In this document: one piece after another, positions 1 to 64,000 of the stretch
Position numbering within the stretch: position 1 is the first letter of the stretch
How the letters are laid out: each line of letters starts with the position of its first letter
NCBI RefSeq assembly: GCF_029212375.1
Contig: NZ_JARGNU010000006.1
Coordinates: forward strand, 80,535 to 144,534
Reading direction: 5' to 3'
From: Zhongshania sp.
Lineage (GTDB): Bacteria; Pseudomonadota; Gammaproteobacteria; Pseudomonadales; Spongiibacteraceae
Length of the DNA stretch: 64,000 nucleotides
Position numbers and translations under genes: made by a program
Notes under the pieces: generated by a model
Database searches by the model: none
Seen by the model: the letters and a program-made list of their open reading frames with translations, nothing else
Told to the model about the DNA's origin: nothing

Positions 1-1070
1 TGGGTACGTTGACCGAGCTGTTTGGTCACCTGACATCTACCGCTGGTGATTTGCGTTCTAACTTCCAGTCATCACTTATCAGTATTCAGTTCCCTCAGCG
101 CGAACAGTTTATCGATGATTTGATTGGCAAGATGTCTGGCGCAGAAGAGTTGCCTAGCATCGAAGAGATTGAGCGTGTTTGGTTCGAGCTTCAGCGTGAA
201 ATGACTGAGTCTGGTCGCGTTGTTAAATTCCGCACCACTGTAACCAGTGCTGGCGGCGAGAAGAGCGAGCAGGACGTTATCCGTGTTGGTACCTTCAACG
301 CTGTAAATAGCGATGGCGAATACCTGCAGTACATTGCAGAGAATGGCACACTGGCCGTATTGTCTCGTCAGCCTAGTGGTCCATACATGAGCTGGGCAGA
401 AGATCTTGCTAGCTCTACCTCTGGCATGAGCGCATTCGGTATTGACCCTACTGGTCCTACTGGTGGCTCGTACTTGGCCGCTCTGATTGACAGCCCAACG
501 TTAACTGAACGCTGGCACCAAGGTGGTGTGGTTGGTTACGTTATCAGCGCCGTCGGTGCTCTGGCTATGCTGATTGCAATTTGGCGCTTGATTGTACTTT
601 CTATGGAAGACATGAAAGTTAACAGTCAGCTGAAAAGCAAAAAGGCTAACCCAAATAACAGCCTTGGTCGCGTGTTGAAAGTCCATGAAGATAATCCAAG
701 CATGGATCCTGAGACTCTGGAACTGAAACTGTCAGAAGCAATTCTGAAAGAAACGCCACGTCTTGAAAACTCGCTAAACCTGCTGAAGATTATTGCCGCA
801 GTTGCCCCTCTCTTGGGTCTGCTGGGTACCGTAACCGGTATGATTATCACCTTCCAGGCCATCACCATCTTTGGTGCTGGTGATCCAAAAGCAATGGCTG
901 GCGGTATCTCTGGTGCACTGGTAACTACTGTACTCGGTCTGGTGGTAGCGATCCCAACAGTTCTGCTGCACACATTTGTGAGCGGTCGGGCCAAGAAGAT
1001 TATCCATGTTCTTGACCAGCAAACTACGGGCATCATTGCCGAACACACGGAAGGTCACGCGGGGAATTAA
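1..1070 (+). CDS. Long MotA/TolQ/ExbB-family proton channel subunit (TtpC-like), 5' truncated
   Basis: Membrane component of a TonB energy-transduction complex that uses proton flow to drive outer-membrane receptors. The reading frame is open from base 3, so the gene begins before the window; the TTG at base 9 is not a convincing start. What remains has a long periplasmic-type N-terminal part, one transmembrane segment around residues 178-200 (counted from base 9), and the ExbB/TolQ core near the C-terminus with the motif PLLGLLGTVTGMI and a second pair of hydrophobic segments. The next four genes (ExbB, ExbD, TonB, TPR protein) follow with tiny gaps, so this is the first visible gene of one operon. 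Long ExbB proteins of this kind are known as TtpC in Vibrio TonB2 systems; that name is by family analogy. Confidence 0.9.
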   Translation, partial: GTLTELFGHLTSTAGDLRSNFQSSLISIQFPQREQFIDDLIGKMSGAEELPSIEEIERVWFELQREMTESGRVVKFRTTVTSAGGEKSEQDVIRVGTFNAVNSDGEYLQYIAENGTLAVLSRQPSGPYMSWAEDLASSTSGMSAFGIDPTGPTGGSYLAALIDSPTLTERWHQGGVVGYVISAVGALAMLIAIWRLIVLSMEDMKVNSQLKSKKANPNNSLGRVLKVHEDNPSMDPETLELKLSEAILKETPRLENSLNLLKIIAAVAPLLGLLGTVTGMIITFQAITIFGAGDPKAMAGGISGALVTTVLGLVVAIPTVLLHTFVSGRAKKIIHVLDQQTTGIIAEHTEGHAGN

Positions 1071-1073
1071 GCG

Positions 1074-1601
1074 ATGTACCTACTGAATGAATGGGCGGAG
1101 ATAATTCGACGATTCATGGATGCAGGCGGCGACGTACTTTGGGCCATCGCCGGCCTGACATTTCTGATGTGGACTCTCGCTCTTGAACGACTTTGGTATT
1201 ACAAATTTGAGCTGTCGAAAGACGTCAATGGTGCCATTGGTAGCTGGGAGAAGCGCGCAGAGCGTAAATCTTGGAATGCCAAGCGAATTCGCGAAAAGTT
1301 GATATCGCAAGTATCACTTAAAATTAATGCGAGTTTGCCAATGATCCAAACAATGGTGGCACTGTGTCCACTATTGGGATTGTTGGGTACTGTTACCGGT
1401 ATGATTGAAGTGTTTAACATCATGGCGGTAACAGGTGGCGGCGATGCTAAATCGATGGCCGGCGGTGTTTCAAAAGCAACAATCCCGACAATGGCGGGTA
1501 TGGTTGCAGCCTTGTCAGGCGTTTTCATCAATACTTATGTTAAAAGTATTGCAGAACGTGAGAGCGAGCTTTTGGAAGACCATCTGACAACAGATCACTA
1601 A
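1074..1601 (+). CDS. exbB: ExbB-type biopolymer transport protein
   Basis: Inner-membrane proton-channel subunit of 175 residues working with ExbD and TonB. The TolQ/ExbB signature is visible as LCPLLGLLGTVTGMIEVFN, with three predicted membrane segments (about residues 15-35, 95-120 and 135-160). It begins three bases after the stop of the longer ExbB-like gene and is followed ten bases later by exbD. Having two ExbB-family genes in tandem, one long and one short, is typical of the TonB2/TtpC class rather than the classical exbBD-tonB set. Confidence 0.93.
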   Translation: MYLLNEWAEIIRRFMDAGGDVLWAIAGLTFLMWTLALERLWYYKFELSKDVNGAIGSWEKRAERKSWNAKRIREKLISQVSLKINASLPMIQTMVALCPLLGLLGTVTGMIEVFNIMAVTGGGDAKSMAGGVSKATIPTMAGMVAALSGVFINTYVKSIAERESELLEDHLTTDH

Positions 1602-1611
1602 GAGAGCTAAC

Positions 1612-2019
1612 ATGAGAAGGAATAAAAGAGGCGGACAAGAGGATAATCCCTCTGAAATAGACTTAACGCCGATGCTCGACGTTGTGTTTATCATGTTGAT
1701 CTTCTTTATTGTAACAGCGTCCTTTATTAAGGAAGCTGGCGTCGAGGTGAACCGCCCTGACGCATCAACATCAAGTAAAAAAGAGAATGTTAATATTCTG
1801 ATTGCTGTAACGGCAACCAATGAAATCTGGATTGATAAGCGCCGGGTAGACAAGCGCGCAGTTCGCTCGATTGTAGAGCGGATGCACGCTGAAAATCCAA
1901 AAGGTGCCGTGGTTATTCAGGCTGATAAAGCTTCGAATACCGAGACGGTTACTGCGGTTATCGACGCTAGCCGGTCGGCTGGTGTATACGATGTTTCATT
2001 GGCCACTGAAGACAGCTGA
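1612..2019 (+). CDS. exbD: ExbD-type biopolymer transport protein
   Basis: 135-residue ExbD/TolR family protein. A short cytoplasmic N-terminus is followed by one membrane segment starting with DLTPMLDVVFIMLIFF (residues about 17-37), which contains the conserved Asp of the proton path, then a periplasmic domain. It lies between exbB and a tonB-like gene with gaps of 10 and 5 bases, so it is almost certainly co-transcribed. Expected partner is the ExbB encoded directly upstream. Confidence 0.95.
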   Translation: MRRNKRGGQEDNPSEIDLTPMLDVVFIMLIFFIVTASFIKEAGVEVNRPDASTSSKKENVNILIAVTATNEIWIDKRRVDKRAVRSIVERMHAENPKGAVVIQADKASNTETVTAVIDASRSAGVYDVSLATEDS

Positions 2020-2024
2020 TCAAT

Positions 2025-2624
2025 ATGAATATTCGACTTTTATATGGTGCCGCATTGGCATTTTTGGTGACAGCAGCGCTGTTCATCATAATGCCTTCGC
2101 TTATCGAGATGGCTGATAAAACGCTGGATGAAAAACCGCGTACGAAGCTGGCCGATATTCAAATGCCGGACACCAAAATTGAAACAATGAAGGACAGCAA
2201 GCCTGATAAGCCGAAGGAGCCAGACGAGCCACCACCGGATATGGATCAACCTGAGATGGAAGACATCAATCCAAATATGGAAGTTGTCAACATGACTCCA
2301 ACTCAGAGTGTCGATTTGACAAATACTGCTGGGGGGCTTTCAGCTTCCGATGGTGAGTATTTGCCAATCGTCAAAGTTGCGCCAATTTATCCGCGTCGTG
2401 CGCAAAGTCGGGGTGTTACGGGTTATTGTACGGTTGAGTACACGGTAACAAAAGCGGGTACCACCCGTGATATCGTCGCCGTAGATTGCGAGCCGTCCGG
2501 CTATTTTGAGCGAGCCTCCGTAAAGGCAGCAGAGAAGTTTAAGTACAAACCGCGTGTGTCCGACGGCGAGCCTATTGAGGTGCCGGGCATACAAAACCGG
2601 TTCACTTATGAGTTGGAGAAATAA
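2025..2624 (+). CDS. TonB-family energy transducer
   Basis: 199 residues: a single N-terminal membrane anchor (about residues 5-25), a Pro/Asp/Glu/Lys-rich spacer around residues 55-85 that could span the periplasm, and a C-terminal TonB domain with the typical YPRRAQSRGVTGYCTVEYTV stretch. It should carry proton-motive energy from ExbBD to TonB-dependent receptors. It is shorter than E. coli TonB (239) and matches the TonB2 class in length. The stop overlaps the next start (TAATG at 2622-2626), indicating translational coupling with the TPR gene. A TonB-dependent receptor is encoded at 19.3 kb but nothing in the sequence ties the two. Confidence 0.92.
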   Translation: MNIRLLYGAALAFLVTAALFIIMPSLIEMADKTLDEKPRTKLADIQMPDTKIETMKDSKPDKPKEPDEPPPDMDQPEMEDINPNMEVVNMTPTQSVDLTNTAGGLSASDGEYLPIVKVAPIYPRRAQSRGVTGYCTVEYTVTKAGTTRDIVAVDCEPSGYFERASVKAAEKFKYKPRVSDGEPIEVPGIQNRFTYELEK

Positions 2625-4003
2625 TGTCTGATTATCACTCGAGCACTAAAGCGATGCGTCCGGTGTTGGTCAAGCTGGGTTGTTCTCTGGTCTTAGGTGT
2701 CGCCACAGTGTTTGCAATGCCGGTAGTAAGTACCGCATTGCAGCCACTGATTGGTGAGCAAAGCGTGGGCATTGCCCACGCCGCTGATAAAAAAGAGAAG
2801 CCCAAAAAGAGCACACGTAGAACGCCAGCAATCCGCGCTAAAATTTATGAGAAATTAAATGAAGCGCAGATTGCTGCGGACGAGAAAAAGTATAGCCAAG
2901 CGATTAATCTGCTGAATGAACTTCGCGATAAAGAAGGGCGGAATTCACTCAATAGCTATGAGCTTGCTAATTTGTACAATATGTATGCGTTTATTTACTT
3001 TACGCAGGAAAAGTACGATTTAGCTTTGGACGCATACCGCAACGTGGTGAAGCAGCCGGATATTCCGGAGGCGATGGAGTTAAACACCAAGTACACCATC
3101 GCTCAGCTTTACTTCGTGAAAGAGGATTACAAGAACGGCGTAAAAACTCTGCAGGAATGGTTTAAAGCGAAAAAAGATATGCAAGAAGATCCTGGTGCCG
3201 GTGCTTATGCACTGCTGTCGCAGGGTTACTACCAGCTCAAGGATCTAGATCGGGCGTTGAAGTACATCGAAGTTGCTATTGATGACTACACCAGCCGTGG
3301 CAAGATTCCTAAAGAGCAGTGGTGGGGTTTGCAGCGCTTTTTGTACTATGAAAAGAATGATATCAAGCGCGTAACAGCGATTCTTGAAGAAACCTTAAAG
3401 CATTACCAGAAGAAAGCCTACTGGCTCCAGCTTTCATCTATGTATAACGAACTGAAAATGGACAGTAAAGCGACTGCAGCGATGGAGACGGCTTACACTG
3501 AGGGCGTTCTAGATAATGATAAAGAGCTGATTAATATGGCGTATCTCTTCCTGTCTCAGGAAGTGCCGTACAAAGCAGCTAAGGTGCTTGATAAAGGTAT
3601 TAAGAAAGGCGATATACCTGCTACCTCTAAGAACCTTGAATTGCTAGGTAATGCTTGGCGTCAGGCTCAGGAGTTAAAGCGCGCGATTCCAGAAATGGAA
3701 AAAGCGGCGGCGAAGTCTGATAAGGGCGAGCTGTGGTCGCGTTTGGGAAATATTTACCTAGATAATGACGAGTTTGATAAAGCCGAAAAGGCGATTGAAA
3801 ACGCGTTTAAGAAGGGTGATCTCAAGCGTCCAGATACCGCTTACTTGGTGCTGGGCATGGCACGCTTTAATCTACAAGAATATGAAGGTGCTAAAAAGGC
3901 CTTTAAAGAAGCGGCTAAAAGTGAGAAGTCTAAAGACTACGCCACACAGTGGATGGCGTTTATGGCTAAAGAGCTAGAACGTCAGGCTGCACTGGCCGAA
4001 TAA
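2624..4003 (+). CDS. Exported tetratricopeptide-repeat protein of the TonB operon
   Basis: 459 residues. An N-terminal signal peptide or anchor (hydrophobic about residues 15-35) is followed by a Lys-rich stretch and then TPR-type helical repeats over most of the length. TPR proteins at this place in TonB2-like operons are thought to support receptor energisation; their exact job is not established. The start overlaps the tonB stop by one base. A strong terminator follows 20 bases after the stop, so this is the last gene of the operon. Confidence 0.88.
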   Translation: MSDYHSSTKAMRPVLVKLGCSLVLGVATVFAMPVVSTALQPLIGEQSVGIAHAADKKEKPKKSTRRTPAIRAKIYEKLNEAQIAADEKKYSQAINLLNELRDKEGRNSLNSYELANLYNMYAFIYFTQEKYDLALDAYRNVVKQPDIPEAMELNTKYTIAQLYFVKEDYKNGVKTLQEWFKAKKDMQEDPGAGAYALLSQGYYQLKDLDRALKYIEVAIDDYTSRGKIPKEQWWGLQRFLYYEKNDIKRVTAILEETLKHYQKKAYWLQLSSMYNELKMDSKATAAMETAYTEGVLDNDKELINMAYLFLSQEVPYKAAKVLDKGIKKGDIPATSKNLELLGNAWRQAQELKRAIPEMEKAAAKSDKGELWSRLGNIYLDNDEFDKAEKAIENAFKKGDLKRPDTAYLVLGMARFNLQEYEGAKKAFKEAAKSEKSKDYATQWMAFMAKELERQAALAE

Positions 4004-4023
4004 ATAGCTTTGAACTTTTGATT

Positions 4024-4049
4024 AAAGGCACCTTCGGGTGCCTTTTTTT
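4024..4049 (+). terminator. Rho-independent terminator of the TonB operon
   Basis: Perfect nine-base arms AAAGGCACC and GGTGCCTTT around a TTCG tetraloop, ending in a run of seven T. It lies just after the TPR gene stop and separates the operon from the next gene. Confidence 0.95.
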
Positions 4050-4155
4050 GTGGGCGGTAATGTTTGATCAAAAGTGGCGTGTACGTGTGGTGATAATATG
4101 ATATTCGACTACAATTATTTGAGGCGTTGTTTTACCAGAGTAATGTATAAAAACA

Positions 4156-5223
4156 ATGAGTAAGCGAATGTTACCCTCTGATTGCGCAGTAGACGTTGGC
4201 GTTCGGGCTCTATATGGTTTGTGTCGGTCTTTAACGCCAGTCGCTATCACCGGCATCAATATTTGGCCACTGAGTTGCGCTGCTATTTTGGCTTTTTCGT
4301 CTGCGGCATTGGGCAATTCAATAGATTCAGATCAGCCCCAAGAAGGATTTTTCAAACGTTCAATCTTAAGCGCAGAAGAAACCCGAGATGAATGGTCTGA
4401 ATCGTGGGTAGATTTTGCCGAAGGTGTAGACCGTTATTTTAGTAAAGAAGATGCGCCGCCAGATTATAAAAACGAAAGCTACGTTAAGATTCAACTTAAG
4501 CAGACATGGGAAGAGCATGGCGAGATCCAAACCGACGTTCGCGTAAAGGCTAAGTTTGACCTACCCAATACGCAGCGCAAAATGAAGCTGTTTTTTAGTA
4601 GTGATGAAGCGAGTGAGAATTCTTTAGAAGAGCGAGTGCGTAGCAATTCAACTGGAGAGCGCTTTAGTCGAAAGGAGTCTGTTTCGGGTATAGAAATAAC
4701 TCCCGATAGCGAGTGGCATAAATGGAAGCGCTCGGCGCGATTAGGTATTAAATTAAAGGCGCCGTTAGTGGGCTTCGGGCGTTATCGGCTGCGCAGGCCG
4801 TTCAATAATTGGGGCGCATGGACGCCCGAGTTCCTGCAGGAAGTGTGGTATTTTAGTGATCGTGGCTGGGGTGAGACGTCGGAGTTTGAGTTGCGACGCC
4901 CCTTGGGAGACCTGCTGGGCTTGCGTTATTGGACGGTGCTCGAGTACGAGGATCAATATGATTATTTCCAAAATGTACATGTCTTTTCGTTAAGCCAGAG
5001 ATTGTCTGATCGGAGTTCAGTGGATTACCGAGCAGGATTGGTGTTTTCAACTGAATTTCAAGCACAGTTATCCGCCTATTTTATTGGTACAAGTTACACC
5101 TACAAGCTCTATGAAGAGTGGGTCTTTGTAACGGCTAGTCCTGAGGTGTTTTTTCCTCGGAATAACAACTGGAATGCAGAGGCCAGTTTCACAATAAAGC
5201 TAGATGTATACTTTTCCCGATAG
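4156..5223 (+). CDS. Unknown exported protein, probably outer-membrane beta-barrel
   Basis: 355 residues that I do not recognise. The N-terminus has about 30 mostly polar residues and then a hydrophobic stretch (about 30-53) ending near AALGNS, compatible with a long signal peptide. The mature part has no predicted membrane helices. It has an acidic, Trp/Phe-rich first half, and a second half of alternating short polar/aromatic stretches ending in IKLDVYFSR. A terminal aromatic-rich strand of this sort is common in outer-membrane barrels. No good ribosome site precedes the ATG, so the start may lie elsewhere. It stands alone between a terminator and a 368-base gap. Function not assigned. Confidence 0.6.
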   Translation: MSKRMLPSDCAVDVGVRALYGLCRSLTPVAITGINIWPLSCAAILAFSSAALGNSIDSDQPQEGFFKRSILSAEETRDEWSESWVDFAEGVDRYFSKEDAPPDYKNESYVKIQLKQTWEEHGEIQTDVRVKAKFDLPNTQRKMKLFFSSDEASENSLEERVRSNSTGERFSRKESVSGIEITPDSEWHKWKRSARLGIKLKAPLVGFGRYRLRRPFNNWGAWTPEFLQEVWYFSDRGWGETSEFELRRPLGDLLGLRYWTVLEYEDQYDYFQNVHVFSLSQRLSDRSSVDYRAGLVFSTEFQAQLSAYFIGTSYTYKLYEEWVFVTASPEVFFPRNNNWNAEASFTIKLDVYFSR

Positions 5224-5591
5224 CCCGAGCGAGTTATAGCGCAAGTTTGAGTAGTAACTTGTAACGTCGTTGTCTCATAATAATAGGCTGCGACAACAGC
5301 GGCTATTTCAAGTAATTACTGTTCAGCTAGTGCGCTAAAGGCTGTGTAATTTGGCGCACGCTGAATCCAGCTAATTAGTTAGTCGTTAGACCTAATATTT
5401 CAATTTGGCGCGATATATGCAGGTGAGTTAATTCACTAGTCTGCCGTTTATAGGCATTGTATGTGGCAAATCGAAACGTAAGTTTTGAAAGTAAAGGATA
5501 TTTTCGAATAGGGAATCATTGGCCGCAGACTTGTAATACCAATGAATCAATGATCGGGCTTGATTAAAATGCGGCTTCCGCAGGAGATGTA
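5224..5591. other. Intergenic region before the transglutaminase gene
   Basis: 368 AT-rich bases without a credible gene. At its end, a small hairpin (TGCGG-CTT-CCGCA, 5570-5582) abuts the ribosome site AGGAG (5582-5586) of the next gene, sharing one base with it, so the hairpin may modulate initiation slightly. I see no convincing promoter or operator. Confidence 0.5.
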
Positions 5592-8500
5592 ATGACAATT
5601 CGCGTGGCTATTCACCACAAAACCTATTACAAGTTTGACCGACTGGTCAATTTGTCGCCCCACATCATTCGTTTACGGCCCGCGCCTCATAGTCGTACTC
5701 CTATCCATAGCTATAGCATGAAAGTAGTTCCAGAAGCTCACTTTCTAAATTGGCAACAGGACGCGTTTGGCAACTATCTAGGTCGTTTAGTATTTCCAGA
5801 GAAAACCGATAAGTTTTCGATTGAGGTAGAAGTTATCGCCGATATGACGGTGATAAATCCCTTTGATTTTTTTCTAGAAGAATACGCTGAAAAATTCCCG
5901 TTTTACTACAAAAAGCAGCTTAAGAAAGAGCTTACTCCGTATTTAGAAAAGGAAAAGCAGGGCAAGAATTTCAATAAGCTCTTAAAGTCGATTTCTAAAG
6001 CCCCAAGGGCAATGAATGACTTTTTGGTGGAAGTGAACCAGATTCTTGAAAAGAAAATTGAGTATTGCATACGCTTTGAGCCCGGCGTTCAAACGCCGGA
6101 AGAAACGCTTACTCTTGCCAAAGGCTCCTGCCGTGATTCCGCGTGGCTATTGGTTCAACTTTTCCGTCACTTGGGCTTGGCTGCACGCTTTGCCTCTGGC
6201 TATCTGGTGCAACTGAGTTCAGACGAGAAATCCCTCGATGGCCCCAGCGGACCAGAGAAAGATTTTACCGACCTACACGCTTGGTGCGAGGTGTATATTC
6301 CCGGCGCTGGCTGGATAGGCCTAGATCCAACTTCGGGTTTATTTGCGAGCGAAGGTCACATTCCCCTAGCCTGCACGCCAGACCCTGTTTCGGCGGCGCC
6401 CATAGAGGGCTACACCGATGAGTGTGAAGTTGAGTTTGACTACACCAATGAAGTTGTGCGAGCTCACGAAGACCCGCGCGTAACCAAACCCTATAGCGAT
6501 GACCAATGGGCAGATATTTTGTTACTGGGCGATGCGGTTGATCGCGATTTAGTGGCTAAAGATGTCCGCCTGACAATGGGTGGCGAGCCGACCTTTGTAT
6601 CGGTAGACGACATGGAATCTGCGCAGTGGAATATTGAGGCCTTAGGCGCCGATAAATTGCGCTTGGCAAAAACCTTGCTGCTGAAGTTGCGCAACCATTT
6701 TGCCAATACTGGCTTGCTGCATTACGGACAGGGCAAGTGGTATCCCGGTGAAGAAGTGCCCCGCTGGGCGCTGGGTTTGTTCTGGCGCAAAGATGGTGAA
6801 CCGCTGTGGACTAAGCCCGAGCTGCTAGCCCGAATTGATCAAGACTACGGCCACACAGTTAAAAATGCCGAAAAGTTTGCAGTTAAGCTAGCTGGCCTCC
6901 TGAGCCTAGCCAAAGACTATGTGCAGCCGGCCTATGAAGACGCTTTGCACTATTTATTGCAAGAGCAAAAAATACCCCAAAATATTGATATTCTCGCCGC
7001 TAAAATCAGCGACGATTTAGGTCGCCGCCGCTTGGCGCGCCTGCTGGAGCGTGGTTTTAAAGACCCCAGTGGCTATATTGTACCGCTGGCCTGCGACCCT
7101 GCCACTGGCGAGTGGAGCAGTAGTATTTGGAATGTGAAACGCGAGCGCCTTATTCTCACGCCGGGCGATTCGCCGATGGGCTTACGTTTGCCACTGGGTG
7201 ATTTGCCGGAGTCTATGACCCCCGAAATACCCGCAGACCGTGACCCCTTTGACCCCCGCGGCGATTTACAGGCGCGGGAGGCTATTCATTTCCCGCTGGA
7301 GTCTAACCCGCCCACGCCGCAGAAATTACAGGGTGCGAGTAAGGCGATTGCCGATGCCCTTGATGGTACTCTACCACTGGTACGCACGGCGATGTGCATT
7401 GAGGCTCGCGGCGGTAAAGTGCATATTTTTATGCCGCCTTTGCACAGTCTCGAGCATTATATTGAGCTGGTGGCCGCTATTGAAGAAACCGCCGATGAGC
7501 TGGCAGTACCGGTAATCATCGAAGGCTACGAGCCACCGCGAGATCCGCGTATTCAAAAACTATTGGTAACGCCAGACCCTGGTGTTATCGAAGTGAATGT
7601 GCACCCCACGTCTAACTGGCAGGAGCTGGTCGCTAACACGACCGAGCTATATGCAGCGGCGCGGGAGTGTCGCTTGGGCGCCGAGAAATTCATGCTCGAC
7701 GGGCGCCACACCGGCACTGGAGGCGGTAACCATATCACCCTTGGTGGGGCGACACCGGCCGACAGCCCAGTGCTACGTAGGCCTGACCTGCTGCGCAGCT
7801 TAGTGACTTTTTGGCAGCACCACCCCAGCTTGTCTTATATCTTCTCTGGCGCCTTTGTTGGCCCCACCAGTCAGGCGCCCCGCGCTGATGAGGGGCGGGA
7901 TGAAATGCTCTACGAGATGGAAATTGCATTTCAGCAAATGCCCGAAGGTTTGGCTGACCAGCCGTGGTTGGTCGACCGGCTCATGCGCAACTTGCTCATA
8001 GATATTACCGGCAATACCCATCGCGCCGAATTCTGTATCGATAAACTGTATGCGCCAAACAGTGCAACGGGGCGCTTGGGCTTGTTGGAGTTTCGCGGTT
8101 TTGAAATGCCCCCCCACAGCCGTATGGCCTTGGTCCAAGCACTGCTGATTAGAACCTTGGTAGCGCGGTTTTGGGCTGAACCCTATAAAAAGCCGTTGGT
8201 GCGTTGGGGTACGGCATTGCACGATAAGTTTATGATGCCTCACTACCTGTGGCAGGATATGAACGAAGTGGTCGCCGATTTACAGGCTCATGGCTACCCC
8301 TTCAAAGCAGAATGGCTGCTACCATTTGAGGAATTCCGTTTCCCTCATTACGGTCGAGTGAAGCTCGACGAGATTGAAATTGAACTGCGCTGGGCGGTAG
8401 AACCGTGGAATGTATTGGGTGAAGAGGTCGGCAGTTTTGGCACCGCGCGTTACGTGGACTCCTCGGTAGAGCGCTTGCAAGTGAAGGTAAGTGGCTTAAC

Positions 8501-8954
8501 GGATGGCCGCTATATTCTCGCCTGTAATGGCCGTCGCGTGCCGCTGCGCAACACCGCTACCCATGGCGAGTACGTGGCAGGGGTGCGCTACCGCGCTTGG
8601 GCGCCACCATCGGCCCTGCATCCCACTATTGGGGTACATACCCCGCTTATCTTCGATCTAATTGACACCTGGACCGGACGCTCTATGGGTGGCTGTAGCT
8701 ATCATGTATCGCATCCAGGCGGTCGTAGCTATGAAACCTTCCCTGTTAATGCAATGGAGGCAGAGGCGAGGCGCGGCAATCGTTTTGGTACGCTAGAGCA
8801 TACCCCAGGGCCGTATACGCCACGGCCAGACCTCGACGCAGTAAGGGAGTTCTTTCCCGAGCCGCCGCGGCCGTTGGCGCCGCCACCGGAGGAGTCGCCA
8901 GGTGAGTATCCCCATACTCTCGACCTCCGTCGGCAGCCCAACTGGATAGGTTAA
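5592..8954 (+). CDS. Transglutaminase-like protein fused to DUF2126
   Basis: 1120 residues, the usual size for the large transglutaminase-like/DUF2126 proteins of proteobacteria. Residues about 1-95 form the bacterial transglutaminase N-terminal region. The core follows, with a plausible catalytic triad Cys180 (KGSCRDSAW), His229 (DLHAWCEVY) and Asp245 (GLDPTS). From about residue 310 to the end lies the DUF2126 region. No signal peptide is seen, so it is probably cytoplasmic. Homologues are often encoded beside an alpha-E protein and an ATP-grasp protein; neither is present here. The substrate is unknown: family members may act as proteases or peptide-modifying enzymes. AGGAG sits six bases before the ATG. 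Confidence 0.9.
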   Translation: MTIRVAIHHKTYYKFDRLVNLSPHIIRLRPAPHSRTPIHSYSMKVVPEAHFLNWQQDAFGNYLGRLVFPEKTDKFSIEVEVIADMTVINPFDFFLEEYAEKFPFYYKKQLKKELTPYLEKEKQGKNFNKLLKSISKAPRAMNDFLVEVNQILEKKIEYCIRFEPGVQTPEETLTLAKGSCRDSAWLLVQLFRHLGLAARFASGYLVQLSSDEKSLDGPSGPEKDFTDLHAWCEVYIPGAGWIGLDPTSGLFASEGHIPLACTPDPVSAAPIEGYTDECEVEFDYTNEVVRAHEDPRVTKPYSDDQWADILLLGDAVDRDLVAKDVRLTMGGEPTFVSVDDMESAQWNIEALGADKLRLAKTLLLKLRNHFANTGLLHYGQGKWYPGEEVPRWALGLFWRKDGEPLWTKPELLARIDQDYGHTVKNAEKFAVKLAGLLSLAKDYVQPAYEDALHYLLQEQKIPQNIDILAAKISDDLGRRRLARLLERGFKDPSGYIVPLACDPATGEWSSSIWNVKRERLILTPGDSPMGLRLPLGDLPESMTPEIPADRDPFDPRGDLQAREAIHFPLESNPPTPQKLQGASKAIADALDGTLPLVRTAMCIEARGGKVHIFMPPLHSLEHYIELVAAIEETADELAVPVIIEGYEPPRDPRIQKLLVTPDPGVIEVNVHPTSNWQELVANTTELYAAARECRLGAEKFMLDGRHTGTGGGNHITLGGATPADSPVLRRPDLLRSLVTFWQHHPSLSYIFSGAFVGPTSQAPRADEGRDEMLYEMEIAFQQMPEGLADQPWLVDRLMRNLLIDITGNTHRAEFCIDKLYAPNSATGRLGLLEFRGFEMPPHSRMALVQALLIRTLVARFWAEPYKKPLVRWGTALHDKFMMPHYLWQDMNEVVADLQAHGYPFKAEWLLPFEEFRFPHYGRVKLDEIEIELRWAVEPWNVLGEEVGSFGTARYVDSSVERLQVKVSGLTDGRYILACNGRRVPLRNTATHGEYVAGVRYRAWAPPSALHPTIGVHTPLIFDLIDTWTGRSMGGCSYHVSHPGGRSYETFPVNAMEAEARRGNRFGTLEHTPGPYTPRPDLDAVREFFPEPPRPLAPPPEESPGEYPHTLDLRRQPNWIG

Positions 8955-8997
8955 AAAATGTAACTAGTACTTCTAAAGCGGGTCTGCCCCGTTAAAC

Positions 8998-9032
8998 AAA
9001 TGGCCGTGTATTGAGTACATGGCCATTTTTGT
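8998..9032 (+). terminator. Rho-independent terminator after the transglutaminase gene
   Basis: Thirteen-base arms (8998-9010 and 9016-9028, one G-T wobble) around the loop TTGAG, followed by T residues. An ATG at 9019, which would give the longest version of the next reading frame, lies inside the 3' arm of this stem and is therefore unlikely to be a real start. Confidence 0.92.
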
Positions 9033-9162
9033 ATTTAGGGTGCAGGCTTTAGTTCACAGTTTACACAATGGCATCTCTACGATTGGGGGATGTATTGTAA
9101 TATTATTTTTTTCAATGACGTCGGCCGCATTAGGGCGATATTTAACAAAGCGGATTGAAACC

Positions 9163-10764
9163 ATGACTGTTTTCCCAAAGGCTCACTGGCGTGGGCTGTT
9201 GAGTATGATACTGCTTGGCTCGGCGTTACTGGGCTGCAATCAGAGCAAATCGTCTACACCCGCTGCTAGTCTTGCCGAGCCGTCGATTACTGCTAGTGAT
9301 AATGGCAGCGCGGCGATGTGCAATGCCGAGCCTTCAGGTTCAGCCATACCGCGTTTGCAACGTGATGGTCGCTGGTTGGTGGATCAGCATCAGCGTGTGG
9401 TTATCAGTCACGGGGTTAACTTGGTGTGGAAGTTGGCGCCGTATTTTCCGCCAAACAGCCCCGAAGGGTTTACCGCAGCAGATGCCGATTGGTTGCTTGA
9501 ACACGGTTTTAATACCGCGCGTATTGGCACCTTATGGATAGGTGTCTCGCCGACCGCGCCGGGGGAAATCGACCAGAATTACCTCGAGCAGTGGGATCGT
9601 GTTGTGCAGTTATTAGCCGAGCGAGGTATCTGGATACTCTTCGATTTTCATCAAGATATGCTCGGTGAGATATATCAGGGCGAGGGGGTGCCAGAATGGG
9701 GCATTCCGCAAGGTTTAATGACCCGTTTATTGGGTTCGCCAGCGCTGGGTTTCCCCTTCAATTACTTCACTCCCCAGGTCTCTGAAAGTTTCGATAAGCT
9801 ATGGGCCGAACGAGGTCCAATCTGGCAGGGATATAGCGATGCGTGGCAGGCGCTCGCCAGCCGTTGGGCGGATCAACCCTATAGCATGGGCTACGATTTG
9901 CTCAACGAACCTTGGGCAGGTCTTGAGTGGGCAACATGTATTTTACCAGGTTTAGGCTGCCCTGCATCTGACCGCGAAATACAGCCATTCTTCGAACGAG
10001 CGATCACCGCTATCCGCGGCGTTGACGCCAATAATATGGTTTGGATCGAACCGCAGCTACTGGCCGGTGGCACGGGTACGCCTACCGGATTTACCCCCAT
10101 AGCCGGCGAATTGCAGCTTGGCTATTCGGTGCATAACTACTGCCCTCTAACGGCCTTGTTGCAAGCAGCAGAACTCGGCTTGCCGATTCCCGATGTACTG
10201 CCAGACACCTGCCAAGGATTCGAGGGTAAGGTCTTTGAGCAGGCGCGAATTACCAGCGAACGCATTGGCGCGGTGGAGCTTGTGACCGAATTTGGTGCAA
10301 GCGACGATCCGGTGCTCCTAAATAGGGTGGCGAGCTTGGCAGATAGCCATTTAACAGGCTGGCAGTACTGGGCCTATAAAAATTGGAGTGACCCTACCAC
10401 TCAATCCCAAGAAACTGGCGCGCAAGGCTTGTTCAGCGACGACAGCAACTTGAATAGTGTGAAACTGGATAAACTCAAAGAATTAGAGCGTAGCTACCCC
10501 CAAGCCACAGCGGGTATTCCACTGGAATTGTCCTTCGACAGTATTAGCGGCGACTTCCACTATCGCTATCAAATTCGTCCCGCAGGCGCCGACACTCAAA
10601 TTTACCTGCCGCAAATACACTACCCCAATGGTTACGAGGTGGAGGTTAGTGGCGCGAGCGTGGTCTCTGCCACCGGCGCCAATTTGTTGATGCTGCACAA
10701 TAGTAGCTGCGAAGGTGAAGTCGAAGTTGTTGTTCGCCGGTCTACTGCTGCTTTGGACTATTAA
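9163..10764 (+). CDS. GH5-family glycoside hydrolase lipoprotein, endoglycoceramidase-like
   Basis: 533 residues from the ATG at 9163. I chose this start because it gives a clean lipoprotein signal (SALLGC, modified Cys25) and because an upstream in-frame ATG falls within a terminator. The catalytic domain carries the GH5 acid/base Glu249 (YDLLNEPWAG) and nucleophile Glu376 (LVTEFGASDD). The stretches FDFHQDMLGEIYQG and the N-terminal HGVNLVWKLAPYFPP resemble endoglycosylceramidases, which cut the glycan from glycosphingolipids. A beta-rich C-terminal domain ends the protein. Another GH5 specificity is possible. It probably sits in the outer membrane or periplasm. The last 23 bases overlap the convergent DUF411 gene. 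Confidence 0.85.
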   Translation: MTVFPKAHWRGLLSMILLGSALLGCNQSKSSTPAASLAEPSITASDNGSAAMCNAEPSGSAIPRLQRDGRWLVDQHQRVVISHGVNLVWKLAPYFPPNSPEGFTAADADWLLEHGFNTARIGTLWIGVSPTAPGEIDQNYLEQWDRVVQLLAERGIWILFDFHQDMLGEIYQGEGVPEWGIPQGLMTRLLGSPALGFPFNYFTPQVSESFDKLWAERGPIWQGYSDAWQALASRWADQPYSMGYDLLNEPWAGLEWATCILPGLGCPASDREIQPFFERAITAIRGVDANNMVWIEPQLLAGGTGTPTGFTPIAGELQLGYSVHNYCPLTALLQAAELGLPIPDVLPDTCQGFEGKVFEQARITSERIGAVELVTEFGASDDPVLLNRVASLADSHLTGWQYWAYKNWSDPTTQSQETGAQGLFSDDSNLNSVKLDKLKELERSYPQATAGIPLELSFDSISGDFHYRYQIRPAGADTQIYLPQIHYPNGYEVEVSGASVVSATGANLLMLHNSSCEGEVEVVVRRSTAALDY

Positions 10765-11245
10765 TAGTGGCGTAAATCTCGGTGCTGCCGTCGTTTAATA
10801 GCAGCAAAATATCGTAGGCTTGAAAACCTCTGCCCATATCCATGCCGGGACTACCCATTGGCATGTTCGCGACGATTAAGCCGCGGGCGCCACTGGGTTT
10901 CTCCGCTAAAAATTGGGTGATATAGCGTGCGGGTATATGGCCTTCAAATACAAAGCCGTCGCTAGATACTGAGGTGTGGCAGGCTTGAAGGTTGGCGGGA
11001 ATGCCCAGCTCAGCTTTTAGCGCATTTAGGTTGACGTGGTTTTGCACCGTGGTCGTAAAGCCTTGCTGCTGGGCGTGTTCAATCCATGCGCCGCAGCATC
11101 CGCAGTTAGGGTTTTTGTGTACTGATAACTCTGTGCTTGCTGCACGTTGGAATGGTGCAGCGGCATTTTCGCCGTAGCTATTGGCACTTACTACTGCAGC
11201 CATTACCAAAAGAAATAGACTGGTCTTTAGTTTAGAAATAGACAT
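10742..11245 (-). CDS. DUF411 periplasmic protein, probable metal binding
   Basis: 167 residues with a signal peptide (about 1-25) and a DUF411 domain containing NPNCGCCGAWIEH, a CxCC cluster plausible for copper or another soft metal, and a Met-rich stretch ANMPMGSPGMDMG near residue 130. DUF411 proteins are commonly found in copper-resistance neighbourhoods. Just upstream on the same strand lies a small exported Met/Cys/His-containing protein, which supports a metal role. The ribosome site GGAG lies in a small hairpin (ATCGC-GGA-GCGAT) directly before the start. Convergent overlap of 23 bases with the GH5 gene. Confidence 0.85.
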   Translation of the reverse strand: MSISKLKTSLFLLVMAAVVSANSYGENAAAPFQRAASTELSVHKNPNCGCCGAWIEHAQQQGFTTTVQNHVNLNALKAELGIPANLQACHTSVSSDGFVFEGHIPARYITQFLAEKPSGARGLIVANMPMGSPGMDMGRGFQAYDILLLLNDGSTEIYATINSPKQQ

Positions 11246-11362
11246 GATCGCTCCGCGATAAACATAGCTTTTAAGTCAATAAAACAAGGTCGGCATACAA
11301 GTAGCCGTGTATTGAGTTTGTTTACAGCAATTGGCCCAAAATGTAGGCGCAATTATCCTGCG

Positions 11363-11743
11363 CTAGCTATGGATGGGAGGGCGGTAAAGGCTGATGAGCG
11401 GGGCGGGTTTGGGGTGTTTAATAGTAGGTATAGCGCGCATTTGCGGTGCTGGGTGTAGCTTGATGATAGTGCTGCTGCTCAGTAATGCGGCGGTCGCGCA
11501 ACTGCTTTTAGGGCATTCGTTTTGCTGGGTGTTGCAGCAGTTGTCGCTGCTGTCTTGCATTAAATCCTTTGCCGCCGACTCGGCCATGTTCATGGCGCTG
11601 TGATCAATAGGCATTGCCCCCATGGCTGAGCCGCCCATATTCATTTGCTCTGGGCAGGGGGCGTAGGCATAGGCAAACGACTGAGCAAGTAAGCTCAGTA
11701 ATAGCAAAACAATATGGAGATGCCTAGTTTGCTTATTTGCCAT
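11363..11743 (-). CDS. Small exported Met/Cys-rich protein, possibly copper related
   Basis: 126 residues with a signal peptide ending near AYAYAPCP. The mature part has a Met/His segment (MNMGGSAMGAMPIDHSAMNM, about residues 34-53) and then a Cys cluster (NCCNTQQNECPKSSC), followed by a Pro-rich tail. It resembles the short periplasmic proteins often seen with copper-handling genes (DUF2946-like), but I cannot assign a family with certainty. It is upstream of, and on the same strand as, the DUF411 gene, 117 bases apart. Confidence 0.7.
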   Translation of the reverse strand: MANKQTRHLHIVLLLLSLLAQSFAYAYAPCPEQMNMGGSAMGAMPIDHSAMNMAESAAKDLMQDSSDNCCNTQQNECPKSSCATAALLSSSTIIKLHPAPQMRAIPTIKHPKPAPLISLYRPPIHS

Positions 11744-11761
11744 TAAACGGGTGCCATAAAT

Positions 11762-11775
11762 AGTGGTGTACCACT
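11762..11775. promoter_or_regulatory. Short perfect dyad upstream of the Met/Cys-rich protein gene
   Basis: AGTGGT-GT-ACCACT, a 14-base palindrome 18 bases before the start of the gene ending at 11743. It could be an operator for a dimeric regulator. No regulator gene is adjacent and chance occurrence is possible. Confidence 0.3.
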
Positions 11776-11820
11776 TAGTGCGCAGATGGTTTGCTATTCT
11801 CGACCGGCTTGGTCAATAGG

Positions 11821-12450
11821 TCAAGCTGGCTGTTCGAGGTCTTCTATTACTGAGATTAGCCGGTATACCACCTGTCCGGCTTTCTTTTCTTTATCAATCT
11901 GCCAATTGGCGGGTAGGGCGGGCAGGGCCTCGTCGCTGGCGGTTTCTACATAGATTTGGGTGTGGGGCTTTAGCGCCTGCTTGGCTAAGTTGGCGATAAC
12001 GGGGGCTAGCAAGTCCAAGTGAAATGGTGGGTCGAGAAAAATAATATTGTAGCTTTGTGCGCTTTTCCCCAAAAAAGCCAAGGCTTCTTTGCTGTGTACA
12101 GTGGCGTGTGGGCAGCGCAGGTTTTCCAGTTGTTGGCGGATTTGCTGGCAGCTATTGCGATCGGTGTCGACAAAATCACAGTGCGCGGCATAGCGCGACA
12201 GCGCCTCTAGCCCCAAGGCTCCAGAGCCAGCAAATAAATCGAGGCAGCGCGCGCCGTGAATCGTTGGGTTTAGCCAGTTGAACAGGGTTTCGCGAATGCG
12301 GTCGCTGGTTGGGCGCAGGCCAGCAGCGCCCTCAAAATCCAGCTTGCGGCTGCGCCACTGGCCGCCAATAATCCGCAGGCTACCCTGTTGGCGGGTACTT
12401 GTGCTTGCTTTGGGCGCTGAATTGCTTGAATTGCGAGGGGCTTTGGGCAT
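11821..12450 (-). CDS. rsmD: 16S rRNA (guanine966-N2)-methyltransferase RsmD
   Basis: 209 residues. Motif I CLDLFAGSGALGLEAL binds S-adenosylmethionine and the catalytic DPPF motif is present in FLDPPFHLDLL, as expected for an N2-guanine methyltransferase. It methylates G966 of 16S rRNA during small-subunit assembly. The N-terminal 22 residues are a Ser/Pro-rich extension; an alternative start further in is possible. It is divergent from ftsY, the same arrangement as in E. coli, which strongly supports the call. Confidence 0.95.
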   Translation of the reverse strand: MPKAPRNSSNSAPKASTSTRQQGSLRIIGGQWRSRKLDFEGAAGLRPTSDRIRETLFNWLNPTIHGARCLDLFAGSGALGLEALSRYAAHCDFVDTDRNSCQQIRQQLENLRCPHATVHSKEALAFLGKSAQSYNIIFLDPPFHLDLLAPVIANLAKQALKPHTQIYVETASDEALPALPANWQIDKEKKAGQVVYRLISVIEDLEQPA

Positions 12451-12536
12451 GGTGTTTCCGGTGCCAGTTACTCAGAGAAATGGTAGGATACGGCTTTTAT
12501 TTATGCTGTAAACCTTAACGGAATATAAATACCCGC

Positions 12537-13655
12537 ATGACAGAGAATTCAAATCCGCCTGAGATCGAGCCTGAAACCAAAAAAAAGGGTTTATTCGCCC
12601 GTTTTAAAGAGTCTTTTGTCGGTTCGGAAGAAGATTTGGCGGCATTGGCTGCGGCCGAAGGCTTTATCGACGACAAAGAAATAGCCCCTTGGCAGCATCT
12701 GGAATTAACCCCAGAAGAACAGGCCTCCCTACTGGTCCGCTTTCGTGAAGGCCTGAGTAAGACCGGCGCCCAATTGGGCGAGGGCATGGCCAACCTCTTT
12801 CTTGGCCGCAAAGAAATTGACGACGAGCTCCTCGAAGAGATCGAAACCCATCTGCTCATGGCCGATGTTGGGGTGGATGCCACCCAAGAAATTATCGGTA
12901 ATCTCACTCGTCGGGTGTCGCGCAAAGAGCTAGACAACCCTGAAACCCTGTACGTGGCACTACAGGAAGAGTTGAGTACGTTATTAGCCGCCGCCGAAGA
13001 AGAACTGGTAATTCCCGAGGGGCCAGGCCCCTATGTAATCCTTATGGTTGGAGTTAACGGCGTGGGTAAAACCACCACCATTGGTAAACTGGCCAAGCAG
13101 TTTCAGGCCGGTGGCCGCTCGGTAATGCTAGCGGCGGGTGACACCTTTCGCGCCGCAGCGGTAGAACAGTTACAAGTGTGGGGCGAGCGCAATGAGGTGC
13201 CGGTAATTGCCCAGCACACCGGAGCCGACAGCGCCTCGGTATTATTCGACGCGCTGCAAGCCGCCAAGGCGCGCAAGGTTGATATTCTTATCGCAGATAC
13301 CGCCGGTCGCTTGCACAATAAAGACAATTTAATGGAAGAGCTGAAAAAAGTGGTGCGGGTGCTCAAAAAACTCGACCCTGAGGCGCCCCACGAAGTGATG
13401 TTGGTGCTGGATGCAGGCACCGGCCAAAACGCCCTGTCGCAGGCCAAGCATTTCCAAGCGGCTGTAGGCGTGACCGGCCTAACCCTGACCAAGCTCGACG
13501 GCACGGCCAAGGGCGGCATTGTGTTTGCCATTAGCAAACAGCTGGGAATTCCTATTCGCTTTATTGGCGTGGGTGAGGGTATTTTAGATCTGCGCCCCTT
13601 CCGCGCTACTGAGTTTGTTGGCGCGCTATTTGGTTGGACGCAGAAACAAAAATGA
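12537..13655 (+). CDS. ftsY: Signal recognition particle receptor FtsY
   Basis: 372 residues. An acidic N-terminal A region (about 1-70) is followed by the N helical domain and the SRP GTPase G domain: P-loop GVNGVGKTTTIGKLA (about 165-180), DTAGR and TKLDG. It receives ribosome-bound SRP at the membrane and delivers nascent inner-membrane proteins to the translocon. Its stop overlaps the ftsE start (ATGA at 13652-13655). The A region is shorter than in E. coli (497 residues in total), as is usual outside the enterics. Confidence 0.98.
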   Translation: MTENSNPPEIEPETKKKGLFARFKESFVGSEEDLAALAAAEGFIDDKEIAPWQHLELTPEEQASLLVRFREGLSKTGAQLGEGMANLFLGRKEIDDELLEEIETHLLMADVGVDATQEIIGNLTRRVSRKELDNPETLYVALQEELSTLLAAAEEELVIPEGPGPYVILMVGVNGVGKTTTIGKLAKQFQAGGRSVMLAAGDTFRAAAVEQLQVWGERNEVPVIAQHTGADSASVLFDALQAAKARKVDILIADTAGRLHNKDNLMEELKKVVRVLKKLDPEAPHEVMLVLDAGTGQNALSQAKHFQAAVGVTGLTLTKLDGTAKGGIVFAISKQLGIPIRFIGVGEGILDLRPFRATEFVGALFGWTQKQK

Positions 13656-14332
13656 TTCAATTCGATCAGGTCAGCAAACGCTACGAAGGCGGCTATGAGG
13701 CACTCAGCGATGTGAGCTTTCATATCCCACGCGGCGAAATGCGCTTTTTAACCGGCCATAGCGGCGCCGGAAAAAGTACCTTGCTGAAACTGATCATGGT
13801 GATGGAGCGCGCGAGTAGCGGCCAAGTGATTGTTGGTGGTCGCAATTTGTCTAAATTAGCGGTGCGCCATATTCCTGAGGTGCGCCGCGAAGTGGGTGTG
13901 GTGTTTCAAAACCATCAGCTCCTGTTTGATCGCAGCGTTTACGACAATGTTGCGCTGCCACTGATTATTGCCGGTTATGGCCATCGGGATGTGGGTCGCC
14001 GAGTTCGAGCCGCGCTAGATAAAGTCGGCTTACTCGACAAAGAGCGTAAAAACCCCATTACCCTGTCTGGTGGTGAGCAGCAGCGAGTGGGCATTGCCCG
14101 CGCTGTGGTAAATAAGCCCGCGTTATTACTGGCCGATGAGCCAACCGGTAACCTTGACCCTCAGCTCTCTGCCGAGATCATGCATCTGTTTGAGCAGTTT
14201 AAGCAGGTTGGCGTCACCGTGCTTATTGCCAGTCACGATTTAGCGTTGATCGCCCGTATGCCCTACCGTTTGCTTACTTTGCGCAAAGGCCGCCTTATTA
14301 CGGCGGGAGGGGCTGATAATGGCCCAGAATAA
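13652..14332 (+). CDS. ftsE: Cell-division ABC transporter ATPase FtsE
   Basis: 226 residues from the ATG at 13652, which overlaps the ftsY stop. An in-frame TTG 18 bases upstream is less likely, because [11 protein letters not shown] is the usual FtsE N-terminus. Walker [10 protein letters not shown], the ABC signature LSGGEQQR and Walker [13 protein letters not shown] are all present. With FtsX it controls septal peptidoglycan hydrolase activation rather than moving a solute. The last 14 bases overlap ftsX. Confidence 0.98.
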
Positions 14333-15341
14333 ACTCAATAAACGCCGTTTAGGTCAGCTTCAGGCACCTGCTGCGCGTAAAGATGTGCAAGGCGCGCGCC
14401 GCCATAAAACCGGTTTACGCGATCGTCTTGCCAGTTATCGCAGCCATCATCGCCAAGTTGCCCTCGACAGTCTGCGCCGTCTATTGCAGCGGCCAGCGGC
14501 CACATTGCTGACCAGTTTGGTTATCGCCATTGCCCTCGCGTTGCCGGTGAGTCTGTATATTGGCTTGAATAATATTGAGGCGGTGAGTAGTGGCTGGGAA
14601 GGCGCTGCGCGTATCTCTTTGTTTTTAAAGCCTAATGTTTCTACTGCTCAGGCCGAGAGTCTGCGCCGCAGTATTGCCGGCCGCGATGGTGTGCAAAGCG
14701 CCGAATATATTTCGCCAGATGCCGCCTTGGTGGAGTTTCGTGCCAGCTCTGGGTTTGGTGATGTACTCGATCAATTAGACAGCAACCCGCTACCCGGCCT
14801 GATTGTGGTCACTCCCCGAGAGGCCAATAGTTCGGCGGAGGCGGTCACGGCCTTGCAACAGCTTTTGGCGAAGCTGCCCGAGGTCGACTTGGCCAAATTG
14901 GATATGGCGTGGTTGCAGCGCCTGAATCAAATCACGGAATTGGGGCGGCGCCTGACCTTAGCCTTGGGTGGGATGCTGGCGGTGGGCGTATTGCTGATTA
15001 TTGGCAATACCATCAAATTGGCCATCGAAAGCCGACGCAGTGAAATTTTGGTCGTAAAACTGGTGGGTGGCACCAACGCCTTTGTGCGCCGGCCCTTCCT
15101 TTATACCGGTTTTTGGTATGGCTTGTGTGGTGGGCTGGCGGCATGGCTATTGGTGCAGTGTGGGCTGTGGTGGTTGCGAGAGCCGATTGCCGAATTGTCG
15201 GTGTCTTATCAAAGTGATTTTCACCTGCTAGGCTTAGGCGTGATCGACAGCCTGATGTTGTGGCTATTTGCCGGAAACCTAGGCCTGCTAGGCGCTTGGC
15301 TGGTAGTCGGGCGAGAATTGCGAGCGATAGAACCAAGTTGA
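14319..15341 (+). CDS. ftsX: Cell-division permease-like protein FtsX
   Basis: 340 residues. A basic N-terminal cytoplasmic tail (about 1-60) leads to four membrane segments: one near 60-82, then three in the C-terminal half, with a periplasmic domain between the first and second (about 85-200). It forms a complex with FtsE and relays division signals to EnvC-like amidase activators. It follows ftsE with a 14-base overlap, as in other gammaproteobacteria. Confidence 0.97.
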   Translation: MAQNKLNKRRLGQLQAPAARKDVQGARRHKTGLRDRLASYRSHHRQVALDSLRRLLQRPAATLLTSLVIAIALALPVSLYIGLNNIEAVSSGWEGAARISLFLKPNVSTAQAESLRRSIAGRDGVQSAEYISPDAALVEFRASSGFGDVLDQLDSNPLPGLIVVTPREANSSAEAVTALQQLLAKLPEVDLAKLDMAWLQRLNQITELGRRLTLALGGMLAVGVLLIIGNTIKLAIESRRSEILVVKLVGGTNAFVRRPFLYTGFWYGLCGGLAAWLLVQCGLWWLREPIAELSVSYQSDFHLLGLGVIDSLMLWLFAGNLGLLGAWLVVGRELRAIEPS

Positions 15342-15397
15342 TCCCCTTATTTTTCTCGTTATAGACAGTGGGGTGCGCGATTAGGTCTTAAAGGGGC

Positions 15398-15426
15398 TTG
15401 AACTTTTAATGGTTTGAGACTCTAAT
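15398..15426 (+). promoter_or_regulatory. Overlapping sigma70 and sigmaE-like promoter before rpoH
   Basis: A sigma70-type pair TTGAAC (15398-15403), 17-base spacer, TCTAAT (15421-15426) is visible. On the same bases lies GAACTT (15400-15405), 15-base spacer, TCTAA (15421-15425), which is close to the envelope-stress sigmaE pattern known from the E. coli rpoH P3 promoter. Both would start transcription about 35 bases before the rpoH start codon. Confidence 0.55.
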
Positions 15427-15465
15427 AAGTGCCAGTGTTTTTCATCAATATCTAGGAGGAGTGCA

Positions 15466-16314
15466 ATGAGTACCCATCTGCAGCCGATACAGCAGCTTGT
15501 ACCGGGTGGCGACCTCTCTGCATATATTCAGTCGGTTGGTCGTATTCCGGTGCTTAGCGCAGAGCGCGAGCGCGAATTAGCCGAAGATCTCTTCTACCAC
15601 GAGAGTGTAGAGGCTGCCCGCCAGTTGGTTATGTCTCATCTGCGCTTTGTGGTGCATATCGCCAAAAGTTATAAAGGCTATGGTTTGCCCCAAGCTGACC
15701 TAATTCAAGAAGGCAATGTTGGCCTGATGAAGGCGGTTAAGCGTTTTGATCCTGAAAAAGGTGTGCGTTTGGTGTCTTTTGCCGTGCATTGGATCAAGGC
15801 CGAAATTCACGAATACGTGTTGCGCAACTGGCGTATTGTTAAAATCGCCACCACCAAGGCCCAGCGTAAGCTGTTCTTCAATTTGCGCAGTGCAAAAAAA
15901 GAACTGTCTTGGTTGAGTAACGACGAAGTGAACGATGTTGCCGCTGATTTAGGCGTTGATGTTGCCGAAGTGCGCCGCATGGAAGGTCGCTTAAGTTCGG
16001 TTGATATCGGTTTTGACGCCGACGCCGACGACGAGCGCGGCCCCGTTGCTCCAGTACACTATTTAGAAGACCACAGCACCGATCCAGCCAAGTTATTAGA
16101 ATCTGACAACTTGGAAGAGAGTAACCACCAGCACCTGAGTTTAGCGCTGGGCGACCTCGATGATCGCAGTCGCGACATTCTGCAAAGTCGCTGGTTGAGC
16201 GACACCAAAGCTACCCTGCACGATTTGGCTGATCGCTACGGGGTATCTGCTGAGCGTATTCGCCAGCTTGAACAAGCCGCAATGAAAAAATTGCGCGCGG
16301 CGATGGAAGCCTAA
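15466..16314 (+). CDS. rpoH: Heat-shock sigma factor RpoH (sigma32)
   Basis: 282 residues, close to the 284 of E. coli. Sigma region 2 is seen in [20 protein letters not shown] and [20 protein letters not shown]; the RpoH-box region follows around residues 130-145 ([18 protein letters not shown]); region 4 helix-turn-helix is at the C-terminus ([19 protein letters not shown]). It directs RNA polymerase to chaperone and protease genes. A strong ribosome site AGGAGG (15454-15459) precedes the ATG, and the upstream promoter looks sigmaE responsive. Confidence 0.98.
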
Positions 16315-16346
16315 GCGCTTAGCGACCAATTAGCTTAAATACTGTT

Positions 16347-16373
16347 AAAAGCCCCGCCTCGCGGGGTTTTTTT
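16347..16373 (+). terminator. Rho-independent terminator after rpoH
   Basis: CCCCGC / GCGGGG stem with a three-base loop, flanked by A residues on the 5' side and a seven-T run (16367-16373) on the 3' side. An in-frame TTG at 16372 that would extend the next gene lies in the T run and is not a plausible start. Confidence 0.95.
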
Positions 16374-16473
16374 GTATCTAGCCGGGGTTTTTGCCCGTAT
16401 CGCTGGCCCTGTACTTTTGCAAACCCGCCGACATCCGTACAATAGCGCCTTTAAATGCAGGCAGGACTGGGCA

Positions 16474-16848
16474 ATGGCTTCGTTAACGCTTTTTCTGGCA
16501 GCAGTACTCGGGTTTTTGGCCGTCGCGCTGGGCGCCTTTGGCGCTCATGGTCTAAAGGCGAGCTTATCGGCAGAGATGATGGCAGTCTATCAAACCGCCG
16601 TGCAGTATCACTTTTACCACTGTTTTGCGCTCTTAGTGGTAGGTCTGCTGATGCACAGCGGTGTTCAACTGCTGTCCCTGCGGATTGCTGCGGTACTATT
16701 TTTTCTTGGGGTACTCGTGTTTAGCGGTAGTTTGTACGCACTGGCGCTTACCGAAATTCGAATTCTTGGCGCCATCACCCCCATTGGTGGCCTGATGTTT
16801 TTAGTGGCTTGGGCCTGCTTGGCTTATTCTGCTTGGAAAGCGATGTAA
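16474..16848 (+). CDS. DUF423 small integral membrane protein
   Basis: 124 residues from the ATG at 16474; upstream in-frame starts are rejected because they would fall in the rpoH terminator. The family hallmark [14 protein letters not shown] is near the N-terminus, and there are four predicted membrane helices. Function unknown; the E. coli relative is YgdD. Its stop overlaps the trmB start (TAATG at 16846-16850), so the two are translationally coupled. Confidence 0.93.
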
Positions 16849-17543
16849 TGACTGAACATGCGGCTCCGTTGCGCCGGCGGATTAAAAGCTTTGTAATACG
16901 TACTGGCCGGATGACCGACGGTCAAAAACGTGCATATGAGATTAATTTTAATAATTGGGGCTTAAAGCGCGCCAATGGGCCAGTGGATTTTGCTGAGGTC
17001 TTTGGCCGCCAAGCGCCAACGGTCCTTGAAATTGGCTTTGGCATGGGCGACTCCCTTGCCGAAATGGCCACTCAAGCGCCAGAACTGAATTTTGTTGGCA
17101 TTGAGGTGCACACCCCAGGCGTTGGTCGCCTGTTGTACCTCACAGAGCAAGCGGGGCTGAGTAATCTGCGCGCCTACAGCGACGACGCGGTAGAAGTTCT
17201 CGCCCACTGTATCCCCGACAATAGCCTGAGCCGTGTCCAAGTATATTTTCCCGACCCGTGGCACAAAGCCCGCCATCAAAAGCGGCGCTTAATTCAGCCA
17301 GAATTTGTGCAAGTACTACGCAGTAAATTAAAAATTGGCGGCGTACTCCACCTAGCCACCGACTGGGAAAACTACGCCGAACACATGATGGAAGTCATGA
17401 GCGCCGCTGAAGGCTATCAAAATAATGCTGGCGCTCAGCAGTATTCGCCTAAACCCGACTACCGGCCTAATACCAAGTTTGAAAAACGCGGCGAGCGGCT
17501 CGGACACGGGGTGTGGGATTTGTTGTTTTCTAAGGTGAGTTAA
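16848..17543 (+). CDS. trmB: tRNA (guanine46-N7)-methyltransferase TrmB
   Basis: 231 residues starting at the ATG that overlaps the DUF423 stop by one base. S-adenosylmethionine site [16 protein letters not shown] and the family motif [17 protein letters not shown] are both present. It makes m7G46 in the variable loop of many tRNAs. Compared with E. coli (239 residues) it is full length. Confidence 0.97.
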
Positions 17544-17664
17544 TGCAGCGATTAGCGGTGTGAACGAGCAGCGCAGGGCGCCGTAAAAATAATTGCGCTG
17601 AGCCTAGGTGGAAAATCGCTTGTGGTTCGTCTTATGTGAACTTATTTAGCCTAGGAGTAGGGCT

Positions 17665-18228
17665 TTGTCCGCAGAAGAAGTGATCAATACCGTATTTTTA
17701 TCCTGCAAGTCTTTGCTGGCGGCGGTCGTGTCACGCATTGTCCCACCCCACGAAATTGAAGATATTGTGCAGGAAACCTACGTTCGGGTCTGCCAGAGCA
17801 AGGCCAAGGGCGATCTTCGTGAGCCTCGCGCTTTTATGGTAAAAACCGCCCGCAACTTGGCGCTGGACCATATTAAGCGTGCCGAACAGCGTCTGACTTG
17901 TTCTATGGATTCGCAGTTAGACTGGGAGTGTGTCGCCCGTGATGACAGTGATCCCTACCGCCAAAGTGTTTCCAATCAGGAGTTTTCACGATTTTGTGAA
18001 GCGGTGCGGCAATTGCCTTTGCAGTGCCGGCGGGTATTTGTGCTTAAAAAAGTGTATGGCCATTCCCAGCGTGAGATTGCGCAAAAATTGGGGCTTAAAG
18101 AGAGCACAGTCGAAAAGCATATCGCGAGGGGAGTCCTCTTGTGTGCGCGATATTTGGAATCAGTAGCGCCAAACACCACATTGACGCAGAGAGAGTCGCC
18201 TAAGGGGACAACGGGGGAGCGTCGATGA
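17665..18228 (+). CDS. FecI-type ECF sigma factor
   Basis: 187 residues. Region 2 (IEDIVQETYVRVCQSKAKGD, about residues 30-50) and region 4 helix-turn-helix (YGHSQREIAQKLGLKESTVE, about 128-147) are clear. The start is TTG at 17665 with AGGAG at 17653-17657, a fair fit. It is followed by a fecR-like anti-sigma gene overlapping by four bases and then by a TonB receptor with an STN domain, so this is a cell-surface signalling set: substrate binding at the receptor releases this sigma factor, which probably transcribes the receptor gene. Confidence 0.93.
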   Translation: MSAEEVINTVFLSCKSLLAAVVSRIVPPHEIEDIVQETYVRVCQSKAKGDLREPRAFMVKTARNLALDHIKRAEQRLTCSMDSQLDWECVARDDSDPYRQSVSNQEFSRFCEAVRQLPLQCRRVFVLKKVYGHSQREIAQKLGLKESTVEKHIARGVLLCARYLESVAPNTTLTQRESPKGTTGERR

Positions 18229-19286
18229 GCAATGTAGTTGATTTGTCTGATCATCAGCACGCGCAGCACCGCGCCAGTGAATGGTTGGCAAAAATAGATC
18301 GCGGTCTTAGCCCAGACGAAGAGCAGCGCTTACATATTTGGTTAAGCGCGCGGCCAGAAAATCGGCAAGCACTCTTGGCGCTGTCTGACCAATGGGATGC
18401 GATGGATGAATTAGGGCGCTTGGCTGAGATATTTCCTGAGCCGGAGTATCGCCGTGAACAAGGTCGCTGGCGGCGGCATCCGGCAATATTGTCGCTGAGC
18501 TTTGTATTTTTGGTGGCAATTGCCTTGGGCGTTTGGTTTGCGAGCCACGTCAATTCGGTGCCGGCGATGGCCGTGGCTATTAAACAAGTAGAAAACCGTT
18601 TTGAGACGAGCCGTGGTGAGCAGTCTACGGTAACACTGCTCGACGGCTCCCAATTGACGTTGAATACCAATACCCTAATTCGCGCAGTGTATACCCAATC
18701 CGAAAGGCAAATTTATCTAGAGCGGGGCGAGGTCAGTATTGAAGTTGCTCATAATCGCCAACGACCATTTATTGTATACGTCGAAGATAAAATGGTGCGG
18801 GCAGTGGGCACGGCATTTAATTTAAAAATAAGAGCAGATCAGCGGGTAGAGTTGATTGTTACCGAAGGCAAGGTGCTGGTTGGTTCCCATAAGACCGCTG
18901 GCGGCAGTCACTCAGTTACACAAATGCGCGACGAACCGGCATTTAACTCTGCGGAGGCTGCACCCGTCGCGGCCGGACAGCGTATGCTGCTAGGTGATGC
19001 GCTAGAGCAAGTGCAGGCAATTAAGCCCGAAGATATCCGTGTTCAATTGGCGTGGCAGAGTGGTAGCTTAGTGTTTCGTGGTGAATCCCTAGAGGAGGCC
19101 ATAGCCGAGATTGAGCGCTATACGCCGGTTGAGTTTGTTATTCAGGATGACGATCTCAAGCAGCTGCGCGTTGCTGGTATGTTCCGCACGGGCGATGTAG
19201 AGGGCTTGCTGGCAAGCTTAAAAGAGAATTTTAACGTTTCCTCGCAGCGTGTTAGCGCAGAAAAAGTCATTTTAACTAGGAGGTAG
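18225..19286 (+). CDS. FecR-type transmembrane sigma regulator
   Basis: 353 residues. A cytoplasmic N-terminal domain (DUF4880-like, EWLAKIDRGLSPDEEQRL, about 15-60) binds the sigma factor; one membrane helix lies at about residues 88-107; the periplasmic FecR domain contains TLLDGSQLTLNTNTLIRAVY, and a C-terminal region with the STN-interacting fold ends the protein. ATGA overlap with the sigma gene shows coupling. It should carry the signal from the receptor STN domain to the sigma factor. Confidence 0.93.
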   Translation: MSNVVDLSDHQHAQHRASEWLAKIDRGLSPDEEQRLHIWLSARPENRQALLALSDQWDAMDELGRLAEIFPEPEYRREQGRWRRHPAILSLSFVFLVAIALGVWFASHVNSVPAMAVAIKQVENRFETSRGEQSTVTLLDGSQLTLNTNTLIRAVYTQSERQIYLERGEVSIEVAHNRQRPFIVYVEDKMVRAVGTAFNLKIRADQRVELIVTEGKVLVGSHKTAGGSHSVTQMRDEPAFNSAEAAPVAAGQRMLLGDALEQVQAIKPEDIRVQLAWQSGSLVFRGESLEEAIAEIERYTPVEFVIQDDDLKQLRVAGMFRTGDVEGLLASLKENFNVSSQRVSAEKVILTRR

Positions 19287-19287
19287 A

Positions 19288-19317
19288 ATGGTACATAAGA
19301 CAGGGATAGCGATTTAA
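19288..19317 (+). other. Nine-codon leader reading frame between fecR and the receptor gene
   Basis: An ATG at 19288 sits four bases after a strong AGGAGG (19278-19283) and runs nine codons (MVHKTGIAI) to TAA at 19315-19317, two bases before the GTG that opens the receptor frame. It is out of frame with the receptor. It could be a leader peptide that couples translation to the receptor, or a chance product of the fecR end. Confidence 0.35.
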
Positions 19318-19319
19318 TT

Positions 19320-22115
19320 GTGCCATTTATTTTTCATAAGCACTGGTGGAAACTAAAGCCTCAATCGTCTTCTTGCTGCACACATGATTTAAGTGTGGGT
19401 GAGGAAGGCGAAGCAAGCCATTTGCGGCACTTGCTAGTACAAATAATAGCGTTGTTAATCCTGTTTAGCAGCGCTGTTTATGCACGAGCAGAGCCGTGTA
19501 TAAAAATACCCTTCAATATTCCTCGCCAAAGTGCAGACCAAGCACTTATCCAATTTGCGGAGCAGGCAGAGCTTACCTTCATATTTGCATTTGAAGCCAC
19601 TCAAGGCAAAACGGCTAATGCCCTTAGGGGTGAGTTTAGCCGCCGCCAAGCGGTAACAAGCTTACTTGATGGTACCGGCTTATACCCTGTTTTTCGCGTG
19701 GATGGCGTGCTGGCTGTAACCACTAATAAGCCAGTAGAAAATGACGATAACTCGTCACAAGAGGAATGCGATATGGCGAACAATTCAAATAACACTCCAT
19801 TATTAACACGCTTGGCAGCCGCTATAATGGCAACGTTTTCAGTGTCGGCGGGTGCGCAATCAGCAGATATGCAAGCGGCTAATAGGCCTACCGTGCTCGA
19901 GGAAGTCATCGTTACGGCCCAAAAGCGCGCACAGGGATTACAAGACGTGCCAATCTCTATTTCGGCGTTTAGCGGCGACAAAATCAAAGACGCGGGCATT
20001 CCCGATTTCGAAGAATTATCATCCTATATTCCCAATTTCAGCGTGTCGGAAAACACCATTGGCGACACTATTTCGATCCGTGGTATTAACTCAGACAGTC
20101 AAGCCGGTGGCGAGCAGTCGGTGGGTATTTACGTTGACGGCATTTATCGTGGCCGCGGCGTGCAGTCGCGCTTTGCCTTTTTAGACGTAGGCTTAATTGA
20201 AGTGCTGCGCGGGCCGCAGGGAACACTCTTTGGCAAAAACACCATTGGCGGTGCCTTGAATATTACCTCGGCTAAACCGACCGAAGAGCGCGAAGCAAGC
20301 GTAGCGCTAATGCGGGAATTTGAGCACAAAGAAACTGAATTGCAGGCCTATATTAGCGGCCCCATTAGCGACACGGTTCGCGGCCGTATCGCGGTGCTCA
20401 AGCGTGAACTGGAAGAAGGCTGGGTTGACAATAGTTACTACAAAGAGAGCACACCCAACAATGATGAATGGGCAGGACGGCTCGCGCTGGACTGGGATGT
20501 TAATGAGGTTTTAAGCACCAATTTTAGATTTGAGCACAGCGAATTTGATATTACCGGCGCGCCTTACGAAGTGTTTAATATTGGCGGCCCCTCTGCCGAC
20601 ACGCTGCGGGCGTTAGGTGTAGAGGACAATATCGACGGCAAGAGCAAAATAGGCAATAGCTCGCCTCAGTTAAATATTGGCAGCAACCATAAAATGGATG
20701 GCGACAGCGATGAGCTGATGTTCCGCGCCGATTACGCCGTTAACGCGGGGGTTTGGACGGCCTTGTTTGGTTATTCTAATTACCAGTTTGTGCGCGACCA
20801 AGACGTAGATTACAACCCGCTAGATGTTTTGCGGGCGCGTGATTCTGAGGAGTTTGAGCAAAAAAGTGTCGAGCTGCGTTTTGCCTCTGAAGCCGGTGGT
20901 CGTTTTGAATATATATCGGGCCTGTATTGGCAGCAGGCAGATTTGGAAACGGGGCTAGATTTAACCTTGAATGGGCCGTTTGCTAGCGCTGCGCTGGGGG
21001 CGCCAATTGATTTACCGTGGACAACACGGCGCAACTACTTAGATCAGCAGTCGGATGTATTCGCCATATTTGCTCAGGGTACTTGGACATTAAGTGACAC
21101 GGTGCGGCTGACGGCGGGCCTGCGTTACGGTAAAGAAGAAAAAGACGCGACCCAACTTGCCAGCCTATTTGACCCAGATACTGGCGCGCCAATAACAGAC
21201 CCAGACGTTTTAAATTTTTACTCAGTTGCCGTACTCGAAGCCGTGCCCCACGAGTTTGCCTTGGATCGTACCGAAGAGGACGTGTCGCCGTCATTAAATG
21301 TGCAGTGGGATGCCAGCGAGCAATCTATGCTCTACGCCAGTGTGTCTAAGGGCTTTAAGGGCGGTGGTTTTAATTCCATTGCCTTGAGCGCAGATGCTGA
21401 CGAAGCAGAGTACGAGAACGAAGAGGCGCTCGCCTTTGAACTAGGCAGTAAAACCCGCTTCCTTAGCGGTGCGGCCGAAATCAATGTTGCCTTATTTCAG
21501 GTGAATTTTGACGACTTACAAACCACTCAGTTTACCGGCAGTACCAGCTACATTGTTACCAACGCCGCCTCGGCGACCACCCGTGGTATTGAAATTGACG
21601 GCCGCTGGCAGCTAAGCCCAGAATTTAGAGTGCAGGGCTCTTTGGGCTATGTGGACTTTGAGTTTGAAGACTACCGCACCGCAGGCTGTACGGCGGCGCA
21701 AGTGGCCGATGGTGGATTCGCCAATGGCGCCGCATGTTCAGCGGCTGGAGCTAACGACCTAAGTGGCCGAACCAACCAAGATACGCCAGAGTTTACAGGC
21801 TCGATTTCAGCAATACATCTTCACGACTTTGGTGTGTTTGAACTCAATAGCCAAATAGATGTGAACTACTCAGACGAGTATTATGCGGCCGGTGATTTAG
21901 ATCCAAATATTATCCAAGACGCATTCGTCAAAATAAACGCATCGGTAAGTATTGGCCCAAACAATGGCAAATGGGATCTCGCACTTGTGGGGCGCAACCT
22001 AACGGATGAAAAGACCTTTAGTTACGCCAACGACATGCCGCTCTTTAGTGGAACCCACTTTGGCTTAGTGCAGCGTCCGCGAACCGTGGCCATACGTGGG
22101 CGGGTAAACTTTTAA
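19320..22115 (+). CDS. TonB-dependent receptor with N-terminal STN signalling domain
   Basis: 931 residues from a GTG at 19320. Residues about 36-57 form a first signal peptide (ending YARAEP), about 60-135 an STN domain (PRQSADQALIQFAEQAELTF), then residues 152-180 look like a second full signal peptide (MANNSNNTP...SAGAQSA) before the TonB box EEVIVTAQKR (about 193-202), plug and 22-strand barrel, ending in aromatic-rich VAIRGRVNF. An internal ATG at 19773 has its own ribosome site GAGG (19761-19764), so a shorter receptor lacking STN could be made. With the upstream sigma/FecR pair it should be a signalling receptor; the ligand is unknown. Confidence 0.9.
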   Translation: MPFIFHKHWWKLKPQSSSCCTHDLSVGEEGEASHLRHLLVQIIALLILFSSAVYARAEPCIKIPFNIPRQSADQALIQFAEQAELTFIFAFEATQGKTANALRGEFSRRQAVTSLLDGTGLYPVFRVDGVLAVTTNKPVENDDNSSQEECDMANNSNNTPLLTRLAAAIMATFSVSAGAQSADMQAANRPTVLEEVIVTAQKRAQGLQDVPISISAFSGDKIKDAGIPDFEELSSYIPNFSVSENTIGDTISIRGINSDSQAGGEQSVGIYVDGIYRGRGVQSRFAFLDVGLIEVLRGPQGTLFGKNTIGGALNITSAKPTEEREASVALMREFEHKETELQAYISGPISDTVRGRIAVLKRELEEGWVDNSYYKESTPNNDEWAGRLALDWDVNEVLSTNFRFEHSEFDITGAPYEVFNIGGPSADTLRALGVEDNIDGKSKIGNSSPQLNIGSNHKMDGDSDELMFRADYAVNAGVWTALFGYSNYQFVRDQDVDYNPLDVLRARDSEEFEQKSVELRFASEAGGRFEYISGLYWQQADLETGLDLTLNGPFASAALGAPIDLPWTTRRNYLDQQSDVFAIFAQGTWTLSDTVRLTAGLRYGKEEKDATQLASLFDPDTGAPITDPDVLNFYSVAVLEAVPHEFALDRTEEDVSPSLNVQWDASEQSMLYASVSKGFKGGGFNSIALSADADEAEYENEEALAFELGSKTRFLSGAAEINVALFQVNFDDLQTTQFTGSTSYIVTNAASATTRGIEIDGRWQLSPEFRVQGSLGYVDFEFEDYRTAGCTAAQVADGGFANGAACSAAGANDLSGRTNQDTPEFTGSISAIHLHDFGVFELNSQIDVNYSDEYYAAGDLDPNIIQDAFVKINASVSIGPNNGKWDLALVGRNLTDEKTFSYANDMPLFSGTHFGLVQRPRTVAIRGRVNF

Positions 22116-22140
22116 TAGGAGAGCAAGTTTCGCGTAATGA

Positions 22141-22170
22141 AAAAAGGGATGGGCATTTGCTCATCCCTTT
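22141..22170. terminator. Bidirectional terminator between receptor and HPP genes
   Basis: Perfect inverted arms AAAGGGATG / CATCCCTTT with an inner extension closing on an ATTT loop. An A run precedes the stem on the plus strand, giving a U run for the minus-strand transcript, and TTT ends it on the plus strand, so it can serve both convergent genes. Confidence 0.85.
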
Positions 22171-22177
22171 CGTGCTT

Positions 22178-22936
22178 CTACTTGTTTTGTCTTCTTAACG
22201 TATCAGTGCTTACTAGCATTCGCCCCTTGGCGTTAATCGTGGCGAGTTCAAACAAGGTACTTAAATCCTCGGGACTAACGTCGATGAAGGAGTTCATTGT
22301 GTTCAGTGCTGCGTTGAGGTCTTCTTGGCTAAGGTGAATTTCGTCCGGTAATGCTTGCTGGGGTTTTGGTTTGGTTTGGTGATTTGCTGAACCGTAAAAT
22401 GCGTGGGCTGGGTAGCGGCGCCAACAAAAGCACGCGTTAAAGAGTACGCCCAAGCTTAGCAGCGCGACGCAATTCAAAAGTACCCCTTCATAAACATAGG
22501 CGAAGCCCATCGCATGGATGTTTGGGCCGCCAATAACGGCAAACAAGGCGGTGGCGCCGCCGGGGGGATGCAGGCAGCGCAAATAGTACATGGCAATAAT
22601 TGCTAGGCCGACAGCGGCGGGGGCAGTTAAGAACGGGATGGGTAGCCATTGCTGACAGCTCACGCCAATAAGAGCAGAAATTAGATGGCCGCCCATTACT
22701 GGCCAAGGCTGCGACAGGGCGCTGTGGGGTGCTGCAAAAATGAGTACTGCCGAGGCGCCGATCGACGTGGTCAGGAAAATAAGCTGATCGCTAGCAAAAT
22801 ATACATTAGCGATGAAATAGCACATAGCAATCCCGCAAAAGCCGCCGAAGGCCGAAACCCATTTTTCAAGGTGGGTGGTGGTATTGTGTTCGATGCCGAG
22901 GAAAAGCCCGCACTCCTTTAAAACTACTCTTAACAT
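22178..22936 (-). CDS. HPP-family integral membrane protein
   Basis: 252 residues with the family motif LHPPGGATALFAV (about residues 121-133) and four to five membrane helices in the first 180 residues, followed by a soluble C-terminal tail of about 65 residues (acidic, helical, no CBS domain seen). Plant relatives transport nitrite; bacterial function is not settled. It is divergent from a LysR regulator with a 177-base gap, so the regulator may control it. Confidence 0.88.
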   Translation of the reverse strand: MLRVVLKECGLFLGIEHNTTTHLEKWVSAFGGFCGIAMCYFIANVYFASDQLIFLTTSIGASAVLIFAAPHSALSQPWPVMGGHLISALIGVSCQQWLPIPFLTAPAAVGLAIIAMYYLRCLHPPGGATALFAVIGGPNIHAMGFAYVYEGVLLNCVALLSLGVLFNACFCWRRYPAHAFYGSANHQTKPKPQQALPDEIHLSQEDLNAALNTMNSFIDVSPEDLSTLFELATINAKGRMLVSTDTLRRQNK

Positions 22937-23063
22937 CCGCTTAGCTAGTCCTTAAATCACTGTGTTATCAGGGGAAGTCACGCTCCGCCCTAAAATGAGG
23001 CGCAAAGCATAGTGCTAGAGTTGAGCTCCGTATAATGAATATATGTGCAGCTTTAATTCCGTT

Positions 23064-23091
23064 TTATTGATATAAAGACCAGTATCGATAA
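23064..23091. promoter_or_regulatory. Candidate LysR operator in the HPP/lysR divergent region
   Basis: Inverted repeat TTATTGATA - 10 bases - TATCGATAA (eight of nine positions match), 22 bases before the lysR start. Size and spacing fit an autoregulatory LysR site with a T-N11-A core. Confidence 0.4.
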
Positions 23092-23113
23092 GGCCAAATA
23101 CCAATGGAGTGCG

Positions 23114-23962
23114 GTGGTGGACATTGAATTAGCTCGTACCTTTCTCGAGGTAATGGGTGAGGGCAGTTTTATTGGCGCTGCAGAGCGTTTACATGTCAGT
23201 CAGACCGCAGTAACTGCACGGGTACAATCACTGGAAGAAACCCTAGGCTGCCAATTGTTTGTGCGCAACAGGGCGGGTGCGCGCCTCACCTTAGAAGGGG
23301 AGCGATTTGTTGCCTATGCCACCACCTTGGTGCAAACCTGGGCCTGCGCCAGAGCAGAGATGAAGCTGCCCCGAGGGCGCGCTTCGCGGCTGCGGATTGG
23401 CGCAGAAAACAGCTTGTGGAATCCGGTACTCACTAATTGGGTGTTGTGGATACAGCAAGACCTGCCCAGTGTTGCGCTACATACAGATGTGTCTGACCCC
23501 AAGAGCCTGCTGAACAAACTTGAGAAGGGCCTGCTGGATGCCATTATTGTGCATCGGCCTAATTATTTTTCGGGTTTTGTCGTAGAGCAATTGCTGGAAG
23601 AAAAATTGGTGCACGTTGAGGCCGTGGCTAAGCCTAGCCCCAATTTATTTGTTGATTGGGGCGCTGAATTTAAAGCGCAGTACGATGCGGCTTTACCCCA
23701 GCCGAGACAGGCTGCATTCTCGTTTAACTTGGGCCCGCTGGCGCTGCACATTTTATTGCGTAGTGGCGGCAATGGCTATTTCCGAACGCGTGTTGTTGAG
23801 CCCTATATTCGCAGTGGCGAATTACGGCGGGTAATAGACTCACCAGAGTTTACCTATCCAATTTATTTGGTGTTTCGCGCCGGTATGCTGGCTGATGATT
23901 TGAGCCAAGCATTGGCCGGTTTAAGAGCCGGTGTTGCGGGAGGAGGAGATTGGCAAGTGTAA
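23114..23962 (+). CDS. LysR-family transcriptional regulator
   Basis: 282 residues. N-terminal winged helix (FLEVMGEGSFIGAAERLHVS, then QTAVTARVQSLEETLGCQLF) and a C-terminal effector domain from about residue 88. Start is GTG at 23114 (or GTG 23117) with GGAG at 23105-23108. Possible targets are the divergent HPP gene and the downstream oxidoreductase gene, which lies 99 bases away on the same strand. The effector is unknown. Confidence 0.93.
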   Translation: MVDIELARTFLEVMGEGSFIGAAERLHVSQTAVTARVQSLEETLGCQLFVRNRAGARLTLEGERFVAYATTLVQTWACARAEMKLPRGRASRLRIGAENSLWNPVLTNWVLWIQQDLPSVALHTDVSDPKSLLNKLEKGLLDAIIVHRPNYFSGFVVEQLLEEKLVHVEAVAKPSPNLFVDWGAEFKAQYDAALPQPRQAAFSFNLGPLALHILLRSGGNGYFRTRVVEPYIRSGELRRVIDSPEFTYPIYLVFRAGMLADDLSQALAGLRAGVAGGGDWQV

Positions 23963-24061
23963 GGTGGGCCTCGAATTAGCGGCGCTATTTTTTTTAAAGT
24001 ATTTGTATTCGCTGGTAATTGTTAAGTGCCAGAAATGAAGATTGTGATAGGAATGTAAGGT

Positions 24062-25150
24062 ATGACAAAGGTTTTTGAAGCACTGAGTTTCCCCTGCGGC
24101 AAAACGATGACCAATCGGCTGATGCTGGCGCCGCTAACCAACACCCAGAGCGAGGTTGATGGGCGTTTGAGCGGAGAAGAAATCCATTGGCTGAGTATGC
24201 GTGCCAAGGGTGGCTTTGGTTTGACTATGACGGCAGCGGCGCATGTGAATCCGCTGGGTCAGGGCTTTGCTGGCCAGTTGGGCATTTTTAGCGATAAGCA
24301 TCTTCCGGGCTTGAGCAAACTGGCAGATAAGATTAAGTCGCAAGGCAGCCTTGCCGTGGTGCAGCTTCATCACGCTGGCTTTCGTGCCCCGCGTGAGGTA
24401 ACGGGCGATATTCCGGTAGCACCATCGCCCTCCGAAAAATTTGGTGCCCGCGGTTTAAGTCACGGTGAAGTGCAAAGCTTGATTGAGGATTTTATTCGCG
24501 GTGCCGAGCGCGCTAAGCAAGCTGGCTTTGACGGCGTCGAAATTCACGGCGCCCACAGTTATATTATCTGTCAGTTTTTAAGTGCGGAGTTTAATCGTCG
24601 CACCGACGAGTACGGCGGTTCACTGAAAAATCGCAGCAAGGTACTATTCGATATTATTAGCGGTATCCGCAAACGCTGTGGCGTGGGCTTTTTGTTGGGG
24701 GTGCGCCTATCGCCAGAGCGGCATGGCATATTATTAGAGGAGGCGGTCGATACCGCAAAGGCCCTATTTGCGGCCCAAGAAATCGATTTTCTCGATATTT
24801 CTGCCTGGGATGTGTTTAAAGAACCCGTGGCGCCGGCCTTGCAAGGTCGCAGTTTGCTGTCGTATTTTACTACGTTGGATCGCGGTGATGTGCGTTTGGG
24901 CGCGGCGGGTAAGGTGTATATGCCGGAAGATATTCAATACTGTTTTGAGCAAGGTTTAGATTTTTCGCTGCTGGGCCGCGCAGGAATATTGCATCACAAC
25001 TACCCGCAATTACTGCGCGACAACGCTAATTTTGTGCCCAACAGAACACCGGTTAGCCGTGAGTATTTATTGGCCGAAGGCCTGAGCGAGAAGTTCTTGG
25101 ATTACATCAACGGCATGTGGCCAGACTTTATAAAAGAGCCCGAACTTTAA
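24062..25150 (+). CDS. NADH:flavin oxidoreductase of the old yellow enzyme family
   Basis: 362 residues forming one TIM-barrel flavoprotein. Characteristic stretches are NRLMLAPLTNTQSE near the N-terminus, VVQLHHAGFRAP, FDGVEIHGAHSYIICQFLS, NRRTDEYGGSLKNR and SLLGRAGILHHNYP. Such enzymes reduce activated C=C bonds with FMN and NAD(P)H; the substrate cannot be told from sequence. It may be controlled by the LysR gene upstream. The stop lies 31 bases from the convergent response-regulator stop. Confidence 0.93.
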   Translation: MTKVFEALSFPCGKTMTNRLMLAPLTNTQSEVDGRLSGEEIHWLSMRAKGGFGLTMTAAAHVNPLGQGFAGQLGIFSDKHLPGLSKLADKIKSQGSLAVVQLHHAGFRAPREVTGDIPVAPSPSEKFGARGLSHGEVQSLIEDFIRGAERAKQAGFDGVEIHGAHSYIICQFLSAEFNRRTDEYGGSLKNRSKVLFDIISGIRKRCGVGFLLGVRLSPERHGILLEEAVDTAKALFAAQEIDFLDISAWDVFKEPVAPALQGRSLLSYFTTLDRGDVRLGAAGKVYMPEDIQYCFEQGLDFSLLGRAGILHHNYPQLLRDNANFVPNRTPVSREYLLAEGLSEKFLDYINGMWPDFIKEPEL

Positions 25151-25181
25151 TTAAAGAAACGCTTTAAAACACCGCGCACCT

Positions 25182-26090
25182 TTAGCTTGGTAAGTGCTTT
25201 AAGGCGATCACCGCCGCTGCCGTGCGGTTTTCAACATTGAGTTTGCGAAATATTTGCTCTAAGTGTTTGTTGGCTGTGCGCGGGCTCATGTCGAGAATAG
25301 TACCAATTTCACGATTGGTTTTGCCGTGGGCAATCCACAGCAATACCTCAGACTCACGCTCGGTAATAGGCAGAGCGGCACGTAGGCGCTCTAGATCAGA
25401 GGGCCGCTCCATGTCGATGAGTTGCAGTAAATATTCATCGTCCCCAGTTTGGCTTATATAGCGAATTTCTAGCGGTTTCTTGGCGGCTTTTACCAGCAGG
25501 CCTTTTTCCTTGTTGTAGTGCGGCGCCAGTAATTGGCTGAGCTGGCTGGGTAGGTTTTCGTCTAGCCACGTACTGTTTAAGCCGGCGTCTTCTAGTAAGT
25601 GGTAAGCCTGAGGGGTTGCCCAAAGTACGTTGCCGTCGGTGGTGGCAGAAAATAAAAATTTGCCGGTATTGTCTAGTGCAACGCGCGCGCTGAGGGTTAA
25701 GCGTGCATTGCTTAAATGGGCGCGTATTCGCGCGATAAGCTCATCGCCTTTGACCGGTTTGGTAATGTAGTCGACACCGCCGGCGGCAAAGCCTTTTACA
25801 ATACTTTCGGTGTCGCTAAGACCGGTCATAAATATAACGGGAATATGGGCTAGCTCGCGGTTTTCCTTTAAGCGTCGGCAGGCTTCAAAACCGTCCATAT
25901 TTGGCATTAAGGCGTCCATTAAAATAACGTCGGGGGTAATTGTGGCGGCAATGGTTAGGGCTTGGGCGCCTTCCAGTGCGACCAGTACTGTAATGCCCGC
26001 CTGATCTAAGGTGTCGTTTAACATGCTCAAGGTATCGGGTGAGTCGTCGACGATTAGCACGACGTCTTTCTTGGCGCTGGTTGGCTTCAT
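25182..26090 (-). CDS. Response regulator with LuxR-type DNA-binding domain
   Basis: 302 residues. Receiver domain at about 9-125 with phospho-acceptor Asp59 (VILMDALMPNMDG) and Lys111 (YITKPV); a middle region (about 130-230) that looks PAS-like; and a C-terminal LuxR helix-turn-helix (ITERESEVLLWIAHGKTNRE, about 235-300). Its start overlaps the stop of the hybrid kinase gene by four bases, so the two form a dedicated pair. The likely target is the divergent amide-transport operon starting at 29.8 kb. Confidence 0.94.
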   Translation of the reverse strand: MKPTSAKKDVVLIVDDSPDTLSMLNDTLDQAGITVLVALEGAQALTIAATITPDVILMDALMPNMDGFEACRRLKENRELAHIPVIFMTGLSDTESIVKGFAAGGVDYITKPVKGDELIARIRAHLSNARLTLSARVALDNTGKFLFSATTDGNVLWATPQAYHLLEDAGLNSTWLDENLPSQLSQLLAPHYNKEKGLLVKAAKKPLEIRYISQTGDDEYLLQLIDMERPSDLERLRAALPITERESEVLLWIAHGKTNREIGTILDMSPRTANKHLEQIFRKLNVENRTAAAVIALKHLPS

Positions 26091-29000
26091 ATTGGCTTGT
26101 CTTCTAAGGCGGCGATGAGTGCGGCGAATTGAAATCCTGCCGCCTGCTCCTGCAGGCTGGCAAGACTTTTGGGGTCGATGCTTTGGTCTTGCGCCAGTTT
26201 GTCTAGGCAGTGGCGAATACCCTTGGCGTAGCCAATCTTCGCGAGTTGAATTAGCTCGCGACGCGCCTCAATGCTCAGCGTGAGCGAAATGGTATCCGCG
26301 CTGGCGGCGTTCGCCACTACCCGATCTTCACTTTGTTGTTTTGACTCATATACCCAATCGATTCCCGCATATTTTGCTAAGTAGTCGAGCACTTGCGCAA
26401 CGCGGATGGGTTTAAAGAGATAGGCATCGTGAGGTGGTACGCCACTGCTTTCTGGCGTCACCTCGGTCGCATTGGCCGAAATCATAATAATGGTGGCGCT
26501 GTGGATGCGCGCGCGAATGGCTTTGGCTAAGTCCCAGCCGCTCATGCCGGGCATGGCAATATCTAAGAGAAATACCCGCGGTTCTGAGGCGCAGTAGCGG
26601 AGCATGTCTAAACAGGTGCCGCCGTCCGGAGCCGAGATCACATTGAAACCCAGCGGTTTTAGCATGTCGCTGAGCAGGCTGCGGTGGGTGGGTTCGTCAT
26701 CGACCACAAACAGGGTTTGCTCGGCGCCCTCGTAGCTAATGATCTTTTTCTCGCTGGGGCTCACACTGGCCAGTCTGTCGGTGCTACTCAGCATTAGGTT
26801 TAGCTTCACTTCACTGCCAACCCCAACTTGGCTGTGAATACTAATGTCGCCGCCCATAATATCGGTGAGCAGGCGAGTGATGGTGAGACCTAATCCGGTG
26901 CCGGCAATATGCGGAGCGCCAGGTTTGCGCACGCGCTCAAAGGGCCTGAAAATACGTTCGATATCCTCGGCGGCAATGCCAAAGCCGGTGTCGTTAATAA
27001 TAAACTCAGCGACCTGGTTGCGATAACTAATGGTGAAATTGACCCGTCCCTCTGGCGTGTATTTTATGGCGTTGGAAATTAAATTAATGAGAATCTGGCG
27101 CAGGCGCTTTTCATCGGTTTTTACTGTTTCTGGCAGCGGTGTGAGGCGGTCAAAACTAAAGCCAATGCCCTTGGCCTGGGCTTGAACCTGAAACATACTC
27201 ACAATCTGGTCTAATAAATTACCCAAGTTTACGTCGCTTGGTGAGAGCTCTAAGCGGCCCGCTTCAATACGGGATATATCCAATAAACCTTCAATTAGGT
27301 CGGCTAGGTGTTCGCTGCTCCGGCGTATTACCCGCAGGGCATCGAGGCGACTAGCAGGGATGGATGTGTCTTTTTCCAGTAGCTGGGCATAGCCGAGAAT
27401 GGCATTTAGGGGTGAGCGCAGTTCGTGGCTGATGCCGGTTAAATAGCGAGTTTTGGCTTGGTTGGCGGCTTCGGCAACCTCTTTGGCGCGCTGTAACTGC
27501 AGGTCGGTTTGTTTGTGGGCCGCAATTTCAGCCATGAGCAATTCGGTCTGCCGTTGGGATTCTTCTTGGGCAACTCGGCGACTGTCGTGGACCAGCGCGA
27601 ACATCCACGCCAATATGCCGCAGACAATAAGCAAAATACAAAATACGTTTGTTAAAGCGCTGGCGGCGAGGCTGCGCTCCATGCCCTCGTCGATGGTGAT
27701 TTGCACATAGACCAGCGCTAACACACTGGCAATGATAAAGCTGATAAGCGTGAACAAGCCTAAAAAATGCCCAATGCGGGTATTCAGTGAGCGTATCCAA
27801 CTGGTCGGCAGCAGAAAGCTGAGGGCATTGGTGAGCTGCTCGGCCATGCGCGAATTGGTTTTACACATATCGTGACAGCGGCTGTCGAGTGAGCAGCACA
27901 GCGAGCAAATTGGCCCGGCGTAGGCGGGGCAGTGACTCATGTCCTCGCCTTCAAAATGGTGGTAGCAAATACAGCAGCGCAGAGAGACTTTGCTGCTGGC
28001 GATGGCGGGTTCGCGGGCTAAGTAGTAGCGGCCCTTGGTTAGCCAGCAAATGAGCGGTGCGAGAATAAAGGTGCTACCCAGCGCTATAAACGAGGCCAAT
28101 GCTTGGGCGGTGGGGCCAAATTGGCCAATATGGGCAAACAGTCCCACGGTTGACGCAATGATCATCGAGCCAACCCCAACGGGGTTGATGTCGTAAAGGT
28201 GGGCACGTTTAAACTCTATTGCTTGGGGGCGCAAGCCAAGGGGCCGATTGATGACCAAATCGGCGACCAATGAGCCGACCCAGGCCAGCGCAATAATCGC
28301 GTAGGCGGTGAGGATTTCTTCCAGAATTCGATAAATGCCCAGTTCCATCAACATCAGCGCAATGGCCACATTAAACACCAGCCACACTACCCGCCCAGGG
28401 TGGTTGTGAGTGAGCCGCGAAAAGAAATTAGACCAAGCAATGGAGCCAGCGTAGGCGTTGGTAACATTGATTTTGAGCTGCGACAAAATCACAAAAACGC
28501 TGCATAAAATCAATGTTAGCTGGGGCGACGAACTTAAATAACTGAAGGCAGTGAGGTACATGTGATTAGGATCGGCGGCATCACTAAACGGAATGCCGTG
28601 GCTCAGCGCCAATACCGCCAGAAAGGAACCCACCAAGATCTTAATCGAGCCGCTAATAATCCAGCCCGGCCCCGCCGCGATTAACGCCAGCCACCAGCGC
28701 TTATTAGGCCGATCTTGGTGGGGCAAAAAGCGCAGAAAATCGACCTGTTCGCCTATTTGCGCAATCAGTGAAAAGATCACCGCCGAGGCGGCGCCAAAGG
28801 CCAAAATGTTGAGATTTGGGTCGCTGTCTGGCGGTGTGAAGGCCACCCAGTTATTAAAGGCCTCGTCCGACTGCCAAGCAATACAGGCCAGCGGCGCGAG
28901 CTGCAATACAATCCACAGCGGTTGAGTCCACACTTGAAAGCGGCTTATCCAGGTAATGCCGTGGGTCACCAGCGGAATCACCACAACGGCGCTGATTAAA

Positions 29001-29458
29001 TAGCCGTACTTGAGTGGAATGTCGAGGCTGAGCTCCAGCGCCAGCGCCATGATCGACGACTCAAGCGCAAAGAAAATAAAGGTGAATGAGGCGTAAATCA
29101 GTGAGGTGATGGTCGAGCCAATATAACCAAAACCGGCACCACGGGTGAGCAGGTCAATATCAATGCCCTGGCGGGCGGCGTGATAGCAAATCGGCAGGCC
29201 GGTTAAAAAAATAATAATGCCCACGGCCATAACTGCAGCCACGGTATTGTTAAAACCGTAGCTGAGGGTAATCGCCCCGCCAATAGCCTCGAGGGCAAGG
29301 AAGGAAATAGCGCCCAGCGCGGTGTTCGAAACCCGATTAACTGACCACTTACGCGCAGCCTTGGCGGTGAATCGCAGTGCGTAATCTTCTAAGGTTTCGT
29401 TGGCTACCCAACGATTGTACTTCCGGCGTACCCGGAATACTTTTTGTTGCGCACTCAT
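26087..29458 (-). CDS. Hybrid histidine kinase with N-terminal NCS1-type transporter
   Basis: 1123 residues in this order: NCS1 (cytosine/purine permease-like) transporter with about 12 membrane helices (about 40-475); a Cys/His-rich module (495-532, including CCICYHHFE, SHCPAYAGPICSLCC and CHDMC) suggestive of zinc binding; two more membrane helices (about 563-585 and 602-622); a coiled-coil linker; HisKA with His678 (ISHELRSPLNA); HATPase with NAIKY, DTGFGI and GTGLGLTI; and a receiver with Asp966 (LLDIAMP). A full transporter fused to a kinase suggests uptake or binding is itself the sensed event. It is paired with the downstream response regulator and faces the urtABCDE/amiE genes, so its ligand is probably an amide, urea or related compound. 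Confidence 0.93.
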   Translation of the reverse strand: MSAQQKVFRVRRKYNRWVANETLEDYALRFTAKAARKWSVNRVSNTALGAISFLALEAIGGAITLSYGFNNTVAAVMAVGIIIFLTGLPICYHAARQGIDIDLLTRGAGFGYIGSTITSLIYASFTFIFFALESSIMALALELSLDIPLKYGYLISAVVVIPLVTHGITWISRFQVWTQPLWIVLQLAPLACIAWQSDEAFNNWVAFTPPDSDPNLNILAFGAASAVIFSLIAQIGEQVDFLRFLPHQDRPNKRWWLALIAAGPGWIISGSIKILVGSFLAVLALSHGIPFSDAADPNHMYLTAFSYLSSSPQLTLILCSVFVILSQLKINVTNAYAGSIAWSNFFSRLTHNHPGRVVWLVFNVAIALMLMELGIYRILEEILTAYAIIALAWVGSLVADLVINRPLGLRPQAIEFKRAHLYDINPVGVGSMIIASTVGLFAHIGQFGPTAQALASFIALGSTFILAPLICWLTKGRYYLAREPAIASSKVSLRCCICYHHFEGEDMSHCPAYAGPICSLCCSLDSRCHDMCKTNSRMAEQLTNALSFLLPTSWIRSLNTRIGHFLGLFTLISFIIASVLALVYVQITIDEGMERSLAASALTNVFCILLIVCGILAWMFALVHDSRRVAQEESQRQTELLMAEIAAHKQTDLQLQRAKEVAEAANQAKTRYLTGISHELRSPLNAILGYAQLLEKDTSIPASRLDALRVIRRSSEHLADLIEGLLDISRIEAGRLELSPSDVNLGNLLDQIVSMFQVQAQAKGIGFSFDRLTPLPETVKTDEKRLRQILINLISNAIKYTPEGRVNFTISYRNQVAEFIINDTGFGIAAEDIERIFRPFERVRKPGAPHIAGTGLGLTITRLLTDIMGGDISIHSQVGVGSEVKLNLMLSSTDRLASVSPSEKKIISYEGAEQTLFVVDDEPTHRSLLSDMLKPLGFNVISAPDGGTCLDMLRYCASEPRVFLLDIAMPGMSGWDLAKAIRARIHSATIIMISANATEVTPESSGVPPHDAYLFKPIRVAQVLDYLAKYAGIDWVYESKQQSEDRVVANAASADTISLTLSIEARRELIQLAKIGYAKGIRHCLDKLAQDQSIDPKSLASLQEQAAGFQFAALIAALEDKPI

Positions 29459-29766
29459 ATGGCCAAATGACGCTCCGATAACAGCTCATTGGCTGAACGA
29501 ACTAGCTAGGACTTGCCATTATAGGCCTTAAGCTTGTTTGAAGCCCGCAGCATACAGTCATAAAGGTTTTGTCCCGTCTCTAGTATATCTGCTTATAGAA
29601 AGGCACCCGAGTGGTGTTTACCTGCAGAAGGTACCGCGCTGGCGGCGAGGCCGGTATACGTCATTTAACTTACTGGGGGGGAGCATTCGCCTCATGGTGC
29701 GATGGGGAACTTCTAAGGAGACTGTCCACTGTCGAATCAAGCAACCCAAGGGTAGGAGAAGTAACG
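29459..29766. other. Divergent control region between the kinase and urtA
   Basis: 308 bases separate the two divergent transcription units and should hold both promoters and the response-regulator sites. I see a weak sigma70-like pair (TTGTCC 29569-29574, TATAGA 29594-29599, spacer 19), a direct repeat ACTGTC-C-ACTGTC (29721-29733), and AGGAGA before the urtA start. No clear sigma54 site and no strong palindrome were found. Confidence 0.4.
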
Positions 29767-31014
29767 ATGAGTGATAAATCCGATAATCAGCGTTCGTGGG
29801 GGCGCCGCAAGGTAGTTCGCGCCCTTGGCGCACTGCCGCTGGGTATTATTCTGGCATCGCAGTTGAGTTGGGCGGCACCCGCCACCACCACTGGGCAGGC
29901 GGTTACCGAAGATACTGTAACGGTGGGCATTTTGCACTCGCTCACCGGCACCATGGCGATTAGTGAAACCGGCGCCCAAGAGGCCGAAAAGCTGGCCATT
30001 AAACAAATTAACGAATCTGGCGGTATTCTCGGCCGGCAAATCAAAATCATTCAAGAAGATGGCGCCAGCGACTGGCCAACCTTTGCAGAAAAAAGCCGTA
30101 AATTATTAGTGAACGACAAGGTAGCCGCCGTATTTGGCTGCTGGACCTCGGCCTCGCGTAAAGCAGCGCTGCCGGTGTTTGAAAAAGAAAATGGCCTGCT
30201 TTATTACCCCACATTTTACGAAGGGCTAGAGCAGTCTAAGAACGTAATTTACACCGGTCAGGAAGCGACCCAGCAGATTCTAGATGGTTTGAACTGGGTG
30301 GCAAAAGAGAAGGGCGCGAAGACCTTCTACCTGATTGGCTCCGATTACATCTGGCCACGTACTTCCATGAAAATTGCCCGTAAACACATAGAAAACGTGC
30401 TGGGCGGCAAAGTGGTGGGTGAAGAGTACAAGCCACTGGGCGATACCCAGTTTGGTTCGGTCATCAACAAAATCCGCCTTAAAAAGCCTGATGTGATTTA
30501 CGCCGCGGTAGTGGGTGGCAGTAACGTAGCGTGGTTTAAGCAGCTTAAAGCGGCGGGTATCAACTCCAAGAAGCAGACGCTGCTGACGATCTCGGTAACC
30601 GAAGATGAAGTATTGGGCATCGGTGGTGAAAACCTCGAAGGCTTCTACTCCATCATGAAGTACTTCCAGAGCCAAGATAACGCCAACAACGTGGCCTTTG
30701 TTAAAGCCTTTAAAGAAATGTGGGGCGACGACAGTGTGATTGGTGACGTAACCCAAGCTGCTTACCTCGGGCCTTGGTTGTGGAAAGCGGCTGTAGAGAA
30801 AGCCGGCACCTTTGACGTAGACGCCGTTGTTAAGGCCTCTGAAGAGGGCGATATCGAGCTGACTACCGCACCAGAAGGCTATGTGAAACTTCACCCCAAT
30901 CACCACCTTTGGAGTAAGGCACGGGTAGGTATGTGGAAGAAAGATGGTCAGGCCGAGGTGGTGTATACCTCTGAACTGCTTGAGCCAGATCCATTCCCAG
31001 AAGGTTATCAATAA
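29767..31014 (+). CDS. urtA: ABC transporter substrate-binding protein, urea/short-chain amide (UrtA/FmdD-like)
   Basis: 415 residues from the ATG at 29767 (AGGAGA about eight bases upstream); a longer in-frame version is not credible since its extra N-terminus is not a signal. The signal peptide carries a twin-Arg pair (WGRRKVVRALG), so Tat export is possible. The mature protein is a type I periplasmic binding protein (VTVGILHSLTGTMAISETG; GGILGRQIKIIQEDGASDWP; AAVFGCWTSASRKA). This family binds urea (UrtA) or short amides plus urea (FmdD of Methylophilus). Amidase genes downstream and no urease argue for amides here; that is inference. Confidence 0.93.
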   Translation: MSDKSDNQRSWGRRKVVRALGALPLGIILASQLSWAAPATTTGQAVTEDTVTVGILHSLTGTMAISETGAQEAEKLAIKQINESGGILGRQIKIIQEDGASDWPTFAEKSRKLLVNDKVAAVFGCWTSASRKAALPVFEKENGLLYYPTFYEGLEQSKNVIYTGQEATQQILDGLNWVAKEKGAKTFYLIGSDYIWPRTSMKIARKHIENVLGGKVVGEEYKPLGDTQFGSVINKIRLKKPDVIYAAVVGGSNVAWFKQLKAAGINSKKQTLLTISVTEDEVLGIGGENLEGFYSIMKYFQSQDNANNVAFVKAFKEMWGDDSVIGDVTQAAYLGPWLWKAAVEKAGTFDVDAVVKASEEGDIELTTAPEGYVKLHPNHHLWSKARVGMWKKDGQAEVVYTSELLEPDPFPEGYQ

Positions 31015-31049
31015 GCTCTAGGGCGTCTCAGAAATATTCTAGCAAGACC

Positions 31050-31069
31050 GGCGAGCAGCAATGCTCGCC
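31050..31069 (+). repeat. Intergenic RNA stem-loop between urtA and urtB
   Basis: Perfect eight-base stem GGCGAGCA / TGCTCGCC closed by GCAA, a GNRA-type tetraloop, with no T run after it. A stem at this position often protects the upstream binding-protein message and lowers permease expression. Confidence 0.6.
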
Positions 31070-31146
31070 AAACTCTTTAGCGAAATGATGTAGTGGAAAG
31101 CAGCAGTGACCAGAATGTTGAAGTACTTTTTAGCGGAGGCTAAGTA

Positions 31147-32070
31147 ATGGGCGGTTATAGCTACGACGAGTTAGGCGCGATATTCGCAATGCAGGGCTTC
31201 GCCGGCATCAGCTTGTTCAGCGTACTGTTGCTGATGGCCTTGGGGCTCGCAATTATATTTGGGCAGATGGGGGTCATTAATATGGCTCACGGCGAATTTA
31301 TGGCCGCAGGGGCGTATACCACCTATCTGATCTCTTCTCTCACAGAAACCTATATTCCGGCATTCATGCCGTACTATTTTGTGTTCTCGATTGCTGCGGC
31401 ATTTCTCGTTGCCGGCACACTCGGGTATCTCGCAGAATTTATATTGATAAGGCATCTCTACAAGCGCCCATTAGACACCTTGTTAGCGACTTGGGGCTTG
31501 AGCTTAATCATGCAGCAATCCTACCGCTCGATCTTTGGCGCGCGGGAAGTTAGCCCCACGCTACCTGATTGGTTAATGGGTGCTTATCCAGCGACAGACA
31601 TGATCGACATCCCCATTAACGGCATGTTCGTGCTCGGTTTAACGATATTCACCACCTTGGCAGTATTTTACCTCATGTTTAAATCCAGCTGGGGTTTGCG
31701 GGTGCGCGCCACCACTCAGAATCGGGTTATGGCTGGCGCGGTGGGTATTAACACCAAAAAGATTGACCGCTACACCTTTGCTCTGGGTTGCGGCATAGCC
31801 GGTATGGCCGGTGCGGCGTTTACCACGATTGCGTCTACTGGGCCAACCACGGGAACGCTTTATATTGTTGATACCTTTATGGTGGTGGTCTTTGGTGGTG
31901 CTGCGAGCTTGTTTGGCACAATCGCCTCGGCATTTTCAATCGCACAAGCCCAATCCATTCTCGAATTCTTTATCAGCGGATCAATGGCCAAAGTCTTTAC
32001 TTTGCTCACCTTGGTAATAATTTTGATGTTCAAACCAGAAGGCCTATTTGCCAGCAAGGTTCGTCGCTAA
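31147..32070 (+). CDS. urtB: Branched-chain/urea-type ABC permease UrtB
   Basis: 307 residues, about eight membrane helices. Family stretches: LGLAIIFGQMGVINMAHGEF and LATWGLSLIMQQSYRSIFG. It pairs with UrtC to form the membrane channel for the substrate delivered by UrtA. It is 132 bases after urtA, with a stem-loop between, and 49 bases before urtC. Confidence 0.95.
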   Translation: MGGYSYDELGAIFAMQGFAGISLFSVLLLMALGLAIIFGQMGVINMAHGEFMAAGAYTTYLISSLTETYIPAFMPYYFVFSIAAAFLVAGTLGYLAEFILIRHLYKRPLDTLLATWGLSLIMQQSYRSIFGAREVSPTLPDWLMGAYPATDMIDIPINGMFVLGLTIFTTLAVFYLMFKSSWGLRVRATTQNRVMAGAVGINTKKIDRYTFALGCGIAGMAGAAFTTIASTGPTTGTLYIVDTFMVVVFGGAASLFGTIASAFSIAQAQSILEFFISGSMAKVFTLLTLVIILMFKPEGLFASKVRR

Positions 32071-32119
32071 GACGAGCCTCGCTCTAAGCGATCTGGTTAT
32101 AAATTATTGGGAGTTAATG

Positions 32120-33274
32120 ATGAGCTTTGTATACGAAAAATTATTTGGCGATAAAAAGGGGCTAATAGGGTTTTGCATCTTAGCGGCGCTGATTCTGGTT
32201 GTGTTTCCTGTGATGCTCGATTCCTTTCGTTTGAATCTGGTGGGCAAATACCTGACCTACGCTTTCGCGGCGGTTAGCTTGGTGTTGCTGTGGGGTTATG
32301 GCGGCACCTTGAGTTTGGGGCAGGGCATCTTCTTTGGTATTGGCGGCTACGCCATGGCGATGTTTTTAAAACTAGAGGCCTCGTCGCCGGAAAATACCGC
32401 TATCCAGTCAACACCGGGCATTCCCGACTTTATGGACTGGAACCAAATAACGGAACTGCCGACCTTCTGGATACCATTTCACAGTTTCACCTTAACTTTA
32501 ATCGCCATCTTAGTGGTGCCCACCATCTTTGCGTACATCATTGGCGCCGCCATGTTTAAACGCAGAGTCGGTGGCGTGTACTTCGCCATTATTACTCAGG
32601 TTATCTCCGTAATCTTAACGGTACTGATTGTAGGTCAGCAGGGGCTAACGGGCGGGATTAATGGCATAACCGATTTGCGCACCCTAAATGGCTGGGACAT
32701 CACCTCAGACAGTGCCAAGAATCTGTTTTACTTTATTAACTGTTTTCTGCTCCTCGCGGTCATTATTGCCTCGCGCTTTATCTTAACCAGTAAGTTTGGA
32801 CGCTTACTGCTGGCCATGCGCGACAAGGAAGACCGGGTGCGTTTCTCGGGCTACGATGTGGCCAATTTTAAAATATTTATCTTCTGCTTTGCAGCGATGA
32901 TCTCCGCGATAGGCGGCGCCATGTTTACCTTGCAGGTCGGCTTTATGTCACCGTCCTTCGTCGGTATTGTGCCCTCCATTGAAATGGTGATCTTTGCCGC
33001 GATTGGCGGCCGCATGTCACTGATCGGTGCGGTATACGGCACCTTGCTGATTAACTTTGGTAAAACGGCGTTCTCTGAATCCTTTCCTGAGCTATGGCTA
33101 TTCCTCATGGGCGGTTTGTTCATCGCCGTTGTTATGTTTTTTCCAAACGGCCTAGCTGGCTTGTGGGAAGACTATGGCCACCACATCACCAAACGCTTTG
33201 GCTTTATCAATAAATTTTTTGATAAATCTGAAAACACCGCAGATAGCGTTGAGCTGGAGGGGTCAAACTCATGA
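32120..33274 (+). CDS. urtC: Branched-chain/urea-type ABC permease UrtC
   Basis: 384 residues from ATG 32120 (GGGAG at 32109-32113; ATG 32117 is an equal alternative). About nine membrane helices, with the LivM-type segment LLWGYGGTLSLGQGIFFGIG and a C-terminal EYGRMSL-like helix (IGGRMSLIGAVYG). Second permease subunit. Its stop overlaps the urtD start (ATGA at 33271-33274). Confidence 0.95.
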   Translation: MSFVYEKLFGDKKGLIGFCILAALILVVFPVMLDSFRLNLVGKYLTYAFAAVSLVLLWGYGGTLSLGQGIFFGIGGYAMAMFLKLEASSPENTAIQSTPGIPDFMDWNQITELPTFWIPFHSFTLTLIAILVVPTIFAYIIGAAMFKRRVGGVYFAIITQVISVILTVLIVGQQGLTGGINGITDLRTLNGWDITSDSAKNLFYFINCFLLLAVIIASRFILTSKFGRLLLAMRDKEDRVRFSGYDVANFKIFIFCFAAMISAIGGAMFTLQVGFMSPSFVGIVPSIEMVIFAAIGGRMSLIGAVYGTLLINFGKTAFSESFPELWLFLMGGLFIAVVMFFPNGLAGLWEDYGHHITKRFGFINKFFDKSENTADSVELEGSNS

Positions 33275-34023
33275 ATATGTCCACCAATACTGACTTTACC
33301 TTGGCGATAGAAGATCTCACGGTGTCATTTGATGGCTTTAAAGCCGTCGATAGCCTGAACTTCTACTTAGACAGAAATGAGTTGCATGTGGTTATTGGCC
33401 CAAATGGCGCCGGTAAAACCACCGTGTTGGATTTGATTTGCGGTAAAACCAAATCAACCTCTGGCAGCATAAAATTTTTGAACAAGGAATTAACCAATCT
33501 TTCTGAGCACGAAATTGTGCGGGCGGGGGTGGGCCGTAAATTTCAAACCCCGTCGATTTATGAAAACTTGAGCGTGATGGAAAATTTGGAAATTTCCTAT
33601 CCCAAAGGGCGCGGCGTATTTGGCTCGCTGATGTTTAAACACGACGCCGTGGTACGCGATAAAATTATGGAAGTGGCCAAGCAGATCATGCTGGAAAAAT
33701 CCTTGCACACCGAGGCCGGCCTGCTAAGCCACGGGCAAAAGCAGTGGTTAGAAATTGGCATGCTGCTGATTCAAGATCCCCAGTTGCTCATGCTAGACGA
33801 GCCGGTTGCTGGTATGAGCGTCAAGGAGCGGGAGCAAACCGCCGAGTTACTTAACAAAATCAGCGCTGGTAGATCGGTGCTGGTGATAGAACACGATATG
33901 GAATTTGTCGCACGTATAGCCCACAAGGTCACCGTTTTGCACCAAGGCAAGATTCTGGCCGCTGGTGAAATGAAAGATGTGCAAAAAGACCCCAAGGTGA
34001 TTGAGGTTTATCTCGGTCATTAA
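33271..34023 (+). CDS. urtD: ABC transporter ATP-binding protein UrtD
   Basis: 250 residues. Walker A GPNGAGKTT, signature region LSHGQKQWLEIGMLL (typical of UrtD rather than LivG), Walker B LLMLDEPVAGMS, switch His in VIEHDM. It supplies ATP energy with UrtE. Coupled to urtC by a four-base overlap. Confidence 0.95.
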   Translation: MNMSTNTDFTLAIEDLTVSFDGFKAVDSLNFYLDRNELHVVIGPNGAGKTTVLDLICGKTKSTSGSIKFLNKELTNLSEHEIVRAGVGRKFQTPSIYENLSVMENLEISYPKGRGVFGSLMFKHDAVVRDKIMEVAKQIMLEKSLHTEAGLLSHGQKQWLEIGMLLIQDPQLLMLDEPVAGMSVKEREQTAELLNKISAGRSVLVIEHDMEFVARIAHKVTVLHQGKILAAGEMKDVQKDPKVIEVYLGH

Positions 34024-34086
34024 CGCCGTATGCGTATTTTTTAGCGGCGAAAAGTATGAGTGACTCACGCGAGGTGAAAGAAAATT

Positions 34087-34776
34087 ATGTTAGAAGTCTC
34101 TAATTTAAAAGTGTGTTACGGGCAAAGTGAAGTTATTCACGGCCTTGATTTTGTGGTGCCCAAAAATGAGACCCTTGCGATTATGGGCCGCAATGGCATG
34201 GGTAAAACCACGCTGTTTAAATCACTTATCGGTATCTTGCCCAGCGCTGATGGCAAAATTTTAATTGACGGAATTGATGTTAGTAGTAAAGAAAGTTTTC
34301 AGCGGGTGGAAAATGGCATTGCCTATGTTCCCCAGGGGCGAATGATATTTCCCTCGCTAACCGTGCAAGAGAATATTGAAACGGGAATGGAAGTCTCCAA
34401 ACTTAAAAAAATTCCCGATGATATCTACGCGCTCTTCCCAGTGCTGGCAGAAATGCGCAAGCGTAAAGGCGGCAATCTCTCGGGTGGTCAGCAGCAGCAA
34501 TTGGCGATTGCGCGGGCACTGGTGACGAATCCCAAAGTGCTACTGCTTGACGAGCCAACGGAAGGTATTCAGCCCTCTATTATCAAAGACATTGCCAATG
34601 TGCTTAATGAAATTAAAAAACTGCGCGACATCACCATTATTGTTTCTGAACAAGTGCTGAGCTTTACCATGGCGATAGCCGACCGAATTATTGTGATAGA
34701 CAAGGGCAGCTTTATTCACGAAGACCTACGCGAAGATGTCGACACCGATAAAATCAAAGCCTATCTATCGGTGTAA
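34087..34776 (+). CDS. urtE: ABC transporter ATP-binding protein UrtE
   Basis: 229 residues, LivF-type ATPase. Walker A GRNGMGKTT, signature LSGGQQQQLAIARAL, Walker B LLLDEPTEGIQPS. Forms the ATPase pair with UrtD. Separated from urtD by 63 bases and from amiE by 59 bases, all on the same strand, so a single long operon is likely. Confidence 0.95.
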   Translation: MLEVSNLKVCYGQSEVIHGLDFVVPKNETLAIMGRNGMGKTTLFKSLIGILPSADGKILIDGIDVSSKESFQRVENGIAYVPQGRMIFPSLTVQENIETGMEVSKLKKIPDDIYALFPVLAEMRKRKGGNLSGGQQQQLAIARALVTNPKVLLLDEPTEGIQPSIIKDIANVLNEIKKLRDITIIVSEQVLSFTMAIADRIIVIDKGSFIHEDLREDVDTDKIKAYLSV

Positions 34777-34835
34777 TACGGCGATTAATTTCAGTGCGAC
34801 AAATGAACAACGATTGAATTACGGCGGAGATTACA

Positions 34836-35882
34836 ATGCGACACGGTGATATTTCTAGCAGCCCAGACACGGTTGGCGTGGCGGTTGTTAACTACAAAAT
34901 GCCGCGCTTACACAGCCGCGAGCAAGTATTGGACAATGCCCGCAATATTGCCGAGATGATTAAAGGTATGAAGATCGGCCTGCCGGGCATGGACTTAGTG
35001 GTGTTTCCCGAATACAGCACCATGGGTATTATGTATGACAACGATGAGATGATGGCCACCGCTGCCACTATTCCTGGCGATGAAACCGCTATTTTTAGCG
35101 CTGCGTGCCGCGAGGCCAAAACTTGGGGAATATTCTCGCTTACTGGCGAACGCCATGAAGAACACCCGCACAAAGCGCCATACAACACGCTTGTGCTCAT
35201 TAATGATCAAGGCGAAATCGTTCAAAAATACCGCAAGTGTATTCCTTGGTGCCCAATAGAGGGTTGGTATCCTGGCGATAAAACCTATGTTAGCGATGGC
35301 CCCAAGGGCATGAAAATCAGCCTGATTATTTGTGACGATGGCAACTATCCTGAAATTTGGCGAGACTGCGCCATGAAGGGCGCCGAACTGATTGTGCGCT
35401 GCCAAGGCTATATGTATCCCGCTAAAGAACAACAAGTGATGATGGCAAAAAGCATGGCGTGGGCAAATAACTGCTATGTGGCGGTTGCCAATGCCAGCGG
35501 CTTTGACGGCGTGTATTCCTATTTTGGTCACTCTGCCATTATTGGCTTTGATGGCCGAACTTTGGGCGAGTGTGGTGAAGAAGACATGGGGGTGCAATAT
35601 GCCCAGTTGTCGGTGAGTCAAATTCGCGATGCGCGCGCCAATGATCAATCGCAAAATCATCTATTCAAATTACTCCACCGTGGCTACACCGGCGTCTATA
35701 ACTCTGGTGATGGCGACAAAGGTGTGGCGGATTGTCCCTTCGATTTTTACCGAACCTGGGTTTTAGACGCCGAAAAAGCCCAAGCCGATGTTGAGAAAAT
35801 GACTAGACCGACGATTGGTGTGGCAGACTGCCCCGTGGGCGAGCTTCCCTTTGTCGGCAAGGAAGAGCAGGCGGGCCAATAG
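34836..35882 (+). CDS. amiE: Aliphatic amidase AmiE
   Basis: 348 residues, close over its whole length to the Pseudomonas aeruginosa enzyme as I know it. The nitrilase-fold triad is in the same numbering: Glu59 ([10 protein letters not shown]), Lys134 ([10 protein letters not shown]), Cys166 ([11 protein letters not shown]). It hydrolyses short aliphatic amides such as acetamide and propionamide to acid and ammonia in the cytoplasm. Position directly after an ABC importer and before an amiB-like gene places it in an amide-use operon; the amiC/amiR sensor-antiterminator pair of Pseudomonas is absent and a two-component system lies upstream instead. Confidence 0.97.
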
Positions 35883-35944
35883 CGCAATGCAGTACGTAGC
35901 CGCGCCTCAGTACTGTTACACACGTGTAGACGTGAGGGCTTATC

Positions 35945-37003
35945 ATGCCATTTATAAACGACCAATTGGCAGACAATCAGGCGCGTTTAGCCAGTCAGGC
36001 GAATACCGGCTTGTTTTCAGCGGCCTGCATGCCGGATAAAATCGTGACCGCCAAACGTCAATCCCGTTTTCGCTTTGACCCTGACGCGGTAATGGCCTTG
36101 CTGCGCAGTCGTATTATTGGGCAGGACGCCGCTCTGGCGGCAATAGAAGACATGTTACATGTGGTAAAAGCCGATATTGGTAGCAAGCAGCGGCCACTGT
36201 GCGTGATGTTGCTGCTGGGGCCAACAGGGGTTGGCAAAACCCAGACTGCTCGGCTTATTGCCGAGGCAATTTGCGGTAGCGCCGAGGCCTTGGTTCGCAT
36301 CGATATGAATACCCTCGCGCAAGACCACTATGCCGCTGCATTAACCGGTGCGCCGCCGGGCTATGTTGGTAGCAAGGAGGGGCATACGCTCTTTCCTGTA
36401 GATGAAATAGCGGGGAGCTATAGTGTGCCGTCCGTTATCTTGTTTGATGAAATAGAAAAAGCCAGTGACGAAGTCATCCGCTCGCTATTGAATGTATTGG
36501 ATAGCGGAAAACTACGTCTTTCGTCTGGGGTGAAGGCGCTGGATTTTTGTAATAGCTTAATCTTTATGAGCAGCAATATTGCCGCGTCAGAGCTTGAGCG
36601 CCATCGCAATAAAAAATACGTATTTGCTGAACGGAAGGCTGGCGAACAACAACTGATTGATCGCGCACTTAGGCAGAAGTTTGATCCTGAATTTATTAAT
36701 AGGATCGATGCTATTCTTGTTTTTAAACATTTGCTGCGCAGCGATCTGAGTGCCTTGCTCAATATTGAGCTAGGGAATCTTGGGCGACGTTTGCGTAAGC
36801 AGGGCGTCGAACTTGATTTGGATCAGCCCTGTTTTGATTATCTTTTGAAACACTACGACGACCGCTATGGCGCGCGCGATATTGCTCGCCGTTTGCGAAC
36901 CAGCTTAGAACCGGTAGTGGCCAGAGCCATATTGGCAGCGCCAGAGAGCAATCGCTTCATTGGCTTTATTCAGAATAGTAGCTTGGTGGTTGAGGCGGTG
37001 TAG
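35945..37003 (+). CDS. AmiB-like AAA+ ATPase of the Clp/HSP100 class
   Basis: 352 residues containing a single AAA+ module related to the second domain of ClpA/ClpB. Walker A GPTGVGKT (92-99), substrate-threading pore loop GYVG (139-142), Walker B ILFDEIEKA (165-173), sensor 1 SSN (209-211), arginine finger in FDPEFINRID (near 253), sensor 2 YGARDIARRL. There is no Clp N-domain, first AAA domain or ClpP-docking loop that I can identify. Pseudomonas amiB occupies the same place after amiE and its role is unsettled. The intact pore loop suggests protein remodelling, perhaps of the amidase or transporter; that is inference. Confidence 0.85.
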   Translation: MPFINDQLADNQARLASQANTGLFSAACMPDKIVTAKRQSRFRFDPDAVMALLRSRIIGQDAALAAIEDMLHVVKADIGSKQRPLCVMLLLGPTGVGKTQTARLIAEAICGSAEALVRIDMNTLAQDHYAAALTGAPPGYVGSKEGHTLFPVDEIAGSYSVPSVILFDEIEKASDEVIRSLLNVLDSGKLRLSSGVKALDFCNSLIFMSSNIAASELERHRNKKYVFAERKAGEQQLIDRALRQKFDPEFINRIDAILVFKHLLRSDLSALLNIELGNLGRRLRKQGVELDLDQPCFDYLLKHYDDRYGARDIARRLRTSLEPVVARAILAAPESNRFIGFIQNSSLVVEAV

Positions 37004-37381
37004 GACTTTTATAATAGTGCTAGTTCAAGCTTGATAGGAGGTGCTTCGCTAGCCGGTTCTCAATGGAATCGGGTTCAGCGCCAGCTCCATGCCCATACCC
37101 AGAGCACGTCATTTGTTGATATACCGCGATAAATCATGTTATGTGTGGTATGTTGTCTCTCTTGTTGTTCTTTCTGCGTTTTATTAGCGTGGCATCAATC
37201 GCGCGATTTCCATCACCGTCACCTCAATATTGGGCTCTGCGGTTCTCAAAATATAGATTTTCCATCTCCACCCTGTAAAGCTACATCCTATATTGCCCGC
37301 ACATTCTAGCGCTATGCTGGCGAATTTTTCCTATTTTCTTGATATCAGAAATGATCATCAAGCGCCACTTATTGGAGTGTT
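37004..37381. other. Gap after amiB-like gene, with a possible gene remnant
   Basis: 378 bases. The only coding-like signal is a minus-strand open stretch (37184-37330, 48 codons, ending at TAA 37184-37186) whose end reads RTAEPNIEVTVMEIARLMPR. It has no usable start codon at its 5' end. Otherwise I see no clear promoter or terminator. The lipid-synthesis-like gene downstream probably starts its own transcript here. Confidence 0.4.
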
Positions 37382-38035
37382 ATGACTACGGGCAATACTG
37401 AATTTAAAGAGCAGCAACCCAGCATACTTTCTTTTGTAAAAGACCTGCCGAATATCTGTTCACTGGCGGGACTAGCCTGCACCATTCTGGCCATTTACTT
37501 TAGCATTTTAGGTGTTTTTTACGCGGCAATGATTGGCATGATCTGGGCTGTTGCCTTTGACTGGGCCGACGGCTTGGTTGCGCGAAGAATGAAAGGGCGC
37601 ACCGGCAGCGACCGCATCTTTGGCGGTCAGCTCGATTTGCTAATCGACATTGTAAGTTATGGCGTTACACCCGCGGTGCTGCTGTTGAGTTTTGGCGGCT
37701 TTGCGCCAATCTTTCTGATAGGGGCTTTTATTATGCTCGCCGCGAGCGCAATAAGGCTGAGTTATTTCAGTACCTTCGGTCTTTCTGGTGAGGCGAAATA
37801 CACGGGGCTGGCGCTGGATAACAACAATATTATTCTGGTATTTATATTTTTGTTTGAAAGTTTTTTAAGTCAGGGCGTTTTCTCAATTGTGCTTTATATC
37901 AGCGGTGTGGGGCTTGCGGTGCTGAATGTATCGCAGATTAAAACCCCAAAGCTCTCTGGTAATCCGGCTAATGTTTATCGCTTGGCAATTTATACACTGG
38001 CGATTACCGGTATTTATGGCTGGAAGCTTTTGTAA
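37382..38035 (+). CDS. CDP-alcohol phosphatidyltransferase family membrane enzyme
   Basis: 217 residues, about six membrane helices. The family motif is visible: Asp60-x2-Asp63-Gly64, Ala67-Arg68, Gly81, Asp85 and Asp89 (DWADGLVARR ... GGQLDLLID). The gap between Arg68 and Gly81 is 12 residues, longer than the usual 8-9. These enzymes swap CMP on a CDP-linked donor for an alcohol, making phospholipids. A small cytidylyltransferase gene 72 bases downstream suggests that a soluble CDP-alcohol is the donor. The product (headgroup) is unknown. Similar to phosphatidylserine synthase in general build. Confidence 0.85.
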   Translation: MTTGNTEFKEQQPSILSFVKDLPNICSLAGLACTILAIYFSILGVFYAAMIGMIWAVAFDWADGLVARRMKGRTGSDRIFGGQLDLLIDIVSYGVTPAVLLLSFGGFAPIFLIGAFIMLAASAIRLSYFSTFGLSGEAKYTGLALDNNNIILVFIFLFESFLSQGVFSIVLYISGVGLAVLNVSQIKTPKLSGNPANVYRLAIYTLAITGIYGWKLL

Positions 38036-38107
38036 TTGACTTAAGGTGGAGTGAGATTGGACTCGGCAGTAGAAAACACTATTTTAAACGAGGAGTAAAA
38101 AAGGATA

Positions 38108-38551
38108 ATGGTTGTATACACTGTAGGTACATTTGATTTATTGCACGTAGGGCATCTTGCCTTGTTAGAGTACTGTAAAACGTTGGGCGATGTAGTGGCG
38201 GTTGGTGTTGCCTCTGATAAAGTGGTGAACTCCTATAAGCCTAATACACCGGTTATTCCCTTAGATCAAAGATTGGAAATGTTAAAGGCCTTGCGCTGCG
38301 TTGATATTGTTCAGCCCTACCACGAGTTAGAATATGTTTCTGGCTGCAAAGCAGTAGACGCCGATATTTTTGTGGTGGGTGAAGACTGGGGCAAGAAGCG
38401 CCACAATCTTGAAGTGGAAGCCTACTTAAAAAGCCAGGGCAAACAAATTATTCAGGTGCTTTATAATCCGCGCACCTCATCTAGCAGAATTAAAAAGCAC
38501 ACCATCGCGCAAACGGATAAAAATAATTATCTTGAGAAAAGCGTAGCCTAG
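38108..38551 (+). CDS. Cytidylyltransferase-like nucleotidyltransferase
   Basis: 147 residues. HxGH motif in GTFDLLHVGH (7-16) and the C-terminal RTSSSRIK resembling the RTxGISTT motif of glycerol-3-phosphate and ethanolamine-phosphate cytidylyltransferases. Expected reaction: CTP plus an alcohol phosphate gives a CDP-alcohol. It directly follows the CDP-alcohol phosphatidyltransferase gene, so the pair may carry out two steps of one lipid pathway. Substrate unknown. Confidence 0.87.
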   Translation: MVVYTVGTFDLLHVGHLALLEYCKTLGDVVAVGVASDKVVNSYKPNTPVIPLDQRLEMLKALRCVDIVQPYHELEYVSGCKAVDADIFVVGEDWGKKRHNLEVEAYLKSQGKQIIQVLYNPRTSSSRIKKHTIAQTDKNNYLEKSVA

Positions 38552-38692
38552 ATACATCACTGTGCTGGCGCCGCAAAGCTATTAATATTGCTTGTGCGCT
38601 TGGCAGCGATAAAGCTGTAGCCCCTTCGCTGTTTATATTTGGCATCGCTCGCTCTACACTGCTGGTCTTTACTCAACACTGGGACATATTCC

Positions 38693-39721
38693 ATGAAAGC
38701 TATTGCTTATAAAAAATCACTGGCGATTAATGAACCAGAGTCATTAATCGACATCGAACTCCCGCAGCCCATTGCCAACGGGCGCGATTTACTCGTGAAG
38801 ATCAAGGCAATTGCCGTTAACCCCGTAGATTCCAAAATTCGCCAGAAGGCGGTAAATGAAGACGGTAGCTACAAGGTGATTGGCTGGGACGCCGCCGGCG
38901 AAGTGATTGCGGTAGGTGAAGCAGTAACAAAATTTAAGCCTGGTGATGTGGTTTATTATGCCGGCGACCTTACGCGTCAAGGTAGCAATGCCGAGTATCA
39001 GCTGGTCGACGAGCGTATTGTGGGTGGTAAACCCAAGAGTTTGTCATTTGCTGAAGCCGCTGCGCTACCGCTGACAACCATCACCGCTTGGGAGTTGTTG
39101 TTTGAGCATCTTGCAATAAAGCAGCAAGGCGCGAATTCAACGGACAAATCCGACGAGGTAATTTTGGTGGTGGGCGCAGCAGGTGGCGTCGGTTCTATTT
39201 TGATTCAGCTTGCTAAGGCCATTACGGGTGCCACGGTGATCGCCACCGCGTCACGGGCAGGAACTCAAACGTGGGTGAAGTCGCAGGGCGCAGATCATGT
39301 TATAGATCACAGCAAGCCACTCCTGCCGCAACTCGAGGCATTAGGAATTAAACAGGTCACTCATATTGCCAGCCTGAACGGCACCGGCAGCTACTTTGAC
39401 AGCTATCCAGAAATGCTGGCGACCTTTGGCAAAATCGCGATGATTGACGATCCGGCTACGCCGCTAGATGTAATGAAATTAAAAACAAAGAGTCAGTCGC
39501 TGCATATCGAGTTTATGTTTGCCCGCTCAATGTACCAAGCGGCCGATATGGACGAGCAGGGCAAGCTGCTAAGCCGCGTGGCCGACCTAGTTGACCAAGC
39601 GTATATTAAAACCACTAGTGGCAAAAACCTTGGCACTATCAATGCCAACAATCTCAAAGCGGCCCACGCCGAATTGGAGTCGGGTACGGCGATTGGCAAA
39701 ATCGTTTTAGAAGGTTTCTGA
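38693..39721 (+). CDS. Zinc-type alcohol dehydrogenase/quinone oxidoreductase family protein
   Basis: 342 residues from ATG 38693 (the longer in-frame version adds 18 residues without family similarity). N-terminal GroES-like domain (NPVDSKIRQKA; GWDAAGEVIAVGEAV) and a Rossmann domain with VVGAAGGVGSILIQLAK. The zinc-binding Cys of classical alcohol dehydrogenases is absent, as in the quinone-oxidoreductase branch. NADPH-dependent reduction of enones or quinones is likely. No obvious link to its neighbours. Confidence 0.9.
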   Translation: MKAIAYKKSLAINEPESLIDIELPQPIANGRDLLVKIKAIAVNPVDSKIRQKAVNEDGSYKVIGWDAAGEVIAVGEAVTKFKPGDVVYYAGDLTRQGSNAEYQLVDERIVGGKPKSLSFAEAAALPLTTITAWELLFEHLAIKQQGANSTDKSDEVILVVGAAGGVGSILIQLAKAITGATVIATASRAGTQTWVKSQGADHVIDHSKPLLPQLEALGIKQVTHIASLNGTGSYFDSYPEMLATFGKIAMIDDPATPLDVMKLKTKSQSLHIEFMFARSMYQAADMDEQGKLLSRVADLVDQAYIKTTSGKNLGTINANNLKAAHAELESGTAIGKIVLEGF

Positions 39722-39757
39722 TATAGCAGCAACAATTTAGTCTTTGCTTGCAGTATT

Positions 39758-39793
39758 GCCGCCGAGTTAGGTCAAGTCTCTCGGCGGCTTTTT
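39758..39793 (+). terminator. Rho-independent terminator after the oxidoreductase gene
   Basis: Perfect nine-base arms GCCGCCGAG / CTCGGCGGC, 13-base loop, then TTTTT. The remaining bases up to 40040 before fmdA hold no gene; a promoter for fmdA must lie there but I cannot name its elements. Confidence 0.9.
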
Positions 39794-40040
39794 CGTATTT
39801 GGGCACTTTCCAAGCGCTTTTTCTCAGCTCATTTCTCAGCTTCAGTTGGCACTTTTTATCACCCCTACGTCATTTAACGTAGCCCTCAGGGCATATTGAC
39901 TAATACCGGATCAAACCGCGATTGCGGATAGTAGCTGCATGGCGAAGGCCGCTTATTACTATTTTGCCTCGGGTGATTGGTGTCGATAAGTCGGTGGTGG
40001 TGTCGTCCAGAATTTTCTAAGACTGATCCGGAGAGAAACG

Positions 40041-41273
40041 ATGGCTGAAACAATCATCAAGGTTGACCTTAGCAAGTCGGCTTATGAGAACGATATGATC
40101 CACAACCGCTGGCACCCTGATATTCCGATGGTGTCGATGGTCAAGCCCGGCGACGATTTTAAAATTGAGTGCGTAGACTGGACCGGCGGGCAGATTAGCA
40201 ATAATGATTCCGCAGATGATGTTCGCGATGTTGATTTGAGTAAGGTGCATTTTCTCTCTGGCCCCGTTGGTGTAGAGGGTGCAGAGCCAGGCGATTTATT
40301 GGTGGTCGATATTTTAGATATTGGCACCTTCGAAGAAAGTCAGTGGGGTTTTAACGGCTTCTTTTCTAAGCAGAACGGCGGTGGCTTTTTAACCGAGCAT
40401 TTTCCCGAAGCGCAGAAATCGATTTGGGATTTTAACGGCATGTTCACCAAATCGCGCCATGTGCCGCGGGTGGAGTTTGCGGGTTTGATTCATCCAGGTT
40501 TGATTGGCTGCCTGCCATCGAGGGAAATGTTAAACGAGTGGAATACCCGTGAAAAAGCCCTGGTCGACACCGATCCCCATCGGGTTCCGGAATTAGCGAC
40601 CCTGCCCTATGCCGAAACCGCCCATATGGGGCGTATGACTGGCGAGGCGGCCAAGGCAGCTGCCGCTGAAGGGGCGCGCACGGTGCCACCGCGCGAGCAC
40701 GGCGGCAACTGCGATATTAAGGATTTGTCGCGGGGCGCGAAGGTATATTTTCCCGTGTATGTAAAAGACGCTGGTCTGAGTGTGGGCGATTTGCACTTTA
40801 GTCAGGGCGATGGCGAAATTACTTTTTGCGGCGCAATAGAAATGGCCGGTTGGATTCATTTGCGGGTGAATTTAATCAAGGGCGGTATTGAAAAATACGG
40901 TATTAAAAACCCTATATTCAAACCCAGCCCGATCACGCCTAAGTATGATGATTATCTAATTTTTGAAGGTATCTCGGTGGATGAGGGTGGCAAGCAGCAC
41001 TACCTCGATGTGCATATTGCGTATCGGCAGGCGTGTTTGAATGCCATTGAGTACCTGACTAAGTTCGGTTACACCCGCGCGCAGGCTTACACCATTCTTG
41101 GGGTGGCGCCAGTGCAGGGGCATATCAGTGGGGTGGTGGATATTCCAAACGCCTGCGCCACATTATGGCTACCCACCGACATCTTTGATTTTGATCTGCA
41201 GCCCAATGCCAATGGACCCACAATCGAGGTCGATGGCAGTAGTGCAGATGTGCCCTTGTCTCCCGATGTGTGA
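40041..41273 (+). CDS. fmdA: Formamidase FmdA (acetamidase/formamidase family)
   Basis: 410 residues, full length for FmdA. Typical stretches: HNRWHPDIPMV near the N-terminus, VEGAEPGDLLVVDILDIG, FAGLIHPGLIGCLPS, and VPPREHGGNCDIKDLSRG with the conserved His and Cys. It hydrolyses formamide to formate and ammonia. A ribosome site (GGAGAG) lies just upstream. Followed by fmdB. Together with amiE and the urt-like importer it points to use of short amides as a nitrogen source. Confidence 0.95.
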   Translation: MAETIIKVDLSKSAYENDMIHNRWHPDIPMVSMVKPGDDFKIECVDWTGGQISNNDSADDVRDVDLSKVHFLSGPVGVEGAEPGDLLVVDILDIGTFEESQWGFNGFFSKQNGGGFLTEHFPEAQKSIWDFNGMFTKSRHVPRVEFAGLIHPGLIGCLPSREMLNEWNTREKALVDTDPHRVPELATLPYAETAHMGRMTGEAAKAAAAEGARTVPPREHGGNCDIKDLSRGAKVYFPVYVKDAGLSVGDLHFSQGDGEITFCGAIEMAGWIHLRVNLIKGGIEKYGIKNPIFKPSPITPKYDDYLIFEGISVDEGGKQHYLDVHIAYRQACLNAIEYLTKFGYTRAQAYTILGVAPVQGHISGVVDIPNACATLWLPTDIFDFDLQPNANGPTIEVDGSSADVPLSPDV

Positions 41274-41383
41274 CACCGGAGCTGTGACGCCCAATGCGTA
41301 ACAGTTAATTGATGAGGCACTGCGCGCTGGCTTATTGGGGAATAGGTCAGTGCGTGTAACAACGGGCGAGAGGAGACTAAGCA

Positions 41384-41773
41384 ATGCCTGTATATGATTA
41401 TAAATGTCAGGACCACGGCCTATTTCATGACTTGGCCAGCATGGCCGAGTCGGCCCTGCCCTGCGCCTGCCCGCAATGCGGCAAGCTCAGTGCGCGGGTG
41501 ATTATGATACCGCCGCAGGTGTTAGCGATGGCACCGGCCAAGCGTCAGGCGATGGCGCGCAATGAAAAAGCGCTGCATCAGCCGATTATTTCGACACCCG
41601 ATTCCCGCGAAGACGCGAGTCAGCGTCGCGCTCACGCCGCCGCCAAAAAAGGCTGTGGCTGCGGGAGCAAAGATATTAACCCCGACCGCAGTAGTTTGCG
41701 TCAGCAAGCGATATTTCTGCCAGACGGCAGCAAGGTGTTTCCCTCCCAGCGACCCTGGATGATTAGTCACTGA
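41384..41773 (+). CDS. fmdB: FmdB-type zinc-ribbon protein
   Basis: 129 residues. N-terminal FmdB zinc ribbon (MPVYDYKCQDHGLFHDL and CACPQCGK give Cys8 and the later Cys pair as ligands), then a basic middle region and a second Cys cluster KGCGCGS around residue 90. FmdB was proposed as a regulator of amide genes in Methylophilus; its function is otherwise unclear. It follows fmdA by 110 bases and ends at a strong terminator. Confidence 0.9.
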   Translation: MPVYDYKCQDHGLFHDLASMAESALPCACPQCGKLSARVIMIPPQVLAMAPAKRQAMARNEKALHQPIISTPDSREDASQRRAHAAAKKGCGCGSKDINPDRSSLRQQAIFLPDGSKVFPSQRPWMISH

Positions 41774-41807
41774 GGTGATTTTGAAATTCTCCTTGGGAAG
41801 GGACATT

Positions 41808-41844
41808 GAAGGAGCCGCGCTGTGGCGTAGCTCCTTCTTTTTTT
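41808..41844 (+). terminator. Rho-independent terminator after fmdB
   Basis: Arms GAAGGAGC / GCTCCTTC with a further inner CGC / GCG pair, then seven T residues (41838-41844). Confidence 0.93.
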
Positions 41845-41971
41845 GGCTGAATTCCTAGTGTAGTGCCGTGTATAGTTTTGCTCGTGGTATTCTTGGCGTG
41901 TGTGTAGTGGTTCAGTGTGATACTAGGCGCTGAGCCGTTATTGCTTGCCTTGAATACCAACGAGTTTTTTC

Positions 41972-42922
41972 ATGCACGCTTTTATCCAATCCCTGTTGTT
42001 TTCGTTTTCAATTACCGGCCCTATTTTTGTGGTGTTGGCGCTGGGCGCCTACCTCAATCAAATTCGCCTGATTAATGACAACTTCGTCGAGGTCGGTACT
42101 AAGCTGGTATTTAATATCACCTTACCGGCGCTGTTGTTTCTAAGTATTAGCCAGACCAGTATTAGTGATACTGCCAATGTGTCTTTGGTGGCCTTCGGTT
42201 TAATCGCCACAGTGATAGTGTATTTATTGCTGGAGTTAATGGCGCATTACCTCGTGCCTAAGCGAGAAGATCGCGGGGTGGTGGTGCAGGGCGGCTTTCG
42301 CTCAAATTTGGCGATTATTGGCCTAGCCTACTGCGTGAATGCCTATGGCGACACCGGTTTGATTACCGCCTCGCTGTATTTGGGCTTGGTAACTATTTTA
42401 TATAATATTTTGGCGGTGATTACCCTCAGTCGTTCGCTTAATCGCGCGGGCGGCTGGTCGGCTACCTTAAAAGGCATTGCCCGTAATCCTCTTATTATCA
42501 GCATTGTTGGCGCCCTGATCTTTGCGGGATTAGGATGGCGTTTACCCGCCTTGGTACGACATAGCGGCGAGTATTTTGCCCAGCTGACCTTGCCACTGGC
42601 GCTATTGTGCACGGGCGCGAGTTTAAATTTTAAGGCATTGCGGGCCGACTTTAGCAGCGCGCTTATCAGTACGGTGTGTAAGTTACTGCTGGTTCCTCTC
42701 TTGATAATTTCTGTGGGTGTTACGGTCGGGTTTCGAGGTGTGGAGCTGGGCGTATTGGCGCTGATGTCGTCGGCACCGTCGGCAGCAGCGAGCTATATTA
42801 TGGTGCGGGCTATGGGTGGAAACTCGGCGCTCGCGGCTAATATTATTGTATTGACTACAGTCGGCTCGCTGCTAACAACCAGTGTAATTATGTTTTTGCT
42901 GCGTGGCTTAGGTTTGGTGTGA
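41972..42922 (+). CDS. AEC (auxin efflux carrier)-family transporter
   Basis: 316 residues, about ten membrane helices arranged in two halves. Family feel is given by GPIFVVLALGAYL at the N-terminus, the helix-breaking LTLPLALLCTGASL in the middle, and MSSAPSAAASYIMVRAMGG near the end. These carriers move organic anions such as malate or malonate; the substrate here is unknown. A partial copy of the 3' end of a related gene lies at 43.7 kb. Confidence 0.9.
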   Translation: MHAFIQSLLFSFSITGPIFVVLALGAYLNQIRLINDNFVEVGTKLVFNITLPALLFLSISQTSISDTANVSLVAFGLIATVIVYLLLELMAHYLVPKREDRGVVVQGGFRSNLAIIGLAYCVNAYGDTGLITASLYLGLVTILYNILAVITLSRSLNRAGGWSATLKGIARNPLIISIVGALIFAGLGWRLPALVRHSGEYFAQLTLPLALLCTGASLNFKALRADFSSALISTVCKLLLVPLLIISVGVTVGFRGVELGVLALMSSAPSAAASYIMVRAMGGNSALAANIIVLTTVGSLLTTSVIMFLLRGLGLV

Positions 42923-43017
42923 ATGGTGACAGTCGAGGGGAGTAGAGCGCAGTTAGGCGCGCTTCAATTCTTGGCATTTTAGGTAAGCACGTCATCGTAA
43001 ATTGCTGGCAATAAAGG

Positions 43018-43052
43018 GCGCCACTACAGGTTTAGCGTAGGGCGCTTTTTTT
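43018..43052 (+). terminator. Terminator downstream of the AEC transporter gene
   Basis: GCGCC-A-CTAC / GTAG-GGCGC stem (one bulge) followed by seven T (43046-43052), about 95 bases after the AEC stop. Confidence 0.8.
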
Positions 43053-43210
43053 GAGGTAATTTTGATCTGAATCATGAAGTGCTTAATTAGCACTTGCGTC
43101 AACTGCTGTTAGAAAAACACACTAGGACGAACTCTGGTACCACTCCCTAGAAGCAGCCTTATAAACAGCTCGTTAGCGATCACCGACACCTCAGAATTCT
43201 ACTGCGTTTT

Positions 43211-43693
43211 TTGCGCGACGAAGTCACTCTCTACGATGATACATTGCGGCAAACTGATCTTACCAATATTCTTGAGGCGCTGGATTATATTAGCGAATAT
43301 CCACAAGTCTTCCATCATCCAACCGAAGAAGCGGCGATGGATATTCTGGAAGAGCGAAATTTAGGCGACAACAATATGATTCAGCGTATTCGCCACCAAC
43401 ACATTGAAATTGAAAAAGAAACCCGCGAGCTCGTCAAACTGTTTGACATGATTTACAACGATCATGCGGTGCCGATTTCCCGCGTTAAGGAACAGCTCGC
43501 CCGCTATTACGACCTTCAGTTTGTCCATCTAGAGACTGAAGACAAGCACATAATGCCTCTCTTTGACCAATATCTGAGCGACGAAGACTGGCAGCGCGTG
43601 GCGAGTAAAGTGAAATACATCGACGATCCGCTATTCCATCCCCACTATGTCGAAAGTTATCGCGAGTTAAGTCAGCACTTGGGGTTACGTTAG
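43211..43693 (+). CDS. Hemerythrin-like (HHE domain) protein, start uncertain
   Basis: 160 residues if the TTG at 43211 is used. His/Glu positions of an HHE domain are visible in FHHPTEEAAMD, RHQHIEIEKE and VHLETEDKHIMPLFD, which could form a di-iron site. However, the frame continues upstream to 43151 and encodes SDHRHLRILLRFLRDE, the expected first helix with its ligand His, but no ATG, GTG or TTG lies there and an in-frame TAG sits at 43148-43150. So either a non-standard start is used, or the gene is damaged at its 5' end. Function unknown; such proteins sense or store oxygen or iron. Confidence 0.7.
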   Translation: MRDEVTLYDDTLRQTDLTNILEALDYISEYPQVFHHPTEEAAMDILEERNLGDNNMIQRIRHQHIEIEKETRELVKLFDMIYNDHAVPISRVKEQLARYYDLQFVHLETEDKHIMPLFDQYLSDEDWQRVASKVKYIDDPLFHPHYVESYRELSQHLGLR

Positions 43694-43739
43694 GCGCCCC
43701 GCCGCGGCGAGCTGATATCTGAATAGGTGGTGTGCGAGC

Positions 43740-43835
43740 GCCAATAATATTGTTTTGACGGCGATCAGTTCGCTGCTTACCGCTAGTTTATTTGCGCTAA
43801 TTTGGAATCTGTTGCGGGCTTGCCTAATTTCATAA
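43740..43835 (+). pseudogene. 3' remnant of a second AEC-family transporter gene
   Basis: The frame from 43740 to the stop at 43833-43835 reads ANNIVLTAISSLLTASLFAL and onward, matching the end of the intact AEC gene at 42.8 kb (ANIIVLTTVGSLLTTSVIMF) at about 11 of the first 18 positions. Similarity fades upstream, where the frame meets a TGA at 43713-43715. A relic of a tandem or replaced transporter gene, now separated from the intact copy by the hemerythrin-like gene. Confidence 0.7.
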
Positions 43836-44537
43836 GTGCTTCATAGCAAACCGCGTTCGGTTTGAATGAACCGCAGACTTTAAGTAAATTGCTAAATGAC
43901 AATTTTATTGCTATGTACGGCTTGCGCAATTTAGAGCCTAGCCATTTACCTGCCGCTCAAGCGCCTTCGCTCATCAAATTTTTTATTTAATGTCTCTTCA
44001 GTAAAAGGTTAGCCAATATTATAAAGCTGGCTAGGATTAGTCCTGTAGCTTGAAACCGCTGAACCTTTCCTCATTCATTTCCCGGCTATTGTCTACAGAG
44101 TGCGTGGCCAAGTGAGTCAATGAAACTGCGCTCATTTACGCTTAAAACTGTGATTTTTTGTGGGCGCTGCTGTGCAGATACAAGGAGTAGGCCTTGTTGG
44201 CTCTTAATGCTAAGTGGCCATTTTCTGCAGGTTTTACTGTATGTGCGGAGCTGCACAATATTAGGACAAAAATAGCTATTACACACAGTTCATTATTTAT
44301 GTCATTTATATTTTGGTGACGATCGGCGTCCTCGCATATTAATTCTGTTCGTGCTGAAAGGACTTTGGCGTTATTTTTTACAATCGTAAAAACGCTTTTA
44401 CCTTATAAAAATTGTTGTTTTTGGGTGTTTCCTGAAATTCGTTGGGGTATTTTGGCGAAGCAATATTGCGCTATAAAGGTGTACTCAATTTAATAAGGCT
44501 GATAGCATTTGGAAATCAAATGCACGGAGCAATGATA
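43836..44537. other. 702-base AT-rich gap without a clear gene
   Basis: I find no supported gene. A 51-codon frame (44120-44275, plus strand) and a 66-codon frame on the minus strand overlap each other and lack family features or a good ribosome site. A six-base hairpin AAACCG-CGTT-CGGTTT lies near 43848-43863. The region probably holds decayed sequence plus the promoter of the next gene. Confidence 0.5.
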
Positions 44538-44891
44538 ATGACATGGAATGTTGTTTTCAAATTTCGACCGCCACGGTGGCTTAGGCTTGTCTGTCTCTCT
44601 ACTGTAATATTATTACCTACTTTAGTATGGGCGGACGATGCTGCGCGAGCCGCGATGCAACAGTCCTTGAATGCAGAAGTGTTTGCCGCCCCCTTCGACC
44701 CTGGTGATGTTAATAAAGCTAAGGCCTACGCTGAAGAGGCATTAAAGAAAAAAGTTAAACCGGTAGTGACGCCGCCGTCGTACTGGCAGCCTGGGTGGAA
44801 CTGTGCTCGGCTAACGCGGTACCACGGCTATCAGTACAACCATTACCGAAACTGCATTTATCACCACCGCTATTACGGCCGCTATTGGTAA
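44538..44891 (+). CDS. Small exported Tyr/His-rich protein of unknown function
   Basis: 117 residues from ATG 44538, chosen because GGAG (44526-44529) is at good distance. A signal peptide ends at TLVWADDA. After an Ala-rich helical stretch the C-terminal 40 residues are unusual: YWQPGWNCARLTRYHGYQYN then repeated His/Tyr/Arg with two Cys. Similar tails occur in small surface or metal-binding proteins, but I recognise no family. A TraT-like lipoprotein gene follows 61 bases later. Confidence 0.65.
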   Translation: MTWNVVFKFRPPRWLRLVCLSTVILLPTLVWADDAARAAMQQSLNAEVFAAPFDPGDVNKAKAYAEEALKKKVKPVVTPPSYWQPGWNCARLTRYHGYQYNHYRNCIYHHRYYGRYW

Positions 44892-44952
44892 CAGTTAAGT
44901 TGCGCATGGACGCGCAACTACTTTGCATCATATTCACAGGGAGCTCATCATC

Positions 44953-45720
44953 GTGAAACACATCTTGTCCTATGCCTATATTCTTGCCGGTTTGCTGTCG
45001 CTGTCCTTGTTGAGCGGCTGTGCTGCTACCAGCGTGGCCCTAGGTAAAAAAGACCTTGAGGTTCAAACTAAGACCAGTACCTCGGTATTTGTCGACCCCG
45101 TTAGCCGTGATAAGCGAACGGTATATCTCGACGTGCGCAGTGGCGTAATGGAGTTTGATCGCAACGCTTTTACCCGTGTTATTCGCGAGCAGTTTGCTGC
45201 AAGTGACAAGGGCTATCGTATTGTTGATGACCCTGATCAGGCGCATTTCCAAATGCTGGTTTATGTATTGAACCTCGAGGAAGGGAACCTCAGCGCAGCC
45301 CAATCAGCATTACAAGAAGGCTATGTTGGTGGCGGCGAGGCTCTTGCGGGCGGTGCGGTAGGTGCGGTGATTGGTGCAAATCGGGGGCATGGTTGGGGTG
45401 GCGCCGCGCTGGGGGCAGTTGCCGCATCAGGTTTGTCTATGGTTGCCAACGCCCTTGTTAAAGACGTGACCTTTATGTTGGTTTGCGATATTTCAATTCG
45501 CGAGCGGGTAGCTGACGGCGTTTATGTGCGTAGAGATACTCAACTAAATAACCAAGCTTCCGACAGCGGCTCGAGTATGTCGCGGGTGTCAGAGGTCACG
45601 GACCGAAAGGATTACCGCACACGCATAGTTACGACTGCCAACAAGGCCAATCTTGAATTGGTGGAAGCTCAGGAATCGATGTTCCAGAAAACAGCTTATG
45701 CTATGGCAGGATTCTTTTAA
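44953..45720 (+). CDS. TraT-like outer-membrane lipoprotein
   Basis: 255 residues from GTG 44953 (AGGGAG at 44938-44943). Lipoprotein signal with LLSGC; mature N-terminus CAATSVALGKKDLEVQTKTS matches the TraT complement-resistance family, as do GGEALAGGAVGAVIGANRGH in the middle and the C-terminal AMAGFF. TraT blocks surface exclusion partners on conjugative plasmids, but chromosomal copies are common in gammaproteobacteria and no conjugation genes are near. Confidence 0.9.
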   Translation: MKHILSYAYILAGLLSLSLLSGCAATSVALGKKDLEVQTKTSTSVFVDPVSRDKRTVYLDVRSGVMEFDRNAFTRVIREQFAASDKGYRIVDDPDQAHFQMLVYVLNLEEGNLSAAQSALQEGYVGGGEALAGGAVGAVIGANRGHGWGGAALGAVAASGLSMVANALVKDVTFMLVCDISIRERVADGVYVRRDTQLNNQASDSGSSMSRVSEVTDRKDYRTRIVTTANKANLELVEAQESMFQKTAYAMAGFF

Positions 45721-45737
45721 CTGTTCGTCATAAAGAG

Positions 45738-45780
45738 GAAGCGCCCTTTAGTTTTAGAACCTAAAACCTAAGGGTGCTTC
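45738..45780. terminator. Long inverted repeat between traT-like gene and purK
   Basis: Twenty-base arms (45738-45757 and 45761-45780) with two mismatches and one G-T wobble around a three-base loop. Lying between two convergent genes, it is probably a bidirectional terminator, though the flanking T runs are short. Confidence 0.65.
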
Positions 45781-45795
45781 AATTTCGCTAGCGAC

Positions 45796-46869
45796 TCAGG
45801 CGCGGCTCAATTCCCGTTCAACCCAAGCAAACACGTCGTCGTAATTGGCGGGCAGCAAGGTGTGCAATTCGTTTAAAGCGGTTTGCACAACACGCTTTTG
45901 CGGGTGATTGAGGTTGATGTGGCCGAGCTTGCGGCCAGGGCGCACGTCTTTGCCATACCAGTAGCATTGAGTGGCGGGGATTTTTAACCAGCGGGTGTCG
46001 CGCTCTACGCCAATGACGTTAATCATCACGCTCTGCCCGCGCACATCGGGCGCCTTTAGCGGTAGGCCACTCACTGCCCGCAAATGCATTTCAAACTGGC
46101 TAACGCAGGCGCCGGCCTGAGTCCAGTGGCCGCTATTATGAACTCGTGGTGCCAGTTCATTTACCATCAATGCATCGCCAACTCTAAAGCATTCCATGGC
46201 CATCACGCCGACATAGCCGCTGCTGTCCATAATTTTGCCTAGCATCGCTTCGGCCTGTGGCTGAAGGTGACTCACGCGGCTTAGCGGGGCGATCGATGCC
46301 ATTAAAATACCGTTGACGTGCAAATTGAGGGTCAGCGGGTAAAAGACTTTATTGCCCTCGGCATCCCTTGCGCCCACCAGCGACAATTCTTCGTCAAAGG
46401 GGATTTTCTGTTCGGCAATACCGGTGCCTAGCCAATCGGCGGGAATGGCGCCGCCGTCATCTTGATGCAGCCAGTGCTGGCCCTTGCCGTCGTAGCCGCC
46501 TTCGCGGCGCTTGAGCAACACGTGGGGGCCAAGGTCTGCGTGCAGGTCTTGGGCGCTGCAGTCGGTATTCACCACTCGCCATGGCGCGGTGCTGATCGCC
46601 AAATCGTCGAGCATGGTTTTTTGATGAAAGCGGTCGGCGATGCGGCCGAAGATGTCGGCATTAATAAAGCCGGCTTGGCTGCTCAGGTGGCGAGTCACAG
46701 GGGTGTCGGGCCACTGTTCGCGCTCAACGGTAACAACGTCGTGAGCGGCTATTTCAGGTAAGTACTCACTATCAGGCTCAATAGGCTCAACGTTGAGCGC
46801 TAGCGGATAAGCGGCCTGTTTTAGCATGGCGCCTAATTGGCCTGCGCCGAGAACCCATACCGTTGGCAT
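45796..46869 (-). CDS. purK: 5-(carboxyamino)imidazole ribonucleotide synthase PurK
   Basis: 357 residues. N-terminal VWVLGAGQLGAMLKQAA, ATP-grasp domain with LLKRREGGYDGKGQ and the C-terminal VNELAPRVHNSGHWT. It carboxylates aminoimidazole ribonucleotide using ATP and bicarbonate in purine synthesis. The start overlaps the purE stop by one base, so purE-purK is one operon. Confidence 0.96.
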   Translation of the reverse strand: MPTVWVLGAGQLGAMLKQAAYPLALNVEPIEPDSEYLPEIAAHDVVTVEREQWPDTPVTRHLSSQAGFINADIFGRIADRFHQKTMLDDLAISTAPWRVVNTDCSAQDLHADLGPHVLLKRREGGYDGKGQHWLHQDDGGAIPADWLGTGIAEQKIPFDEELSLVGARDAEGNKVFYPLTLNLHVNGILMASIAPLSRVSHLQPQAEAMLGKIMDSSGYVGVMAMECFRVGDALMVNELAPRVHNSGHWTQAGACVSQFEMHLRAVSGLPLKAPDVRGQSVMINVIGVERDTRWLKIPATQCYWYGKDVRPGRKLGHINLNHPQKRVVQTALNELHTLLPANYDDVFAWVERELSRA

Positions 46870-47360
46870 TACGCGTCCCTCGGGTCCGGATTGTCGAGCA
46901 CATCCTGGGTTTGCTTGGCGCGAAAGGCTTCTAATTTGCTCGCAAGTGCGGTGTCATGCAGCGCCAAAATTTGGCAGGCCAGTAGGCCGGCATTAAAAGC
47001 GCCTGCACTGCCAATGGCCAAGGTGCCAACCGCAATACCTTTTGGCATTTGGGCGATAGAGAGCAAGCTGTCTACACCGCTAAGGGCGCGGCTTTGTACC
47101 GGCACACCTAATACGGGTAATCGCGTTTTGGCGGCAACCATACCTGGTAGGTGTGCTGCGCCGCCTGCGCCAGCAATAATGACCTCGAAGCCACGTGCAA
47201 TCGCCTGATCGGCAAATTCCATCAGTTTATCGGGGGTGCGGTGGGCAGATACCACTTCGACGTGGTGCTCAACGCCGAGTTCGCTCATGATCTCGGTGGC
47301 TGGGCGCATGGTCTCCCAGTCACTTTTTGAACCCATGATCAGGGCAACTTTTGCGGTCAT
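46869..47360 (-). CDS. purE: N5-carboxyaminoimidazole ribonucleotide mutase PurE
   Basis: 163 residues, class I PurE. Signatures are [11 protein letters not shown] at the N-terminus, [15 protein letters not shown], and [15 protein letters not shown]. It converts N5-CAIR to CAIR, the step after PurK. First gene of the purEK operon. Confidence 0.97.
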
Positions 47361-47705
47361 TGCTTGGCTCTCTTCGCGTGAAAGCCGCGTATTATACGGG
47401 AATTATCGCCAGAGGCCGAATCTGGACGCAAATCTTGGCAAAAGCGGAATTTTGGGGGGATTCAAAGTTGTCTGTAAAATTAAGAGTTGCTTCCAACATA
47501 TTGTATTAATTAGAAAAATAAATATGCGGCGGGTGGCGGTGGCAAATCAAAGAAATTGCGCGGCAAGCGGATTTTTGCACCGGCATAGCGATATGTCTTA
47601 TGGTCTGCTGTGCTTATTGCTGCGTAGAGTGATTAGTGAAGTACTTTTGTAACAAACACCGGCTCGCAGCGCCTAATAATACCACTAGCAAAATACAGGA
47701 TAGAT
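47361..47705. other. Divergent region between purE and arsS
   Basis: 345 bases. On the minus strand a perfect -10 hexamer TATAAT lies at 47391-47396, about 30 bases before purE, with only a poor -35; it is the likely purE promoter. The arsS side is AT rich but I can name no operator, and no arsR gene is in the window. Confidence 0.45.
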
Positions 47706-48659
47706 ATGCACGACACTTTGCCTTTATTGGCGCATAGCGACTTTCCGGCGATAGCGCGCCGGCACTTAGATATTTTGCAGGTTAATTTAGGCTATAAGTG
47801 CAATCAGCGCTGCCTGCACTGCCATGTAAATGCGGGGCCAACGCGCACCGAAATGATGGCGGCCGATACCTTGGCGTTAATCCCTAAGGTGTTAACGGCG
47901 CGGCAAATCAAAACCCTCGATCTAACCGGCGGCGCCCCAGAGCTGCATGAGCAATTTCGCGAGCTGGTAAGCGCGGCATCGGCATTGGGGGTAAAGGTGA
48001 TTGATCGCTGCAACCTCACCATCTTATTTGAGCCCGGCCAAGATGGCTTGGCGGAATTTTTGGCGGCCCACAAAGTGGAAATTGTGGCCTCGCTGCCGTG
48101 TTACTCCCTAGAAAATGTCGATGCCCAGCGCGGCGAAGGGGTATTCGATAAGAGTATTGCCGGCTTGCAACTGCTCAATTCACTGGGTTATGGCAAAGCG
48201 GGCTCTGGCCTAACGCTGAATTTGGTATACAACCCCCAGGGGCCATCGTTGCCGCCCAATCAACAAGCGCTGGAAGCGGATTACCGCCGCGAGCTAATGG
48301 CGCATTTTGGCATTGAATTTAATCACCTCTTTGCGCTGGCCAATATGCCTATAAAGCGCTTTGGCTCTACCCTTGTTTCAAAGGGGCAATTCGCGCCGTA
48401 TATGGATTTATTAAAAACCAATTACAGCGCTGCTAATTTAGACTCGGTGATGTGCCGTAATTTAGTGAGTGTGGATTGGCTGGGAAATTTATACGACTGC
48501 GATTTTAATCAGCAACTGGAATTGCCGCTGCCGAACCAGGCCGTGCGGCATCTGCGTGATTTGCTAGTGTCTAATTTAGATGGCGATGAAATTGCGATAG
48601 CAGACCACTGCTTTGGCTGCACGGCGGGTCAGGGCAGCAGCTGCGGTGGCGCGCTGTAA
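47706..48659 (+). CDS. arsS: Arsenosugar biosynthesis radical SAM protein ArsS
   Basis: 317 residues. Radical-SAM cluster motif CNQRCLHC near residue 34 (NLGYKCNQRCLHCHVNAGPT) and a C-terminal Cys-rich end DHCFGCTAGQGSSCGGAL. In cyanobacteria, ArsS joins the adenosyl moiety to methylated arsenic on the way to arsenosugars, acting after ArsM. The arsM-type methyltransferase gene follows 28 bases downstream, so the two form a unit. Confidence 0.9.
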   Translation: MHDTLPLLAHSDFPAIARRHLDILQVNLGYKCNQRCLHCHVNAGPTRTEMMAADTLALIPKVLTARQIKTLDLTGGAPELHEQFRELVSAASALGVKVIDRCNLTILFEPGQDGLAEFLAAHKVEIVASLPCYSLENVDAQRGEGVFDKSIAGLQLLNSLGYGKAGSGLTLNLVYNPQGPSLPPNQQALEADYRRELMAHFGIEFNHLFALANMPIKRFGSTLVSKGQFAPYMDLLKTNYSAANLDSVMCRNLVSVDWLGNLYDCDFNQQLELPLPNQAVRHLRDLLVSNLDGDEIAIADHCFGCTAGQGSSCGGAL

Positions 48660-48687
48660 ATAGTCTTAACATTATAATAGGTGGCGT

Positions 48688-49725
48688 ATGCACGATCTCG
48701 TTCAAGATTATTACGGCAAACAATTACAGAGTTCTGCCGATTTAAAAACCACCGCCTGCTGCGACTTTACTGCGATGCCAGATTGGCTAAAGCCCTTATT
48801 AAGTAATATTCACGACGACGTGCTCTCGCGCTATTACGGCTGTGGCTTGGTTTGTCCGCCACTCTTGGAAGGTTGCCGAGTATTGGATTTAGGCTGCGGC
48901 AGTGGCCGCGATGTATACGCGCTGGCGCAAATGGTGGGCGCTAGTGGCGAAGTGGTGGGGGTGGATATGACCGATGAACAACTCGCCATCGCCACGCAAT
49001 ATCAAGGCTACCACGCCGACAAATTCGGTTTTGATAATGTACGTTTTATAAAAGGTTTTATTGAAAAACTCGACGAGCTGGATTTGGCCGCGGGCAGCTT
49101 CGATGTGGTGGTTTCGAATTGCGTTATAAATTTATCGCCAGACAAAGATGCGGTGTTGCGAAGCGTTAAACGCCTATTAAAGCCCGGTGGCGAATTTTAT
49201 TTTTCTGATGTTTATGCTGATCGGCGTATACCCGAAACGGTAAAAAATGATCCGGTACTGTACGGCGAATGTTTGGGCGGCGCCTTGTATTGGAATGATT
49301 TTATTCAATTAGCCAAACGCCAGGGATTTAGTGATTCGCGCTTGGTAGAAGACCGTCCCTTAGATATTACTGATCCTGTGCTTGCCGCGCGCTGCGGAAA
49401 TATTCAATTCTTTTCGGCAACGTATCGTCTTTTTAATCTGGATGCCTTAGAAAGTGATTGCGAGGATTACGGGCAGGCGGTTGTATATCGAGGCAGCATT
49501 GCGGGAAGTCCTCATCGTTTTGTACTTGATAAACACCACAATATTCAGATCGGCAAAGTCTTCCCCGTTTGTGGTAATACTTGGCGAATGCTGCACGACA
49601 CTCGTTTTTCATCGCACTTTGATTTTGTGGGCGACTTTAGCCGCCACTACGGTATTTTTGAGGGCTGCGGCGTGGGATTACCCTTTGATGTGGCTGGGCT
49701 TGATGGCGGTGTTGCCTGCTGTTGA
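48688..49725 (+). CDS. arsM: Arsenite methyltransferase of the arsenosugar pathway (ArsM-like)
   Basis: 345 residues. S-adenosylmethionine site VLDLGCGSGRDVYALAQ, and Cys residues typical of ArsM in YYGCGLVCPP, VVSNCVINLSPDKD and GECLGGALYW. A C-terminal extension (about residues 250-345) ends in two Cys. It should methylate arsenite to supply ArsS. Its last 79 bases overlap the convergent siderophore-interacting-protein gene. Confidence 0.9.
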   Translation: MHDLVQDYYGKQLQSSADLKTTACCDFTAMPDWLKPLLSNIHDDVLSRYYGCGLVCPPLLEGCRVLDLGCGSGRDVYALAQMVGASGEVVGVDMTDEQLAIATQYQGYHADKFGFDNVRFIKGFIEKLDELDLAAGSFDVVVSNCVINLSPDKDAVLRSVKRLLKPGGEFYFSDVYADRRIPETVKNDPVLYGECLGGALYWNDFIQLAKRQGFSDSRLVEDRPLDITDPVLAARCGNIQFFSATYRLFNLDALESDCEDYGQAVVYRGSIAGSPHRFVLDKHHNIQIGKVFPVCGNTWRMLHDTRFSSHFDFVGDFSRHYGIFEGCGVGLPFDVAGLDGGVACC

Positions 49726-50486
49726 GGCAAGTATTCGTTCGCCATTTCCAGCTGTTCTGAATCCTGCCGTTTTTCTACTTTGTGCTGATCTTCGTCATTG
49801 CCGATTTTCCAATAGCTAGAAATATACAGCTGAGATTTGCCTAGTTGCCGTGTTTGTTTCAGGTACTTGCGCAGCTGGCGCATAGAGCTGAATTCACAGG
49901 CGACCCACGCTGAAACCTTGCCAGGTAACCACGTTAAACTTGCCACGTAATTTAGCAGCGCGTCACTGCTGGAATCTGCGTGGGGCTTGATGAGCCAGTG
50001 CACTTCTAAGTTCTCTCTTGGCGCTAGAGTTGGAATGTCGCGCTCGTCGAGCACTTCAATAACAACATAGCCACGGGCATCTTGCGGCAGCAGTGCCATA
50101 TTGACGCTTATCGCTGGCAGCGCGGTCATATCGCCAACCATCAGAAACCAATCGGCCCCAGTGTCGATGATATTTTTTGGCCCAGGCCCGCCAACTAAAA
50201 TTTGATCTCCTTTTTGAGCAGTGCGCGCCCATGCCGAGGCAGGGCCTGCGGCTTCGTGAATAACGAAATCCACATCAATTTCCCGTTCCCGTTGATGGCG
50301 CACCGTGTAGGTTCGCATTAAGGGGCGCGCGGCATTAGGCCGCGGAAAAATCAGCTTTATATACGCGCTCTCTTGGTCGGCGGGAAAGCTCGCGATGCCC
50401 TCGCCACCAAGGGTCACTCGGCGCATGTGCGGGCTAAGTTGGCAGCTGCGGATTACTTCAAGTGTTCTCGGTGCTGGTTTGCTCAT
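49647..50486 (-). CDS. Siderophore-interacting protein (ViuB-like flavoreductase)
   Basis: 279 residues. FAD-binding domain with MRTYTVRHQ and a C-terminal NADH-binding half with WVACEFSSMRQLRKYLK and YISSYWKIGN, as in ViuB/YqjH ferric-siderophore reductases that release iron inside the cell. The last ~45 residues (Gln/Pro/Ser rich) go beyond the usual end and are read from the 3' end of arsM on the other strand. It follows the marR gene by 13 bases and shares its promoter. Confidence 0.9.
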   Translation of the reverse strand: MSKPAPRTLEVIRSCQLSPHMRRVTLGGEGIASFPADQESAYIKLIFPRPNAARPLMRTYTVRHQREREIDVDFVIHEAAGPASAWARTAQKGDQILVGGPGPKNIIDTGADWFLMVGDMTALPAISVNMALLPQDARGYVVIEVLDERDIPTLAPRENLEVHWLIKPHADSSSDALLNYVASLTWLPGKVSAWVACEFSSMRQLRKYLKQTRQLGKSQLYISSYWKIGNDEDQHKVEKRQDSEQLEMANEYLPQQQATPPSSPATSKGNPTPQPSKIP

Positions 50487-50499
50487 TGCTATGCTCCCC

Positions 50500-50937
50500 T
50501 CATTGCGCGGTGTTTTCGCTGAGATTGCTAATCATGGTGTTTGCGATACGAATAAATACGGCTATCTCTTCGTCGCTAATATTGGCGGTCATGGTTTTAC
50601 GGGTTTGCTGCTCTACGGTGTCGAGCTGTGAGACGATCTTCTCGCCCTTTGTGGTCAGTCGGAGTAGCTGGCTTCTGCGGTCGGCGGGATTGTCTATTTT
50701 GCTAATGAAGTCCTCTTGGTGTAGCTCGTTTAGCACCCGAGTAATTTGCGCCTTGTCGCGCTGCATGCGTTGCGCAATCGATTGCGCAGTGCAGTGTGGG
50801 TTGTGGCGAATGCCTTTTAGTGCACGAATATGCGTGACTGGCAGCGGAATTTGCTGGGTTTTAATGCCTGAGCGTAGCCCCAACTTGTAGGCATGGGTAA
50901 GGCTGTGCAAAATTTCGTTGAGTGCTTGTACGGGCAT
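50500..50937 (-). CDS. MarR-family transcriptional regulator
   Basis: 145 residues. Winged helix with IRALKGIRHNPHCTAQSIAQ and RMQRDKAQITRVLNELHQED, wing DRRSQLLRLTTKGEK. It heads the operon with the siderophore-interacting-protein gene, and two perfect palindromes lie across its promoter, so it very likely represses its own operon. Ligand unknown; an iron or redox signal would fit the partner. Confidence 0.94.
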   Translation of the reverse strand: MPVQALNEILHSLTHAYKLGLRSGIKTQQIPLPVTHIRALKGIRHNPHCTAQSIAQRMQRDKAQITRVLNELHQEDFISKIDNPADRRSQLLRLTTKGEKIVSQLDTVEQQTRKTMTANISDEEIAVFIRIANTMISNLSENTAQ

Positions 50938-50954
50938 GCTGCAATCTCGATCTG

Positions 50955-50997
50955 GTTGATAAAATCAACTATATTTAGTTTTGTTGACGGTGTCAAC
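50955..50997. promoter_or_regulatory. Two MarR-type operators, GTTGAY-N3-RTCAAC
   Basis: GTTGAT-AAA-ATCAAC (50955-50969) and GTTGAC-GGT-GTCAAC (50983-50997), both perfect, centres 28 bases apart. They flank and overlap the promoter of the marR operon, which is the standard arrangement for MarR self-repression. Confidence 0.8.
50968..50996 (-). promoter_or_regulatory. Sigma70 promoter of the marR operon
   Basis: On the minus strand TTGACA (50991-50996), 17-base spacer, TATAGT (50968-50973). The -35 lies inside the distal operator and the start point falls in the proximal one. Confidence 0.85.
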
Positions 50998-51081
50998 TAG
51001 TTTGCTGTTGTGGCAGGCGCAGTTATTATTGCTGGGCGTCGGTGGTCAAGAGAATATCTTGCTTGTTTATCGCCATCGTAA

Positions 51082-51110
51082 TTGCCGTACACTATGGGGA
51101 ATAATATAAA
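51082..51110 (+). promoter_or_regulatory. Sigma70 promoter of the aldo/keto reductase gene
   Basis: TTGCCG (51082-51087), 17-base spacer, TATAAA (51105-51110), about 38 bases before the start codon. Confidence 0.6.
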
Positions 51111-51148
51111 TAGCTATGATTAGATAGCGGGCCGAATTGGAGGTGAAT

Positions 51149-52180
51149 ATGAAAATGCGTGAATTGGGACGAACGGGTATCAGTGTTAGCGAAATTTGCT
51201 TGGGCACCATGACTTGGGGGCAGCAAAACACCCAAGACGAGGCCTTTGAGCAAATGGACTATGCTGTGTCGCAAGGCATTAACTTTTTTGACACCGCAGA
51301 AATGTACCCAGTGCCGCCCATTGCCGAAACTCAGGGACGCACAGAACAATATATTGGCGAATGGTTTAAACAGGGCGGCAAGCGCAGCGATATAGTGCTG
51401 GCGACCAAGGCGGCTGGTCCTGGCCACGCTCATATTCGCGATGCCAAGCCGTTAAATCGCGCGGGAATTTTGGCGGCGTTTGAAGGCAATTTAGCGCGAC
51501 TGCAAACCGATTATGTCGATTTATATCAAATACACTGGCCTAATCGCTCGGCCAATTATTTTGGCAAGCTAGGGTATCAGCACACTGATGGCGATGCTGA
51601 GCCGGCGATCCACGAGATTTTAGAAACCCTCGCCGAGCTGGTTGATGGTGGGCAGGTGAGGGCGGTGGGTATCAGCAATGAAACCCCATGGGGGCTAATG
51701 AGTTATTTGCGCTTGGCTGAACAGTACGGCCTGCCCCGTGTGGCCAGTATTCAAAACCCCTATAGCTTACTGAACCGCACCTTTGAGATTGGTTTGGCAG
51801 AAATGGCCATTCGTGAACACGTTGGTCTGCTGGCTTATTCGCCACTGGCGTTTGGTATGCTGAGTGGCAAATATCGCCATGGCGCCCGTCCGGCAGATGC
51901 CCGTATTACCTTATTTGAGCGCTTCCAGCGCTATAGTAATGCCCTGACTGACGCAGCAACTGAAGAGTATATTGCACTGGCCGAGCAACACGGTTTATCA
52001 ACCGCGCAAATGAGCTTGGCTTTTGTTAATCAGCAGCGCTTCGTGACCAGCACTATTATTGGCGCGACCACCATGGCGCAGCTTAAAGAAAATATTGCCA
52101 GTGTTGATTTGTGTTTGAGTGAAGAGGTGTTGAAGGGTATAGCAGGTATTCATCGGCGCATAGCGAATCCGGCGCCATAA
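51149..52180 (+). CDS. tas: Aldo/keto reductase, Tas-like
   Basis: 343 residues from ATG 51149, six bases after GGAGG (51139-51143). Close in length and order of motifs to E. coli Tas: LGTMTWGQQNTQDEA, FFDTAEMYPVPPIAETQG (Asp, Tyr), VDLYQIHWPNR (His), VGISNETPWG and the C-terminal cofactor site TSTIIGATTMAQLKENI. NADPH-dependent carbonyl reduction; native substrate unknown. Confidence 0.93.
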   Translation: MKMRELGRTGISVSEICLGTMTWGQQNTQDEAFEQMDYAVSQGINFFDTAEMYPVPPIAETQGRTEQYIGEWFKQGGKRSDIVLATKAAGPGHAHIRDAKPLNRAGILAAFEGNLARLQTDYVDLYQIHWPNRSANYFGKLGYQHTDGDAEPAIHEILETLAELVDGGQVRAVGISNETPWGLMSYLRLAEQYGLPRVASIQNPYSLLNRTFEIGLAEMAIREHVGLLAYSPLAFGMLSGKYRHGARPADARITLFERFQRYSNALTDAATEEYIALAEQHGLSTAQMSLAFVNQQRFVTSTIIGATTMAQLKENIASVDLCLSEEVLKGIAGIHRRIANPAP

Positions 52181-52250
52181 TAGTATGGTGCCGGCCTAGC
52201 GGAATAAACGATAAGAAAAATAAAGCGTGTGCTGTCAAGGAGGACAAACC

Positions 52251-52796
52251 ATGCCTATATCGATCTCGCAAATTGAAGGTCAAATTTATTTTTTTTCACA
52301 AAGTTTACATGGCCAGCATCGCGAAACCTTAACCCGTAATATCGATTCACTACGGTCCGCCATTAAAGGCGTTTGTGACAGGCAGCCTTTCGATATTATT
52401 GCGATGGTGGTTTTACCCGAACAAGTGCACTGCATTTGGAGTTTGCCGCCGGGCGATGAGGGTAGCTCTCAGCGCTGGACGCAATTTAAGGCTTTGTTTT
52501 TAAATAATCTATCTCCCGACGAAGTTCGCAGTCGCAATAGATTGCACCGTCGTAAGCAGAGCGTTTGGTCGCGAAAATACCATGAATTTCAAATTCAAAG
52601 TCAGCGGGAATTACTTCGGTATATTGATTTTATTCACTACGCCCCGCTCAAACACGGGCTGGTTGAACGTGTAGCGGATTGGCCCTATTCGAGCTTTCAT
52701 CGCTATGTGCGCAATCACTTGTTAGCCGAAGACTGGTGCGCAAGTCCAGAGGACGAACTGGTGTTGGAGGGAGCTGAGCCAGTGGGGCGGCCTTAG
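52251..52796 (+). CDS. REP-associated tyrosine transposase (RAYT) with altered HUH motif
   Basis: 181 residues from ATG 52251 with a strong AGGAGG (52238-52243). Family features: VLPEQVHCIWSLPPGDEGSS, SVWSRKYHEFQI, and YIDFIHYAPLKHGLVERVAD then WPYSSFHRY. In active Y1 transposases the first motif reads His-hydrophobic-His (PDHLHCIW); here the first His is Gln, so the metal site may be impaired. I see no REP palindromes beside it. Probably a domesticated single-copy gene. Confidence 0.88.
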   Translation: MPISISQIEGQIYFFSQSLHGQHRETLTRNIDSLRSAIKGVCDRQPFDIIAMVVLPEQVHCIWSLPPGDEGSSQRWTQFKALFLNNLSPDEVRSRNRLHRRKQSVWSRKYHEFQIQSQRELLRYIDFIHYAPLKHGLVERVADWPYSSFHRYVRNHLLAEDWCASPEDELVLEGAEPVGRP

Positions 52797-52817
52797 CTGG
52801 CTACCCCACGGGCGAGT

Positions 52818-54008
52818 TTACGCTCGAGAGATACGGCTTAATACGGCTTTAAGATAGCGGGTTTCTGGAATAGCTGAATGAACGGGGTGATCCATACCCT
52901 GCATGCCTTCGGCAAGAATTTGGGCGTGACGGTCAATATGTCTTGCCGAGGCGCGCACTAAATCCAGCAGCTCTTCGCGGGGCATGTGCATAGAGCAAGA
53001 GCCAGAGATGAGAAAGCCGCCATCATTGAGCAGGCGCATGGCCATCTCGTTAATGCGCCGATAGGCGAGCATTCCCTCTTTTTGATCTTTTTTGCGTTTG
53101 ATAAACGCCGGTGGGTCAACAATGATCACGTCAAAGCGCTCGTCGGCTTCTTTGAGTGATTTTAAGGTGGTGAAGGCATCGCCCTGTACGGTGCTGAGCT
53201 TGTCGGCCACACCATTGAGCTCGGCATTTTTGTGAACCATGTCTAGCGCGCTTTCAGAAATATCGGCGCACCACACGTCGTCGGCGCCAAACACTGCGGC
53301 CTGCACCCCAAAGCTACCCACATAACTAAAGACGTCGAGCACCCGCTTGCCAGGCACAATATTGCGCAGCCACTCGCGGTTGGGGCGCTGGTCGTAGAAC
53401 CAACCAGTTTTTTGGCCGGCGGCCAGCGGCGCTAAAAAGCGCACGCCATTTTCAATCAGCTCAACTTCTTCGGGCACTTCGCCGTAGGCGGTGACCACTT
53501 CCAGCGGCAGGCCTTCGAGCTTGCGAACCGACGCATCATTGCGCAGGAGTATGGATGTGGGTTGCAACATGCGAACTAAGGCTTCAATAACAACATCGCG
53601 CATGGCATCCATACCGGCGGTATTGAGCTGTACACACAGGTGGTCGCCAAAGCGGTCAACCACAAGGCCGGGCAGCAAATCGCTTTCGCCATAAATGAGC
53701 CGGTAGCAGGGCTGATCAAACAATTGCTCGCGCAGGGCGAGCGCCGATTTAATCCGCTTTTTAAGGGTGTTGAGGTCAACAGGACGTTCGTCGTTGGTCA
53801 TCATACGGGCGCAAATAAGCGACTGTGGATTGACATAGGCAACGCCCATAACTTTGCCCTGCTGGTTTTCAACCACCACTTGTTCGCCAGCGCTGAAGTT
53901 GCGCAGCGGCGTTGCGGTGGTGTCGACCTCGTTGCTGTAAATCCACAAATGGCCGCTGCGCAGGCGTTTGTCTTCATTTTTGGCGAGGCGTAGGCGTTGG
54001 AGGCTCAT
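52818..54008 (-). CDS. rlmI: 23S rRNA (cytosine1962-C5)-methyltransferase RlmI
   Basis: 396 residues from ATG 54008, exactly the E. coli length; upstream in-frame starts add a non-conserved tail. PUA domain at the N-terminus (LRSGHLWIYSNEVDTT), then a methyltransferase domain with VLDVFSYVGSFGVQAA and VDPPAFIKRKKDQKEG. It methylates C1962 of 23S rRNA. Confidence 0.94.
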   Translation of the reverse strand: MSLQRLRLAKNEDKRLRSGHLWIYSNEVDTTATPLRNFSAGEQVVVENQQGKVMGVAYVNPQSLICARMMTNDERPVDLNTLKKRIKSALALREQLFDQPCYRLIYGESDLLPGLVVDRFGDHLCVQLNTAGMDAMRDVVIEALVRMLQPTSILLRNDASVRKLEGLPLEVVTAYGEVPEEVELIENGVRFLAPLAAGQKTGWFYDQRPNREWLRNIVPGKRVLDVFSYVGSFGVQAAVFGADDVWCADISESALDMVHKNAELNGVADKLSTVQGDAFTTLKSLKEADERFDVIIVDPPAFIKRKKDQKEGMLAYRRINEMAMRLLNDGGFLISGSCSMHMPREELLDLVRASARHIDRHAQILAEGMQGMDHPVHSAIPETRYLKAVLSRISRA

Positions 54009-54078
54009 AGTGTATTCCTGGGCAGGGCGATGAATTCGGGGGGCATTATCGTCGATATCGCAGGCGAGGTGAAACTTT

Positions 54079-55263
54079 TCAGGTATATGGGCTTTTCTGC
54101 GCTTGAATAAGCAAATTGCGGGGGCTGAGAGTGGGACTGCAAAACTCGCTGAGCGTGCACTGGTAGCCATTTTCTTGCAGGAATAGCAGGCTGTCGAGTA
54201 CGCAGCGCAATTCAAGTGCGCGGCGAAATGCCATGCGAACTAAGTCGATCGCTTCGGCGCGGTGCAGCTGTTGCCAACCGGCTTGTTCAGCGTTGGCCAA
54301 CTCGGTCGGGAGTGTGATGTTTATGTTTTTTTTGTCGAGCAGCGCTTGGGCGAACTCACCAAAACTGCGTTTGCTCCAGTGCTGCGGCAGGCTTGGCAGT
54401 GGCGTGGTTTTGGCTATGCCGAGTTGGGGCAGCAATTCGCGAAGACCTAAATGCCAGGCTTGCAAGGTTCTGCGGGCTTGGGTTTCACCGCTGCGCGCGG
54501 TATTGGTTTGCCGCACCGCACTGCGCAAATCATGGTTGCTGATGCGCAGTGTAGAGGCCTTTAATTGCCGCGATAGCGGCTCATAGTTTTCGGTAAAGCG
54601 ATGATAGCAACAGGGCGCCAAGCTCAGCTGGGGGCCGCTGTGCTCGACCGCAAGGCTGAGCAGGCGCTGGTGTAAACCACCACAGGCGTGCAGGGCAACA
54701 AGGTGCTGGGTTGGTGAAAGCTGCTGATGAACGTCATCAGATAACACGTCGCAGCGAATGATTTGGCGCAGTGGCGTACTTCCTTGGGCGCGGGCATTGC
54801 CTGCCGCAACCAGCTGCGTATCAATTTCTAGCGCGGTTATCGGCAGTTGGTAGCGCCGGTGAATGGCCTCGCCTAAATAGCTTTTGCCAGAGCACCATTC
54901 CAGAACCGGTCGATGCATGGCGGCTTGGGCGGCAAGGAATGCGTTGATTTGCTGCCATTTACGGCCAGGTATACCCGCGGGTGGTTCTTGGGGATGTAAG
55001 TTTGGGCAGATGGGCGCTAACCCTATGAGTTCAATGAGTTCGGCTGCGGGCGAAAAGTAGGGCTTTAATGCATGCAGTAGCGCGTGGTCGTCTCCCTGCA
55101 AATACGGTATGTCGGTATGGCTGAGGGTTTGTAAATAATCGGTTAGCGCGCTGTGATCGCCGAGGTGCGGGGCCGCCGCGCCAGAATAGGCATTGAATTG
55201 CCAACACGCTTGGTAGCGCAGCAGTAGGGCGTCTAGCCGTGAGGCACAAAGGGCGAAGTCCAT
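54079..55263 (-). CDS. SAM-dependent methyltransferase, METTL25/RRNAD1-like domain
   Basis: 394 residues. Central SAM-binding motif WCSGKSYLGEAIHRRY (about residues 142-157) followed by ALEIDTQLVAAG, and later LVALHACGGLHQRLL and LAPCCYHRF. These resemble the eukaryotic METTL25/RRNAD1 domain (Methyltransf_32). Target unknown; possibly RNA. It is on the same strand as rlmI, 70 bases upstream. Confidence 0.82.
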   Translation of the reverse strand: MDFALCASRLDALLLRYQACWQFNAYSGAAAPHLGDHSALTDYLQTLSHTDIPYLQGDDHALLHALKPYFSPAAELIELIGLAPICPNLHPQEPPAGIPGRKWQQINAFLAAQAAMHRPVLEWCSGKSYLGEAIHRRYQLPITALEIDTQLVAAGNARAQGSTPLRQIIRCDVLSDDVHQQLSPTQHLVALHACGGLHQRLLSLAVEHSGPQLSLAPCCYHRFTENYEPLSRQLKASTLRISNHDLRSAVRQTNTARSGETQARRTLQAWHLGLRELLPQLGIAKTTPLPSLPQHWSKRSFGEFAQALLDKKNINITLPTELANAEQAGWQQLHRAEAIDLVRMAFRRALELRCVLDSLLFLQENGYQCTLSEFCSPTLSPRNLLIQAQKSPYT

Positions 55264-55321
55264 AATGTCCAGCAGGAAAATTTGGCCATTATAGCTGGCT
55301 ATTCTGGCGTCGCACTTAACT

Positions 55322-58300
55322 TTAGCTCACCGGGTGGGGACGGCTAGGAGGCTTTAGGCCGGTATCCTGATCCTGCAGGTACTGCGTAAAGCAGGCTTTT
55401 AAGGTGTGACACTCCGCCAAAAAGGCGTCTTGCAGTGCTTTTCGTTGCTGGGGGTCGCACTGCTTATCTGCGTGCTCAAGGGCGGCGGCGCTGTGTTGTA
55501 AACGACGACCATGCAATTGCCCAGCACTGCCCTTTATGGCATGGGCGATGTCAGTTATTTGGGTAATATCCTCATATTGCACTGCTTGAGCAAAATCATT
55601 TAATTGGGTGTCGAGCTGATCAATAAACATTTGCAGTAACTTGCGCAGGGTGTCTTTGCGGCCCATGGCACTTTCCAGTGCTTTAGCGGCTATCCATATT
55701 TCGGGGTCGCTGCTTGTGCTGGCGTTAATTTGCGCTACTGCGGGGGCCGGCTTTTTAGCGGGGTCGGGCCCAATTTCGAGGGCTGCGCCTTTTAGCCACT
55801 GGGTGAGTTTTTCGCGCAGGTCGGCGGCTTCCATGGGCTTGCTGAGATAGTCGTTCATACCGGCGCTAATGCATTTTTCCTTGTCGCCGCTCATGGCGTT
55901 GGCCGTTAAGGCAATGATGGGAATTTTGCGATAGTTATTGCCTGCACCGCCATTACGTATGCGGCGACTTACCGCATAGCCATCCATTTTAGGCATTTGG
56001 CAGTCCATTAAGATTAATGAATAGGGTGAGTGCTTGTCGGTGTTACAGAGCATTTGCAGGGCAATAATACCGTCGCTAGCGATATCGACGGGAATGCCCA
56101 GTTCATTGAGCATGCAGCGGCTCACTTCTTGGTTTATGGGATTATCTTCAACCAGTAATATTTTGTGGCCAGTAAATTCTGGTGCAATGTGACTATTGAT
56201 TGCGTCTGCAGATGGGGGGTGTGGAATTGTCTGCGCTGTTGTTTTGGCTATGGCTAGGCGCAGTAAATTGTCGCTGCTAGTTAGGCTTAGGGCTGCAAGC
56301 AGATTTTTACTTGCTAGGGGCTTCAAATAGCGGGCATTGATGTATTGCTCATTCAGCGGCTGAGCGGCATTTTCATAGCTGTTGCCAAGCACCACAATGG
56401 CCGCATTTGTAAATGCGGGGTGATGGCGCAGGCGCGCAGCGACTTCGTTAGCGCTGCCGCAGGCGAGCTGCTCATCCAGTAACACAAGATCGCAGTGTTT
56501 TAATTGGGGCGATGCTAATGCGGTGATCGCAGTTTTGTCGTCGCTCGCGTCAATAACCGTGGCGTCCCAGCATTCCAACTGGCGACGGCAGCTGTGTCTG
56601 AAGGCCTCGCTGTGGTCAATAATCGCAACGCTGTAACTGGCGAGCTGAGGGGCGGGGTCCGGCAGGGTGGCGCTCGGTGCTAAGCGAACCGTAAAGCTAA
56701 AAGTACTGCCTTCATCTGGGCTGCTGTGCACCTGAATATTCCCACCCATTAGCTCACAAAGCTTGCTGCAAATAGACAGCCCTAAGCCTGAGCCGCCGTA
56801 TTTGCGAGTGGTACTGCTGTCTATTTGCGAAAAGGGTGAAAATAACTTGCCAAGATCGGCCTCGGGCACGCCAATGCCACTATCAATAATGGCGCAGCTA
56901 AACAGGAGTCCATCGACTTCTTCGCGCAAGCTAGCACGTAATATTACCGCGCCGCGCTCGGTAAATTTAATGGCGTTGGCGAGTAAATTAGTAATGATTT
57001 GACGGAGTCTGGTGGGGTCTCCTACAACTCGGCAAAGTGGGATTGCGCTTAGATCGACGATTAAATCCAAGCCCTTTTCGTGGGCATGATGGGCTAAGCT
57101 TTCGGCAAACTCATCAAGGGCGTGGCGCAAATCGAATTCAATACTTTCAAGTTGCAATTTTCCCGCATCCACTTTAGAAAAATCTAAAATGTCATCTATC
57201 AAGCCCAGTAGCGAGCGCGCACTGCTCTTGGCGATATGCACTTTGTGGCCTTGGTCTTGCGTTAGCGGGGTGTTTTCTAGCAAATTTAACATACCGAGCA
57301 CGCCGTTCATTGGGGTGCGAATTTCGTGACTCATTACCGCCAAAAATTCACTTTTTGCGCGCACCGCGCCCTCAGCTTGCTCTTTGGCAATAATCAGCTC
57401 GTCGCGGGCTTTGCGGCGGCTATCGATATCTTGAACTGAGCCATATAAGCGGATACAGGTTTTATTGCTGAATTCGGCTTGGCCGGTAATATGTATCCAC
57501 GTTTCGCGCCCCGTTGCGGTGATGACTTTTAATTCGTCGCTAAATGGGATGCCTTTGCGAATGGCATCTGTAACCGAGAGATTAAAGCGCCTGAGGTCTT
57601 CTGGGCCGCTTGCAAAGGTATGGATTTGCGCAACATCAGGAATAAAGTTGGCGTCGGCGCGAAAAATTTTACGGGTCATTTGCGACCAGTACATTTTATT
57701 GTCTGCGACCATGTATTCCCAAGCGCCAACTCTTGCTTGTGCGCCCATTGAACGCATAAGCGACTCTTGGCGCTGAACAATGTCGCTGGCTCTTTTCTGG
57801 GCGGAGATGTCTTCGATAATCGACCATACAAAGGAGTGACCGCTGTTGTCCTGAATTAATACGCCATTCAATTGGACGGGAAACTTACTACCGTCTTTGC
57901 GAATGTATTCGCGCTCATAAGGGCCGTAGCGTCCGGATTTTTGTAGTGAACGCAGCTGGTATTGCTCTACTTCCTCTGGGCTGCTGGCGGTAATTTGCCA
58001 ATAATTTAAGTTGTTAAAATCTTCTTTAGAATAGCCGGTGCTGCTCAGTAAAGCGTTATTGACCTGTAAAAATTCGCCAGTATTAAAGTCACTTAATGCG
58101 ATACCGATGGGAGCGGTATCAAACAGGCTATGCAGCAGCAAATTATGGCGTTGGCGGCGACTAAATAGACGGAAAACAGTAATAAACAGAGCATAGATAG
58201 CGGTGCTGGCGAACCCCAGCGCAATACGCACGGTGGTGGCGTTGTCGGCTTTTAATGGCCAGCCGTGTTTGGGAACGCCTGCCAGCTCCCACGCTTCGTT

Positions 58301-59101
58301 TGACGGTAGCGATATTGCGGCAATAACGGGTCTTGCGGCTGAGGTGAATGCCGCCGAGCTACCAAGAAACGGGGTGGCGTCAGAGTCAGCCTCGTGACCG
58401 ATTTTGCGAATGGCAATGTTAATGGGTAAGTCCGTCGAGTACAGACCAATGGCGGTGTAAAGTTGATTTAGATTAATGACCGCAGAAATGCTTCCCCAAA
58501 GTAACTCAGTGCCGGTGGCGTCTTGGGGCACAAAAACTGGGATGCGCGCGATAATCCCTTGGCCACCTTGAATTAACGTGAAGGGGCCAGAGAGAACGAC
58601 TTGGCCGCTTTCTCTGGCGCGCAGTAAGTCTTTTAATTGGTCGGGGCGATCTCTAATATCAAAATTGAGGACGGCTTCGTTACCTTCCAGCGGGTAGACA
58701 AATTTAATTTTTAAGTTTTGGGTGGCGGTAATGTTATTGAGCTGAACACTGTCATCGAATAGTGGCGCGGCATAAAGGGCAAAACCCGCTGCGTCGATAT
58801 TGGGATTAGCTCTTACCGCAGAAACCATGCCTTTAGAGGTTTGCAAGTTCGCTAGAACTAGCCCTTCTAACTTGCTCGCCGTTAAATTAAGTTGGTTTTG
58901 CATATTGTCGCGGAATAGCCATTTGTAATTCTTGTTATTCAGGTAGTCGATGTACAGGCTGCCGCCCAATAGAATTACCGCTGCGAGTACTAGCACTGTG
59001 TGCTGTAGCCATTTGAATCGTGCGAACTGCCGGTTATGGAATTGATCCACTTCGCTAGACTCGGTATCGACTTGATTTTGGTTTGGCGACGTACGCGGCA
59101 T
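55322..59101 (-). CDS. CHASE-domain hybrid histidine kinase with Hpt
   Basis: About 1259 residues from ATG 59101 (a TTG at 59149 would add 16). In order (numbering from the TTG): membrane helix 48-68, periplasmic CHASE domain (80-300), membrane helix 308-330, two PAS domains (338-455, 465-580), HisKA with His608 ([12 protein letters not shown]), HATPase ([21 protein letters not shown]), a degenerate receiver (about 840-950, IIDHSE in place of a DD pair), a normal receiver with Asp1049 ([13 protein letters not shown]), and Hpt with His1203 (AHAIKGSAG). A full phosphorelay in one protein; no partner regulator adjacent. The ligand is unknown; CHASE domains bind small extracellular molecules. Confidence 0.94.
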
Positions 59102-59287
59102 AGCTGGGGTCTCATCGGCCTTCGGTTGTACATAAATTGGGCGTAACAAAGAGCTTCATCATAGATTGTTGGTGGTGGGGACAATATTCGTACTTCCCCT
59201 AGGTCTTTTCTTGGGTAATAGCGCGGTGTTCATTGCGCGGCATTCGATTGATAATAGCAGCTAGATGAATATTGGGTGGTGGCGGTA

Positions 59288-59752
59288 ATGACAGTGTGGG
59301 TAGACGCGGATGCGTGTCCGGTAGTGATTAGAGATATTTTATTCCGCGCGGCAGAGCGAACGGGGGTGGCGCTGACCCTTATCGCCAATCAAGCGCTACG
59401 GGTTCCGCCTGCCGTTAACATTAGCTCAGTGCAGGTGAGCAGCGGTTTTGATGTGGCAGATAATGAAATTGTGCGCCGCGCAGAGTCTGGCGACTTGGTG
59501 ATTACCAGTGACATCCCCCTTGCCGCGGAAGTGATTGAAAAAGGCGCGCTGGCGCTGACCCCGCGCGGCGAGCTGTTTAATAAAGACAATATTCGCGCCA
59601 AGTTGAATATGCGTGATTTTATGGACACCATGCGCTCCTCTGGTGTGCACAGTGGTGGCGCGGCGCCCTTTGCCCAGCAAGACAAGCAGGCCTTTGCCAA
59701 TCAATTAGATCGCTATTTAAGCCGGTTGCGCAGCCAATATGCAGAATCTTAG
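59288..59752 (+). CDS. yaiI: YaiI/YqxD family protein (DUF188)
   Basis: 154 residues from ATG 59288 (a GTG at 59276 is possible). Starts with the family signature [15 protein letters not shown]; also [23 protein letters not shown]-like nuclease fold, function unknown. The modA gene starts 14 bases before its stop. Confidence 0.93.
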
Positions 59753-60494
59753 ATTGGCTCTGCTTAGCTGCATCCTCTGGTTTTCTGGTTTTTTGCAGGC
59801 CGATACCGTGCGGGTGGCCTTGGCATCTAATTTTGCCGCGCCGATGCGTGAGATTGCCCGCTTATTCGAACTGGAAAGTGGTCATCAAGTTGATATGGTG
59901 GTGTCTTCCTCGGGTAAGATTTTTGCACAAATACGCTACGGTGCGCCCTTCGACGTGTTTTTGTCGGCAGATGCAAGCAAGCCTAGCGCGCTGGTAGCAA
60001 AGGGCTTGGCGGTGGCTGATTCCCAATTTAGCTATGCAATCGGTAGATTGGTGCTGTGGTCGCCAAAGCCCACTTTATTCGACAATAGCCCCGCTATTTT
60101 GCGTGGCAGTCTGTTTAAAACATTGGCCTTGGCCAACCCCCTGCACGCGCCCTACGGCGAGGCGGCCGTCGAGGTTTTGAGCCAATTGGGGCTTTATGAG
60201 GCCTTGGCGGGGAAAATAGTAAGGGGCGAAAATATTGCCCAGACTTTCCAGTTTATTAGCACTGGTAATGCCGAGCTGGGTTTTGTGGCGCTGTCGCAGC
60301 TTCGCGATCGTCGCCAAGTGGAAATTGGCTCCCAGTGGCTCGTGCCAGCGACAATGCATTCGCCCATTCGTCAAGACGCGGTGCTATTAACACCAGCGGC
60401 AGACAAGCCCGCCGCCCTTGAGTTTATGCAATTTTTACAGAGTGCGCCGATCCGCGAGCTGATTAGCGCGAGCGGTTATTTGCTGGCCGACTAA
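59739..60494 (+). CDS. modA: Molybdate-type ABC transporter substrate-binding protein, orphan
   Basis: 251 residues with a signal peptide ending at FLQA. ModA family stretches: [39 protein letters not shown], and [20 protein letters not shown]. It binds molybdate or a similar oxyanion in the periplasm. No modB or modC follow, so it must use permease genes elsewhere or do another job. Overlaps yaiI by 14 bases. Confidence 0.9.
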
Positions 60495-60515
60495 CGTTGT
60501 GTACTGCTCACGGTA

Positions 60516-61130
60516 TTAGCTGCGCAGCGGTTCAATAAAACAGCCGTACTCTTTGTCTAGCTCTACACTGAAGCGATATTGATTATTCATCACCTTAACC
60601 GTGTAGCGCTGGAACTGTGGCTGGGCGGCGATGGCGCTGATGTCGGTTTTTATGCCCAGCGGAATGCTCAAATTGCTGTCGAGCAGCGCGTTGTATTTGC
60701 TGATTTTTACCTTGCCGCCGCGCAGGGCTTCGCTAAAACAATCTAATACGCGTTCAAATTCGGCGATCTCGCCATCGGCACTGGCGTCAATATGCTGGCC
60801 GTTATACTTAAAGCGTCGGCCCTCCTGACTGCTGCACTGCATGGCGGAACTAGCCGATTTATCTGCTTGGGGCGTACAGCGCACCACCCGATAATATCGA
60901 AAGTGCTCGTCTTCTTCATGTGGGGCTAGCGTCAAACTCCACAGCGCGCCGGGCCCTGCGCTGCACTTTTCTACCGGTTGTTTAACGGCGTTGGCGCCGT
61001 AGCTGTCTAGTAGGTGGGTGATGGCACTCTTTAACAGGGCTTCCGAGTAAACTTCACTGTCTTCACAGGAGGAAGCCATCGCGATGGAGGGTAGGTTGAA
61101 TAGGAATATACAGATTAACAGTGCGCGCAT
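60516..61130 (-). CDS. Exported protein of unknown function
   Basis: 204 residues with a signal peptide (MRALLICIFLFNLPSIAMAS). Mature part has five Cys, mixed alpha/beta character and no motif that I recognise. Convergent with modA (22-base gap) and 7 bases after the stop of the membrane-protein gene's neighbour region, so it may be co-transcribed with that gene. Confidence 0.75.
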   Translation of the reverse strand: MRALLICIFLFNLPSIAMASSCEDSEVYSEALLKSAITHLLDSYGANAVKQPVEKCSAGPGALWSLTLAPHEEDEHFRYYRVVRCTPQADKSASSAMQCSSQEGRRFKYNGQHIDASADGEIAEFERVLDCFSEALRGGKVKISKYNALLDSNLSIPLGIKTDISAIAAQPQFQRYTVKVMNNQYRFSVELDKEYGCFIEPLRS

Positions 61131-61137
61131 AATAAAC

Positions 61138-61749
61138 TCAGCGAGAAAGGTCCTTGCCAGTGGCAGAATTGACCCTTAAAAAATGACGACGAAATAGCAC
61201 TAATATTATCAAGAACAGGCAGCCAAGCCCAACTGCGGCGGGAAATAATAATGTGGTTAGCGAATAACTGGCCAGCGCCAATATCACCAAGCCATTGCGC
61301 AAGGCGAACAGGCCGAAAAAACTGAGGCTTTCGGCGTAGGGCTGGTGATAGGCCTTGCGCAGTGTTGGCCCAAAGCCCAAAAGGTCGACGGCAGTGAGGA
61401 CTATTACGGCAAACAGCGGGCTAGCACTCAAATACCAAATGGGCAGCGACGACAGCGCCGCGCCAAAGAACAGCCAGTCGCTATGGGTGATTTTTATGTC
61501 GCCCTTGCGTTGAAACGCGAGTAAGGCAATGTAAAAGGTGATAATGCCTGAAATTCCGATGGGCCACGCGCCGCTGCCACCCTTGGCATCGAGCTGGGCA
61601 AAAAACACAATAACGGTGGTGATACCCCAAATCACCCATGAAAATACATGGGCTTGGGTGGTGCCGCGGTGAATGCCGCGAATATACGGCGCAAAGCCAA
61701 TAAACGTGAGGGCAATGGCAGCGAGTGCAAAAAGGTCTTTTAGGCTCAT
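61138..61749 (-). CDS. Small membrane protein, PQ-loop-like
   Basis: 203 residues from ATG 61749. About seven membrane helices; the start (FALAAIALTFIGFAPYIRGI) and the internal repeat around DLLGFGPTLRKAYHQP recall the two-repeat PQ-loop/SWEET design, but the PQ dipeptides are not clear. Function unknown. Followed 7 bases later by the exported protein gene. Confidence 0.75.
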   Translation of the reverse strand: MSLKDLFALAAIALTFIGFAPYIRGIHRGTTQAHVFSWVIWGITTVIVFFAQLDAKGGSGAWPIGISGIITFYIALLAFQRKGDIKITHSDWLFFGAALSSLPIWYLSASPLFAVIVLTAVDLLGFGPTLRKAYHQPYAESLSFFGLFALRNGLVILALASYSLTTLLFPAAVGLGCLFLIILVLFRRHFLRVNSATGKDLSR

Positions 61750-61828
61750 GGCGATGACTAGGGCAGCGATTCCGTTCACATTGGCTGGAAATTTCCCAGC
61801 CAATGTTACCTAGCGATTTTGATCGTTC

Positions 61829-62080
61829 TTAGCGATCAGGCAACACAATATTTAATTCTAATACTGAACAATTGCCATTGTTGTCTAATTGCACTTCTAC
61901 CTGATCTTGGTCTACGTCAACGTATTTGCGAATCACGTCGAGCAGCTCCTGCTGTAATTTTGGCAGGTAATCGGGCTGGCTGCGTTGATTGCGCTCGTGG
62001 GCGACAATAATCTGCAAGCGCTCTTTGGCGATCGATGCTGTGTCTTTTTTACCGTTGCGGAAGTAGTCGAATATGCTCAT
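61829..62080 (-). CDS. minE: Cell-division topological factor MinE
   Basis: 83 residues. N-terminal membrane/MinD-binding part ([20 protein letters not shown]) and C-terminal dimer domain. Stimulates MinD ATPase and drives pole-to-pole oscillation. Start overlaps minD stop by four bases. Confidence 0.97.
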
Positions 62081-62892
62081 GCGCTCCTCCGAAACAGTCG
62101 TTGAAACAGGCCTTTTTGTTCTACGCTCATAAAGCGGTGTTCCACTTCCTCTCCCAAAATACGCGCTACAGCGTCGGAATAGGCTTGGCCTGCGGGGCTT
62201 TCTTTGTCGTGAATGACCGGAATACCTTGGTTGGACGCCTTGAGTACAGTTTCGGACTCGGGAATAACGCCTAGCAACTTGGTCGCCAATATTTCTTCTA
62301 CGTCTTTAACACCGAGCATTTCGCCCTTTTCAACGCGCTCGGGGTTGTAGCGGGTCAGCAGCAGACATTCTTCAACGCGCTCGCCTTGTTCGGCGCGACG
62401 GGACTTGCTTTGCAGAATGCCCAGTATGCGGTCTGAGTCCCGTACCGAAGAGACTTCAGGGTTGGCGACGACAATGGCCATATCGGCAAAATACATCGCC
62501 ATAAACGCGCCGTGCTCAATGCCGGCGGGGGAGTCGCAAATAATGTATTCAAAGCCGTCATCGGCCAGTTCTTTTAATACCCGCTCAACACCTTCTACAC
62601 TGAGCGCGTCTTTGTCGCGGGTTTGCGAGGCCGGCAGAATATAGAGATTTTCGGCGCGCTTGTCTTTGATCAGTGCCTGGCGAAGGTTGGCTTCACCGTT
62701 GATCACATTAACAAAATCGTACACCACGCGGCGTTCGCAATTCATAATAATGTCGAGGTTGCGCAGACCAATATCAAAATCGATAACCGCGGTTTTGTGG
62801 CCGCGCATGGCGATGCCGCTACTGATCGCGGCGCTGGTCGTGGTCTTGCCCACGCCGCCTTTTCCTGAGGTAACTACTATTATCTTGGCCAA
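62077..62892 (-). CDS. minD: Septum-site determining ATPase MinD
   Basis: 271 residues. Deviant Walker [15 protein letters not shown] near the N-terminus, [21 protein letters not shown], and a C-terminal amphipathic membrane-targeting helix ([14 protein letters not shown]). Recruits MinC to the membrane. minC lies 42 bases upstream on the same strand and minE overlaps downstream. Confidence 0.98.
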
Positions 62893-62934
62893 GGGTCTAA
62901 TCCTTTTAAGGGCATAATGAATGTGTGTTTGGCA

Positions 62935-63765
62935 TTAAACGAGTGGCGTAATGCTCAGTGTTTGCTCGTCTAGGCCGACTTGAACCGGCATTTTCCAATG
63001 TTCTTTGCGCAAATCTTCGTCCACCTTGAAGGTGCCGGCAATCGAGACCAGCTCGGCCTCTAGGCTTTGGCAGAAAATACGCGCACTGCTATCGCCTTTT
63101 ACGCCAGCGAGGGCGCGGCCGCGCAGGGCGCCGTAAACATGAATATTGCCATCGGCCAGTACCTCTGCCCCCGCTGACACCGCCGCCATAATAATCAGGT
63201 CGCCGCCTGGGGCGTAAACCTGCTGGCCAGAACGAATTGGTGTGGTGATGATTTTACTGGGGCTGTGGTTGATTTCAACGTGGTCAGTGGGGCTCAATTC
63301 CAGTTGGCAAGGTTCGGTCGGCTCAGTTTTACTCTGATTAGCGGCGCTGGCACTGGATTCAGTTTGCTCGCTTGGCTCTGTTTGCTGCTCAATCTGGAGA
63401 TCTGGCGCCGGTTTAACTCGACTCGCGGGCATAATCGCCAAGCTTAGGGCTTTTGCTTGCTGTTCAAGGCTCTCGACCCCGCTGCGCAGTGCCACTGGCA
63501 ATAGCCCCTGGCTGTGGCATATCGTCAGAATATCGGCCAAGGCTAGGGTGTCCACCTCACCGGCAAAATCATCAAAGCTGAGCACCACAGGGGTTTGTTT
63601 GAAAAAGCCGGGTGCGGCCGCCGCTTTGTCGCGCAATTGCTGCTCAAAGTCCACCGCGTCAAAGCGGCTGATTTCCAATAGTGTGAGGGGGAATAAGCCG
63701 CCCTTCAAACGAAAGGTGGCGGTGGTGGGTGAGTCTGCGCTGGTATTTGACTTTAAAAGTGGCAA
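62935..63765 (-). CDS. minC: Septum-site determining protein MinC
   Basis: 276 residues beginning at TTG 63765, with AGGA upstream on the minus strand. N-terminal FtsZ-inhibiting domain (about 1-105), a Glu/Thr/Ser-rich linker (about 115-165), and a C-terminal beta-helix (GDLIIMAAVSAGAEVLADGN, then IHVYGALRGRALAGVKGD). Longer than E. coli MinC (231), mainly through the linker. Blocks FtsZ rings away from midcell. Confidence 0.96.
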   Translation of the reverse strand: MPLLKSNTSADSPTTATFRLKGGLFPLTLLEISRFDAVDFEQQLRDKAAAAPGFFKQTPVVLSFDDFAGEVDTLALADILTICHSQGLLPVALRSGVESLEQQAKALSLAIMPASRVKPAPDLQIEQQTEPSEQTESSASAANQSKTEPTEPCQLELSPTDHVEINHSPSKIITTPIRSGQQVYAPGGDLIIMAAVSAGAEVLADGNIHVYGALRGRALAGVKGDSSARIFCQSLEAELVSIAGTFKVDEDLRKEHWKMPVQVGLDEQTLSITPLV

Positions 63766-63948
63766 TCTGCTTTCCTAGGTGTGGCTAAATCCCCAGATCG
63801 CGTGAGCTGCGTCTTGGAGTAGGCTTAGGGTATTCAAGATTTCAGGCCCTTAGAGTAAGGCATCGCTAGGATTGTTCAACTGTTTTTATAGGTTTAGCGC
63901 CGACTTGTTGGTACTTCGCTGATTTTAGCGAGAATTCTGTGGGTGGAC

Positions 63949-64000
63949 ATGGCTATATACAGAATAATCTCGCGGCTGGCGCTGTTCAGCGCGTCTGGTA
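63949..64000 (+). CDS. Possible start of a gene cut by the window edge
   Basis: From ATG 63949 the frame reads MAIYRIISRLALFSASG to the end of the window. A basic, hydrophobic N-terminus like this would fit a lipid A acyltransferase, a gene often divergent from minC in relatives, but 17 residues are too few to say. Confidence 0.35.
   Translation, partial: MAIYRIISRLALFSASG

Follow-up and report, generated by a model that had tools for sequence, protein, structure and literature searches.

A histidine kinase with an NCS1-type sensor domain beside amide and urea utilization genes in Zhongshania and other Proteobacteria

RESULTS

Gene content and layout of the island

The window, a stretch of 64 000 nucleotides of a Zhongshania sp. 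contig, holds genes for a hybrid sensor kinase and a LuxR-type regulator that face urtABCDE, amiE and an AAA+ gene, with fmdA-fmdB beyond an insert of three genes. Domain and family profiles recovered every gene named in the initial annotation at its position, and the features are as follows.

25182..26090, minus strand: response regulator, 302 aa, with receiver (Asp59), middle region and LuxR/GerE domain
26087..29458, minus strand: hybrid sensor kinase, 1123 aa, from domain profiles and predicted fold
29657..29672, no strand: candidate operator in the kinase-urtA gap, TACGTCATTTAACTTA, with 2 mismatches to TACGTCANNTGACGTA
29767..31014, plus strand: urtA-type binding protein of the amide-linked type (TIGR03407, 513.7 against a cut-off of 492.75)
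31147..32070, plus strand: urtB permease (TIGR03409)
32048..33274, plus strand: urtC permease (TIGR03408); open reading frame from a TTG, the true start may be later
33271..34023, plus strand: urtD ATPase (TIGR03411)
34087..34776, plus strand: urtE ATPase (TIGR03410)
34836..35882, plus strand: amiE aliphatic amidase (NF009802, 711 bits)
35945..37003, plus strand: amiB-like AAA+ ATPase, resembling the ClpB D2 domain
39866..39881, no strand: operator candidate TACGTCATTTAACGTA, 1 mismatch, ~160 bp 5' of fmdA
40041..41273, plus strand: fmdA formamidase (NF045496, 785 bits)
41384..41773, plus strand: fmdB zinc-ribbon protein with RPWMISH domain (FmdB zinc ribbon profile)

Within the kinase:
about aa 30-485: NCS1-type multi-helix domain
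aa 495-532: eight-cysteine linker
about aa 565-583 and 605-623: two extra hydrophobic helices
aa 669-734: HisKA (His678)
aa 781-889: HATPase_c
aa 917-1026: receiver (Asp966)

The start of the regulator gene overlaps the kinase stop by 4 bp. For urtA, the ATG at 29767 is the more likely start, judging by the signal peptide, than the GTG at 29611 to which the reading frame extends. All five subunits, UrtA to UrtE, exceed the NCBIfam cut-offs for the urea ABC importer, and UrtA proteins adjoining a formamidase mostly share 71-80% identity within their group and 40-45% with urea-type UrtA. The AAA+ gene, which we take to be amiB-like in view of its position beside amiE, has a homologue 3' of amiE in Arthrobacter as well (L205). 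The gene order had been read correctly in the initial annotation, but the genes are not contiguous: three unrelated genes (37382-39721) lie between the AAA+ gene and fmdA in the window genome; in Zhongshania antarctica (L018) the corresponding gap measures ~0.44 kb.

Among 18 Zhongshania genomes, fmdA and the amide-type kinase occur together or are both absent; the 10 genomes with fmdA are the same 10 whose kinase is at least 79% identical to that of the window. The sole other kinase of the genus (G007, 60% identity) adjoins urease (L180). Of 17 genomes with a match, six (G031, G020, G007, G048, G049 and G045) were examined with wide flanks, G033 not being among them.

An NCS1-type sensor domain followed by an eight-cysteine linker

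Pfam and NCBIfam make no call on the N-terminal domain of the kinase, and the NCS1 profile PF02133 matches neither the kinase at E≤1 nor any protein of the genome at E≤0.001. Despite this silence, the domain is NCS1 by predicted fold and by profile, as the initial annotation had proposed. Its predicted structure aligns with CodB at Z 27.8 (381 residues, 3.8 Å) and with Mhp1 at Z 25.1 (424 residues, 3.7 Å), at 13-16% sequence identity across the fold, while the best non-NCS1 family reaches Z 21.1; the profile match to CodB (7qoa) has an E-value of 2.9e-7. We accept the NCS1 identity because these two lines are joined by a third, a stand-alone relative from Klebsiella pneumoniae, 41% identical, that passes PF02133 with 38.1 bits against a cut-off of 23.5. 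An SLC5 domain with a STAC linker was considered and rejected: the Pfam SSF (SLC5) profile has no match in the kinase at E≤1, the best fold is NCS1, with CHT1 (19.7) and NIS (18.8), which we take to be SLC5 members, scoring below it on the predicted model, and the cysteine region is unlike the STAC four-helix bundle.

All eight cysteines of the linker are kept in 82/82 kinases, and the linker is probably zinc-binding. Modelled alone, the region is predicted to arrange its cysteines among short strands plus one short helix, with further helices after them. Foldseek returned no match to it at E≤0.001, and the highest-scoring fold comparisons, zinc-finger-like ones, are weak (Z 4.7 or less); we do not count a missing match as evidence of a new fold.

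Association with amide and urea genes

The fusion is widespread. In a phylum-wide draw of 56 kinase loci, 37 are linked to amide genes, 17 to urea-type urt genes and/or urease, and 2 have <4 kb of upstream sequence; a regulator homologue lies downstream in 54. Every one of the 54 kinases with readable surroundings is found ≤9 kb from amide, urea-importer or urease genes, compared with 0/40 comparison regions carrying any such marker (19.7 kb each from 21 genomes, at positions chosen by hand and not by a random generator). We reject the reading of the sensor as a loose neighbour because of this difference.

A second set, drawn from the class and from relatives, has amide or urea genes at 12/19 loci and neither within 9 kb at the other seven. 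Its 22 sensor hits represent 21 different kinases, the first kinase of G303 being counted twice (it is cut off in L174); the 'stand-alone' frame at L161 is the second kinase of G303, cut by the stretch. One locus tallied without markers, L182, shows what appear to be urtD/urtE-like frames at its edge. The kinase of G093 (L183) is cut by the contig end and stands outside the tally; ureC and ureG lie on the same contig. The best 80 of 364 relatives yielded 82 sensor hits, two loci contributing two each; of these hits, 81 divide into 23 amide, 31 urease, 13 urease plus urea-type urt, 5 urea-type urt, 3 without markers and 6 with <4 kb upstream; the remaining one (L097) is a cut-off kinase mislabelled as stand-alone. 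Since this list is ranked by identity, our claim of association rests on the phylum-wide draw. In the plasmid records, 342 from Klebsiella match the sensor domain, those among the matches listed at ~57%, like the L099 kinase, and a few chromosome-sized records among the 342 may hold only the stand-alone relative.

Where the initial annotation had called for a genome survey, allowing that the fusion might occur mostly away from amide or urea genes, the counts point the other way. Its tie of the fusion to amides has to be widened, since urease or urea-type urt loci account for a large share of the sensor family. On the sensor tree (88 rows, near-duplicates removed, with 'amide' taking precedence at loci with several labels), kinases with the same type of neighbour group together, requiring 17 changes against a shuffled mean of 37.8, and 0/200 shuffles were as low.

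A palindrome shared by the urtA and fmdA promoters

The palindrome TACGTCA-NN-TGACGTA precedes both urtA and fmdA, and these are the two best sites in the window, the third being far weaker. The site near fmdA is at the same spot in 9/9 fmdA-bearing Zhongshania genomes among the matches listed (the tenth is G015). Across the surveyed loci, 42/58 intergenic regions match at least 11 of the 14 palindrome positions, compared with 9/1160 shuffled sequences, the seed having been derived from the same regions that were later scored; the 58 are those upstream of amide-type urtA, ≤560 bp long, left from 78 found after removal of near-duplicates. A strict form, TACGY-N6-RCGTA, is in the promoters of 35/45 amide loci and absent from 10/45, with a background of 5 in 1.54 Mb and 3 in 0.79 Mb of the comparison regions; just 3/19 urease loci and 4/11 urea-urt loci have it. 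With a weight matrix at 14 bits, sites 5' of the kinase were found for 44/69 amide, 3/56 urease, 6/17 urea-urt and 1/15 unmarked hits, near-duplicates included.

Genome-wide, matches with ≤2 mismatches are no commoner than those of a mirror control (3 versus 8 in the window's own genome), and the strict form outside promoters is no rarer than expected (5 versus 10 for the control), so that only the places of the operator are telling. Its presence before both urtA and fmdA fits control by the LuxR-type regulator and makes it a candidate operator. In urease-linked promoters the best palindromic word is AAGA-N11-TCTT (7/19), and CGCC-N4-GGCG, a weak word of the operator's kind, is in 5/19, against a shuffled maximum of 4. 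Words resembling TACGCC..GGCGCA also occur at single urease-linked loci; we give none of these words weight as support.

A proposed receptor and the alternatives to it

We consider it probable that an NCS1 domain resembling urea or short-amide permeases has been turned into a receptor that controls, through a two-component switch, how amides are taken up and hydrolysed. Formamide, acetamide or urea would bind in the NCS1 pocket, and the resulting movement would reach the HisKA/HATPase core by way of the eight-cysteine linker and the two extra helices. From there phosphate would pass to the LuxR-type regulator, either directly or through the receiver within the kinase itself. The palindrome before urtABCDE-amiE-amiB-like and before fmdA-fmdB would be the regulator's binding site. 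Amide uptake and hydrolysis for nitrogen would thereby be switched on, by activation rather than relief of repression.

The kinase of the amide group is usually divergent from urtA, an arrangement that would suit a sensor reading liganded UrtA or the working importer instead of the solute. Such contact sensing is highly improbable, as there are kinases with no urt genes in the stretch examined: some stand with fmdA and AmiS/UreI (L102, L153, L154), some with urease only, and six in the paired loci described below.

A somewhat less remote alternative, though still one to which we give little credence, is that the kinase responds not to the substrate but to nitrogen status, or to a product (ammonium, formate), which amide and urea use have in common. 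It would explain why the presumed pocket is identical between amide- and urea-linked groups and why part of both groups has the same palindrome. Seven surveyed genomes hold two kinases, however, and in four of them (G559, G625, G646 and G777) one lies by amide genes and the other by urease, which argues against this reading because a common signal would need no separate kinases. It is also opposed by the many stand-alone relatives that accompany urease or amidase genes, the company to be expected of substrate permeases.

Nine conserved positions on the presumed pocket helices (E133, Q234, E237, Q238, K329, N331, N334, Y336 and S339) have the same residue across 83 kinases and 15 permease-like stand-alone relatives, and no residue of this presumed pocket separates amide-linked from urea-linked sensors. 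A specificity scan of the amide group against five urea- or urease-linked clades found differing positions mainly outside the pocket helices, the best being 444, where a late helix ends (A/S/T versus L/F/M; I in the window kinase). The shared pocket could also mean that the NCS1 domain still imports urea or amides and that the kinase reports transport instead of binding; in line with this, the SLC5 domain of CbrA alone is reported to mediate histidine uptake (PMC13022988). We hold such flux sensing to be unlikely, although the most plausible of the three alternatives: near-fixed differences set the kinases (F53, L56, E57, A337) apart from the stand-alone forms (Y53, D56, F/Q57, S337), and amide-linked loci mostly have a separate importer next door.

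Stand-alone relatives

At six loci (L167 and L206-L210) the kinase lies opposite a permease-fmdA-amiE cluster in which the permease replaces urt, with fmdB present in five. Other stand-alone relatives are associated with urease operons, inside them or adjacent (L203, L204, L177, L211-L213), and that of Arthrobacter precedes amiE (L205, permease-amiE-AAA); the surroundings of L098, L103 and L214 show neither a urease nor an amidase marker. The PF02133 cut-off is not reached by the relatives at L204, L205, L167, P0003 and P0004.

A further proposal is about as likely as not. The NCS1 branch annotated as 'cytosine permease' or 'allantoin permease' may be a family of urea and short-amide permeases, as placed in the urease operons of K. 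pneumoniae and Acinetobacter and in the Arthrobacter cluster, that was captured as a two-component sensor, a few fixed changes in TM1, TM3 and TM8 turning transporter into receptor. If so, the back-to-back transporter and receptor paralogues of the six paired loci are a natural comparison of pump and sensor. Our results point to a misnaming of some 'cytosine/allantoin permeases', which would be urea or amide permeases.

DISCUSSION

To our knowledge, few bacterial receptors for formamide, acetamide or urea are known. The kinase described here is a candidate for such a receptor in many Proteobacteria, with a defined candidate operator, and the paired transporter and receptor paralogues offer material for structure-function work.

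The amiEBCRS genes of Pseudomonas aeruginosa, which are under AmiC/AmiR antitermination, resemble the window in that a ClpB-like AAA+ gene comes after amiE. The window differs in having a two-component system and a palindromic promoter site. An AmiR/AmiC pair was not found, because the single ANTAR protein of the window genome adjoins an NMT1-like protein (PF13379) that is not AmiC-like, both outside the island; AmiC was sought beside the ANTAR protein and in the island. That the two-component system replaces amiC/amiR, as the initial annotation suggested, is something we only infer.

Formamidase, a putative regulator and a urea or amide importer also occur together in two known clusters. In Methylophilus methylotrophus, fmdCABDEF is induced by formamide and urea and its regulator is called putative (review PMC10781810). 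In Pseudomonas veronii, amiE-fmdA-fmdB-urtABCDE lies without amiC/amiR and formamide import was proposed (PMC13209695); that article has 0 mentions of 'histidine kinase' or 'two-component'. Among the open-licence PMC articles listed in our searches, no title or abstract opening deals with a histidine kinase fused to NCS1, or with a urea permease of the NCS1 family encoded in a urease operon; one 'NCS1 family' paper cites, by title, a thesis from Leeds about NCS1 transporters and sensor kinases.

With CodB and Mhp1 the sensor domain shares its fold, and with CodB also profile similarity; it differs from both in escaping PF02133 recognition, in its C-terminal cysteine linker and kinase, and in its urea and amide gene context. 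The closest designs are the SLC5-STAC sensor kinases CbrA/CbrB, CrbS/CrbR and RpuS/RpuR (PMC13022988, PMC9100948, PMC7096432 and PMC5715377). Like them, the window kinase has a transporter domain fused to a HisKA and HATPase_c core, a partner regulator and a link to uptake and use of small nutrients. Unlike CbrA and CrbS, it has an NCS1 instead of an SLC5 domain, an eight-cysteine linker instead of the STAC four-helix bundle, a pair of additional helices ahead of the kinase core, and urea and amide genes nearby. Transporter-fused kinases of the CbrA/CrbS kind are known; the present one departs from them in its NCS1 family and its eight-cysteine linker, and it widens the sensor-kinase 'transceptors' to a second family of transporters.

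Gene organization of the island

The kinase and its regulator form an overlapping pair in the window, part of a Zhongshania genome, and urtABCDE, amiE and a ClpB-D2-like AAA+ gene make up an array running in the opposite direction. fmdA and fmdB lie beyond the AAA+ gene, set apart by three unrelated genes.

25182-26090, minus strand: receiver-LuxR regulator, 302 aa, downstream of the kinase with a 4-bp overlap
26087-29458, minus strand: hybrid kinase, 1123 aa
37382-39721: three-gene insert between the AAA+ gene and fmdA (CDP-alcohol phosphatidyltransferase, cytidylyltransferase-like, zinc-type dehydrogenase)

UrtA-E, amiE, fmdA and fmdB pass curated NCBIfam cut-offs, and the AAA+ gene of the window is assigned by likeness only. 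No DNA match to the insert was found among loci L018-L183; at the corresponding place Zhongshania antarctica (L018) shows a gap of some 0.44 kb. The GTG-start reading frame of urtA, with 29611-29766 as extra sequence, is probably overlong; the ATG at 29767 opens a plausible signal peptide. Elsewhere in the same genome (contig C13), the sole ANTAR protein found is encoded beside an NMT1-like protein, a pair that resembles NasS/NasT.

An NCS1-type sensor domain

Residues 1-560 of the kinase have no domain called by Pfam or NCBIfam, and PF02133 has no match in the whole genome. A profile built from ten relatives matches the cytosine permease CodB (E 2.9e-7), the sole convincing match among solved structures, and an AlphaFold2 model of the sensor (38 sequences, mean pLDDT 78) resembles CodB (Z 27.8) and Mhp1 (Z 25.1), with the next family at 21.1. 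Among stand-alone relatives, which are permease-like copies of the sensor domain lacking the kinase part, one from Klebsiella pneumoniae with 41% identity to the window's domain passes PF02133; five others do not pass it. Because of the CodB profile match, the CodB/Mhp1 fold and this K. pneumoniae relative, we place the sensor in a remote branch of NCS1, which bears out the family given in the initial annotation.

The NCS1 domain is followed by an eight-cysteine linker, two hydrophobic stretches, HisKA (His678), HATPase_c and a receiver (Asp966). All eight cysteines are kept in 82 of 82 non-redundant kinases. Modeled alone, the linker shows short strands and a helix with a weak likeness to zinc fingers, and it may bind zinc. 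In Paracoccus (TOH, L102) a shorter, receiver-less kinase bears this sensor and linker, and separate regulators are encoded nearby; this arrangement suggests that sensor and linker are a movable module. L153 and L154 have frames of comparable length (894 and 899 aa). At all three loci the neighbors of the kinase are fmdA and a gene of the AmiS/UreI type, with no urt genes, and L102 has two separate regulators.

When 83 kinases were compared with 15 stand-alone forms, E133, Q234, E237, Q238, K329, N331, N334, Y336 and S339 showed no variation in either group. Among the near-fixed differences are F53 (83/83), L56 (80/83), E57 (83/83) and A337 (83/83) in the kinases versus Y53 (14/15), D56 (14/15), F or Q57 (15/15) and S337 (15/15) in the stand-alone forms. 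In the model these four positions map to helices taken as TM1 and TM8, which in this fold border the sites for substrate and cation. We regard them as candidate receptor marks and as no proof of transport loss. The presumed pocket shows no difference between amide-linked and urea-linked kinases, which would fit a shared carboxamide ligand, a broad sensor or a common signal that is not a substrate.

Distribution and gene neighbors

Surveys for the sensor domain located it in 52 of 398 genomes sampled across the phylum, 18 of 369 sampled across the class, 17 of 57 relatives and 550 of 72,556 plasmid records; Klebsiella accounts for 342 of these plasmid matches. The phylum draw yielded 56 kinase loci, excluding the window. 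Amide genes lie within 9 kb in 37 of these, fmdA in every one, and urease and/or urea-type urt genes in 17, versus no amide, urease or urea-urt markers in 40 equal-sized comparison regions hand-placed in 21 genomes. By contrast, in the class and relatives set (22 matches, representing 21 kinases), such genes are near 12, absent near 7, and 3 stretches are too short. The fusion is mostly accompanied by amide or urea genes, the opposite of the outcome that the initial annotation named as refuting its proposal. A regulator homolog follows the kinase in 54 of the 56 loci; two of the 56 have less than 4 kb of upstream sequence.

Of 18 Zhongshania genomes, 10 carry fmdA, and the same 10 and no others have a kinase that shares at least 79% identity with the window's. 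The sole further kinase in the genus (G007) has 60% identity and lies beside urease, which is above cut-off in 15 of the 18 genomes and does not track the kinase. In four of the seven two-kinase genomes, one kinase has amide genes as neighbors and the second has urease; the remainder comprise one amide-amide, one amide-unlinked and one unlinked-unlinked pair. In a tree built from 88 sensor domains, neighbor type changes 17 times; shuffles gave a mean of 37.8, and none of 200 was as low. Related species account for part of this clustering.

A candidate operator

Counts of palindromes in the intergenic regions between kinase and urtA put TACGTCA-NN-TGACGTA far over shuffles. At least 11 of 14 positions are matched in 42 of 58 intergenics versus 9 of 1160 shuffles, a contrast that is optimistic by itself because the motif seed was drawn from those same intergenics. 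A weight matrix, also derived from kinase/urtA intergenics alone (our genome and its relatives among them), ranked the site before fmdA (39863, 25.9 bits) and that before urtA (29654, 23.5 bits) at the top of the 64 kb window, with the third at 4.8 bits. With up to two mismatches, the palindrome occurs in the window at those two sites alone (0.17 expected). The matches listed cover nine of the ten fmdA-bearing Zhongshania genomes, and each of the nine has a site no more than 200 bp upstream of its fmdA match. The ranking, the two-site count and these nine genomes are independent support for the operator.

At amide loci, 35 of 45 have the strict form TACGY-N6-RCGTA in their promoters, compared with 4 of 11 at urea-urt loci, 3 of 19 at urease loci and 0 of 9 at unlinked loci; outside promoters it turns up five times in 1.54 Mb. 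Its control pattern was found 10 times outside promoters and once in a promoter. In Sinorhizobium meliloti pSymB (L101) and four other genomes (L133-L135, L145), a site is 1.7-6.4 kb from the kinase and about 0.3 kb or less from urtA. Genome-wide, the palindrome shows no enrichment. By eye, a second word, roughly GCCGAATGG/CCTAATGG, recurs about 15-20 bp past the palindrome in several loci; these sequences are from the stretch downstream of the operator ahead of urtA and fmdA, and the word may be part of a promoter.

Stand-alone relatives

Six genomes from two families (G317, G796, G797; G801, G808, G811) have a stand-alone copy that faces the kinase and is followed by fmdA, fmdB and amiE, with fmdB undetected by the scan in L167 and no urt genes within the stretch of any of the six. 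The palindrome lies between kinase and stand-alone copy in five of these loci and is absent in L209. Other stand-alone relatives are in or beside urease operons (K. pneumoniae L203, an Acinetobacter ursingii plasmid L204, L177 and L211-L213). In L098, L103, L160 and L214, the same scans detected no urease or amidase marker; the L103 copy adjoins hydantoinase genes, and an amidase-looking frame follows the one in L160. The simplest reading is a family of urea and short-amide permeases, with substrates judged from gene order alone.

The K. pneumoniae relative (L203:6941-8548; CP125156.1, 5.4 Mb, filed among plasmids) is immediately 3' of ureG in the urease operon and is annotated as 'cytosine permease', likely a misnomer. 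On an Arthrobacter sp. U41 plasmid (L205:5929-12047), a permease relative, an aliphatic amidase (amiE), an AAA+ ATPase and acs are consecutive, a compact amide-use operon outside Proteobacteria.

Proposed mechanism and comparison with known systems

We consider it likely that a permease-derived receptor kinase induces amide uptake and hydrolysis via its LuxR-type partner and the palindrome. The domains, predicted fold, gene association and shared site are the observations behind this scheme. The permease-derived domain would perceive an amide- or urea-type ligand, the kinase would pass phosphate to the LuxR-type regulator, and the regulator would bind the palindrome and switch on the uptake and hydrolysis genes.

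The amiE-fmdA-fmdB-urtABCDE cluster of Pseudomonas veronii is already published (PMC13209695), and term counts for that paper give zero occurrences of 'histidine kinase' and 'two-component'. A Klebsiella plasmid version is described in PMC13060141 as the 'UTS' urea transporter with UrtABC/AmiF. On K. pneumoniae plasmid p69-1 (L099), a urtABCDE-formamidase cluster lies opposite the sensor kinase; going by gene names, it would be the UTS cluster. Its UrtA belongs to the amide-linked type (73% identical to the window's, 44% to the urea-linked type), and the cluster may import short amides instead of or besides urea. A literature search of open-licence papers, by title and opening of the abstract, found no publication on an NCS1-fused kinase. 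The nearest designs are the SLC5-STAC kinases CbrA, CrbS and RpuS (PMC13022988, PMC9100948); the CbrA linker is a four-helix STAC bundle, whereas the eight-cysteine linker of the present kinase is not.
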